NCBI GenBank assembly: GCA_025355875.1
Contig: JANXYV010000036.1
Location: 1-40,877 of the forward strand
Length of the DNA stretch: 40,877 bases
Source: Prolixibacteraceae bacterium
GTDB taxonomy: Bacteria > Bacteroidota > Bacteroidia > Bacteroidales > Prolixibacteraceae
Direction: 5' to 3'
The position numbers were made by a program, and so were the translations under genes. Below are positions 1 to 40,877 of this stretch, in pieces (position 1 is the first letter of the stretch; the number at the start of each line of letters is the position of its first letter). The notes under the pieces are model-generated. The model did no database searches. It saw only the letters and a program-made list of their open reading frames with translations, and was not told the DNA's origin.

Positions 1-24
1 CAGCAGAGCCTGTGTCCCCTTCCT

Positions 25-41
25 CTTTACAATGTGTAAAG
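25..41. other. short perfect hairpin in AT-rich left edge
   Basis: Two 7-base arms (CTTTACA and TGTAAAG) flank a 3-base loop. No T-tract follows, so a terminator role for a gene left of the window is only possible. The rest of bases 1-129 is AT-rich and I see no gene in it. Confidence 0.3.
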
Positions 42-129
42 TTAATATTCTGAAAATAAAATGTTTGAGAAATACACAGAAATAAAATAGTCAAAAAATA
101 ATGCTCAAAGAATTTGGATTACAACATAG

Positions 130-320
130 AAGAAACTGATCGGATATTCCGAAAAAGGTGAATTGTTTATGGCCGATGCCGATCCTTCAGGATTGAAAAT
201 TACCAGTAAAACAAAAGTGACACTGGGCTCCGAGCAACACTGGCACATCCGGTGATCAGCCAGGGAGTATTGTATGTTCGTCATGGAAATACCCTGATTG
301 CCTACAAAATATCAGAATAA
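130..320 (+). pseudogene. decayed C-terminus of a PQQ-type beta-propeller protein
   Basis: Translating from 130 gives the end of a propeller protein up to residues LGSEQHW, after which the frame hits TGA at 253. Shifting frame at 243 restores the expected ending, AHPVISQGVLYVRHG, and a natural TAA at 318-320. This matches the WAHPxxxxGKLYxRHG ending of the propeller genes at 957 and 2217. The frames fit a single missing G at about 242-244 (TGGGCA read as TGGCA). Upstream there is a stop at 127-129 and no propeller-like coding in any frame, so the fragment is also truncated at its 5' end. It is a remnant of a further paralogue in the same tandem array. A sequencing error could explain the frameshift but not the truncation. 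Confidence 0.75.
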
Positions 321-342
321 AAAAAAAATAAAAAAGGGAAAT

Positions 343-906
343 ATGGGAAAAAAGAATCCTGCGCTGATCCTGATCGACATTCAGAAGGCTTTCGAAGATC
401 TGGAGTATTGGGGCGGTCAGCGAAATAATTTGGATGCTGAAAAGAAAGCCGGCAAATTGCTGGCATTTTGGCGGAAGAAAGGATGGCCGGTTTTTCACGT
501 CAAACATTGTTCGTCAAACCCGGATTCGAGGCTTGCTGAAGGAAAACCAGGCAACGATTTTCAGGAAGTTATCCTACCGATCGACGGCGAAATAGTCATC
601 AAAAAGAATGTTAACAGTGCGTTTATCGGCACCAATCTGAAAGAAATGCTGGATGCTGCAAATATCCTGAAAGTTGTAATTGCCGGACTCACTACCGATC
701 AATGTGTTTCGACCTCTGTTCGGATGGCCGGGAATCTGGGATTTGAGACGATTCTGGTAGAGGATGCAACAGCTACCTTCTGCAAAAAGGGCATGGATGG
801 GAAGCTGTTTTCGGCTGAAATCATTCATGAAACCGCAATCGCCAGTCTGATGGATGAATTCGCTGCTGTTTTCAAATCGAATGATCTTTTAAACACGATA
901 CAATAG
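343..906 (+). CDS. isochorismatase-family cysteine hydrolase
   Basis: This 187-residue cytosolic protein belongs to the isochorismatase-like (nicotinamidase-type) hydrolases, which cleave C-N or ether bonds through a Cys-Asp-Lys triad. The triad is visible: Asp12 in ILIDIQ, Lys88 before NVNSAF, and Cys121 in TTDQCVSTSVRMAG, including the conserved cis-peptide region. I start at ATG 343 because AAGGGAA lies just upstream. A longer reading from 298 would run back through the propeller remnant. Length fits the family. It sits 50 bases before the tandem propeller genes and may be co-transcribed with them, but nothing ties its substrate to them. Sequence alone does not say whether it acts on nicotinamide, isochorismate, a carbamoyl compound or another substrate. 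Confidence 0.88.
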   Translation: MGKKNPALILIDIQKAFEDLEYWGGQRNNLDAEKKAGKLLAFWRKKGWPVFHVKHCSSNPDSRLAEGKPGNDFQEVILPIDGEIVIKKNVNSAFIGTNLKEMLDAANILKVVIAGLTTDQCVSTSVRMAGNLGFETILVEDATATFCKKGMDGKLFSAEIIHETAIASLMDEFAAVFKSNDLLNTIQ

Positions 907-956
907 AAATTAATCACGCTTCAAAACTTAAAGAAGTAAAACCAATTAACTTAAAA

Positions 957-2195
957 ATGAGACAATTAAAACTATTAATTACCTTCTTATTATTGAATTT
1001 CATTGCTTTTTCGCAGGTGGCGCAATTTCGCGGCCCTAATCGCGACGGAAAATTTTTGGATTCAGGATTACTGAAAAAATGGCCTGATGCCGGTCCAGAA
1101 TTAGTCCTGAAAGTGGAAGGAATTGGCAAAGGATACTCCTCAGTAGTGGCCACCGATCAGTATATTTTTGCTTCAGGAATGAAAGATACCCTGGATTATT
1201 TGTCGTGTATCGCGGCCGATGGAAAAATAAAATGGCAGGTTCCGTACGGCCGTTCCTGGAAGCAATCTTTTCCTGAAACCCGAAGCACTCCAACCATAGA
1301 AGGTGATCGTGTCTATGTGGTCAGCGGGGTTGGTGAACTGGTTTGTCTGAATGTTTCGGATGGAGTTATTCGCTGGAAAGTGAACGTCGACAAGGATTAT
1401 CAGGCAGAGTGGCACATCTGGGGCGTTTCGGAATCTCCCCTGATTGTGGGTGACCAAGTGATTTGCTCGCCAGGAGGAAAATTAACCTCCATAGTTGCGT
1501 TCGATAAAATGACCGGGAAACTGGTATGGAAAAGTGAATCAGTTGGTGGCCCGCGTTGCTATGTTTCACCAACCATTTATGAATACAAAACTTTCCGGTA
1601 CATTCTGGCTGCAACCGGAACCCATTTAATAGCCCTTGAACCTGCAACCGGGAGAGTTGTCTGGACATTCAAATATTGGGATGGCGAAAAATGGGACCAG
1701 CCCGGATTGATCTGGGCCAATACTCCAATATTTAAAGGACCTGACATTTTCCTTTCGATGGGATACAATTACCGTAACGTGATGCTCACCATGAGTGAAG
1801 ATGGGAAATCGGTTACGGAAAAATGGAGCAACCTGGTTCTCGATAATCACCATCATGGCTTGATTGAACTGGATGGATTTATTTATGGCTCGAACTGGAT
1901 TAGCAATGGAAAAGGTAACTGGGTTTGCATGGACTGGAATTCGGGCGAGACAAAGTACGAAACTGATTGGTTAACCAAAGGAGCAGAAATTTATGCCGAT
2001 GGATTACTATATATTCTGGAAGAAAAAGCGGGTACTGTTGCCTTAATGAAACCGAATTCTCAAAGCTTTGATGTGGTCAGTTCCTTCAAACTGCAGGGTG
2101 GCTCCGGTCCATTCTGGGCTCATCCTTTCGTGGCCAATGGTAAATTGTATTTACGTCATGGCGATGTTCTTTTTGTTTACAACATCAAAGCCTGA
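957..2195 (+). CDS. secreted PQQ-type beta-propeller protein (first tandem copy)
   Basis: The 412-residue product begins with a signal peptide (hydrophobic stretch at about residues 5-18, cleavage near FSQ) followed by FRGPNRDG. The body is built of propeller blades with the PQQ-repeat signature: AxDxxTGKxxW-like strands such as MTGKLVWK, and ATGRVVWT. It is probably periplasmic. The family (BamB/PQQ-like quinoprotein fold) includes true quinoprotein dehydrogenases and non-enzymatic scaffolds. I see no adjacent-cysteine disulfide ring or cytochrome domain of the classical PQQ alcohol dehydrogenases, so PQQ binding is unproven. It is clearly paralogous to the next gene: both share GYSS, SFPETR/TFPETR, and the ending WAHP...GKLYLRHG/GKLFIRHG. 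Confidence 0.9.
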   Translation: MRQLKLLITFLLLNFIAFSQVAQFRGPNRDGKFLDSGLLKKWPDAGPELVLKVEGIGKGYSSVVATDQYIFASGMKDTLDYLSCIAADGKIKWQVPYGRSWKQSFPETRSTPTIEGDRVYVVSGVGELVCLNVSDGVIRWKVNVDKDYQAEWHIWGVSESPLIVGDQVICSPGGKLTSIVAFDKMTGKLVWKSESVGGPRCYVSPTIYEYKTFRYILAATGTHLIALEPATGRVVWTFKYWDGEKWDQPGLIWANTPIFKGPDIFLSMGYNYRNVMLTMSEDGKSVTEKWSNLVLDNHHHGLIELDGFIYGSNWISNGKGNWVCMDWNSGETKYETDWLTKGAEIYADGLLYILEEKAGTVALMKPNSQSFDVVSSFKLQGGSGPFWAHPFVANGKLYLRHGDVLFVYNIKA

Positions 2196-2216
2196 ATCAT
2201 TCAATAGGACTTGAAT

Positions 2217-3458
2217 ATGAAAAGTCTGCCAATATCAATGTTATTAATTCTGATTTCAGCCAGGTTGTTTTCCCAGGATGTGGTTGAATGGCGAGGCCCG
2301 GGCCGGACGGGTACCTATCCTGATCAAAACCTTTTAAAAAGTTGGCCTTCCGGCGGGCCGGAAATTTTACTGGAGTTGAAAAATGTTGGAAATGGATATT
2401 CCTCACCGGTTGTGTATAAAAATATCATCTATATTACCGGGAAAAAAGACAGTCTTGATATGGTAGGTTCATACGAAATGAATGGAACCCGAAAGTGGGA
2501 AACAGCTTATGGACAGTCATGGGCCAGAACATTTCCGGAAACCCGTTGTACACCAACTATTGAGAATGATCGAATCTACCTGGTAAGCGGAATGGGACAA
2601 GTTGTCTGTGTAGATTCAACTTCAGGAAAATTAATCTGGACAGTTGATGCCAATTCAGATTTCAAAGGAGAACCTCATAAATGGGGAATTGCCGAATCTC
2701 TCGCTATATCAGATAGGGCTGTATTTTATGTGACTGGTGGCGAAGAAACATCAGTGATTGCTCTCAGCAAAATGGATGGGAAATTGCTTTGGAAAACCAA
2801 AAGTCTTGGCGGGCCCCGCGCCTATGCTTCGCCGGTGGTTATCGAAAAGGCAGGAATGAAATTACTGTTGGCACAAACTTCCAACGATTTGATAGCTATA
2901 AACATTGAAAATGGCGAAATAGTCTGGAGCTATGACCTGAAACAACATCAGACCGGTAAAATGGGAAAAGGTGCAAACACCAATACTCCACTCTATTACA
3001 ACGATGAAATACTGATTACCAGCGGATATAATCATCCGGCATTCATGCTGAAGCTTTCGCCTGATGGAAAGTCAGTTTCATTAAAATGGACCAATCCCGA
3101 TTTTGATGTTCATTTCGGAGGGGTGGTCAAAATAGGCGAATATCTTTTCGGTTCAAACTGGCAAACCAACAACTCCGGAAACTGGATGTGTCTGGATTGG
3201 CAAACAGGCAAAACCATGTATGAAACGAAATGGTTTAACAAGGGATCCGTCATTTCAGCTGATGGACTTCTATATTGTCTGGAAGAAAAATCTGGCAATC
3301 TGGCAATAGTAAGGCCAAATCCTGAAAAGTTTGAAGTAATTAGTTCAGTGAAGGTTAAAAAAGGTTCGGGACCATATTGGGCTCATCCGGCCATTTTCAA
3401 CGGGAAATTATTTATACGTCATGGAGAAAATCTTGCGGTTTATAACTTGAGAAAATAG
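2217..3458 (+). CDS. secreted PQQ-type beta-propeller protein (second tandem copy)
   Basis: This 413-residue paralogue of the 957 gene lies 21 bases after it. I use ATG 2217 rather than the in-frame TTG at 2211 because an AGGA-like site at 2206-2209 is correctly spaced. A signal peptide (LLILISARLFSQ) precedes WRGPGRTG. Blade repeats include TSGKLIWT, MDGKLLWK and ENGEIVWS. Shared blocks with the upstream copy run along the whole length (GYSSPVV, RTFPETRCTPTIENDRIYLVSG, GSNW, WAHP...RHG), showing tandem duplication followed by divergence. It is predicted periplasmic. Substrate or cofactor is not visible. The next gene begins four bases after its stop, so this is one operon. Confidence 0.9.
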   Translation: MKSLPISMLLILISARLFSQDVVEWRGPGRTGTYPDQNLLKSWPSGGPEILLELKNVGNGYSSPVVYKNIIYITGKKDSLDMVGSYEMNGTRKWETAYGQSWARTFPETRCTPTIENDRIYLVSGMGQVVCVDSTSGKLIWTVDANSDFKGEPHKWGIAESLAISDRAVFYVTGGEETSVIALSKMDGKLLWKTKSLGGPRAYASPVVIEKAGMKLLLAQTSNDLIAINIENGEIVWSYDLKQHQTGKMGKGANTNTPLYYNDEILITSGYNHPAFMLKLSPDGKSVSLKWTNPDFDVHFGGVVKIGEYLFGSNWQTNNSGNWMCLDWQTGKTMYETKWFNKGSVISADGLLYCLEEKSGNLAIVRPNPEKFEVISSVKVKKGSGPYWAHPAIFNGKLFIRHGENLAVYNLRK

Positions 3459-3462
3459 CAAA

Positions 3463-4884
3463 TTGGAAAAGAGAATTAAATATGGCATTTTACTGACAGC
3501 GATCTTTACGCTGCTTCTATTTCTATGGTGGATGTTTCACGATCCGACGAATAAATTTGCCGAGAGCATTCCCGGAGAAGACAAAAAAGGAACCGACTCA
3601 TTAAAGGTTGGTCCGCCGGTAAATATTGGTGAAAACTTTCAGGTTTTCAATACAGAAACCTCAGGTTTAAAAGGAACCTGGACACGATTTCGGGGAGCCG
3701 ATTTCGATAACATTGTAAAAAATTCGGTACCCCTGAAAAACAGTTGGTCGGGTAATGAACCCGAAATCAAATGGTCGGTAGATCTGGGTGAAGGCCACGC
3801 CGGGCCCGCTATTTACGAAGGAAAAGTATATGTGATGGATTACGACGAAGCCACACGATCTGATGCCCTTCGCTGTTTCTCGCTTGAAGGAGGTAAGGAA
3901 CTTTGGAGACGTTCGTATAAAGTTAGCCTGAAACGAAACCATGGAATGTCGCGCACCGTTCCGGCAGTAAATGCTGAATATGTATTGACCATGGGGCCAC
4001 GCTGCCATGTGATGTGTGTCAGACGCGAAACCGGCGATCTGGTCTGGGGACTCGACCTGGTTCAGAAATACAAAACAGAAGTGCCGCTCTGGTTTACCGG
4101 GCAATGTCCGATGATCGACGGCAACAAAGCGATTCTGGCTCCGGGAGGAAGTTCGGTGATGATCGCTGTGGAGCTGTCTACCGGCAAGGTTCTCTGGGAA
4201 ACTCCCAATCCGGGTGGAATTAAGATGTCGCATTCATCCATCATGCCCTGGACCCTGAACGGAAAGAAGATGTACGTTTACAGCGCGGTCGGGGCTGTTT
4301 TGGGAATTTCGGCCGAAGGTGCCGATGAAGGAAAGATTCTCTGGAAATCGACGGCCTGGAACCACGCCGTGGTTGCACCTGCTCCGGTTTGTTTTCCGGA
4401 TGGAAAAATATTCCTGACAGCCGGATACGGTGCCGGAAGCATGGTAATCAAAATAAGTCCTTCGGGAGTTGAATATAAAGTGGAAGTTCTGAAACAATAT
4501 TTACCAAAGGATGGAATGGCTTGTGAACAACAAACTCCGGTGATATTCGACGGAATGATGTTTGCCATTGAACCGAAAGATGCCGGACCTCTCCGGAATC
4601 AGCTCATTTGCGTCAATCCGGACGATGTGAACAAAGTGGTATGGACTTCAGGAAAGGAAAGCCGTTTTGGACTCGGGCCATACCTGATTGCGGATAAAAA
4701 GATGTTTTTGCTAAACGATGAAGGAACGCTTACAATGATCAAACCTGACGGCAAAAAGTATATTCAACTGGCCCAGAAAAAGCTGTTCGACGGTCAGGAT
4801 GCCTGGGCTCCGATGGCCATTGCCGATGGGCGTTTGCTGTTGCGCGATTCGAAAAAGATGTATTGCGTTAATATAAAACAATAA
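3463..4884 (+). CDS. membrane-anchored PQQ-type beta-propeller protein
   Basis: The 473-residue protein appears to start at TTG 3463, four bases after the previous stop. That start gives a positively charged N-terminus and one transmembrane helix (about residues 7-25), so the propeller would face the periplasm on a membrane anchor. The next in-frame Met lies within that helix, which supports the TTG. A charged linker to residue about 70 precedes the propeller opening (TRFRGADFDN). Blade strands include LEGGKELWRR, ETGDLVWG and STGKVLWE. It is more distant from the 957/2217 pair. It is also more cysteine-rich (CHVMCVRR), though without a cluster motif. Function is unknown beyond the fold. Confidence 0.87.
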   Translation: MEKRIKYGILLTAIFTLLLFLWWMFHDPTNKFAESIPGEDKKGTDSLKVGPPVNIGENFQVFNTETSGLKGTWTRFRGADFDNIVKNSVPLKNSWSGNEPEIKWSVDLGEGHAGPAIYEGKVYVMDYDEATRSDALRCFSLEGGKELWRRSYKVSLKRNHGMSRTVPAVNAEYVLTMGPRCHVMCVRRETGDLVWGLDLVQKYKTEVPLWFTGQCPMIDGNKAILAPGGSSVMIAVELSTGKVLWETPNPGGIKMSHSSIMPWTLNGKKMYVYSAVGAVLGISAEGADEGKILWKSTAWNHAVVAPAPVCFPDGKIFLTAGYGAGSMVIKISPSGVEYKVEVLKQYLPKDGMACEQQTPVIFDGMMFAIEPKDAGPLRNQLICVNPDDVNKVVWTSGKESRFGLGPYLIADKKMFLLNDEGTLTMIKPDGKKYIQLAQKKLFDGQDAWAPMAIADGRLLLRDSKKMYCVNIKQ

Positions 4885-4888
4885 AGCG

Positions 4889-5863
4889 ATGAACCGAAAA
4901 CTGATAAATGTTGCATTGATCGTTTTGGCTGTGGCCATTGTTTTTATTATTGGGAAAGATTTTATTGGGAAGAAAGCCGGGAAAAACATTGAAAACCCGT
5001 TCGAATACAATGTGGATGAATTCCGGAAAGTTGATTCGACACAGATTTTATATGCCGAAAAGTCTCATTTTCGCGTGAAAATAAACAGTTGGGCGGGAAT
5101 CGCTTTATCTGATTCGACCATTGTGATTGCTTCGGCAAATGAATTACTTAAATTCAATTATTCGGGAAAACTGGTCTTCAATAAGCAATTGATTGATACG
5201 GCAACATGCCTCGCGATAGACAGCCACCGCCAAATTTGGATTGGCATGATGAACTATGTGGCCTTATACAATCATGAAGGCACTTTAATCAAACGCTGGA
5301 ATTCGTTTGGCGAACGGGCAGTTTTTACTTCCATTGCTGTTCAGGGAGAAAATATATTTATTGCTGATGCCGGAAACCGTATGGTTTATCAGTGTGAGAC
5401 CAAAGGTGAGATTATCCAGAAAATCGGAGAGAAAGATGAACAGAAAGGAATCCCTGGATTCATCATCCCGAGTCCCTATTTTGATGTGGCGTTTGATACC
5501 AATGGCTTTTTGTGGGCAGCCAATACTGGCCGTCATTCGTTCGAGAATTACAATCCGGATGGCTCTTTACGGACATCATGGGGCGTTACAAGTATGAAAA
5601 TTGAGGGTTTCAGCGGTTGCTGCAATCCCGCGCACTTTACAATCATGGATGACAATTCGTTCATTACCAGCGAAAAAGGAATACCACGTATCAAGTTGTA
5701 TGATTCTCATGGTCAATTCACAGGTATTGTCGCGCCCCCGGCTGCGTTTGAAGGTTCATTGGCTCCGGATATTGCGGTAGACAAACAACAACGGGTGGTC
5801 GCTTTGGATTTTGAACGCCAGCAGGTTCGTATTTTTGAAAAGAAAAAGAATGGAAACAACTAG
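4889..5863 (+). CDS. membrane-anchored NHL-type beta-propeller protein
   Basis: The 324-residue protein has one N-terminal transmembrane helix (about residues 7-23) and then a repeat domain with NHL/6-bladed propeller features: GENIFIADAGNRMVYQ, WNSFGERA, and FLWAANTGRHSFENYNPDG. NHL domains usually bind partners or ligands rather than catalyse, although some lyases use the fold. A GCCNP motif near residue 247 contains adjacent cysteines. It starts four bases after the preceding propeller gene and its end overlaps the next gene by 14 bases, so it is translated as part of the same operon. It is predicted to sit on the outer face of the inner membrane beside the Tat-exported iron-sulfur proteins. 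A role as docking subunit is inference. Confidence 0.82.
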   Translation: MNRKLINVALIVLAVAIVFIIGKDFIGKKAGKNIENPFEYNVDEFRKVDSTQILYAEKSHFRVKINSWAGIALSDSTIVIASANELLKFNYSGKLVFNKQLIDTATCLAIDSHRQIWIGMMNYVALYNHEGTLIKRWNSFGERAVFTSIAVQGENIFIADAGNRMVYQCETKGEIIQKIGEKDEQKGIPGFIIPSPYFDVAFDTNGFLWAANTGRHSFENYNPDGSLRTSWGVTSMKIEGFSGCCNPAHFTIMDDNSFITSEKGIPRIKLYDSHGQFTGIVAPPAAFEGSLAPDIAVDKQQRVVALDFERQQVRIFEKKKNGNN

Positions 5864-6053
5864 AAGGGATTTTTTCAGAAAGGCCGCGCAACTGACTTTT
5901 CTATCAGTAATGGTTGGTGGATCAGTATATTTGATAACCGAAAACCGTGTACAGTTGGATACTTGTACTGAAAATAAATTTTGCAAAAAATGTCAGAAAC
6001 TAACCACCTGTTCGTTGGATCAGGCTAAAAATTACCGAAGCAATGAGCGATAA
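5850..6053 (+). CDS. small Tat-signal four-cysteine protein
   Basis: The 67-residue product begins METTRRDFFRKAA, a twin-arginine signal, followed by a hydrophobic stretch to about residue 30. The mature part is only about 35 residues and has four cysteines, Cys39, Cys45, Cys48 and Cys54 (spacing C-x5-C-x2-C-x6-C), enough for one iron-sulfur cluster or a zinc site. The start at 5850 is chosen because the twin-arginine motif begins there; longer in-frame sequence is the tail of the upstream gene read in another frame. It overlaps the NHL gene by 14 bases and the following ferredoxin gene by 11, implying translational coupling. I do not recognise the family. Tat export suggests a cofactor is inserted in the cytosol. 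Confidence 0.72.
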   Translation: METTRRDFFRKAAQLTFLSVMVGGSVYLITENRVQLDTCTENKFCKKCQKLTTCSLDQAKNYRSNER

Positions 6054-6648
6054 AAATGAGCCCAAAAGCATGGAGCGACGGCGGTTTATCCGCACCGGCA
6101 TGCAATCGGTTCTGGCCGTTTCGTTGGGTGGAATTGCCGGCGTTTCTCTCCTTAAATCGACTTCAAAAAAACTGGTATGGCAACTCGACCCGTTTAAATG
6201 TGTGCAATGCGGGCGTTGTGCCACCGAGTGTGTGATGACTCCCTCGGCTGTCAAATGTGTGCATTCTTTCAACTTATGCGGGTATTGCGATTTATGCGGC
6301 GGTTATCTGAAACCCGATGCGAATGCACGCAGTACTGCAGCCGAAAATCAGCTTTGTCCAACTGCTGCCATCAAACGCCAGTATATTGAAGATCCTTATT
6401 TTGAATATGTAATTGATGAAAAACTGTGTATCGGTTGTGCCAAGTGCGTAGCCGGATGTACTTCATTTGGAAATGGTTCATTGCATCTGCAGGTTCGGCA
6501 CGACCGTTGCGAAAACTGCAACGAATGTGCTATTGCAAGGGTTTGTCCTTCAGAGGCTTTTCTGCGAGTTCCTGTTGATACTCCTTATATGATTAAGGGT
6601 GGATTCACGAAAGGCGGAACCAGTAAGGATCAATTGAAGAAAGGATAA
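6043..6648 (+). CDS. Tat-exported 4x[4Fe-4S] ferredoxin, NapG-like
   Basis: The 201-residue protein has a twin-arginine signal (ERRRFIRTG) and a hydrophobic segment to about residue 37. It carries seventeen cysteines arranged as CVQCGRCATEC (53-63), LCGYCDLC with a later CP (79-105), CIGCAKCVAGC (129-139) and CENCNEC with CP (156-168), enough for about four [4Fe-4S] clusters as in the NapG/MauM/DmsB group. NapG works with NapH to pass quinol electrons to periplasmic acceptors, and a NapH-like gene follows after an inserted ORF6N gene. Start ATG 6043 overlaps the small Tat gene. It probably shuttles electrons on the periplasmic face of the membrane. Its partner enzyme is not evident. Confidence 0.87.
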   Translation: MSDKNEPKSMERRRFIRTGMQSVLAVSLGGIAGVSLLKSTSKKLVWQLDPFKCVQCGRCATECVMTPSAVKCVHSFNLCGYCDLCGGYLKPDANARSTAAENQLCPTAAIKRQYIEDPYFEYVIDEKLCIGCAKCVAGCTSFGNGSLHLQVRHDRCENCNECAIARVCPSEAFLRVPVDTPYMIKGGFTKGGTSKDQLKKG

Positions 6649-6898
6649 AAAAGTTGGCTGTCGCAGTCTCAGTTTTCAGAAAATTCTAAGATAACAAATT
6701 ATGACCTTAGAAGGCGGAGTGAAAACTTTGAGGTGCAATTTTAGCATCTTAAACAAACATTGAAAGAAAAAGATAAAGTGTCAGCCTAAGATGAACTCAT
6801 CACAATTTGTGATAAGTTCAAAATATTAGTCTGGAATAAAATAGAAACATTGTAATCGGGTAGACTATAAAGCTGATAAATAATTAGCATTCAGTTAT
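6649..6898. other. 250-base gap between NapG-like and ORF6N genes
   Basis: No complete gene is visible. It contains an imperfect hairpin (TTCTAAG at 6684-6690, CTTAGAA at 6706-6712), stop-riddled AT-rich sequence and the 29-bp palindrome described separately. The interval breaks an otherwise tightly packed operon and probably came in with the ORF6N gene. Confidence 0.6.
6792..6820. promoter_or_regulatory. 29-bp near-perfect palindrome upstream of the ORF6N gene
   Basis: Fourteen-base arms around T6806 pair at 13 of 14 positions; the only mismatch is 6798/6814. The core ATCACAATTTGTGAT (6799-6813) is the exact reverse complement of the core of a second palindrome inside the ORF6N gene. It lies 78 bases before ATG 6899, a reasonable operator position, but it could also be a fragment of a second ORF6N gene: its codons read NSSQFVISS, resembling that family's variable segment. 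Confidence 0.6.
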
Positions 6899-7420
6899 AT
6901 GCAAATCGAAAAAATTCAATCAAAGATCTACGAAATCCAGGGGCAAAAGGTCATGCTGGATTTTGATCTTGCAGAACTTTATGAGGTAGAAACAAGGATT
7001 TTAAATCAGGCAGTAAAACGAAATATTGATCTTTTCCCGGAGGATTTCATGTTTCAGCTTTCACAAAGCGAATGGGAAAGTATGTCATCACAAATTGTGA
7101 TGACATACCCGACAAAGCGGCCTAAAACTTCTTCGCCTTTTGCATTTACCGAACATGGTGTAACAATGCTTGCCAATGTTTTGAGGAGTAAAAAGGCCAG
7201 ACAAACAAGTATTGCCATCGTGCGAGCATTTATTGCTATCAAAAAGTTTGTTGTAAGTTACAAGGAGCTGGCTGAAAGTTTGCAACTACTTGAAAACAAA
7301 TACGACCAGCAGTTCAAGAACGTGTACGATGCAATCAACTTCCTGCTCCAAAAGGATAATCAGGATACGGAGCAAAAACAGCGCAAACGAATTGGTTTTA
7401 AAAGTGATGAAACAACTTAA
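6899..7420 (+). CDS. ORF6N-domain protein (KilA-N/Bro-type, putative DNA-binding)
   Basis: The 173-residue protein carries the ORF6N domain (PF10543) over about residues 5-95: KIYEIQGQKVMLDFDLAELY, then ETRILNQAVKRN, FPEDFMFQLS and FAFTEHGVTMLANVLRS. A helical coiled tail follows and ends in the common RKRIGF motif. Such proteins are related to phage antirepressor/KilA-N proteins and occur alone in Bacteroidota genomes. DNA binding is likely; targets are unknown. The length is that of an intact family member. It sits between the NapG-like and NapH-like genes, whose relatives normally adjoin, so it looks inserted. Its stop overlaps the NapH-like start by 14 bases, which would couple their translation. 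A perfect 29-bp palindrome lies within it. Confidence 0.88.
   Translation: MQIEKIQSKIYEIQGQKVMLDFDLAELYEVETRILNQAVKRNIDLFPEDFMFQLSQSEWESMSSQIVMTYPTKRPKTSSPFAFTEHGVTMLANVLRSKKARQTSIAIVRAFIAIKKFVVSYKELAESLQLLENKYDQQFKNVYDAINFLLQKDNQDTEQKQRKRIGFKSDETT
7080..7108. promoter_or_regulatory. 29-bp perfect palindrome inside the ORF6N coding sequence
   Basis: The left arm GTATGTCATCACAA (7080-7093) and right arm TTGTGATGACATAC (7095-7108) pair completely around A7094. The codons read SMSSQIVMTYP, a segment where ORF6N proteins differ most from one another. The core ATCACAAATTGTGAT is the reverse complement of the core at 6799-6813. It may be a DNA site recognised by the protein itself, a hairpin in the mRNA, or a site of rearrangement. 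Confidence 0.6.
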
Positions 7421-8675
7421 ACGATATTTTTTACTGATTTCCATTATAGTCTTCGGGGCAATCCAATCGTTTGCGGCCGATGCAAAACAGCGCTTTCCAA
7501 AGCCGGAATTCGATACTGGTTACCAGCAACCGCACACTACGGCTCCATCACCCCGGTTTTTACTTCTTGAATACCTGGATGTATTGGTATTGCTTGCTGT
7601 TCTTGCGCTGGTCACCTGGATGGTACTGAAAAAACGTTCGCGTCAAGGGGTCTTCTGGACTTCGGTCTTTTCCCTGCTTTATTTCGGATTCTACCGGGAA
7701 GGTTGTATTTGTTCCATCGGATCCATTCAAAATGTGGTTCTCGGAATAGTCGATCCGACCTATGTCCTGCCACTCACCACATTGCTTTTCTTCTTGTTGC
7801 CACTTGTTTTTTCACTTTTCTTTGGACGCGTATTTTGTGGCGGTGCCTGCCCGCTTGGAGCCATTCAGGATATTGTAGCCATTCGGCCCATCGAATTGCC
7901 CAAATGGATTCAGAAGATCCTGGGACTGATTCCCTATTTGTATCTCGGTCTGGCCGTTTTGTACGTAGCGACCAAATCCGAGTTTATTATCTGCCGGTAC
8001 GATCCGTTTGTTGGCTTCTTCCGGTTCGAAGCACCTTTCCATATGTTGATTCTGGGAATATTATTCCTCGCCATCGGCGTATTTGTTGCCCGGCCCTATT
8101 GCCGGTTCTTCTGTCCTTACGGCGTTCTGCTGGGATGGATGTCGAAGTTTTCATCCAAACACATGACCATTACACCAGCCGCCTGCATTCAATGTAAATT
8201 GTGTTCCAATTCTTGTCCTTTTGGAGCGATTGATGAACCGGTTGCCGAAACCGGGAAACGCCGCAGCAACGTGAACCGACTGATGACCTATTTTGTGCTA
8301 CTTCCGTTGTGGATTGGAATTGGCGGATTTGCAGGTTCGATGATGCATGTGCCACTTTCCCGATTTAATAAGACAGTATACCTGGCCGAGCAAATTGTTG
8401 AACATCCTGAAGTGAAAAATGATGCTAAAAATATTGATGTCCGCACCTTTATGAGCTCCGGAAAATCAACCACACAACTGGTTTCGGAGGCTGATCAGAT
8501 TCGCCGCCAATTCTATCTCGGAGGATGGCTTCTTGGTGGTTTTATGGGATTAATTATTGGCTCCAGCCTGATTAATCTGTCGACCTTCCGAAAACGGGAA
8601 GACTGGGAGCCAAACAAAACGAATTGCCTGAGCTGTGCACGGTGCATGGATTATTGTCCGGTGAAGAAAGAATAA
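7407..8675 (+). CDS. NapH-like polytopic membrane [4Fe-4S] protein
   Basis: The 422-residue protein starts at ATG 7407, giving a signal-like N-terminus (MKQLKRYFLL, then ISIIVFGAIQSFAAD). Several transmembrane helices follow (about 52-73, 83-95, 118-140, 172-187, 212-229, 292-312, 370-390). Hallmarks of the NapH/NosR/RdxA group are present: two CxxxCP motifs (FCGGACPLG, Cys144/148; YCRFFCPYG, Cys232/236) and two ferredoxin motifs, Cys260-263-266-270 and Cys407-410-413-417. REGCICSIGS near residue 97 resembles NosR-type sequences. Family members move electrons between membrane quinone and iron-sulfur partners, here presumably the NapG-like ferredoxin. Its start overlaps the ORF6N stop by 14 bases and no clear Shine-Dalgarno site is seen. 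Confidence 0.88.
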   Translation: MKQLKRYFLLISIIVFGAIQSFAADAKQRFPKPEFDTGYQQPHTTAPSPRFLLLEYLDVLVLLAVLALVTWMVLKKRSRQGVFWTSVFSLLYFGFYREGCICSIGSIQNVVLGIVDPTYVLPLTTLLFFLLPLVFSLFFGRVFCGGACPLGAIQDIVAIRPIELPKWIQKILGLIPYLYLGLAVLYVATKSEFIICRYDPFVGFFRFEAPFHMLILGILFLAIGVFVARPYCRFFCPYGVLLGWMSKFSSKHMTITPAACIQCKLCSNSCPFGAIDEPVAETGKRRSNVNRLMTYFVLLPLWIGIGGFAGSMMHVPLSRFNKTVYLAEQIVEHPEVKNDAKNIDVRTFMSSGKSTTQLVSEADQIRRQFYLGGWLLGGFMGLIIGSSLINLSTFRKREDWEPNKTNCLSCARCMDYCPVKKE

Positions 8676-8773
8676 AAGAGTTTCAAATTTCAGGTTTCAA
8701 GTTATTCCCGAAGATTTTCCATTTGGAGTTTGATATGAAGTAAGTTCTGAATAAAATTAACAATGCACTTTTC

Positions 8774-8805
8774 TAAGTCCCCCCGCGGAGGATTTAGTGG
8801 GCTTC
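8774..8805. repeat. GC-rich palindromic spacer repeat
   Basis: The sequence TAAGTCCCCCCGCGGAGG followed by a GTGGGCTTC end matches the shape of a widespread Bacteroidota intergenic repeat of C-run, short loop, G-run and GGGCTT. The GGAGG inside it is therefore probably not a ribosome binding site for the GTG at 8797. Confidence 0.5.
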
Positions 8806-8820
8806 AAATATTTCAAGATA

Positions 8821-10677
8821 ATGAACGATAAAATTCAACTGGCGCAGCGCATTGCACGGATCGCTGCAGGATTCGCAATGATGATGGCCGTTTTGCTAAT
8901 TGCCAACTTTGTGCAAACAAGGCTGAACAAGCCAATTGACAATAAAACCATTCCGGCGCTGGTCAAACGGTTGAGCGAAAGTCCGGGCGACGAAGCATTG
9001 AAAACCGAAATCCGGGCCTTCGACCTGATGGCCCGCAAAGCTTATTTTACCAGTCAGTGGCAAATCCGGACAGGCAGTTACCTCATGTTCCTTGGAATTA
9101 TTATCTCCATTTTGGCTGTTCGGTACATTCTGTCTGCCAGATCGAAATTAAACGAAATCGACGGTATCGAAAAGGAAAACGGACTAGATAAACTGGCGGC
9201 TCAAAAGTGGGTCATTTATGTGGGTTCAGGATTAATTGTACTTGCACTTGTTTCCGGATTTCTGGCGTCGAATTCGCTCAAAGACTACAAGGTGAACGAA
9301 AATATGGTAATTCAGGAAGAAAAACCCACAGAGACTGTTTCTGCGCCTGTGAATCAGGAACAGCCTTCTGCTTTGGCAGATCAAACTACTGAACCTGAAC
9401 TTCCTCCAACGAATCAAAAATCAGTACTTGCCAGTGCTCCTAATGTCAAACCTGTTGAAACCCTTGCAGCACCAGAACCTGCCGCTCTAGCTGCCAAGCC
9501 AGGCAGTTTGCCAACAAAGGCCGAGTTGAAAACCAACTATCCGTTTTTCCGCGGACCTGAAGGAAATGGAGTTGCTTATCAGAAAAATACGCCAACCGAT
9601 TGGAATGGTACTGCCGGAAAAAATGTGATCTGGAAGGTGAAAGTTCCGAAGTCTGGGTTCAGTTCTCCGATTATTTGGGGAGATCGACTGTTTGTAACCG
9701 GTGCGGATGCCCAATCGCGGGTAGTTTATTGCTACGATAAAAACTCCGGAAAACTTTTATGGGAAGCGGCTGCTGACAATATTGAAGGATCGCCGGCAAA
9801 AATGCCTAAAGTGACTACCGATACTGGTTTGGCAGCTCCAACCATGGCAACCGACGGAAAAGCTGTGTTTGCAATCTTTGCCACAGGCGACGTCATTGCG
9901 CTTGAAATGAACGGAAAACGTTTGTGGGCGCGTAACCTGGGAATGCCGGACAATCACTACGGACATGGCTCATCGCTGATTGTTTATAAAGACAAACTTC
10001 TGATTCAATACGATACCAACAAATCAGGAAAATTGATGGCTTTGGACACTCAAACCGGGAAGATTGTTTGGGAGACTGCCCGTAGCTCCAAAATATCGTG
10101 GTCGTCACCAATTCTGGTGAATACAGGAAATCGCACGGAGTTGATTTTAACAACCAATCCAAATGTCAATGGCTATGACCCGCAAACGGGAAAGGAACTT
10201 TGGAACATTGCCTGTCTTTCAGGCGAAGTTGGTCCGTCAGCCGGCTATACCGATGGAATGGTGTTTGCCGCCAACGAATACGCCAAACTGGTTGGTATTA
10301 AAATTGGCGGCGGATCTCCTGAAATTGCCTGGGAAGCTGACGAATTTTTACCTGAAGTCTCAAGCCCACTGGCTGTGAATGGATTGCTATACGTGGCAAC
10401 AACCTACGGCGTGCTGGCATGCTACGACGCCAAAACCGGCACAAAAAACTGGAGTCAGGAATATGGCGATTCCTTTTATTCATCACCGGTTTATGCCGAT
10501 GGAAAGGTATACATTACTGATATGACCGGAAAAACGCACATTGTAAAAGCCATCAAAGATTATCAGTTAGTCGGGACTCCGGAATTGGGCGAAAAAGCGG
10601 TTTGCTCTCCTGTTTTTCAGGATGGAAGGGCGTATCTGCGAGGCATGAATAATTTGTATTGTTTGGGAATAAAGTGA
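8821..10677 (+). CDS. multi-pass membrane-anchored PQQ-type beta-propeller protein
   Basis: The 618-residue protein has three predicted transmembrane helices (about 13-32, 85-104, 130-150). A flexible linker rich in Pro, Ala, Glu and Gln (about 160-235) follows, then a propeller opening with FFRGPEGNG near 242. Blade strands include NSGKLLWE, MNGKRLWA, QTGKIVWE, QTGKELWN and KTGTKNWS. I take ATG 8821; an in-frame GTG at 8797 lies in a repeat element and is less likely. The linker suggests a propeller held at a distance from the membrane. It follows the NapH-like gene by 145 bases and probably serves the same periplasmic redox module. This fold alone does not establish PQQ binding. Confidence 0.88.
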   Translation: MNDKIQLAQRIARIAAGFAMMMAVLLIANFVQTRLNKPIDNKTIPALVKRLSESPGDEALKTEIRAFDLMARKAYFTSQWQIRTGSYLMFLGIIISILAVRYILSARSKLNEIDGIEKENGLDKLAAQKWVIYVGSGLIVLALVSGFLASNSLKDYKVNENMVIQEEKPTETVSAPVNQEQPSALADQTTEPELPPTNQKSVLASAPNVKPVETLAAPEPAALAAKPGSLPTKAELKTNYPFFRGPEGNGVAYQKNTPTDWNGTAGKNVIWKVKVPKSGFSSPIIWGDRLFVTGADAQSRVVYCYDKNSGKLLWEAAADNIEGSPAKMPKVTTDTGLAAPTMATDGKAVFAIFATGDVIALEMNGKRLWARNLGMPDNHYGHGSSLIVYKDKLLIQYDTNKSGKLMALDTQTGKIVWETARSSKISWSSPILVNTGNRTELILTTNPNVNGYDPQTGKELWNIACLSGEVGPSAGYTDGMVFAANEYAKLVGIKIGGGSPEIAWEADEFLPEVSSPLAVNGLLYVATTYGVLACYDAKTGTKNWSQEYGDSFYSSPVYADGKVYITDMTGKTHIVKAIKDYQLVGTPELGEKAVCSPVFQDGRAYLRGMNNLYCLGIK

Positions 10678-10684
10678 TTCTTGG

Positions 10685-10730
10685 TGCCCTAAAGGGGCAA
10701 AATATCAATAATCCGGGGCGAAACCCCGGG
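10685..10730. repeat. double-hairpin spacer repeat (REP-like)
   Basis: Two adjacent stems, GCCCTAAAGGGGC and CCGGGGCGAAACCCCGGG, are separated by AAAATATCAATAAT. The layout of small stem, AATxxxAATAA spacer and CCCGGG-type stem recurs on the other strand at 36581-36675. It may act as a transcription stop or an mRNA-stabilising hairpin after the propeller gene. Confidence 0.6.
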
Positions 10731-10751
10731 TAGAAAGGAAAAAGTAAAAAA

Positions 10752-10798
10752 CCGTCCGCGGGTGATGTGTTTTTAGCTAAAGAACCAATTTCGGACGG
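10752..10798. other. inverted repeat before the nuclease-like gene
   Basis: CCGTCCG at 10752-10758 pairs with CGGACGG at 10792-10798 across a 33-base spacer. No T-tract follows. It could be an end of an inserted segment or a weak terminator; neither is demonstrated. Confidence 0.3.
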
Positions 10799-10857
10799 AA
10801 TATTGAAATTTATTTAAATTGAAATTTTGAGTTCTCATATATTAATAAACCTGTGTT

Positions 10858-11790
10858 ATGATAATTTTTGTAGATAAGAAATACATCAAAGCTCCTTTTG
10901 TAAATGAAAGTGAGATTGAAAATGTTGTTATAAATAACTACGAATACCTTTTTGGACCAAGTTCAATTTATCTACCTAAGGCATTAATTAAAACCGGTGA
11001 TGGTGGCGGTACAATTCCTGATGGCTTTGTTATTGATTTGGCTTCAAGAAAATGGTATTTGGTTGAGGCTGAATTAATACAACATAGCGTTTGGTCTCAC
11101 ATAGCACCGCAGGTAACAAAACAGATGATTGCATCGCAACAGATATTCACAAAAAAGATACTTGAGGATTTGACTGTTGAGATTTATCAAAAGGATGATA
11201 CTGCGAAGGAAAAATTCAGTGAACTTGGGATAAAGGAGATAAATATTCGCAAAATACTTTCGGAGATTCTTGAAAAAGAACCAATAGTTGGAGTTCCTAT
11301 TGATTCAATTTCAAATGATTTAAGAGATTGGGCTAGGACATTAAAATACAATGTGAAGCTTTGGGTTATTTCAAAATACGTTGAGTTTAATAATCCTACA
11401 AACATTGCGTATGAATTTCCAGAAGAATTTAAACCAGAACTGGATACTGAAGAAGATACTTTAGAAACAAAAGAGACTATTGGAAAAATTTCACGTTCAG
11501 ACATAAGCATTCTTGATTTGCTAAACTCTAAGCTATTAGCTGTAAACCAAAAGTTAACAATGATTTATAAACCCAGAAACGGCGGTTCGCAGAAAAAATA
11601 TATTGCAACAGTTCTTGAGGATGGAACATTGAATTTACTTGATCAGAAGTATCCAAGTCCTAGTTATGCAGCTCTTGCAGGAATTCAGAATGCAGGTAGT
11701 GATAGAAAAACTGTAAACGGCTGGACTTCGTGGAAAACTGAGGATGGAATTATTATAGCTGAATTACGGGATAAGGTGAGTTTAGAATAG
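10858..11790 (+). CDS. putative PD-(D/E)XK-like nuclease with C-terminal RAMA/DUF4357 domain
   Basis: The 310-residue protein has an N-terminal region like DUF91/Mrr-type nucleases: TIPDGFVIDL (Asp55), then WYLVEAEL (Glu70, Glu72) and QVTKQMIASQ. The usual catalytic lysine of E-x-K is Glu72 here, so activity is uncertain. The C-terminal 80 residues (YIATVLEDGTLNLL, SPSYAALAG, NGWTSWKTEDG) match the RAMA/DUF4357 domain, associated with restriction and modified-DNA recognition. Its composition is clearly more AT-rich than neighbouring genes, suggesting transfer. It sits alone, without a methyltransferase or helicase beside it, between redox genes. It may be a one-gene DNA-targeting defence protein or an inactive relic. 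The fold assignment is inference from motifs. Confidence 0.7.
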   Translation: MIIFVDKKYIKAPFVNESEIENVVINNYEYLFGPSSIYLPKALIKTGDGGGTIPDGFVIDLASRKWYLVEAELIQHSVWSHIAPQVTKQMIASQQIFTKKILEDLTVEIYQKDDTAKEKFSELGIKEINIRKILSEILEKEPIVGVPIDSISNDLRDWARTLKYNVKLWVISKYVEFNNPTNIAYEFPEEFKPELDTEEDTLETKETIGKISRSDISILDLLNSKLLAVNQKLTMIYKPRNGGSQKKYIATVLEDGTLNLLDQKYPSPSYAALAGIQNAGSDRKTVNGWTSWKTEDGIIIAELRDKVSLE

Positions 11791-11843
11791 AATTAATCTT
11801 GTTTTGACCGTACCTACATTCATTAAAATTACTTGAATATCAC

Positions 11844-14201
11844 GTGAATAAGGAAACGAACATACAACAAACAATTGATCAAATCATCGCTAAAAAAGGA
11901 ACGGCGGGGAAATCCGTCATTCCGATTTTGCAGGCAATTCAAAGTACCTTCAATTATCTTCCGGAGGAATCTCTGAAATTCGTTTGCGAAAAGACAGAAA
12001 TCACTCCGGAACAAATTGTCGGAGTAGCTTCGTTTTATTCGCAATTCAGGATGCAGCCTGTTGGCGAACACATTATCAAAGTGTGTGTCGGAACCGCTTG
12101 CCATGTGAAAGGCGCGGGACAGGTTTATGATGCTTTCCGCCGCCATTTTAACCTGACGGGACACGAAGAAACTGACGCTTCCCGAAGATATACCATCGAG
12201 AAGGTATCCTGCCTCGGATGCTGTACTTTGGCTCCGGTGGTCCAGATTGATGAAATCACCTACGGACATGTTGCTTCGGATAAAGTTGGAAATGTTTTAG
12301 CCGATTTCGAAAAGCATGCCGGACTTTCAGGAGCAAGAAAGGGACTTTTCCGGAATGTGGATGGGCAGGAAATTCAGGGAGAAATCCGTATTGGTCTTGG
12401 TTCTTGCTGTGTGGCCTCAGGAAGTGAAGATGTAAAAAAAGCTGTTGAAGAGACGATTGCTGACACTGGCATCAAAATCAGCCTGAAAAATGTGGGTTGC
12501 GTAGGCATGTGCCATCAGGTTCCACTGGTCGAGATTATTCCTCACAACGAAAAACCAACACTCTATGCCAAGGTGAAACCGGAGGATATTGCCGGAATAA
12601 TTGCCAGCCACTTCAAACCTCTGGGTACATTCAGCATGCTTAAAAACAGCGTGTATAAGTTTTTTGAAAGTGTGCAGACTGACACGGTTTGGGATGGGGT
12701 GAAACAGTATTCGATTGATGCCCGCGAAAAACAGGTTACCGATTTTTTAGATCGTCAGGTTCCGATCGCTACCCAGTACCGTGGAATTATCAATCCGCTC
12801 GACATTGAGGAATACAAGGCACACGAAGGTTTTGCTGCGCTAAAAACCTGCCTGACTGAACTAAGTTCCGAAGAAATTATTAAGACCATTAAAGATAGCG
12901 GATTACGCGGTCGCGGAGGGGCAGGTTTCCCCACCGGACAGAAGTGGAGTCTGGTTGCCGGAAATCAGTCAGATGTGAAATACCTGATTGTGAATGGCGA
13001 TGAAGGCGATCCTGGCGCATTTATGGACCGGATGCTGCTCGAATCGTATCCATACCGCGTGATTGAGGGCGCCGTTATTGCAGCCAAAGCGGTAGGCGCC
13101 ACACAAGGATTTTTCTATATCCGGGCTGAATATCCGCTGGCCGTGAAACGCATCCGACAGGCGCTGGTTTATTGCCGCGAGAAGAATTACCTCGGTGAAA
13201 ACATTCTGGGAAGCGGATTTTCATTCGACCTGACTATTTACGAAGGAGCTGGGGCATTTGTCTGCGGAGAAGAAACTGCAATGATGCAATCCATCGAAGG
13301 ACAACGGGGATTTCCACGCATTCGCCCACCTTTTCCTGCGGCGAGTGGTTTGTGGAAACAACCCACGCTGATCAACAATACCGAAACTTTTGCCCAAGTC
13401 TCGTACATCATCCGCGAAGGATCGGGCAAGTTTGCTGCAATCGGACGTGGAACCAGCCGCGGCACCAAAGTCTTTGCTTTGGCCGGGAAAGTGAATCGCG
13501 GCGGATTGATTGAAGTACCCATGGGAATTACCGTTCGCCAGATTGTAGAAGAAATTGGAGGCGGAGTCCAGAATGGAAAGAAATTCAAGGCGGTGCAAAT
13601 TGGCGGACCTTCCGGAGGTTGTGTCCCGGCTGAATTGTACGATACGCCTATCGATTACGAATCGCTGCACGAAGTGGGTGCCATGATGGGCTCCGGTGGA
13701 TTGGTGGTTCTGGATGAAACCGATTGCATGGTGGATATTGCCCATTTTTTTCTGTCGTTTACCCAAAATGAATCCTGCGGAAAATGTACGTTCTGCCGTA
13801 TTGGAACCAAACGAATGCTCGACATCCTGACTAAAATTACAACAGGGAAAGGTACCTTGAAAGACATGGATGAACTGGAATACCTGGCAGGCTGGACCAA
13901 AAAAGGAAGTTTATGCGGTTTGGGAAAATCGGCTCCGAATCCAATCCTGTCAACGTTGAAATATTTCAGGGAAGAATATATTGCACACATCAACGGCAAA
14001 TGCCCGGGAGGCAAATGTCAGAGTATGATTAAATACCAGATCAACGATTTGTGTATCGGCTGCACCAAATGTGCGCAGAAATGCCCAACTGACGCCATTC
14101 TGTTCAAGCCACATGAAAAGCACGAAGTCATTACCGACCTCTGCATCAAATGCGACGCCTGCAGGCAGGTTTGCCCGGTTGATGCGGTGGAGATCGTTTA
14201 A
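11844..14201 (+). CDS. fused NuoE-NuoF-type NADH-binding flavoprotein (HydC-HydB-like)
   Basis: The 785-residue protein starts at GTG 11844. A NuoE-like [2Fe-2S] domain (about 1-160) has Cys81, Cys86, Cys123 and Cys127. A second thioredoxin-like [2Fe-2S] domain (about 180-258) has Cys188/189, Cys219 and Cys223. The NuoF part follows, with the FMN loop GLRGRGGAGFPTG (353-365), NAD region NGDEGDPGAFMDR, an SLBB-like stretch and the CGKCTFCRIG cluster. Two [4Fe-4S] motifs end it (CIGCTKCAQKCP, CIKCDACRQVCP). This is the architecture of HydB, here with HydC fused in front, the NAD(H)/flavin core of electron-bifurcating hydrogenases and some formate dehydrogenases. No hydrogenase or formate dehydrogenase catalytic subunit is in the window. 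The partner is probably the flavoprotein at 14842. Confidence 0.92.
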   Translation: MNKETNIQQTIDQIIAKKGTAGKSVIPILQAIQSTFNYLPEESLKFVCEKTEITPEQIVGVASFYSQFRMQPVGEHIIKVCVGTACHVKGAGQVYDAFRRHFNLTGHEETDASRRYTIEKVSCLGCCTLAPVVQIDEITYGHVASDKVGNVLADFEKHAGLSGARKGLFRNVDGQEIQGEIRIGLGSCCVASGSEDVKKAVEETIADTGIKISLKNVGCVGMCHQVPLVEIIPHNEKPTLYAKVKPEDIAGIIASHFKPLGTFSMLKNSVYKFFESVQTDTVWDGVKQYSIDAREKQVTDFLDRQVPIATQYRGIINPLDIEEYKAHEGFAALKTCLTELSSEEIIKTIKDSGLRGRGGAGFPTGQKWSLVAGNQSDVKYLIVNGDEGDPGAFMDRMLLESYPYRVIEGAVIAAKAVGATQGFFYIRAEYPLAVKRIRQALVYCREKNYLGENILGSGFSFDLTIYEGAGAFVCGEETAMMQSIEGQRGFPRIRPPFPAASGLWKQPTLINNTETFAQVSYIIREGSGKFAAIGRGTSRGTKVFALAGKVNRGGLIEVPMGITVRQIVEEIGGGVQNGKKFKAVQIGGPSGGCVPAELYDTPIDYESLHEVGAMMGSGGLVVLDETDCMVDIAHFFLSFTQNESCGKCTFCRIGTKRMLDILTKITTGKGTLKDMDELEYLAGWTKKGSLCGLGKSAPNPILSTLKYFREEYIAHINGKCPGGKCQSMIKYQINDLCIGCTKCAQKCPTDAILFKPHEKHEVITDLCIKCDACRQVCPVDAVEIV

Positions 14202-14206
14202 AGTTT

Positions 14207-14248
14207 AAAGTTTCAGGTTTCAGGTTGCGGGATGCGGGTTGCGGGTTT
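14207..14248. repeat. left G-rich flank of the S23-type gene unit
   Basis: Low-complexity sequence of the form TTTCAGGTTGCGGG with repeats of GCGGGTT begins right after the NuoF-like stop. Its reverse complement (AACCCGCAACCCGC) matches the right flank at 14802-14814 at 12 of 13 positions. It brackets the S23-type gene. Confidence 0.6.
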
Positions 14249-14348
14249 TCGGTCGCGAAGATTGTAGTTTAAATGATCAAAATAGTTTACTATTAAAGTA
14301 TTAAAAAGTATTACGGAGGATGCCTATAAATGATTCTTTAAAAAAAAC

Positions 14349-14415
14349 CATAACTCGAATCCCGGAACCCGAAACAGTTCTATTAACCCGAAACCCGAAT
14401 CTCGCAACGCGTAAC
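14349..14415. repeat. C-rich AACCCGAA-type repeats before the S23-type gene
   Basis: Several degenerate copies of AACCCGAA, ACTCGAAT and CTCGCAAC occur just upstream of ATG 14426, in the same orientation as the right flank and opposite to the left flank. Confidence 0.55.
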
Positions 14416-14425
14416 AATAAAAGAC

Positions 14426-14803
14426 ATGAACAGCTACAAAGATCTTGATATTTACAATTTAGCCTACAGATTGGCAATAGATGTTCATAAAATGACTATG
14501 ACATTGCCAAAATATGAGCTTTATGAACAAGGAAGTCAGGTTCGCAGATCATCAAAAAGCATCAAGGACAATATAGCTGAAGGCTTTGGCCGGAGAAGAT
14601 ATAAGGATGAATTCGTTCGTTTTCTGGTTTTTGCGCATTCTTCCTGTGATGAAGCAATTTCGCAATTGACGATGATCAATGAAATTTATTTTGAAAATAA
14701 AGATTTAAACAGTTTACTTGAGGAGTATGAAGTTTTGGGTGCTAAAATCAATAAGTTTATCCAATATGTCGAAGAAAATTGGAAATCTAACCGCAATCCA
14801 TAA
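14426..14803 (+). CDS. four-helix-bundle (S23-type, 23S rRNA IVP family) protein
   Basis: The 125-residue protein matches the four-helix-bundle family (TIGR02436/PF05635): YKDLDIYNLAYRLAIDVH, the conserved QVRRSSKSIKDNIAEGFGRR, then FLVFAHSSCDEAISQL and a C-terminal helix. The family was named from proteins encoded in intervening sequences of 23S rRNA, but in Bacteroidota it occurs often as isolated genes; its function is not established. Here it is wedged between two flavoprotein genes that probably work together. C-rich and G-rich low-complexity repeats in inverted orientation surround it, so it looks like an inserted unit. Lower GC than its neighbours supports that. It is not near any rRNA gene in this window. 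Confidence 0.9.
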   Translation: MNSYKDLDIYNLAYRLAIDVHKMTMTLPKYELYEQGSQVRRSSKSIKDNIAEGFGRRRYKDEFVRFLVFAHSSCDEAISQLTMINEIYFENKDLNSLLEEYEVLGAKINKFIQYVEENWKSNRNP

Positions 14804-14832
14804 CCCGCAACTCGAATCACGTAACTCGCAAC
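14802..14832. repeat. right C-rich flank of the S23-type gene unit
   Basis: AACCCGCAACTCG, then further ACTCGCAAC-type repeats, starts at the S23-type stop codon and ends nine bases before the next ATG. It is the inverted counterpart of the left flank at 14207-14248. Confidence 0.6.
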
Positions 14833-14841
14833 AATTTAAAA

Positions 14842-16404
14842 ATGACAAAATTAACTATAAATAATCATCCTATTGAGGTTCAGACCGGTACTTCGGTCTG
14901 GCAGGCAGCACAATCTGCTGGAATCAATATTCCAACGATGTGTTACTTGGAAGAAACTGAACATTTCACCTCATGCATGATTTGCCTGGTGAAAGACGCC
15001 AAAAACGGACGATTTTTTGCGTCCTGTTCTACCCCGGTATTTGAAGGACAGAATGTCATTACCAATGATGAGGAAACCATCGAATCACGGAAAGCAGCGC
15101 TCGAATTGCTGTTGAGCGAACATGTCGGCGATTGCGAAGCCCCATGCCAGTTGGTTTGTCCGGCACACATGAATATTCCGCTGATGAACCGCCTCATTGC
15201 CAAAGGTGATTTTGCCAAAGCTTTGGAAGTGGCTAAACGCGACATAGCTTTACCTTCCATTCTCGGACGAATTTGTCCGGCTCCCTGCGAGGCCGGTTGC
15301 CGCCGCAAACAGGTAGACGAAGCTGTTTCGATTTGTTTGCTGAAACGATTTGTTGGCGACGAAGATTTGAAAAGTGAAAGTCCTTATCAGCCGCCAAAGG
15401 CCGAACTTTCAGGCAAAAAAGTTGCCATAATTGGATCCGGTCCAGCCGGATTAGCCGCTGCATATTACCTTCAGCAAAAAGGTCATCAGTCGGTAATTTT
15501 CGAAAAAAATAGCAAGGCTGGTGGCGAGTTGCTTCATATTGATCAGGAAATTTTACCAGCTGAAATCATTGATCAGGAGGTGACTCAAATTGTAGCAACC
15601 GGTGTTCAGATTCGCCTGAATGAAACGATTGATGATAGGCGTTTTGCTGAATTGCAAAGTGAATTTGATGTTATTTTGCTCGCTAGCGGAACGATTCCGG
15701 AAGGAAGTTCTGCATTCGGACTCAAGACGACCAAGGCTGGAATTTCTGTTGATAAAACCAGCTATATGACTTCAAATCCCAAAGTTTTTGCGGTTGGAAA
15801 CTCGCTGCGTGCGTCGAAACTCGCCGTGCGTTCAGTTGGTCAGGGAAAGGAGGTGGCAACTGTCATCGATCATTTCTTCAGAAATTCAGAAGTTACCGGA
15901 TTTCCAGAGAGATTCAATTCGAAATTCGGGAGATTGGCTGAAACTGAGTTTATTCAGTACCAAAAAGATTCAGAAGCCGCTCCACGCCAACAAGCAGATC
16001 ATTCAGGATTTTCCAAAGAAGCTGCCATTCGTGAAGCAAAACGCTGCATGCACTGCGATTGCCGCAACCCCGAATCCTGTGTATTGCGAGAACTATCCGA
16101 CCGATATCATGCCGTTCAGAAACGTTTCCAAAGCGAAGAACGTTTCAAGGTTGAAAAATTTATTCACCGTGAAGGCATTGTTTATGAACCCAATAAGTGC
16201 ATCAAATGTGGCATCTGCATTCGTTTGACCAGGCAACATCAGGAAGAATTTGGATTTACGTTTATTGGTCGTGGATTTGATGTGAAGGTAGGCGTTCCGT
16301 TCAACGAAAGTATCCAGAAAGGACTCGAAAAGACAGCCAAAATCGTTGCAATTGCTTGTCCAACGGGAGCATTGGCCATGTTTGAAACTGAGGAACAGAT
16401 TTGA
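14842..16404 (+). CDS. 2Fe-2S / GltD-like FAD iron-sulfur flavoprotein
   Basis: The 520-residue protein begins with a plant-type/NuoG-like [2Fe-2S] domain (Cys34, 45, 48, 62). A His/Cys cluster segment follows (His94, Cys98, 102, 106) and a GltD/Fer4_20 motif (Cys142, 146, 150). The FAD Rossmann motif is VAIIGSGPAGLAAAYYL (192-208), closed by KVFAVGN (311-317). GltD and NfnB carry a second, NAD(P)-binding Rossmann domain between these points. Only about 30 residues separate LLASG from KVFAVGN here, so it seems missing. The C-terminus has cysteines 399, 402, 404, 410 and 450, 453, 456, 503. It probably exchanges electrons with the NuoEF-like protein, which would supply the NAD(H) site. The acceptor, a ferredoxin or other partner, is unknown. 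Confidence 0.87.
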   Translation: MTKLTINNHPIEVQTGTSVWQAAQSAGINIPTMCYLEETEHFTSCMICLVKDAKNGRFFASCSTPVFEGQNVITNDEETIESRKAALELLLSEHVGDCEAPCQLVCPAHMNIPLMNRLIAKGDFAKALEVAKRDIALPSILGRICPAPCEAGCRRKQVDEAVSICLLKRFVGDEDLKSESPYQPPKAELSGKKVAIIGSGPAGLAAAYYLQQKGHQSVIFEKNSKAGGELLHIDQEILPAEIIDQEVTQIVATGVQIRLNETIDDRRFAELQSEFDVILLASGTIPEGSSAFGLKTTKAGISVDKTSYMTSNPKVFAVGNSLRASKLAVRSVGQGKEVATVIDHFFRNSEVTGFPERFNSKFGRLAETEFIQYQKDSEAAPRQQADHSGFSKEAAIREAKRCMHCDCRNPESCVLRELSDRYHAVQKRFQSEERFKVEKFIHREGIVYEPNKCIKCGICIRLTRQHQEEFGFTFIGRGFDVKVGVPFNESIQKGLEKTAKIVAIACPTGALAMFETEEQI

Positions 16405-16528
16405 CCAACTTTTAAAAACTGTATGAAAAATGATACAAAATCTTCCAATCACTTTATTAGCTTTTTGAGTAAACATTTATGTAAATTTAGATCCTGCAAA
16501 ACTGAATACTGAATCTTAATCGTGAATT

Positions 16529-19500
16529 ATGGAAACGTCGGCAAAACCAGTATTTTATTCAATAAACTCATCCAGATGGAAACGATTTTTGTGGGTGGTT
16601 AAAATTCTTTCGGTCTTCGCGGCGATAGGGGTCGGATGTATTATGTTTTCCTTGTTTCACAAACAGGTTTTTAAACTTCCAACGCTTCGGGAGCACTTGA
16701 TGCTGGCCCAAAAGGAAGGACTCAAGTACAAAAGTGCCGACGTAAAAGCCGCCGAAAACGAATATTTTGTGAAATTGGCGAAAGAAGCCAGAATCAGGAA
16801 GGAGCATAATTTTTACAAAAAAGATAAAGTTATTCCCGGCGAGATAAAAAAATATACTCCGGTACGTGCCGGATTTTACGTCAACTGGGATATTCAGTCC
16901 AGATATTCGCTCGACCAGGATGCTTCAAAAATGAATATGATCCTTCCTGAATGGCTCTCTATTCAGGATACTTCCGAAGAAATTGTGGCCGAAATTGACC
17001 TTCCGGCACTCGAAATCATGCGACGTAACCACCTTGCCGTTGTGCCCATGTTATCCAATAGCAATAAGGATGTCTGGAACTCCAAAAATCTTCACCGCAT
17101 CATCACATCTCCTGAACGTCGTACCCGGCTTATTAATAACCTGATTAAAATACTGGATACCTATAAATTTAACGGGGTAAATATTGACTTCGAGGATTTA
17201 ACCTATGAAAAAACGGATGAATATCTGGTGATCTTCATGAAAGAATTGCATCAGCAGTTAAGCCGGAGGAATTATTTGGTAACCCAGGATGTTGCGCCTT
17301 TTAACGAAGACTACAACGTGGCAGAACTGGCAAAGTATAACGATTTCCTTTTTCTGATGGCCTACGATCAGCATAATTCAACGACCGAGGCTGGTCCGGT
17401 TGCGGCACAGCTATGGCTGGAAGCGGGTTTGGGCGAACTCTGTAATAAAGTTCCATCCGATAAAGTGGTGGTATGTGTCGCCGCATTTGGCTACGACTGG
17501 GAAGACGGCTTTCAGGGAGAGGATGTGACTTATCAGGAAGCCATTTCTACAGCGCTCGATAGTGAGGGAAAGGTGAAATTCGACAATAATACCTACAACC
17601 TCGATTATTCCTACTCGGATGACAATGACAAAACACATCACGTTTATTTTGCTGATGCGGCAACCGCATACAATGCGATGCGGGCGGCTGCAGATTTCGA
17701 AACTTCCGGAGTGGCCATATGGCGGCTGGGATCTGAAGATCCGCGATTGTGGAAGTTTTACCACCTCGATCTTTCCGTAAAAACCTTGAGCACAAGTCCT
17801 TTTGACGTGAATTATCTCCAAAAAGAACAATCCTCATACAGTGTGGATTATGTCGGCGCAGGCGAAATCCTGAATATCCAATCTGTTCCTCATCCGGGCA
17901 AATTCAGTATTGATTATGACAGGGCTGACAACCTTGTGGCAGAGGAAGAATATCTCAGTTTACCTTCAGGCTATGTAATCAATAAAGCAGGTGAAAATAA
18001 GGGAAAGATTGTGCTGACCTTTGACGATGGTCCTGACGAGCGATTCACTCCGCGCATTCTGGATATTCTCCATAAGTACAAGGTTCCTGCGGTATTTTTT
18101 ATCACCGGGGTTAACGCGGAACAAAATCTGCCACTGGTTCAGCGAATCTACCGGGAAGGACATGAAATCGGAAATCACACCTTCCTACACCCGAATCTGG
18201 AACTGGTATCCGACGATCGCCTTAAACTGGAGCTGCGTTCTACCGGATATATCATCGAAAGTTTAACCGGTCATGCGACTACATTTTTCAGACCACCCTA
18301 TAATACCGATGCGGAGCCGACCAGCCCGATACAAATCAGTCCCATTTATACCGCCAAAGAAGAAGGATATTTGACGATTGGTTCCTCGATCGATCCGCGC
18401 GACTGGGAAGAAGGAGTTTCTTCGGATAGCATTGTTACCCGAGCGATTCGCGAGCAAAAACTGGGAAATATCATGCTCATGCACGATGCCGGTGGTGAAC
18501 GTGAATCGACGGTTGGCGCCTTGCCCGGGATCATTGAATATTACCAGTCACATGGTTATCAGTTTGTTAGTCTGGCCAGCCTAATGAATAAGAAACGTGA
18601 TGATGTGATGCCTCAGGCGGTCGGTTCCTTCGACAAATATCTTCAGTCGGCTGATGCGACCGTATTTAAATCGGGGTATTATTTCAACCGGATTGTATCG
18701 GCTATTTTCTTCCTCGCAATGATCCTTTCGCTTTTAAAAATAATGAGTATTGCTATTTTGGCGATCCGGCAAAGAAGAAAATCAAAACGAAGAGCGGCCC
18801 AATTGCCCACAATAACTGAACACAAAGTAAGTATCATCGTTCCGGGATACAATGAAGAAATTACTGCCCCAAAAACTGTTGAAAATCTGCTGCTTTCCGA
18901 CTATCCCGATATCGAAATCGTTTTTGTTGACGATGGTTCGAAAGACAATACCTATAAAAACATCCATGCGCTCTACGGAAATCATCCGAAAGTAAAAGTG
19001 CTGACCAAAGTCAACGGAGGAAAAGCTTCGGCCCTGAATTACGGGATTGGATTTGCTTCAGGAGATATTCTGGTGTGCATCGATGCGGATACGGTTCTCC
19101 TTCCTGATGCAATTTCAAGAATGGTGGCCAGTTTTGATGATCCTAAAGTTGCCGCTGTGGCCGGAAACGTAAAGGTTGGAAATCGGATCAATCTGCTGAC
19201 TCGCTGGCAGGCAATCGAATACATCACAAGTCAGAATTTCGACCGCCGTGCCTACGAAGCTGTCAATGCCATTATGGTGGTACCTGGTGCCATAGGAGCC
19301 TTCAGGCGCGATGCTGTTCAAAAAGTTGGGATGTTTACTACCGATACGCTTGCTGAGGATTGTGACCTTACCTTGCGTCTGCTGGAAGCGGGTTACAAGG
19401 TACGAACCTGCAACGAAGCGATGGCTTTTACCGAAGTGCCAGAAACCTTGCACATGTTAATGAAACAGCGCTTCCGCTGGACCTTTGGAATTATGCAGTC

Positions 19501-19900
19501 GTTCTGGAAGCATCGTGGCAACCTGTTTGTGCGAAGAAATCCAAATTTAGGTTGGGTGGTTCTGCCTAATATCCTGATCTTCCAGCTCATTTTACCGCTG
19601 TTGTCGCCATTGGTCGACCTGACTCTGATTTTCTCCTTGTTCATGCCGAAAGGTGAAATTATTGCCTTGCTTTATTTTGGATATTATTTTCTGGATATGG
19701 GCATTTCTGCTCTTGCTTTCCACTTCGACGGCGAAAAATTTACGCTGCGCGAAGCCGGTAATCTGTTCCTGCAAAGGATCATTTATCGTCAGCTGTTATG
19801 GTATGTCCTGGTAAAGGGTTATCTGCGTGCCATGAAAGGTGAACTGGAAGCCTGGGGTTTCCTCAAACGGACCGGCAGTGTGGAAATGGCAGTGAAATAA
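16529..19900 (+). CDS. trifunctional GH18 / polysaccharide deacetylase / processive GT2 membrane protein
   Basis: The 1123-residue protein has an N-terminal membrane anchor (about 17-38). A GH18-type domain has GVNIDFE with acid Glu222. A NodB polysaccharide deacetylase domain has TFDDGPD (Asp499/Asp500) and HTFLH (His550/His554). A helix near 715-738 leads to a GT2 synthase with DDGS (801), DAD (852-854), ED (943-944) and QRFRW (980-984), and C-terminal transmembrane helices follow. The QxxRW motif marks processive synthases of beta-linked polymers such as PNAG, chitin, cellulose and hyaluronan. The fusion likely makes, deacetylates and trims an amino-sugar exopolysaccharide, combining roles that PgaC and PgaB split in E. 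coli. All catalytic residues I looked for are intact. Confidence 0.92.
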   Translation: METSAKPVFYSINSSRWKRFLWVVKILSVFAAIGVGCIMFSLFHKQVFKLPTLREHLMLAQKEGLKYKSADVKAAENEYFVKLAKEARIRKEHNFYKKDKVIPGEIKKYTPVRAGFYVNWDIQSRYSLDQDASKMNMILPEWLSIQDTSEEIVAEIDLPALEIMRRNHLAVVPMLSNSNKDVWNSKNLHRIITSPERRTRLINNLIKILDTYKFNGVNIDFEDLTYEKTDEYLVIFMKELHQQLSRRNYLVTQDVAPFNEDYNVAELAKYNDFLFLMAYDQHNSTTEAGPVAAQLWLEAGLGELCNKVPSDKVVVCVAAFGYDWEDGFQGEDVTYQEAISTALDSEGKVKFDNNTYNLDYSYSDDNDKTHHVYFADAATAYNAMRAAADFETSGVAIWRLGSEDPRLWKFYHLDLSVKTLSTSPFDVNYLQKEQSSYSVDYVGAGEILNIQSVPHPGKFSIDYDRADNLVAEEEYLSLPSGYVINKAGENKGKIVLTFDDGPDERFTPRILDILHKYKVPAVFFITGVNAEQNLPLVQRIYREGHEIGNHTFLHPNLELVSDDRLKLELRSTGYIIESLTGHATTFFRPPYNTDAEPTSPIQISPIYTAKEEGYLTIGSSIDPRDWEEGVSSDSIVTRAIREQKLGNIMLMHDAGGERESTVGALPGIIEYYQSHGYQFVSLASLMNKKRDDVMPQAVGSFDKYLQSADATVFKSGYYFNRIVSAIFFLAMILSLLKIMSIAILAIRQRRKSKRRAAQLPTITEHKVSIIVPGYNEEITAPKTVENLLLSDYPDIEIVFVDDGSKDNTYKNIHALYGNHPKVKVLTKVNGGKASALNYGIGFASGDILVCIDADTVLLPDAISRMVASFDDPKVAAVAGNVKVGNRINLLTRWQAIEYITSQNFDRRAYEAVNAIMVVPGAIGAFRRDAVQKVGMFTTDTLAEDCDLTLRLLEAGYKVRTCNEAMAFTEVPETLHMLMKQRFRWTFGIMQSFWKHRGNLFVRRNPNLGWVVLPNILIFQLILPLLSPLVDLTLIFSLFMPKGEIIALLYFGYYFLDMGISALAFHFDGEKFTLREAGNLFLQRIIYRQLLWYVLVKGYLRAMKGELEAWGFLKRTGSVEMAVK

Positions 19901-19916
19901 GCCAATAGATTTAAAA

Positions 19917-19924
19917 TATTTTTG
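19917..19924 (+). promoter_or_regulatory. candidate -7 box for the propeller gene at 19956
   Basis: TATTTTTG fits the Bacteroidota -7 consensus TAnnTTTG and lies 31 bases before the ATG. No good -33 TTTG is seen at the normal distance, so this is tentative. Confidence 0.35.
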
Positions 19925-19955
19925 ATTTGGTGCAAGACCAAAACATAAAAACGAT

Positions 19956-21059
19956 ATGAGAATTTATCAAATAATAGTTATTCAGTTTTTCTATTTCATG
20001 TGCCTGACTGCATCTGCCCAACCCTGGACCATCTTCCGCGGAAATCAGCAGCTTTCAGGAACAACTTCAGCCAATCTTCCGGAGAAACTGAAGCTGCTTT
20101 CTTCCTTTCAAACGGGCGACGATATTAAGGCATCGCCGGTAGTAGATGGTCAAACCATTTTCTGCGGATCGACCGACGGAACCATGTATGCCATTGATTT
20201 CGAAGGAAAACTGAAATGGAAGTTTGTGTCGGGCAATTCAATTGAAGCGCCGGCGCTGGTAATGAATGGTTCGGTTTTGTTTGGTCAGCTTGACGGATTA
20301 TTTTACCGGCTCGACGAGAAAACCGGCAAGCAAATCTGGAAATATAAAACCGACAACCAGATCATGGGTTCAGCCAACTGGCTGAAAATCGGGGGCCAGG
20401 TTCGGCTGTTTGTCGGAAGTTACGATTATAACCTCCATTGCTTCGGGTTTGTGATGGGCGACAGCATCTGGCGCTACGAATCGGATAATTACATCAATGG
20501 TGCACCGGCGGTTTACGGCAAGAATGCCGTTTTTGGCGGTTGCGACGGTTTTTTACATCTGGTGAACATCGAAACCGGAAAGGTGTTTAAAAAGATTAAA
20601 TTGGAAACATACATCGCTTCTTCTCCGGTTATCGACAGCAAATTTGCTTATGTCGGTGATTACGAAGGAAAGTTTTTTTGTATCGATCTGGATGCCGGGA
20701 TAATTGCATGGAAATATCATGAAAAAGATAAAAACCTGCCGTTTATAGCGTCTCCGGCCCTGAGCGGGAATTTTGTCGTGATCGGAAATCAGGATAAGTT
20801 TATCTACTGTTTTGATAAAAGTTCGGGGAAAATCGTCTGGAAGGTAAAAACCAGCAACCGGGTAGAGTCGTCATCAGTCATTGCTTCCGGAAAAATAATC
20901 ACTGGAACCATGGATGGAATGCTCTATATTCATGACCTGAAAACCGGGGCTGAACTTTGGAAGTACGAACTGGGAAGCCCGATTATTGGCAGTCCGGCAG
21001 TCGTTTCAGGAAAGATTATTGTTGGGGCTGGGGATGGAAGGATTTATATTTTTGGATAA
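19956..21059 (+). CDS. secreted PQQ-type (BamB-like) beta-propeller protein
   Basis: The 367-residue protein has a signal peptide ending near TASAQ, then WTIFRGNQQLSG. At least six regular blades carry the motif of conserved Gly-Thr-Met-Tyr-Ala-Ile-Asp then GKLKWK (FEGKLKWKF, KTGKQIWKY, ETGKVFKK, SSGKIVWKV, KTGAELWKY). It is smaller and more regular than the redox-cluster propellers and closer to generic BamB/PQQ-repeat proteins. It lies 55 bases after the polysaccharide synthase gene, so it may belong to that envelope function rather than the redox cluster. No catalytic residues can be named. Confidence 0.88.
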   Translation: MRIYQIIVIQFFYFMCLTASAQPWTIFRGNQQLSGTTSANLPEKLKLLSSFQTGDDIKASPVVDGQTIFCGSTDGTMYAIDFEGKLKWKFVSGNSIEAPALVMNGSVLFGQLDGLFYRLDEKTGKQIWKYKTDNQIMGSANWLKIGGQVRLFVGSYDYNLHCFGFVMGDSIWRYESDNYINGAPAVYGKNAVFGGCDGFLHLVNIETGKVFKKIKLETYIASSPVIDSKFAYVGDYEGKFFCIDLDAGIIAWKYHEKDKNLPFIASPALSGNFVVIGNQDKFIYCFDKSSGKIVWKVKTSNRVESSSVIASGKIITGTMDGMLYIHDLKTGAELWKYELGSPIIGSPAVVSGKIIVGAGDGRIYIFG

Positions 21060-21061
21060 CA

Positions 21062-21095
21062 GGCTCCCCCAAACCCCCTCTAAAGGAGGGGGCTT
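21062..21095. repeat. GC-rich palindromic spacer repeat
   Basis: GGCTCCCCCAAACCCCCTC, a TAAA loop and GGAGGGGGCTTA form a long imperfect hairpin directly after the propeller stop at 21059. It belongs to the same shape class as 8774-8805 and may serve as a transcription end. Confidence 0.55.
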
Positions 21096-21157
21096 AAAAA
21101 TTGCATTTAATTTTAGTTAATGTTTAATAATATATCAACCACGAAGCTGTTCTTTCT

Positions 21158-21210
21158 CCCTCCCCTTCGGGGAGGGTTGGGGGTGGGGCCGTGGATTTTG
21201 GAGGGGCTTC
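21158..21210. repeat. GC-rich hairpin and repeat before the GT4 gene
   Basis: CCCTCCCC (21158-21165) pairs perfectly with GGGGAGGG (21169-21176) over a TTC loop. The sequence continues with GTTGGGGGTGGGGCC and GGAGGGGCTTC up to the ATG at 21212. It is an inverted relative of the 21062 element, and the GGAGG inside it sits close to the start codon. Confidence 0.55.
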
Positions 21211-21211
21211 A

Positions 21212-22507
21212 ATGAAAATCGCACACATCATACCGGGTTCTGGCGGCAGTTTTTACTGTGGAAACTGCATGCGCGACAGCAAATTTGTGAAGGCTTTGAA
21301 GGATTTGGGGCACGAAACGATCAAAGTGCCTTTGTATCTACCTATTTTTGAGGATGCACACGATTTGGAAGAAGTGCCGGTATTTTACGGGGCAGTAAAT
21401 CTTTATCTTAAACAACAATTTCCGATTTTCAGGCACATGCCCGTGTTTGTCGAGCATGCTTTAGATTCGAAAAGTGTTCTGGAAATGGCCGCCCGCAAAG
21501 CCGGTTCAACCCGTGCAAAAGGCCTGGAGGAAATGACCATCTCGATGCTCCTGGGAGAAGATGGTAACCAAAAAGTAGAACTCGAACGACTGGTCGATTG
21601 GCTGGCTGATGAGGCCAAACCAGATGTTATTCACCTGTCGAATGCCTTGCTGCTCGGGCTGGCCCACCGCATTAAACAACGAATGGATATTCCCGTGATT
21701 TGTTCGCTTCAGGACGAAGATGTCTGGGTGGATGCCATGACGGATCAATACCGGCAAAAAGTATGGGACTTGATGAGCGAACGTGGAAAAGATGTGGATA
21801 TGTTTATTCCGGTCAGCGATTTTTTTTCGGCTGAGATTCATAAACGCATGGTCATTCCGGAAAGCAAAATGCAAACGGTTCATCTGGGGGTGGATACCGC
21901 CGATTATTCACCCAAATCGATCGCCGAAAAGGAACCAATAATTGGCTATCTCTCGCGGATATGCGAAGAAAACGGACTGGCAGTGCTGGTCGATGCTTAT
22001 ATCATTCTACGGAAGAATACGGCCTATTCGGCGGTAAAGCTAAAAATTACCGGTGGGAAAACGGGCGACGATCTCCAATATATCAGAGAACAAAAACAGA
22101 AAATTTCCAAAGCCGGATTGGCTCAGGACGTATTCTGGGTCGACGAATTTGAAGGTGAGGAAAGGCAAAAATTCTTCAATACGGTCCGCCTGCTATCGGT
22201 ACCTGTATTGAATGGTGAGGCTTTTGGCTTGTATATGCTCGAGGCTATGGCCTCCGGAATTCCGGTGGTTCAACCTGCCTTAGGCGCTTTCCCTGAAGTG
22301 ATTGAAATAAGCGGCGGCGGAACTATCTATTCATCGAACGAGCCACAACAGTTAGCCGATGTGCTTGCTTCATTGATCCTGAACGATCAGAAACTTCAGG
22401 AATTAAGTACCGCCGGGCTCTCCGGAGTAAACGCTCATTTCGACATTCATGCCCAGGCCAAAAAGATGGTGGCAGTGTATGAAAAAATTTTGATAAATAT
22501 TCAGTAG
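21212..22507 (+). CDS. GT4-family glycosyltransferase
   Basis: The 431-residue cytosolic protein has a GT-B fold. The N-terminal nucleotide region starts MKIAHIIPGSGG with a GG loop and two cysteines (YCGNC). The C-terminal domain has the GT4 pattern: KMQTVHLGVDTADYSP, later EAFGLYMLEAMASGIPVV with the E-x7-E catalytic pair, and AFPEVIE. It transfers a sugar from a nucleotide donor; donor and acceptor cannot be read from sequence. I start at ATG 21212 because longer in-frame sequence is the GC-rich spacer repeat. Together with the synthase at 16529 it suggests a surface-glycan locus. The ABC ATPase gene follows after 26 bases. Confidence 0.88.
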   Translation: MKIAHIIPGSGGSFYCGNCMRDSKFVKALKDLGHETIKVPLYLPIFEDAHDLEEVPVFYGAVNLYLKQQFPIFRHMPVFVEHALDSKSVLEMAARKAGSTRAKGLEEMTISMLLGEDGNQKVELERLVDWLADEAKPDVIHLSNALLLGLAHRIKQRMDIPVICSLQDEDVWVDAMTDQYRQKVWDLMSERGKDVDMFIPVSDFFSAEIHKRMVIPESKMQTVHLGVDTADYSPKSIAEKEPIIGYLSRICEENGLAVLVDAYIILRKNTAYSAVKLKITGGKTGDDLQYIREQKQKISKAGLAQDVFWVDEFEGEERQKFFNTVRLLSVPVLNGEAFGLYMLEAMASGIPVVQPALGAFPEVIEISGGGTIYSSNEPQQLADVLASLILNDQKLQELSTAGLSGVNAHFDIHAQAKKMVAVYEKILINIQ

Positions 22508-22533
22508 TCATGACCCATTTATAAATATTCGGA

Positions 22534-23199
22534 ATGCTTCTTAAACTCGGTAAAATATCCAAGTCCTACTCCAAAGACCGCACGATACTTGATCAGCTTG
22601 ATCTGGATGTTAAGTCTGGTGAACGGATTGCCATTGTAGGACCGTCAGGTTCAGGCAAAACAACCCTCTTGAACCTGATCGGTGCTCTGGATCGGCCCGA
22701 TTCAGGCAAAATGTATTTCGAAAATCAGGATTTGTCTGCGTTTTCTGATCAACAACTGGCCAGTTTCCGGAACGAAAAAATCGGGTTTGTTTTCCAATTA
22801 CACCATTTGCTGCCGCAGCTGACACTCCTCGAAAACATACTTTTACCAACCCTGACCAACAAAAAGCTTCAGGGAAAAGAAACCATGGAACGTGCGCAGA
22901 AATTGATAAACCGGATGGGATTGGCCGAAGTGGCTCATCAAAAACCGTCGGAACTTTCGGGAGGCGAATGCCAGCGGACTGCGGTTGCACGGGCATTGAT
23001 CAACCGTCCAAGGTTGATTTTGGCCGACGAACCAACCGGTGCACTCGACCAGAAATCGGCTTTCAACCTGACTGACTTGTTAGTTGAATTGAATCAGGAA
23101 GAAGGAGTTTCCCTGATTGTGGTCACGCACTCGATGGATGTGGCAAACAAAATGGATCGGATCTATAGGCTTGAAAACGGGAAACTGGTTGAATCCTGA
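22534..23199 (+). CDS. ABC transporter ATP-binding protein, LolD/MacB type
   Basis: This 221-residue ATPase has Walker A GPSGSGKT (36-43), Q-loop FVFQLHHLLPQLTLLEN, signature LSGGECQR (141-148), Walker B LILADEP (161-167) and the H-loop VVTHSMD. The sequence groups with LolD/MacB/FtsE-type ATPases, which drive lipoprotein release, macrolide export or mechanotransmission rather than uptake. Its permease is almost certainly the 1077-residue FtsX-like protein at 23841, with a DUF1697 gene lying between them. Start ATG 22534 follows the GT4 gene by 26 bases. Confidence 0.92.
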   Translation: MLLKLGKISKSYSKDRTILDQLDLDVKSGERIAIVGPSGSGKTTLLNLIGALDRPDSGKMYFENQDLSAFSDQQLASFRNEKIGFVFQLHHLLPQLTLLENILLPTLTNKKLQGKETMERAQKLINRMGLAEVAHQKPSELSGGECQRTAVARALINRPRLILADEPTGALDQKSAFNLTDLLVELNQEEGVSLIVVTHSMDVANKMDRIYRLENGKLVES

Positions 23200-23268
23200 T
23201 TATGGAACCACAATAGACACAAAGGACACATAGTTTTTTTAATCTTCAAATTTTCAAATCTTCAAATC

Positions 23269-23817
23269 ATGCGTTACATTTCCATTCTTCGGGGAATCAA
23301 TGTGGGCGGAAACCGGAAAATCCGGATGGCAGACCTGAAAGTGATGTTTGAATCGCTTGGCTTTTCGAATGTGCGAACCTACATTCAAAGCGGAAATGTC
23401 ATTTTTGAATCGGATCAAATGTTATCAACTACTGATCTGGAGAAAAACATTCAGCAGTCGATTTCAGAATCCTTTGGTTTTGATGTGCCGGTAATTGTGC
23501 GAACTGAAGAAGAAATGGCGAAATCCATTGCCAATAATCCGTTCTGGAAGGAAAAAGATGCGGATATTGACCGGCTTCACCTGACTTTTTTGAAGGATTT
23601 GCCCGTTTCGGAAAAGCTCGAGAAGATAAGTAGCTTGGCTTTTCCACCCGATAAATTTGAAATCATTGGGAGAGATGTCTTTATTTTCTGTTCAGCCGGT
23701 TATAGCGATTCAAAACTGACCAATCAGTTTTTCGAAAGCAAACTGGGCGTTCAGGCTACCACCCGAAATTGGAAAACCGTAATGAAATTGCACGAATTAG
23801 TTTTGTTTAATATCTAA
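23269..23817 (+). CDS. DUF1697 family protein
   Basis: The 182-residue cytosolic protein has the full DUF1697 pattern: MRYISILRGINVGGNRKIRM, LKVMFESLGFSNVRTYIQSGNVIF, then VPVIVRTEEEM, and the C-terminal NWKTVMKLHEL. Biochemical function is not established for the family; structures resemble small alpha/beta folds. It is placed between an ABC ATPase and its permease, preceded by a low-complexity stretch (CTTCAAATTTTCAAATC), so it may have been inserted and be unrelated to transport. Confidence 0.9.
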   Translation: MRYISILRGINVGGNRKIRMADLKVMFESLGFSNVRTYIQSGNVIFESDQMLSTTDLEKNIQQSISESFGFDVPVIVRTEEEMAKSIANNPFWKEKDADIDRLHLTFLKDLPVSEKLEKISSLAFPPDKFEIIGRDVFIFCSAGYSDSKLTNQFFESKLGVQATTRNWKTVMKLHELVLFNI

Positions 23818-23840
23818 AATCTAATATCTATTTCAACTGA

Positions 23841-26800
23841 ATGTCCCTCTTCAAACTCATACTGAAATCTGCCTGGAACTTCCGGAAACTCAATCTGACG
23901 ATAATCCTCGGGATTGCTTTAAGCACGGCCATTTTGGTGGGTGCGCTCATCATTGGCGATTCGGTGAAATACAGTTTGCAACAAATCACGGTTCAGCGGT
24001 TGGGGAAGACTTCGCAGGTAATCACGGCTGGAGAACGCTTGTTTGGACAAAAATTGGCAACAGAATTAGTAGAAAAAACCGGTACAGAAACCGCTGCTTT
24101 GCTTCGTTGCAATGGTTTTGGAGTGATCGGTGGAGGTAAACTTCGAATCAATCAGTTGGCTGTTTGGGGCGTCGATGCCACGATCGGAAATTTCGCCAGT
24201 TATCCGGAATTGTTTCAACTGCAAAACAATGAGGTGGCGATTAATGAGAATCTGGCTTCACTTTCAGGATTAAAAATTGGCGACGAATTTTTGCTTCGGG
24301 TAAACAAACTGAATACCTTTCCGGCTAATACGCCTTTCGTTTCCGAGAAAGAAGCGACGGTTTCTTTTCGGGTAAGAGTTTTACGAATCCTCAAACCTGA
24401 TGAACTGGGAAATTTCAATCTGAAAAACATACAATCCGCACCGCGCAATGTTTTCATGAATCTCGACTGGCTGAACCGGCAGATGGGACTTCAGCAAAAA
24501 GCCAATGTGTTACTGGTTGCCGAAGGTGTTTCGGACGCCGAATTAATCAAAAACCTTCAAAAATGCTGGAAACTGGAGGATCTGAACCTAAAACTGAGGG
24601 AAAATCAGGAATTAAATTATACCGAATTGATTTCGGATCGCGTGTTTGTTGAACCGGCAGTTGCACAATTTTGCCTGAATAAAATGCCCGGATCACAGGC
24701 TGTTTTCAGCTATTTCATTAATCAGTTTACTCTGAATGGAAGGCAAACTCCCTATTCGTTTGTTTCGTCCGATCCAACGCTTTCAAGCAATCAAATTTCA
24801 GTCAGCAAATGGCTGGCCGAGGATTTGAAGACAAAACCAGGCGACGCAATTAAACTTTCATATTTCGAAGTTGGACCGCTTCGAAGGTTGGTACTGAAGG
24901 ACACTACATTTGTGGTCAGTCAGGTTTTTGAACAAACCGGGAAAAACGCCGATCAGAACCTGATGCCGGTTATTCCGGGGCTATCGGATGTGGGCAATTG
25001 CCGCGACTGGAAAACCGGAGTGCCGGTCGATTTAATGAAAATTCGCCCACAAGATGAAGCCTATTGGAAAGCCTTTAAAGGAACTCCGAAAGCCTTTGTT
25101 TCGCTCGAAACAGCCCAAAAACTTTGGAAAAACCGCTTTGGACAATCGACTGCGATTCGCGTGGAAGGTCTGAAAAAAGCTGAACTCGAAAAACAATTGC
25201 TGGCCGGACTGACTCCTTCCCAGATGGGCTTCGATGTCAAAAATGTCAAAACCGATGGACTGGCAGCAGCAAGCAACGGAACCGATTTTGGCGGTCTGTT
25301 TATCGGACTCAGTTTTTTTGTGCTGTTTGCCGCGGTGCTGCTGGTTTTTCTGTTGTTCAAATTGTATCTCGGGTTTCGCAAATCGGAAATCGGCACCATT
25401 TCGGCGTTAGGTTTTTCATTTCGAACCATCCGCAAATTGTTTTTGACTGAAGCTTCGGTTTTTGTCGGGTTGGGCATTTTGCTTGGAATTCCATTCAGCA
25501 TCTTTTACAATCGCCTGATTTTAATAGCAATCAACACGATTTGGGTCGATATCGTCCGCACATCGATCGTAAATATTCACATCCGACCGGTTTCGCTGAT
25601 TACCGGTAGCGTGGCTATTGCCGTAATTTCCCTGGCTGCGATCGGATTTATCCTGAATCGTTTCCTGAAAAATGAAGCGATTGCCCTGCAGAGAAAATCC
25701 GACCTGAAAAAAGTCAGGCATAGACGATGGTCGCTGGGCATCGGCCTTTTCCTGATTACTTTTTCCTTTTTCCTTCTGTTCTCAATGGGCTTCCGGAGCG
25801 GTGAAATAAATCCTGAAATGTTCTTCATCAGCGGTTTTGGTTTGTTGCCGGGATTGATCCTGATTTTCGACTTTTGGATGCACCGGTTGGCAATTCAGGA
25901 AAAAACCTTGGACTTTTCGCTGCGCACCTTTCTCCTGAAACGGATTGCCGGAGAACGACGCCGCAATGTGATGATCGTAAGCTTTCTGTCAGTAGGTGTT
26001 TTTATGGTCGTTTCCACCGGATTGAACCGCAAAGATTTGACTGCTCATGCCGATTTGCCTTCCTCCGGAACGGGAGGATACGACTATTTTGTGGAAACGA
26101 CCATGCCGGTGCTTTTCGATGCCGGCACCTCAAAAGGCAAAGACGAGCTGAACCTGCCTGCCGGAGCGGAGATGGTGCAGTTTCAGTCGCAGCCCGGCGA
26201 CGATGCCAGTTGCCTGAACCTGAACAAGGTTTCGCGACCACGTTTGATTGCCTGCAATCCGGCTGCTTTCGATCGGCGCGGTGCTTTTACTTTTGCTACC
26301 CGAACAGACGATCTGGATGCTCAGCATCCCTGGCTGACGCTGAACAAAACGTTGGCCGATGATGTGATTCCGGCGTTTGCCGACCAAACGGTGATTCAAT
26401 GGGGACTGATGAAAAACATTGGCGATACGCTGATGTACAAAACCGAAGACGGCAAGGATTTGAAGCTGAAACTGGTTGGCGGACTGGACAATTCGGTCTT
26501 TCAGGGCAATGTGCTGATTGCTGAAAGTCATTTCAACCGGGCATTTCCATCGGTAAGCGGTTCAAATATTTTCCTGATTGATGCGCCTGACAAATCCATT
26601 ACTACCGAAGATTTGCAAACCGGCATGCGTATTTACGGTCCCGAAATCAGTAGAACAACCGACCGTTTACTATCGTTTTACACCATCGAAAATACGTACC
26701 TGAATATCTTCCTGATGCTGGGTGCGCTGGGACTTTTGATTGGTACCCTCGGGCTCGGAATCCTGATTTTCCGGATCACTTTTGAGCAGATTCCTGAATA

Positions 26801-27074
26801 TGCTTTGCTACTGTCGCTGGGCTTTTCCAAATCCATTATTCAGCGAATGGTGATAAATGAAAAGCTTTTCCTGATGTTCGTTTCCGTCCTCACCGGCCTG
26901 ATCCCGGCTGTTTTGATCGCCTTACCTTCTTTGATTTCTTCGCTTTATGCGAACCTGTGGATTTGGCTTCCTGCCATTTCGGTGCTGATAATTTTAAGCG
27001 GCGCTATTTTTAGTTTTGTTGCGATCCGGATGGCTTTCCGGCAAAATTTGGTGAAGGCGCTGAGGAATGAATAG
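23841..27074 (+). CDS. large ABC transporter permease, FtsX/MacB-like
   Basis: The 1077-residue inner-membrane protein has one N-terminal helix (about 20-42: LTIILGIALSTAILVGALIIG) and a large periplasmic MacB_PCD-type domain (about 45-480). A first FtsX core has helices near 485-510, 535-560 and 590-615, with more helices at 640-690. A second periplasmic domain and a C-terminal three-helix core (about 955-1070) follow, ending in KALRNE. This two-core layout matches large Bacteroidota FtsX-like permeases and LolCE-type duplications in one chain. It should work as a dimer or pseudo-dimer with the ATPase at 22534. Substrate is unknown; lipoprotein, peptide or envelope-stress roles are all possible. 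A hairpin terminator follows. Confidence 0.88.
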   Translation: MSLFKLILKSAWNFRKLNLTIILGIALSTAILVGALIIGDSVKYSLQQITVQRLGKTSQVITAGERLFGQKLATELVEKTGTETAALLRCNGFGVIGGGKLRINQLAVWGVDATIGNFASYPELFQLQNNEVAINENLASLSGLKIGDEFLLRVNKLNTFPANTPFVSEKEATVSFRVRVLRILKPDELGNFNLKNIQSAPRNVFMNLDWLNRQMGLQQKANVLLVAEGVSDAELIKNLQKCWKLEDLNLKLRENQELNYTELISDRVFVEPAVAQFCLNKMPGSQAVFSYFINQFTLNGRQTPYSFVSSDPTLSSNQISVSKWLAEDLKTKPGDAIKLSYFEVGPLRRLVLKDTTFVVSQVFEQTGKNADQNLMPVIPGLSDVGNCRDWKTGVPVDLMKIRPQDEAYWKAFKGTPKAFVSLETAQKLWKNRFGQSTAIRVEGLKKAELEKQLLAGLTPSQMGFDVKNVKTDGLAAASNGTDFGGLFIGLSFFVLFAAVLLVFLLFKLYLGFRKSEIGTISALGFSFRTIRKLFLTEASVFVGLGILLGIPFSIFYNRLILIAINTIWVDIVRTSIVNIHIRPVSLITGSVAIAVISLAAIGFILNRFLKNEAIALQRKSDLKKVRHRRWSLGIGLFLITFSFFLLFSMGFRSGEINPEMFFISGFGLLPGLILIFDFWMHRLAIQEKTLDFSLRTFLLKRIAGERRRNVMIVSFLSVGVFMVVSTGLNRKDLTAHADLPSSGTGGYDYFVETTMPVLFDAGTSKGKDELNLPAGAEMVQFQSQPGDDASCLNLNKVSRPRLIACNPAAFDRRGAFTFATRTDDLDAQHPWLTLNKTLADDVIPAFADQTVIQWGLMKNIGDTLMYKTEDGKDLKLKLVGGLDNSVFQGNVLIAESHFNRAFPSVSGSNIFLIDAPDKSITTEDLQTGMRIYGPEISRTTDRLLSFYTIENTYLNIFLMLGALGLLIGTLGLGILIFRITFEQIPEYALLLSLGFSKSIIQRMVINEKLFLMFVSVLTGLIPAVLIALPSLISSLYANLWIWLPAISVLIILSGAIFSFVAIRMAFRQNLVKALRNE

Positions 27075-27090
27075 GTTATAAACCTGAGTC

Positions 27091-27127
27091 AGGGCTTCAC
27101 TTGGAGTGAAACCCTAACTTATTTTTA
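27091..27127 (+). terminator. hairpin terminator after the ABC permease
   Basis: AGGGCTTCACT and AGTGAAACCCT pair with one mismatch over a TGG loop (27091-27115), followed by a T-rich tract ending TATTTTT. It would stop the plus-strand transcript just before the minus-strand toxin gene. Confidence 0.55.
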
Positions 27128-27224
27128 AATTGTCAACTTTAATTCTGTGTTGTCGTTTGTTACTGAAAGCACTCAAATGGGTAAAAGACTATTTTGGGGA
27201 AACTATGCAGTTTGCAATTAGCTT

Positions 27225-27680
27225 TTATTCGTCGGCTTCTTTCAAGGCCAGTAACTCAATTTCAGCCGATAAGCGAAAGTCAGTTTGTTTGATTTTTTGG
27301 AGAAGAGGTTTGATCGATGGAATTTTACCGGTAAGTTTTGCTTTGATGATTACTCCAATTGTTCCGGTAAAAGAAATACCAAGTTGTTCTGCAATCTTTC
27401 GGGCTTTGTAATCATCAAGGATGATTGTGCTGTTGGGTATTTCAAGAGCCAACGCAATTGCACTTGATTCGCCTTTGTCAATTTGCATTTCCAAGATTTG
27501 TTGCCTGTACTTATCGGTGACCTCAATGATTTCAACCCATTCAGGAAGCGCTTCGCCATATTCCCCTGCGATATCCGGAGTTGTAATAATTTGTCCGTAA
27601 ACTTTGTGCAAAAGTTCAAGTTCTCCGATGTTTGTCAGAATAATGAGGCAACTGGTATCAGAAATAATAGTTTTAAGCAT
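27225..27680 (-). CDS. PIN-domain (DUF3368) toxin-like nuclease
   Basis: The 151-residue protein has a PIN-like fold. Asp8 is in IISDTSCLI; GEYGEALP follows; an acidic cluster is at Asp68/Glu71 (DKGESSAIALALE); and Asp89/Asp90 lie in IILDDYKAR. The end has the DUF3368 pattern TGTIGVIIKAK. Such proteins pair with UPF0175 antitoxins and are presumed RNases. I start at ATG 27680, which overlaps the antitoxin's last codons by 8 bases; a longer in-frame version would lie inside the antitoxin gene. Acidic residues look intact, so the toxin may be active. Confidence 0.9.
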   Translation of the reverse strand: MLKTIISDTSCLIILTNIGELELLHKVYGQIITTPDIAGEYGEALPEWVEIIEVTDKYRQQILEMQIDKGESSAIALALEIPNSTIILDDYKARKIAEQLGISFTGTIGVIIKAKLTGKIPSIKPLLQKIKQTDFRLSAEIELLALKEADE

Positions 27681-27900
27681 TTGCAACGTCGCTTGATAAG
27701 TCTGATGCCGGAAAATTAAATATGGAGACATTATAACTTCCCATTAATTCGGCAAAGGTTCTTTTCGTAAGGCCTGCAACTTCAGCTGCCTGCCCAAGAG
27801 AAAGCTTGCCCTGTTCGTATAACCGGGTAGCAACAAGCATTGCAAGACCTCTATTGTCAACGTCCAAACTATCTGGCACTTTGAGCGTGAGTGTTTTCAT
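27673..27900 (-). CDS. UPF0175 antitoxin-like protein
   Basis: The 75-residue protein follows the UPF0175 pattern: MKTLTLKVPDSLD, LAMLVATRLYEQGKLSLGQAAEVAGLTKRTFAELMG with a helix-turn-helix, and a short tail that would contact the toxin. It is the upstream partner of the DUF3368 toxin, overlapping it by 8 bases. The arrangement of antitoxin first, then PIN toxin is the usual one. It likely represses its own promoter, where TAACTTTG sits directly before the ATG. Confidence 0.9.
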   Translation of the reverse strand: MKTLTLKVPDSLDVDNRGLAMLVATRLYEQGKLSLGQAAEVAGLTKRTFAELMGSYNVSIFNFPASDLSSDVANA

Positions 27901-27904
27901 GATT

Positions 27905-27912
27905 CAAAGTTA
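27905..27912 (-). promoter_or_regulatory. candidate -7 box for the toxin-antitoxin pair
   Basis: Read on the minus strand this is TAACTTTG, matching TAnnTTTG, with its last base four bases before the ATG at 27900. If used, the transcript would begin at or next to the start codon. No clear -33 TTTG is seen. Confidence 0.4.
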
Positions 27913-27972
27913 CGAAAAATCCGATGTTTAATGCGTCTAAAATCTCCGAAAGATTTGTAGGGTGGGTATAAG

Positions 27973-28005
27973 ACTGATCCGATGAACTCCAGTCATCGGA
28001 TCAGT
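27973..28005. other. 13-bp perfect-stem hairpin
   Basis: ACTGATCCGATGA (27973-27985) pairs perfectly with TCATCGGATCAGT (27993-28005) over a 7-base loop. It lies downstream of the minus-strand lectin-like gene. There is no T-run on either strand, so it may be a terminator of the T-poor kind or an operator for the toxin-antitoxin genes. Confidence 0.45.
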
Positions 28006-28060
28006 TGCCAAAGACGAACCAAATATCTCGTCTCCAGCTCAAATTAGACGTTAGTTTTTC

Positions 28061-28867
28061 TTATTTCACTTTTCCGGCAGCATTCTCCAAAACCACATTG
28101 GAAAGGACTGCAGTGGTTGTTTGATCGGGAATGTGTGAACATAAACCAATACCGACATAGAAAGGCTTTTTCATATTCAATTTCAGCGCTTCGCCATACT
28201 GTTTCATCGGTTCTCCATTCATGCTCAGGAAAATGGCAAAGGCATCTCCTCGTTTTTCAATGCCCAGACGAAGAGCACTCCGTTTGTCTACACGCATTTC
28301 CTTCATCTCTGCGTTTTTTTCAGGCCGGTAAGCCAGGTGAATCAGGCCACCGCCATGTATTCCAACCATAGCTTCTTTGGAATCATCTTCAAGGTTTTGG
28401 CGGATAACAAGCACCACTTTTCGGTCATCGTAGCCTTCCTTGTCCGGAAAGTTGACATCAGCTGCCAACGATACATCGCCTGACATTTTCTTCCAGATAT
28501 AACGAAATTCATCGCGGGTGTACCAAATGTTGTACCCGGCTGAGGTGATCGTGTATTGGTTGGTTTTTTCATTGTAGCTGGATGAACCGTGTACCAAAGC
28601 CGCTCCAACATCGCTCTGGCCATCAAAAATGCCAATTTTTGAGTTGTCAGTTTTGGTAGCGCGGTGAAAATCAACAGGAGGTGGAACCTGCTTGTGAGTG
28701 GCAGATCCTGGTAGTGCCCATTCGGGAACTGTTACTTTCTCTGTTCCTTTCTGGGCAGAGGAAATGTACGATGTGGCACATAAGATGAGGGCAGTCAGCA
28801 GCAAGGCAAGTATACTCCGATACAAACTCACATTCGTTTTGGTGGTTGCATTAAACAGGCTTTTCAT
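28061..28867 (-). CDS. secreted lectin-like (DUF1349/concanavalin A-like) protein
   Basis: The 268-residue protein has an N-terminal signal peptide (hydrophobic segment about 18-38, cleavage near SSAQ). A beta-sandwich resembling DUF1349 or LamG-like laminin/glucanase folds follows: TITSAGYNIWYTRDEFRYIWKK, then VNFPDKEGYDDRKVVLVIRQNLEDDSKEA, GLIHLAYR, and YVGIGLCSHIPDQT. Proteins like this often accompany secreted carbohydrate-active enzymes in Bacteroidota, and a GH3 gene lies just upstream on the same strand, although a terminator separates the two. No catalytic residues can be claimed. The assignment is to fold, not function. Confidence 0.6.
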   Translation of the reverse strand: MKSLFNATTKTNVSLYRSILALLLTALILCATSYISSAQKGTEKVTVPEWALPGSATHKQVPPPVDFHRATKTDNSKIGIFDGQSDVGAALVHGSSSYNEKTNQYTITSAGYNIWYTRDEFRYIWKKMSGDVSLAADVNFPDKEGYDDRKVVLVIRQNLEDDSKEAMVGIHGGGLIHLAYRPEKNAEMKEMRVDKRSALRLGIEKRGDAFAIFLSMNGEPMKQYGEALKLNMKKPFYVGIGLCSHIPDQTTTAVLSNVVLENAAGKVK

Positions 28868-28965
28868 GGCAGTTGTTTGTTAAGGTTATGATGAGAAAAC
28901 TGGTTTAAAAGTAATGGATTTTCAGGAAATACCTGAGAATGGCCGAAAAATCCGGAAGACCACAC

Positions 28966-29003
28966 AAAAAAAATCCCCTCCGGAAACCTGTTCCGAAGGG
29001 GAT
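28966..29003 (-). terminator. intrinsic terminator of the GH3 gene
   Basis: On the minus strand ATCCCCTTCGGAA and TTCCGGAGGGGAT form a stem with one G-T wobble over a CAGGT loop, followed by eight T. It begins 27 bases after the GH3 stop and is the strongest minus-strand terminator in the window. Confidence 0.85.
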
Positions 29004-29029
29004 CTACCATTTAATTAAACCTAAACCAA

Positions 29030-31660
29030 CTATTTTATTTCAAGCATTTTTCCTTTTACATTGATTCTTCCCGTCAGGACTTCGGTCGTCTGAGCATCGG
29101 CTGCGCCGGTAAATCCAGGCTGTTTTCCACCAACTGAAACGGTAAAATATCCAGGTTCGACGACCAGTTTATTTTTATCATTGATCATCGAAAGCTGTCG
29201 TGGCTCTAGCGAAAACTCAACGGTTTTGGATTCGCCTTTCTTCAGCGAAATCCGTTTAAATCCTTCCAGCGAGCGGATCGGACGCGGTGTCGATGCTTTT
29301 TCATCGGTCAGGTAGAGCTGAACCACCTCATCGCCATCACGGTCGCCCGAATTGGTCGCTTTCACCGAAATTTTTATATTTTCCCCTATTTTGGCTTCCT
29401 TCTGTAGATTCAAATCGGAATAGGTGAACCGCGTGTAGCTCAGCCCAAATCCGAACGGATAAAGCGGTGTCTGCCTGAAATACCTGTAAGTGCGTCCTTC
29501 CATATCATAGTTTTCAAAAGCTGGCAGCTGATCAACCGATTTATAATAAGTAACCGGCAAACGTCCGGCTGGATTGTAATCGCCAAATAATACATCAGCC
29601 ACGGCATTTCCGCCTTCCTGACCCGGATATCCGGCGGTTATAATGGCATCCATATTTTCAGCAGCATAATTGATGGAAAGCGCACTTCCATTAATCAGTA
29701 CCAAAACAATAGGTTTTCCGGTTGCTTTCATGGCTTCCATCAGGTCGCTCTGCGTTTTTGGAAGGTTCAGGTGAGTACGGTCGCCTCCTTTGAACCCGTC
29801 GACCTGAATCGGCATCTCCTCCCCTTCTAGACGCTGGTTCAATCCTAAAACCAAAACCACCACATCCGATTTTTTGGCTGCTTCCACTGCCTCAGCCAGC
29901 ATGTTTGGCTGCGGAGTTGCCCACAATAACTTTGCATCGCCATCACCATGAAAATTGGCGTAATCGAAAACGAGTTTATACCGTTTTCCTGCTTCCAATT
30001 TCATTTTTTTCGAATCGTGAAAGGCACTGTGTTCATTGTTTCCTCCAAGGATTTCTTTTCCTTCATAGAAAATCCTGAAGGATGGCATGCTCCATCCACC
30101 GATTTCATAGTCACCGGTTTGAGGCACTTTCAGGTAAGTAGTCCAACGGACCCCAAAATTATCGACCGGCATCCTTGGATCGGGCGAACCAGATTCCCAG
30201 TAAAAATCAATATTATCATCAATCCGGGTGAACAATGGTTTTCCTTCCAGCTTGTTATTCGCGAAGTATTCACCGAAAACGCCTTGCTTTCCATCTTCGG
30301 TCTCCAGATAAATGGAAGGGATTGGCACCAGTTTTGAAATTCCATTGGCCAGTTCGCTTCCCTGTGCATAAATCACCTCGGTTTGCGGAACTACTTTGTT
30401 CCGGATTCCCTGAAGCACGGTCACCGGATGCGAAGGAATTCCATTGTAATTGCCCCAGAGCGATTCAACTTCGTCGGCATTCGGTCCAACCACGGCAATG
30501 CGGGTCAGGTTTTTCTTCAGCGGCAATTCGTTATGGGCGTTTTTCAGCAGCACGATACTTTTTGCCGCCGCAACACGGGCCAGGTAATCGTGTGCAGGGT
30601 TGTCGTTTACAGAGAAAGGTATTTGTGCATACGGTACTTTTTCGTCCGGATCGAACATTCCTAATTTGAATCGTGCAGTCATTAACCGGCCCACACAAAG
30701 ATCCAGGTCTTTTTCAGTGACCAGTCCGCGTTTTACCGCTTCGGGTAAGGCTTTGTACGAATCGCCGCACTCCAGATCGGTTCCTTGTTTCACAGCCATT
30801 GCAGCCGCTTCGGCTTCGTCTTTGGCGACTTTGTGAGTTTGCCAGATGTCAGCAATCGCCCAGCAATCGCTAACCACATAACCTTTAAAACCCCACTCAT
30901 TGCGAAGTATTCCTGAAAGTTCGGTACTGGCGTTGCAAGCCTGACCATGCAAGCGGTTGTAGGCTCCCATGACAGAATAAACACCGCCATCGACTACCAG
31001 CGTTCGGAATGCGGGCAAATACGTTTCGCGCAAATCGCGTTCGCTGACCCTGGCATCAAATACATGACGCGAAGGCTCAGGTCCTGAATGAACGGCATAA
31101 TGTTTGGCTGTTGCCACCACTTTAAGGTAATTCGGATCGTCGCCCTGCAAACCTTTCACAAACTGAACACCCATTTGTCCGGTCAGGAAAGGATCTTCAC
31201 CATAGGTTTCATGACCACGTCCCCATCTGGGATCCCTGAAAATATTGATGTTGGGCGACCAAAACGTCAAACCCTGATAAATCTGACGCTGTCCGCGACG
31301 GACAAATTCGTGATGTTTGGCGCGTGCTTCGTCCGAAATAACCGAGGCAACTTCATGCACCAGCTCGGTATCCCACGAAGCGGCAATCGAGATGGATTGA
31401 GGAAAAACGGTAGCATATCCTGCACGGGCCACACCGTGCAAACATTCGTTCCACCAGTTGTACTCCGGAATCCCAAGCCGCACGATGGCCGGCGCCTGGT
31501 ATCGCATTTGTTCGATTTTCTCCTGAATGGTCATTTCAGAAAGCAGGCTTTCGACGCGTTCCTGAGTAGAAAGGTTGGTGTTTTGAAATTGGAATTTTAC
31601 CTGTGAAATGCCAAAAAGCGGGCACAAAAGCAAGATTAAGAAATACAGTTTATTTTTCAT
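29030..31660 (-). CDS. secreted GH3 beta-glycosidase with PA14 domain
   Basis: The 876-residue protein has a signal peptide ending at FGISQ. The GH3 N-terminal barrel holds FSPNINIFRDPRWGRGHETYGEDP-type sequence, the KHY motif (186-188) and catalytic Asp265 in YVVSDCW. The GH3 C-terminal domain is split by a PA14 domain (about 440-590; GVFGEYFANNKLEG), and a fibronectin-III-like end closes it (RPIRSLEGFKRISLKKGE). PA14-GH3 enzymes hydrolyse beta-glucosides or beta-xylosides and related plant-polysaccharide oligosaccharides. Substrate is not readable. It has its own promoter and terminator, so it is a single-gene unit, probably periplasmic. Confidence 0.93.
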   Translation of the reverse strand: MKNKLYFLILLLCPLFGISQVKFQFQNTNLSTQERVESLLSEMTIQEKIEQMRYQAPAIVRLGIPEYNWWNECLHGVARAGYATVFPQSISIAASWDTELVHEVASVISDEARAKHHEFVRRGQRQIYQGLTFWSPNINIFRDPRWGRGHETYGEDPFLTGQMGVQFVKGLQGDDPNYLKVVATAKHYAVHSGPEPSRHVFDARVSERDLRETYLPAFRTLVVDGGVYSVMGAYNRLHGQACNASTELSGILRNEWGFKGYVVSDCWAIADIWQTHKVAKDEAEAAAMAVKQGTDLECGDSYKALPEAVKRGLVTEKDLDLCVGRLMTARFKLGMFDPDEKVPYAQIPFSVNDNPAHDYLARVAAAKSIVLLKNAHNELPLKKNLTRIAVVGPNADEVESLWGNYNGIPSHPVTVLQGIRNKVVPQTEVIYAQGSELANGISKLVPIPSIYLETEDGKQGVFGEYFANNKLEGKPLFTRIDDNIDFYWESGSPDPRMPVDNFGVRWTTYLKVPQTGDYEIGGWSMPSFRIFYEGKEILGGNNEHSAFHDSKKMKLEAGKRYKLVFDYANFHGDGDAKLLWATPQPNMLAEAVEAAKKSDVVVLVLGLNQRLEGEEMPIQVDGFKGGDRTHLNLPKTQSDLMEAMKATGKPIVLVLINGSALSINYAAENMDAIITAGYPGQEGGNAVADVLFGDYNPAGRLPVTYYKSVDQLPAFENYDMEGRTYRYFRQTPLYPFGFGLSYTRFTYSDLNLQKEAKIGENIKISVKATNSGDRDGDEVVQLYLTDEKASTPRPIRSLEGFKRISLKKGESKTVEFSLEPRQLSMINDKNKLVVEPGYFTVSVGGKQPGFTGAADAQTTEVLTGRINVKGKMLEIK

Positions 31661-31700
31661 ATTACGATTAATTGAAGTTATTCTGGTCTGGTCTGGTCTG

Positions 31701-31730
31701 CAAAATTAGAAAAGGAAGCTGAATTTCAAA
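31701..31730 (-). promoter_or_regulatory. Bacteroidota-type promoter for the GH3 gene
   Basis: On the minus strand the -33 element TTTG (31727-31730) and the -7 element TAATTTTG (31701-31708) are separated by 18 bases, close to the consensus spacing. Three tandem copies of CAGAC follow in the leader. The start codon is 40 bases downstream of the -7 box. Confidence 0.75.
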
Positions 31731-31762
31731 ATAAATGATTCAGTCAAATCATGATTTATTTT
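31728..31762. terminator. AT-rich inverted repeat, possible end of the glycerol operon
   Basis: AAAATAAAT (31728-31736) pairs with ATTTATTTT (31754-31762) across 17 bases. It lies between the glpF stop and the GH3 promoter and overlaps the -33 element, so it could end glp transcripts or act as an operator. AT-rich stems are weak terminators. Confidence 0.35.
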
Positions 31763-31808
31763 GTAATCCAACCCAATTACTGACCAGTTGTTTCCGGATA
31801 GATTACTA

Positions 31809-32546
31809 TTAAATGACCAACAAATACAGCAGAGCAGCCACCACCGCTCCGATAATCGGGCCAACCACCGGAATCCATGCATAGCCCCAATCACTGGTAC
31901 CTTTGGATTTTATTGGAACAAGGGAATGAATAATCCGTGGTCCCAGATCACGAACTGGATTGATCGCATAACCCGTCAGTCCGCCCAAACTCATGCCTAT
32001 AGAAACAACCAGCAAAGCGACCGGAAGCGCTCCTACCGAGCCCAATCCGATTTTCACATCGCCAATGCCTTGAGATTTAAATTCAGGACCAGCGATGAAT
32101 AACACAACGATTATCAGGACAAAAGTTCCGACCACTTCACTTAATAAATTACGAGGTGTATTTTTGATTGCCGGCGATGTGCAAAATGTTCCTTTTATGG
32201 ATCCCGGTTCCTCTGTCCGGTTATAATGATCGGCATACAAAAGCCAGGTTAAAAATGCTCCTGACATTGCGCCCAGGAATTGGGCGAGAACGTACATAGG
32301 TGCATCAGACCATGCAAATTTTCCGGCAACAGCCAGACCGATGGTTACTGCAGGATTTAAATGCGCGCCGCTCGACGGTCCTGCCACAATAACGCCAAGA
32401 AAAACACCCAAACCCCATCCCAAAGTGATAAGTACCCAGTCGGCGCCTCTTGCAAAGGTTTCCTTCAACAAACTATTGGCACAAACTCCGGTTCCCATCA
32501 GGATGAGGATTAAAGTACCCAGATATTCTGCAACTATAGGATTCAT
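31809..32546 (-). CDS. glpF: glycerol facilitator (MIP family)
   Basis: The 245-residue inner-membrane channel has six predicted helices and both pore loops: NPA at 64-66 (GAHLNPAVTIG) and NPVRD at 196-200 (GYAINPVRDLGPR). Asp200 after the second loop's Arg marks aquaglyceroporins rather than water-only aquaporins. The second loop reads NPV instead of NPA, a change seen in some bacterial glycerol channels. It lies 5 bases after glpD in the glpK-glpD-glpF order, so it is the third gene of a glycerol-use operon. Confidence 0.92.
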   Translation of the reverse strand: MNPIVAEYLGTLILILMGTGVCANSLLKETFARGADWVLITLGWGLGVFLGVIVAGPSSGAHLNPAVTIGLAVAGKFAWSDAPMYVLAQFLGAMSGAFLTWLLYADHYNRTEEPGSIKGTFCTSPAIKNTPRNLLSEVVGTFVLIIVVLFIAGPEFKSQGIGDVKIGLGSVGALPVALLVVSIGMSLGGLTGYAINPVRDLGPRIIHSLVPIKSKGTSDWGYAWIPVVGPIIGAVVAALLYLLVI

Positions 32547-32551
32547 AGATT

Positions 32552-34120
32552 TTATTTTAAGATGTATCCATTCGCCAGTTCAGTGTACAATTGAACCTGC
32601 TCCCTCTGCCATTTCCGCCTATACCCCAGTTCTTTAGCCATAATTGCGGCCACTTCGGGAGCCATCTCAATGCTGGCACGGGCATCAAGTAAAAGGGCCC
32701 GCGTTCTTCGGGCAAGAACATCCTCCACGGTGCGTGCCATTTCTTCGCGGACGGCCCAAATCACCTCAGCCTTCAAATATGGTAAATTGACATGGAGCTT
32801 TTTACCTAGTTCCGGATCCAGGCCAATCAAGGCTTTGATCTTTGGAAGATCGGATCCATAAACATGCAAATGACCTACATGATTGCGGTTCTTCATATAT
32901 CCGTGGATGGGCATGTTTTTGGTAACACATTCCTTACTGTCGAGTCCACCCAAAAGTATCGCTTTCTCAATGATATCTTCTCCCATCTTCCGGTAGGTAG
33001 TCCATTTTCCTCCGATCATGGTAATTAATCCGGATTTTGAAATAATCAACTTGTGGCTGCGGGAAATTTCCTTGGTTTCCTGGTTTTTTTCCTTTGGCGC
33101 AGCGAGCGGCCTCAAACCAGCAAAAATGCTCAGAACATCCTTGCGCTTTGGTTTTTTCGTCAGGTATTTATTGGCTGTGCTTAAAATAAATTTGATTTCC
33201 TCTTCCAATGGACGTGGCTCAATTTCCGGCTTTTCAACCGGTGTGTCGGTTGTACCCACGACCACTTTTCCATGCCATGGAACCGCGAATAACACGCGGC
33301 CATCGTCGGTTTTGGGGATCATGATCGCTGAATTTCCCTGAAGGAACGACTGATCCAGGATAATGTGAATGCCCTGACTGGGAACCACGGTTTTTTTATG
33401 ATCCGGCTCATCCATCTGGTTGATTGAGTCGACAAAGATTCCGGTTGAATTCACCACCACTTTTGCCTTAATCAGATACGATTTCCCATTCTCCGAATCG
33501 AAACATTCGACTCCGGAAATGATTCCTTCTTCATTTTTGATCAGTTGTGTCACCCCGCAATTATTCAGCACGTACCCGCCATTATCGGTAATGGTTTGCG
33601 CCAGACTGATGGCCAGCCTCGAATCGTCGAACTGGCCGTCCTGATAAATGACGCCGCCCTTCAAACCTTCCTCAACCAGGTTTGGAATGGCTTTCATGGT
33701 TTCTTCCTTGGTAATGTGGATCGAAGGACCTAAGCCCAGTTTACCGGCCATCATATCGTAAACTTTCAATCCGACGGTGTAAAAGGGTCCATCCCACCAA
33801 TCATAATTTGGGATAATAAACTGCTGATTTTTGACCAGGTGCGGTGCATTTTGCAGAAGTAATCCGCGTTCGTTGAGCGCTTCCAAAACCAAACCGACAT
33901 CGCCGGCAGCAAGGTACCTGACGCCACCGTGAACCAACTTGGTACTTCGCGACGAAGTGCCTTTGGCGAAGTCGTATTTTTCGAGAACAAGCGTGTCAAA
34001 TCCTCTCGAAGCGGCATCCACACCGGCACCCAGCCCGGTTGCACCACCTCCGATGATCACAATATCCCAGATTTTATCCGGAGAATATTGAATTGCCCTT
34101 AACGATTCTGATCGTTTCAT
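32552..34120 (-). CDS. glpD: FAD-dependent glycerol-3-phosphate dehydrogenase
   Basis: The 522-residue flavoprotein oxidises glycerol 3-phosphate to dihydroxyacetone phosphate and passes electrons to quinone at the inner membrane. Near the N-terminus it has the FAD motif VIIGGGATGLGAGVDAASRG. Family signatures STKLVHGGVRYL, VVVNSTGIFVDSI and IGGKWTTYRKMGEDI are present, with the C-terminal helical cap (EEMARTVEDVLARRTRALLLDA). It is encoded after glpK and before glpF; the product of GlpK is its substrate. Confidence 0.95.
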   Translation of the reverse strand: MKRSESLRAIQYSPDKIWDIVIIGGGATGLGAGVDAASRGFDTLVLEKYDFAKGTSSRSTKLVHGGVRYLAAGDVGLVLEALNERGLLLQNAPHLVKNQQFIIPNYDWWDGPFYTVGLKVYDMMAGKLGLGPSIHITKEETMKAIPNLVEEGLKGGVIYQDGQFDDSRLAISLAQTITDNGGYVLNNCGVTQLIKNEEGIISGVECFDSENGKSYLIKAKVVVNSTGIFVDSINQMDEPDHKKTVVPSQGIHIILDQSFLQGNSAIMIPKTDDGRVLFAVPWHGKVVVGTTDTPVEKPEIEPRPLEEEIKFILSTANKYLTKKPKRKDVLSIFAGLRPLAAPKEKNQETKEISRSHKLIISKSGLITMIGGKWTTYRKMGEDIIEKAILLGGLDSKECVTKNMPIHGYMKNRNHVGHLHVYGSDLPKIKALIGLDPELGKKLHVNLPYLKAEVIWAVREEMARTVEDVLARRTRALLLDARASIEMAPEVAAIMAKELGYRRKWQREQVQLYTELANGYILK

Positions 34121-34266
34121 TTTTCAGTTTTTGAAGGTCGGTTTTATTTCGTCCGAAAAGTGACTAAGCCCTAATCAGTTTTTCTCACGGACGATTTCTG
34201 TACTGCAACTCCACTGTTCACTTTTTCCTCCTGGCTCCTCTTTCCAGATGACTTTTTTCTGAAGGT

Positions 34267-35754
34267 TCAGTCAATCCAGTTTTTGGTCCGTTCAACAGCT
34301 TTATACCAACGCGCTTTAAGCATGCCAATATCGTCCGCTCTTATTTTTGTCTTAAATACTTTTTCAATCTGATATTTTTCCTGAAGTTCTTCCAGCTTCA
34401 ATAATCCTACAGCGATGCCGGCCAGATAGGCAACTCCCAGCGCGGTAGTTTCAACATTGGTCGACCTTACCAAATCTATTCCTGAAATATCGGACTGGAA
34501 CTGCAGCATCAGGTTGTTGGCAGCGGCGCCACCATCCACACGCAGTTCAGGAATCGATTCTCCGGAATCCATTTTCATCGTTTCAATGACATCATTCACC
34601 TGAAAACAAATGCTCTCGAGCGCTGCCCGTGTGAGGTGAGCTTTGGTGGTTCCTCGGGTGATTCCAAACATCGATCCGCGGGCATAGGGATCCCAATGAG
34701 GAGCGCCCAGACCGGTCAGTGAAGGAACAAAAACAACACCTCCGCTGTCTTCCACCTGCGCTGCCAATGCTTCACTTTCCGCAGAATCTTTGAAAAATCC
34801 CAGTCCATCGCGAAGCCACTGGATGACAGCCCCACCCATAAAAACACTTCCTTCGAGCGCGTAGGTAACCTGGTCGCCAATTTGCCAGGCAATGGTAGTC
34901 AACAGTTTATTTTTGGATCGAATCGCTTTCGATCCGGTATTCATCACCAAAAAACATCCGGTTCCATAGGTGCATTTGGCCATACTTTCTTTTATACACA
35001 TCTGGCCAAACAAGGCTGCCTGCTGATCGCCTGCAATTCCGGCAATCGGGACACCATGAAGTTGTTCAATATCGGTCACTTCGCCATTTATATTGCTTGA
35101 TGCGACTACTTTGGGAAGCATGGATTCCGGAACACCAAATATTTCAAGTAATTCGGCATCCCATTTCAGAGTATGAATATTGAACAGCAAAGTCCGGCTG
35201 GCATTCGAAACATCGGTAATGTGCAAACTTCCCCGCGTCAGGTTCCAGATTACCCAGGTATCGGTGGTTCCAAAGGCCAATTCGCCCTTTTCCGCTCTTT
35301 CTTTCACACCCTCAACATGATCGAGAATCCATTTGATTTTAGTTGCCGAGAAATAGGCATCAATCAAAAGTCCGGTTTTTTCGGTGATGATCCCTTCCCT
35401 GCCCGATTCTTTCAATTTCAAACAGAAATCGGCAGTACGCCGGTCCTGCCACACAATTGCATTGAATACCGGCTTTCCTGTTTTCCGGTCCCAAACCACG
35501 GTAGTTTCTCGTTGATTGGTAATTCCTACAGCGGCAATTTCACCCCGTAAAACTTTGCTTTTTTGGATCACAATCAGGATCGCTTTCTTCGTGTTCCGGT
35601 AAATTTCTTCAGCATCATGTTCCACCCATCCCGGATTGGGAAAATATTGTTTGTGGTCAACATTTTTTTGAGCGGACAGTTTCCCATCCTGATCATAGAT
35701 CAAGGCTTTGGTAGCAGTGGTACTCTGGTCGATCGAAAGGATATATTTCTTCAT
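34267..35754 (-). CDS. glpK: glycerol kinase
   Basis: The 495-residue FGGY-family kinase phosphorylates glycerol with ATP. It shows SIDQSTTATKALIYD at the N-terminus, WQDRRTADFC with the glycerol-contacting residues, the signature region TYGTGCFLVMNTG, and the ADP-binding GAVIQWLRDGLGF and RVDGGAAANNLMLQFQSD. Length is standard. It is the first gene of the glp operon, with a 146-base gap to glpD that shows no obvious feature. No clear TAnnTTTG box is visible just upstream, so the promoter is unassigned. Confidence 0.96.
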   Translation of the reverse strand: MKKYILSIDQSTTATKALIYDQDGKLSAQKNVDHKQYFPNPGWVEHDAEEIYRNTKKAILIVIQKSKVLRGEIAAVGITNQRETTVVWDRKTGKPVFNAIVWQDRRTADFCLKLKESGREGIITEKTGLLIDAYFSATKIKWILDHVEGVKERAEKGELAFGTTDTWVIWNLTRGSLHITDVSNASRTLLFNIHTLKWDAELLEIFGVPESMLPKVVASSNINGEVTDIEQLHGVPIAGIAGDQQAALFGQMCIKESMAKCTYGTGCFLVMNTGSKAIRSKNKLLTTIAWQIGDQVTYALEGSVFMGGAVIQWLRDGLGFFKDSAESEALAAQVEDSGGVVFVPSLTGLGAPHWDPYARGSMFGITRGTTKAHLTRAALESICFQVNDVIETMKMDSGESIPELRVDGGAAANNLMLQFQSDISGIDLVRSTNVETTALGVAYLAGIAVGLLKLEELQEKYQIEKVFKTKIRADDIGMLKARWYKAVERTKNWID

Positions 35755-35837
35755 AGCAAATCAGGCTTAGGTTTGTTTGAACGGAATCAACTCAGCTGCC
35801 GTTTATTTGCCAACAAGATACAAAAAAAATCTCCTTT

Positions 35838-36458
35838 TCAATCCAAGAAAACTTCTGATCTTTCTCCCCTGAAATATTCAAACATCAGGTGAATCTGAGA
35901 CTCCATATTCCTTGGTCTGGACAATTCGGGCAGATTATTTTCTGAAAACCATCCGACATCCATTGTTTCTTCACCAACACAGATGCTTTCGCCAATGGGT
36001 TTACAGCGGATAAAAAGCTTGTAAACATATTCGAAATCTGGCGGCATTTGTTGTGCCGTTTTATCCAGAACAGCGAGAAGTTGAGTTGCTTTTACAGTCA
36101 ATCCGGCTTCCTCAAAACATTCCTTTTCGGCAATCTGTCGTGGCGTATAACCCACATCAGCCCAGCCGCCAGGCAAGGACCAGCAACCGTCCACTTTTTC
36201 CTGAACCAGCAATATCAGGCCTTCCGCATTAAAAACAACGGCACGTACATCAACTTTCGGCGTTTTGTAGCCGTTTTTCTCCTGAATAATCGGACGGATT
36301 TTTTCCAAAGGAACGTCGGTTAACTGTTCGAGCATATCCAGACAAATCTCGTGAATCTCGTCGTAGCGTTCTTTGTCGTATTGGCTGTTGCAATATGCCA
36401 ATCCAATTTCGGCGAGTGCCTGAATTCGTTTAATGCGTTCGAAGAGAGTGCGTTCCAT
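35838..36458 (-). CDS. Nudix hydrolase with NUDIX-associated N-terminal domain
   Basis: The 206-residue protein has the helical N-terminal domain found in a subgroup of nucleoside-diphosphate-linked (ADP-ribose type) Nudix enzymes (about 1-65: RIKRIQALAEIGLAYCNSQYDKERY). The Nudix fold follows. The box reads GWADVGYTPRQIAEKECFEEAGL: the EExG core is intact, but the first Glu is Tyr and the Arg of REUxEE is Lys. Related enzymes hydrolyse ADP-ribose, CDP-choline or similar. It sits 83 bases upstream of glpK on the same strand, which may allow co-transcription, but no functional link is evident. Confidence 0.87.
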   Translation of the reverse strand: MERTLFERIKRIQALAEIGLAYCNSQYDKERYDEIHEICLDMLEQLTDVPLEKIRPIIQEKNGYKTPKVDVRAVVFNAEGLILLVQEKVDGCWSLPGGWADVGYTPRQIAEKECFEEAGLTVKATQLLAVLDKTAQQMPPDFEYVYKLFIRCKPIGESICVGEETMDVGWFSENNLPELSRPRNMESQIHLMFEYFRGERSEVFLD

Positions 36459-36580
36459 CGATTAGTTTCTCAACTTTATTGTTGCGTAAATTATTGTTTT
36501 TAGACTGACTCATACATTGCGGCGCATACATCCTTTCTGTCACTTATTAGAATAGCTGATGTGCCTATGTCTCATATCAT

Positions 36581-36675
36581 TCAGATTCCCCTGGTTGCGT
36601 CGTTCCTTCTTACCGGGGTTATTCAGATTTGACACTTTCAGTGTCTTTCAAAACCATTTTCGCATTCAATGCGAA
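36581..36675 (-). repeat. multi-hairpin spacer repeat (REP-like)
   Basis: On the minus strand it contains TTCGCATTGAATGCGAA, then GACACTGAAAGTGTC, the spacer AAATCTGAATAA, and CCCCGG pairing with a CCAGGGG end. This is the same layout as the element at 10685-10730. It fills most of the 257-base gap downstream of the DUF1080-PHP gene; I see no gene in that gap. Confidence 0.6.
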
Positions 36676-36715
36676 TTTCCTTTTTCCTCATTTCTATTTC
36701 CTATTTCCTGCGCGA

Positions 36716-38194
36716 TTATCCGGTAATCTTTGCCGGAAGTCCCTTGACCAGAACAGGTTTTTCGTTCTGTTTTTTCGGCATAAACATGTCTTTGTAGGTC
36801 AGGCCAAGCTTTTCCTTCATCTCGAGCGAATAATCGAGTGTGCCCAGATCAGGTCCGGAATTATTGGTTCCGAAGGTAAATTTTACACCTGCTTCTTTGG
36901 CTTTTCGGAGTATTTTTTCAGAAGGAATTTTGAACCTTGAATTGATTTCCAAAGCCACGTGATTATCGGCCAAAACTTTTACAAACCGGTCGATCCGGGC
37001 ATCGGTCCAGAGTTCGTCGTACCGGGCGGCAATTGAAGCAGGCAAAAAGGTTGGATTCACATGAATGTCAATCGGCTCTTTCGACACCACATTTTCGATT
37101 TTGCTCACCAACTCATCCATGAATTGCTGTTCATCGTCGACAAAAACCTCGTTGGGCATCCAAAGCCGCATCCGGCGGCCTTTGTGGTCGGTCCAGGTCA
37201 TGCCATCGGTAAACACATAATCGAATTTCGAAATGGCTTCCGGCGAAAACAAAGTCACCCACTCACGTCCTTCAGCCTGCATTCCCCGGAAAATCGGTTT
37301 CGACTGGACGGTATCCATGTAGGCGTAAAGCGATTGATCGTTGGTGACCGGAAATTTCAGGCCACAATTAGGCGCAATGCCATAATTGATTCCCAGTTTC
37401 ATCGAGTTTTCGCATGCCTGGGCAATGGTTAAACCGCCTTTCAGATGGACGTGAAAATCGATCAGCGGAAAGTTTTCGAACATCATTTTGGTAACTTTTG
37501 TGTCCCATTCTTTCGATACCAGCAATTCTGATTTTTCGCCTTTTGGCAAAGGCCTGATTTGAATACTTTTGAAGTAAACTTTGCTTCCTTCATCATGACA
37601 TTGAAGTGCAATTTTTCCGGCACTAAACACCTTCAGAATATCGTTTTTCGGACGGTAAGGTTCATCGGGCTGAATGTAATCAACCACTTTTGTTCCGTTT
37701 ACAAAGACTTCGCAACGATTTTCAACCACCTTGAATGACAGTTCAAACCACTCATTGTCTTTGACAGTATTGTAGTAAATATTACGGATTCCGTATATAC
37801 TTCCGGTTTTTTTCAATTCCTGAAAATCGCCCGGACGCTCGTACGAATTGTCAATCTGAACTTCATATCCCCTCAAAAGCGGTCCATAAGGTTGTTCCTG
37901 GGTGTGAAATACAATTCCGGAGTTACTGCTGGGATCAGTTTTCACCATTGCCTTCAGTTCAAAATTCCGGAAAATACCTTTTTTGAAATCTCCCGTATAA
38001 AACAGGTGGCTGATTGGTCCGTTTGCAATCAAGAGGCCATCTTCGACCTTGAATGAAGTCGGGTTTTGGTTGGCAGTCCAGCCAGTCAGGTCTTTGCCAT
38101 TGAAGAGCTCTGTCCATTCGGCTGGCTTGTTTTGGCACGAAATAGCGATAAAGAAAAGAGAAAAAAGAAAAGAAGAAAGAAGTAGCTTTCTCAT
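36716..38194 (-). CDS. lipoprotein: DUF1080 (3-keto-disaccharide hydrolase-like) fused to a PHP-like domain
   Basis: The 492-residue protein has a lipoprotein signal (FFIAISC, lipidated Cys20). A DUF1080 domain spans about 27-215: WTELFNGKDLTGWTAN, then SNSGIVFHTQ, GYEVQIDN, and WFELSFKVVENRCEVFVNG. DUF1080 is a jelly-roll fold linked to 3-keto-disaccharide hydrolysis and glycan binding. From about 235 a metal-dependent PHP-type hydrolase region follows: FPLIDFHVHLKGGLT (His-x-His), then IDIHVNPTF, ALEINSRFKIPSEK and FTFGTNNSG. The combination suggests an envelope-anchored enzyme on a sugar-derived substrate. Both domains look complete; activity is inference. Its -7 box lies at 38220. Confidence 0.85.
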   Translation of the reverse strand: MRKLLLSSFLFSLFFIAISCQNKPAEWTELFNGKDLTGWTANQNPTSFKVEDGLLIANGPISHLFYTGDFKKGIFRNFELKAMVKTDPSSNSGIVFHTQEQPYGPLLRGYEVQIDNSYERPGDFQELKKTGSIYGIRNIYYNTVKDNEWFELSFKVVENRCEVFVNGTKVVDYIQPDEPYRPKNDILKVFSAGKIALQCHDEGSKVYFKSIQIRPLPKGEKSELLVSKEWDTKVTKMMFENFPLIDFHVHLKGGLTIAQACENSMKLGINYGIAPNCGLKFPVTNDQSLYAYMDTVQSKPIFRGMQAEGREWVTLFSPEAISKFDYVFTDGMTWTDHKGRRMRLWMPNEVFVDDEQQFMDELVSKIENVVSKEPIDIHVNPTFLPASIAARYDELWTDARIDRFVKVLADNHVALEINSRFKIPSEKILRKAKEAGVKFTFGTNNSGPDLGTLDYSLEMKEKLGLTYKDMFMPKKQNEKPVLVKGLPAKITG

Positions 38195-38219
38195 GGTTAG
38201 GGTTGGTTTAAGTTCGGAG

Positions 38220-38227
38220 CAAAGGTA
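38220..38227 (-). promoter_or_regulatory. candidate -7 box for the DUF1080-PHP gene
   Basis: Minus-strand TACCTTTG fits TAnnTTTG and lies 25 bases before the ATG at 38194. The -33 position does not show a clear TTTG. Confidence 0.45.
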
Positions 38228-38331
38228 AAAATCTAAACATAGAAAATTCAGGAATTATGGTTATATTTAGCAGATAGCTAGCTGATAAATTACTTTGATG
38301 TTTTCCATAGAATAATTTAAAAAACCATAAA

Positions 38332-38985
38332 ATGAAAACTGTATTATTATCAATCCTAATTTTGAGCTTATTATCGTGCCACAAATCAAATCCGATACCT
38401 GAGCCTGAGTCTAATTATTTCAATCCGATGGATTTAGCTAAGCTTTCATTGGACAGTACTCAAATACCTGAAGACTTTTACTTGTATTCTGAATACTTCA
38501 CAAAACCCATTTCAAAAGATGAACAAATTTATCAAAGATGGAGTCTTAACATTAATACAAATGAGTTGGAGCTGCTTGAAGATACAATATATGTGATTAC
38601 CAAACCTTTTGGAGCCAGTTCCAGACAGAAATGGGACCGAGTCTATAATTCTGTGAGTAAAGATATAATTGAAATAGAAATTGCTATTTGCGACACAGAG
38701 GAATTGCTGGAGGAAACAACGCATTATTACACTCAGGAAGCTTTTGCTGGTGTTTTCGTACAGACAAGCGTTCCTTTGTTTGGAGAAAAAAGCTGGGTTC
38801 CGTATGAAGAACAAACATATGGATCATTTACCGTGATGTTTGTCAGGTATAATGTTTTTATCAGGTTGTTTGTAGGCACACGTGGAGACACAAATGAGCC
38901 GAAGAATATAACTGAAGAACTGGCAAAAAAACTGGAAAGCAGGATTAAAGCTGGCGCAATTGTAAACAGTGAATACGGCCAATGA
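38332..38985 (+). CDS. lipoprotein of unknown function
   Basis: The 217-residue protein starts MKTVLLSILILSLLSC, a lipoprotein signal with lipidated Cys16, followed by a Pro/Glu linker (NPIPEPE). The remainder is mixed alpha/beta with many aromatic and acidic residues and no motif I recognise. It is more AT-rich than surrounding genes. It is divergent from the DUF1080-PHP gene and ends at a strong terminator, so it is probably a single-gene transcript. Envelope location is the only claim made. Confidence 0.75.
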   Translation: MKTVLLSILILSLLSCHKSNPIPEPESNYFNPMDLAKLSLDSTQIPEDFYLYSEYFTKPISKDEQIYQRWSLNINTNELELLEDTIYVITKPFGASSRQKWDRVYNSVSKDIIEIEIAICDTEELLEETTHYYTQEAFAGVFVQTSVPLFGEKSWVPYEEQTYGSFTVMFVRYNVFIRLFVGTRGDTNEPKNITEELAKKLESRIKAGAIVNSEYGQ

Positions 38986-39008
38986 ACGACGACGAGACTT
39001 TAATGCAG

Positions 39009-39050
39009 ACAACAAAAGCGGTCACGAAAATCCAGCTTTTGTTGTTTTTT
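39009..39050 (+). terminator. intrinsic terminator after the lipoprotein gene
   Basis: ACAACAAAAGC (39009-39019) and GCTTTTGTTGT (39035-39045) form an 11-bp perfect stem over a 15-base loop, with a run of T completing it to 39050. It separates the lipoprotein from the NIF3-like gene. Confidence 0.85.
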
Positions 39051-39082
39051 CCTATTTTTAGCACAGCAAAACAAATCAAACT

Positions 39083-39967
39083 ATGAAACTTTTCAAACTT
39101 TATTGCCTGCTGCTTATCGTTACCGGTTTGCAGATTCCAGCCATCCAGTCTTCACAGGCTCAAGCTACAGCTCGCGAAGTGATTCAGCAGATGAAATCCC
39201 ATCTTACCTGCAAGTGGAGTAATGAAACCGTGGATACTTTTAAGTCGGGAAATCCGGATGATGCAGTTACCGGGGTCGCCGTCAGTATGTTTGCGGATAT
39301 GGAAACTTTGCGCAAAGCGGTGGCGAATCATTGTAACCTGATCATCGTTCATGAGCCCACTTTTTACAATCATCTGGATAAAACGGAGCAGTTTCAGAAC
39401 GATCCTGTATACCAGAAAAAGAATGAATACATTACGAAACACAAACTCATCATTTTCCGATTTCACGATCATTGGCATAAAACAGCTCCCGACGGAATTT
39501 ACATGGGTATTATTGATAAACTGGGATGGAAGGCCAATCAGACTGACAGTTCGATGTTATTTTTTAAATTCGAACCGCAAACTGTTGGTGGATTTGCCCA
39601 AAAACTTCAGGAAAAACTGAAGGGAAGCCAGTTACGGATCGTCGGTGACCCGTTGATGCGATTTACCAATGTGGCTTTGGCGGTGGGAGCTCCAGGCTCG
39701 ACCACTCACATCAATTTGCTGAAAGGCGAGTTTACCGAATTGCTGGTGGCCGGTGAGGCCAACGAGTGGGAAACCTACGAATATGTATTGGACGCATCGA
39801 TGTTGGGTATGAAAAAAGCAGCCATCTTCACCGGTCACATTGCCTCCGAAGAAGCCGGAATGGAATATTGCGCCAAATGGATGAAGACTTTCATTTCGGA
39901 TATGCCCATCATTTACCTTGAAAATGGACCGTCGTTCTGGACTGTTCAGAAACCGCTTGAAAAATGA
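39083..39967 (+). CDS. NIF3-family (DUF34) metal-binding protein with signal peptide
   Basis: The 294-residue protein has an N-terminal signal-like segment (about 5-26, cleavage near SSQAQ). The NIF3 pattern follows: TVDTFKSGNPDDAVTGVAVSMFAD, NHCNLIIVHEPTFYNHLD (metal ligands His90, His97 region), FRFHDHWH, and late residues IASEEAGMEYCAKWM and YLENG. NIF3 proteins carry a dinuclear metal site; function is debated, from metal chaperone to GTP cyclohydrolase-like hydrolase. Most family members are cytosolic, so export would be unusual. It overlaps the HAD gene by four bases (ATGA), implying translational coupling. Confidence 0.87.
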   Translation: MKLFKLYCLLLIVTGLQIPAIQSSQAQATAREVIQQMKSHLTCKWSNETVDTFKSGNPDDAVTGVAVSMFADMETLRKAVANHCNLIIVHEPTFYNHLDKTEQFQNDPVYQKKNEYITKHKLIIFRFHDHWHKTAPDGIYMGIIDKLGWKANQTDSSMLFFKFEPQTVGGFAQKLQEKLKGSQLRIVGDPLMRFTNVALAVGAPGSTTHINLLKGEFTELLVAGEANEWETYEYVLDASMLGMKKAAIFTGHIASEEAGMEYCAKWMKTFISDMPIIYLENGPSFWTVQKPLEK

Positions 39968-40605
39968 TCGAAGCCATTATTTTTGACATGGATGGCGTGC
40001 TGGTCGACAGCGAACCCATTCACATTGAAATTGAGAAACAGCAGTTCTTGCTAAATCATGTTGAAATTTCTGAGGAAGAACATCAGAAATACATGGGTAC
40101 AGCTTCGGATGTGATGTGGAGAACGATAGCCGAACGACATCAGATAAAATTGCCGGTCGAAGAATTGATCGAACAGAACCGAACCGAAAGCATCCGGTTT
40201 TTCTCTGAAATTAATGAAATCCCTGTCATGCCGGGATTGATTGAACTTCTGGAAAAACTGCAGCAAAAAGCTTATCCCATGGCAGTTGCCTCGTCTTCCT
40301 TTCCTGAAATCATTGATATCATTCTTGAAAAAACCAACCTAAAAAAATATTTCCAAGTGATTGTTAGCGGCGAGGAAGCCGGAAAAAGCAAACCCGAACC
40401 GGATGTTTTTCTTCTTGCTGCCAGGAAATTAAATATCAAGCCGGAGAACTGTCTGGTTATTGAAGATTCGCGGAACGGAATTGCTGCAGCTCACGCCGCC
40501 GGGATGAGTTGCGTTGCCTATCAGAGTCCCGGAGTCGATCCTAAAACCCAGAAAGAAGCCGATTCCATCGTAAAAAATTTTGGGCAACTGGGCATGATGC
40601 TCTGA
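39964..40605 (+). CDS. HAD-superfamily phosphatase, beta-phosphoglucomutase-like
   Basis: The 213-residue enzyme has HAD motif I DMDGVLVDSEP (Asp8, Asp10), a helical cap (about 15-85), motif II region AVASSSF, motif III lysine in GKSKPEPD and motif IV VIEDSRNG. It belongs to the PGMB-like subgroup (phosphoglycolate, beta-phosphoglucomutase or sugar-phosphate phosphatases); which is not decidable. It starts inside the end of the NIF3-family gene. Confidence 0.92.
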   Translation: MIEAIIFDMDGVLVDSEPIHIEIEKQQFLLNHVEISEEEHQKYMGTASDVMWRTIAERHQIKLPVEELIEQNRTESIRFFSEINEIPVMPGLIELLEKLQQKAYPMAVASSSFPEIIDIILEKTNLKKYFQVIVSGEEAGKSKPEPDVFLLAARKLNIKPENCLVIEDSRNGIAAAHAAGMSCVAYQSPGVDPKTQKEADSIVKNFGQLGMML

Positions 40606-40877
40606 AATAATTTCAAATTTTCTTTATCAAAATAGATTGTTTATTCAGTGTGGTTTTGTAAATTTATACAATCTGCAACCTGATTAATAAACCTATACCC
40701 CAAAACCCCTGTATTTGGTTGGTTTTTCAGGCTTGCACCTAAGTACATGACAAAAATTTGAATACATCTATATCCGATTGAAAGTTAGGGTTTAACAGTA
40801 CTGTGGCGATATATGTCAATCCATGTTTAAAAATACTTTTGGCCTTATTCCCATGTTTTTTGATTTGAATGGGCTTA
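40606..40877. other. right-edge noncoding region
   Basis: These 272 AT-rich bases contain no convincing coding region. TACTTTTG at 40834-40841 fits the -7 consensus and could drive a gene beyond the window, though no -33 element is clear. A 5-bp hairpin (GAAATAATTTC) after the HAD stop is too weak to call a terminator. Confidence 0.5.

Follow-up and report, generated by a model that had tools for sequence, protein, structure and literature searches.

Comparison across related genomes indicates that a run of propeller and iron–sulfur protein genes from a Prolixibacteraceae bacterium is one conserved system. The genes lie in the window, by which we mean the whole 40 877-nucleotide stretch of DNA that was analysed, and we propose that they encode one transmembrane electron relay that would run outward, a reading to which we give an even chance of being right. 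No description of the gene set appeared among the papers listed in searches of open-licence literature. The components are as follows.

957..2195, + strand: PQQa, BamB/PQQ_2-like propeller with a Sec-type N-terminus (ORF and family search)
2211..3458, + strand: PQQb, paralogue of PQQa (44% identity)
3463..4884, + strand: PQQc, propeller with an N-terminal anchor (family search, AF2 model)
4889..5863, + strand: NHL, anchored NHL propeller (family search, invariant motif)
5850..6053, + strand: TatC4, 67 aa, with an RR signal and C-x5-C-x2-C-x5-C
6043..6648, + strand: NapG-like Tat ferredoxin with 16 invariant Cys (alignment)
6899..7420, + strand: ORF6N-domain ORF, apparent insertion, outside the system
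7407..8675, + strand: NapH-like polytopic ferredoxin, Fer4_5, two 4Fe-4S motifs (family search)
8821..10677, + strand: PQQd, membrane segments and a BamB/PQQ_2-like propeller (family search)
10858..11790, + strand: RAMA-domain ORF, apparent insertion, outside the system
11844..14201, + strand: BfuC–BfuB fusion (BfuBC), NuoE + HydB/NuoF + 2x[4Fe-4S] (Pfam, PDB matches)
14426..14803, + strand: 23S_rRNA_IVP ORF, apparent insertion, outside the system
14842..16404, + strand: GltDx (BfuA-like), 2Fe-2S (Fer2), Fer4_20, FAD Rossmann and C-terminal 4Fe-4S
16529..19900, + strand: GH18/deacetylase/GT2 fusion gene, apparent insertion
19956..21059, + strand: PQQe, small BamB-like propeller (family search)
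21209..22507, + strand: GT4 glycosyltransferase (family search)
22534..23199, + strand: ABC ATPase (family search)
23841..27074, + strand: FtsX/MacB-type permease, 1077 aa (family search)

An earlier, sequence-only reading had named ten of these genes and put the breaks between them down to insertions. ORF and family searches find all ten in place on the + strand, and the interrupting ORF6N, RAMA and 23S_rRNA_IVP ORFs, matched in 5, 0 and 10 of 55 related loci, respectively (not every locus covers each site), look like lineage-specific insertions; the GH18/deacetylase/GT2 gene, matched in 1 of the 55 under the same proviso, likewise looks like an insertion. The set had been drawn too small, in that PQQe and the GT4, ABC ATPase and FtsX-type permease genes (19956–27074) usually come next. 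A promoter scan gave 24 promoter-like sites against 28.4 in shuffles; terminator-like sites numbered 29, where shuffles gave 17.3 (sd 5.2), and most fell within genes, on either strand. We base no conclusion on these counts.

How general is this arrangement? Of 119 genomes of the order, 19 carry the NHL protein, and these 19, which include the window's own genome, are also the ones that carry the NapG-like protein (hypergeometric value 2e-22, which is no true P because the genomes are related). A profile search detects the short type of GltDx in 16 of the 119, and 16/16 fall inside that set of 19; BLAST adds two further genomes of the 19. Among loci with enough flanking DNA, NapG lies 3′ of NHL in 63/64, PQQd downstream of NHL in 58/62, BfuBC after it in 38/39 and GltDx after it in 32/32, while PQQa/b are upstream in 16/22 and PQQe follows GltDx in 41/47. 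PQQc is upstream of NHL in 25/26 loci, and NapH is present in 62/64, one of the two misses (L099) being recovered by tblastn. The GT4, ABC ATPase and FtsX permease genes are found in 33/41, 27/36 and 26/35 loci, respectively, and also in the acidobacterial locus L124. The gene order recurs in three phyla, Bacteroidota, the KSB1 phylum and Acidobacteriota; NapG-NapH-BfuBC-GltDx is common to loci of all three, and the acidobacterium G480 has the full order PQQb-PQQc-NHL-NapG-NapH-PQQd-BfuBC-GltDx-PQQe-GT4-ABC-FtsX. The idea of a single system, which would have been undone by gene groups scattered at unrelated loci, is left standing by the co-occurrence in 19/119 genomes and the conserved order.

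There are exceptions to the pattern. TatC4 was detected in 43/56 NHL–NapG intervals (3 of these being duplicate records) and was not found in 13/56. PQQd was not found downstream of NHL in four acidobacterial loci, and PQQe, GT4, ABC and FtsX were each not found in several loci. In L107 a different ORF follows PQQd and BfuBC was not found by tblastn; the GltDx of that genome is on another contig. PQQc-NHL is present and NapG was not found in G574 (a single 5.13 Mb contig with some masked stretches) and in G522 (NHL at a contig end), and G005, outside the 119-genome sample, has GltDx and no NHL match. BfuBC-GltDx or GltDx is on a separate contig in G002 and G006, with both halves present in each.

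The surroundings of the genes vary between loci. In L075 the FtsX permease gene is directly upstream of PQQc. A heme operon adjoins GltDx in 5/55 loci (L014, L017, L018, L019 and L022); we rejected it as a functional link, since in G006, where GltDx is beside the heme operon, BfuBC and the remainder of the cluster are on a different contig, which looks like rearrangement. ArsF-ArsG and a cysteine desulfurase are encoded close by in L052/L077 and L054; neither has a match in the other 15 loci of the KSB1 phylum, of which several are short. An Ars/thiol route was likewise rejected as part of the system: ArsG is present in 69/119 genomes of the order and 11/19 NHL genomes, with no association, and the window's genome gave no ArsG match.

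BfuBC is the product of the 11844 ORF. The Pfam families Complex1_51K, NADH_4Fe-4S, Fer4_21 and 2Fe-2S_thioredx occur together in it, and SLBB scores 26.2 bits, just below the 27-bit cut-off; we take these models as equivalents of the InterPro domains in the published definition of the Bfu family. In that definition BfuB comprises FMN/51K, SLBB, 4Fe-4S and C-terminal 2x[4Fe-4S] domains and BfuC a thioredoxin-like 2Fe-2S domain (InterPro; PMC9304861, available in part), and the domains of both subunits are found in the ORF. The FMN domain is accompanied by Cys sets for C1, B5, B1 and B3/B4. The nearest PDB chains are 9n5u_B, 8oh5_B and 9bov_B, of which we take 8oh5 to be Stn because its chain C has the 1172 residues of StnC. 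In alignment, C628, H715, C720 and C725 correspond to the B2 ligands of 7t2r_B (C438, H525, C531 and C536), and the variable site, C476, is occupied by Thr; the B2 His is reported to be absent from non-bifurcating homologues (numbering and observation from the part of PMC9304861 available). The H/C motif is present in 57/64 BfuBC ORFs (3 of the 64 being duplicate records), and 2 of the 7 misses are incomplete ORFs (L076 and L109). Its domains and cluster ligands place the protein, a fused BfuB–BfuC core, in the electron-bifurcating Bfu (HydABC/Stn) family. It resembles StnABC and Nfn-Bfu (type 1), but here BfuB and BfuC are fused, and membrane and periplasmic partners are coded alongside. The 11844 and 14842 products had been described as a HydBC/GltD-like pair; HydB- and GltD-type domains are indeed there, but the ligands of a bifurcating Bfu and a GltD-like partner lacking its NADP site do not fit a plain NAD-linked core.

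That partner, GltDx, has the 2Fe-2S and 4Fe-4S ferredoxin domains of a BfuA; Fer2_4 is above cut-off, and the C-terminal Fer4_Nqo3 scores 24.8 bits, just below 27, with the cluster Cys conserved. It shares with the BfuA of StnABC and Nfn-Bfu the 2Fe-2S, Fer4_20 and, mostly, FAD domains, but has 520 aa against 963–1178 and lacks the part beyond about residue 700. When it is aligned to 9bov_A and 9n5u_A, ~150 residues are absent over the GGGNTAMD domain, and the NADP(H)-binding subdomain of those BfuA proteins is missing from the window's GltDx. The same subdomain is missing in 60/63 GltDx ORFs of at least 450 aa; the nucleotide motif is kept in 3/63, all acidobacterial (L062, L099 and L101). 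In three genomes (G324, G412 and G390) the open frames, of 323–366 aa, match only residues 1–193 and 357–515, the FAD domain being absent and the iron–sulfur parts kept. In a tree the NADP-less forms stand apart from the NADP-bearing acidobacterial forms with a node support of 0.1, and a single loss of the subdomain is not established. In StnC the GltD domain is the NADPH-binding part that supplies StnAB, and the FAD it holds is distinct from the flavin that bifurcates (PMC10482914, seen in part). GltDx appears to be a Stn-type BfuA reduced to an iron–sulfur wire.

The membrane and periplasmic proteins provide a possible continuation of that wire. The NapG-like protein, whose 16 invariant Cys give room for four [4Fe-4S] clusters, adjoins a Fer4_5 polytopic ferredoxin, as a Tat multi-cluster ferredoxin does in NapG/NapH; NosG/NosH and MauM/MauN share this pairing. 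Unlike NapG/NapH, the NapH-like protein reaches only 48.1 bits with TIGR02163 (NapH; cut-off 213.05), no NapG model is among the matches listed, and a Bfu core is coded alongside. The NHL protein has the propeller fold of TRIM2 and the PknD sensor domain, but is set apart from them by its N-terminal anchor, its redox neighbourhood, an invariant F-x-G-C-C-N-P (residues 241–247) and E-K-x3-R-x-K at 262–269, in which the final K is C in L102; the L102 protein has TatC4-like ends. The CC motif is present in 23/23 alignment rows and in 13/13 of a second set. The vicinal Cys pair, near conserved Lys and Arg, is likely to be a redox or catalytic site, and may be the end-point of the relay.

The remaining propellers are related to BamB in fold. 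PQQa and PQQb are close paralogues, with PQQc, PQQd and PQQe distant. In a fold search with the AF2 model of PQQc (pLDDT 88), BamB ranks first, tetrathionate hydrolase 7cqy eighth and the PQQ-type dehydrogenase 7wmk 43rd. Unlike BamB itself, the propellers are coded alongside redox proteins and score far below the BamB equivalog cut-off (TIGR03300, 29.9–136.7 bits against 285.2); they are also below that for PQQ-dependent dehydrogenases (TIGR03075, 19.7–74.3 against 480.05). PqqE above cut-off was found in 0/19 NHL genomes and likewise in 0/14 controls, so that the search has no positive control, and weaker matches occur in 17/19 and 14/14. The propellers are therefore probably PQQ-free, uptake of PQQ being possible, and a quinoprotein reading is weakened.

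In the proposed relay, electrons would pass from NADH and ferredoxin through BfuBC, GltDx, the NapH-like and the NapG-like protein to an NHL/propeller complex. In the cytosol, the FMN of the BfuB–BfuC core would be the site of electron exchange with NAD(H) and ferredoxin. GltDx would serve as a wire and not a substrate site, because its NADP site is gone and three genomes have lost the FAD domain too, leaving the iron–sulfur parts. At the membrane it would give single electrons to, or receive them from, the NapH-like polyferredoxin through a direct contact that we infer; an FAD-to-NapH contact was dropped as a required step, given the three GltDx proteins that lack the FAD domain. In the periplasm the four-cluster NapG-like protein would join NapH to the NHL/TatC4 unit, itself held by the BamB-like propellers. 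Outward flow seems the more likely direction. NADH and reduced ferredoxin would confurcate, and the resulting electrons, near -400 mV, would drive a reduction in the periplasm; the GT4, ABC and FtsX proteins would probably synthesise and transport the envelope molecule that this reduction serves.

Inward flow is unlikely in our view, and is the best placed of the alternatives. A periplasmic substrate would be oxidised at the NHL protein and propellers, and electrons would run through NapG, NapH and GltDx to BfuBC for bifurcation to NAD+ and ferredoxin; published work treats Bfu enzymes as reversible (PMC9304861, in the part available). There are dehydrogenases among PQQ-type propeller folds, such as 7wmk, and family searches recognised no periplasmic reductase among the cluster proteins. 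Set against this are the PqqE result, with its lack of a positive control, and the donor near -400 mV that bifurcation would require, which should be rare in the periplasm; moreover the NapGH and NosGH relays run outward. Less likely again is an alternative NADH/ferredoxin:menaquinone oxidoreductase in which quinone accepts the electrons from NapH and the periplasmic proteins have a structural or regulatory part. NapH-like proteins of other systems do interact with quinones. Nuo-Bfu complexes have also been proposed as menaquinone reducers (PMC9304861), but this reading leaves unexplained a four-cluster Tat ferredoxin that shares its 19 genomes with NHL, the invariant CC motif and the absence of pump subunits from the gene set. 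The least probable reading, an envelope propeller/GT4/ABC/FtsX system co-travelling with a separate Bfu enzyme, could draw on G574 and G522, on G005 and on the split contigs of G002 and G006, but the last two still hold both halves, the NapG-NapH-BfuBC-GltDx order is seen in three phyla, and among the 119 genomes the profile matches to short-type GltDx are confined to those with NHL.

The third substrate of described Bfu enzymes is met in the cytosol or at the quinone pool (PMC9304861, as far as available). Building on the outward relay, we suggest, as a tentative and on balance doubtful extension, that this is a new class of machine, in which a bifurcating core reaches a third substrate beyond the inner membrane. 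In it a Stn-type BfuA from which the NADP site went first, followed in some genomes by the FAD site, would be a bare iron–sulfur wire into a membrane polyferredoxin, by which NADH and ferredoxin push low-potential electrons to the vicinal-Cys site of NHL for a reduction coupled to the making and export of an envelope glycan or glycolipid. This is open to test in cultured relatives that carry the loci (Maribellus, Mariniphaga and Sunxiuqinia), with the conserved gene set, the successive losses of NADP and FAD sites and the CC motif as starting points. If true, the joining of a Bfu core to a periplasmic iron–sulfur chain would be a new way of spending electrons from bifurcation across a membrane, with a role for propeller proteins so far annotated as merely BamB-like.

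The genes of the proposed redox system were all recovered by ORF calling and family models in the positions and on the strand where the sequence-only reading had placed them, and their order recurs elsewhere. Starting from the NHL propeller, we scored 70 loci with a GCCNP-bearing NHL for genes on the same strand, after collapsing duplicates that shared the motif-bearing segment. Matches whose called ORF lacked the motif were left out, as at L062, where the motif is present and the NHL was left uncalled by the greedy ORF choice.

Genes found with NHL (window start, + strand, in brackets). Denominators are loci with sufficient flanking DNA; the loci are mutually related, and many entered via GltDx.
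PQQc propeller (3463), upstream of NHL: 25/26 loci
PQQa/b propellers (957, 2211), upstream of NHL: 16/22 loci
NapG-like protein (6043): 63/64 loci
NapH-like protein (7407): 62/64 loci; one of the two misses, L099, recovered by tblastn
PQQd propeller (8821): 58/62 loci
BfuBC, also termed HydBE (11844): 38/39 loci; sole miss L075, with BfuBC on another contig (L054)
GltDx, BfuA-like iron-sulfur protein (14842): 32/32 loci
PQQe propeller (19956): 29/31 loci
GT4 (21209): 25/30 loci

Counted instead from 73 distinct GltDx, PQQe is present in 41/47, GT4 in 33/41, ABC in 27/36 and FtsX in 26/35, all four being missed in L036, L052, L054, L056 and L062. The acidobacterium G480 has the full order through ABC and FtsX, with BfuBC as a single unbroken tblastn match. 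Downstream of NHL, L098–L101 gave no PQQd match. At L107 PQQd is followed by a 991-aa ORF, with no BfuBC by tblastn, and the GltDx of that genome lies on another contig. In five close relatives (L014, L017, L018, L019, L022) GltDx is directly preceded by what we take to be heme-biosynthesis genes, and in genome G006 the BfuBC half of the cluster lies on another contig. At L054 (14418-16118) and L077 (7507-9815), in two KSB1-phylum genomes, an ArsF/ArsG-family pair with a NifS-like gene lies close to the cluster or to the cytosolic half of it; this arrangement is not general. In one acidobacterium (L062/L125) the cluster is followed by a squalene-hopene-cyclase-like gene, a presumed CobW-type GTPase gene and GT4, then by a presumed selA-like gene, neighbours that hint at a possible lipid or selenium link.

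Does the gene set behave as a single system? The 55 loci collected via GltDx are biased towards that gene; the sample free of this bias comprises 119 genomes from 119 genera within the order and includes the genome of the window. NHL occurs in 19 of these and the NapG-like protein in the same 19, a co-occurrence that supports the single-system idea. Sixteen of the 19 have a short-type GltDx profile match. In most genomes it runs along the length of the profile; in G323 it is split into two pieces, and in G412 it covers the first part. The remaining three are G324, G390 and G359, and BLAST finds GltDx in G324 (L102) and G390 (L105). Any GltDx profile match occurs in 50 genomes, the remainder beyond the short type being open frames of 1083-1268 aa that cover the profile over its first half to two thirds only. 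With starting genomes included and a limited number of candidates scored per genome, NHL was found in 1/296 genomes across the window's phylum (the window's own), 7/247 of the phylum of the acidobacterium G003 and 17/82 of the KSB1 phylum. In genome G005 GltDx occurs without any NHL match, and G574 and G522 have PQQc-NHL with no NapG found.

The sequence-only reading described the cytosolic proteins as a HydBC/GltD-like pair. HydBE joins NuoE and HydB in a single chain and keeps the cluster ligands of Bfu, the electron-bifurcating HydABC/Stn family. In alignment C438, H525, C531 and C536 of 7t2r_B correspond to C628, H715, C720 and C725, with Thr in place of the variable C476 (ligand residue numbers for the NiFe enzyme as in the text of PMC9304861). 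The H/C motif is present in 57/64 BfuBC ORFs and both B2 patterns together in 51/64 (ORFs of at least 500 aa; L110, L113 and L114 duplicate the records L051, L042 and L047). The GltD-like partner is without the NADP motif in 60/63 ORFs of at least 450 aa. GltDx aligns with 9bov_A, 8oh5_C and 9n5u_A, with ~150 residues carrying the GGGNTAMD nucleotide motif missing; this motif is found in 3/63 ORFs of that length (L062, L099 and L101, all acidobacterial) and is absent from the acidobacterial L096. In the GltDx tree, support is 0.1 for the node that would mark the NADP subdomain as lost only once. The lysine K170 that ligates cluster C7 of StnC, as described in the text of PMC10482914, aligns with GltDx K168, which is nearly invariant.

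In three genomes the GltDx open frame is 323-366 aa long, and its matches are limited to residues 357-515 and, at most, 1-193.

FAD-less GltDx
L102 (G324), 16797-17768
L103 (G412), 8968-10068
L105 (G390), 17253-18305

The FAD motif pattern is missing in 5/76 GltDx ORFs, these three and the full-length L010 and L104. The alignments indicate that in G324, G412 and G390 the FAD domain is gone and the iron-sulfur parts are kept, which would be a further reduction step of Stn-type BfuA. With these domain losses, GltDx resembles a Stn-type BfuA that has been reduced from a substrate site to a wire. The FAD-less forms strengthen the reading of a wire from BfuBC through GltDx, NapH-like and NapG-like proteins to NHL and the propellers, and remove the FAD-to-NapH step.

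On the periplasmic side, where RR signals were read off the sequence, 16 Cys are invariant in the alignment of the NapG-like protein, and TatC4, the 67-aa four-Cys Tat protein, is found in 43/56 NHL-NapG intervals. By fold NHL is an ordinary NHL propeller (model pLDDT 89). Its F-x-G-C-C-N-P motif is present in 23/23 rows and 13/13 further-aligned rows; it precedes an inner strand and would thus sit by the central channel. The NHL of L102 (G324) has an RR-type N-terminus and a Cys-rich C-terminal CSTCDVDC tail like that of the small Tat protein, and is apparently a fusion with it. The PQQc model (pLDDT 88) is nearest to BamB, then to tetrathionate hydrolase. PqqE exceeds the cut-off in 0/19 NHL genomes, with weaker matches in 17; none exceeds it in the control genomes either.

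What the data show directly is the gene content, its conservation, the cluster ligands, the domain losses and the NHL motif. In the proposed mechanism GltDx would pass electrons to NapH, flow would be outward, and the CC site of NHL would be the end-point; GT4, ABC and FtsX may also have a role. Outward flow is favoured over inward for two reasons: none of the genes is recognised as encoding a periplasmic dehydrogenase, and electrons delivered by confurcation would be near -400 mV, the value proposed for another Bfu module in the text of PMC9304861.

The breaks in the gene row, taken as insertions in the sequence-only reading, do look lineage-specific: among L009–L063, with incomplete coverage of each site, ORF6N occurs in 5/55 loci, 23S_rRNA_IVP in 10/55 and the RAMA-domain ORF in 0/55. 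The GH18/deacetylase/GT2 gene (16529-19900) has a match in 1/55. The HydBE-GltDx junction (window 14201-14842) is an insertion hot spot, having received small unrelated genes repeatedly in different lineages.

Genes at the HydBE-GltDx junction
23S_rRNA_IVP: window; L009-L011, L028, L034, L036, L037, L048, L058, L061
X6 (125-134 aa), presumably a GxxExxY-like protein: L025, L031
X1, which we take to be SGNH-hydrolase-like: L028, L032, L033, L038, L039, L041, L053, L055, L060

A C-terminal propeller remnant at window 240-317 matches PQQa at 50% across 24 residues and precedes the isochorismatase-family gene at 343-906; the tandem propeller array seems to have lost one copy. Three further window genes have no apparent relation to the cluster; oxidative glycoside use by them is possible.

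Further window genes, as we take them to be
28061-28867: DUF1349-like gene
29030-31660: GH3-like gene
36716-38194: gene with a DUF1080-like first half

How much of this is known? PMC9304861 lists 17 BfuB clades that have no assigned function, and its main text, searched by term, makes no mention of NapH, propeller, periplasm or GltD; one of these clades may contain the present gene set under no name. The core has the Bfu family features tested here but, in contrast to the Nfn-Bfu type, lacks the required NADP feature, and is therefore a variant of Bfu. The core belongs to a known Bfu kind, and the new part would be the periplasmic wiring.
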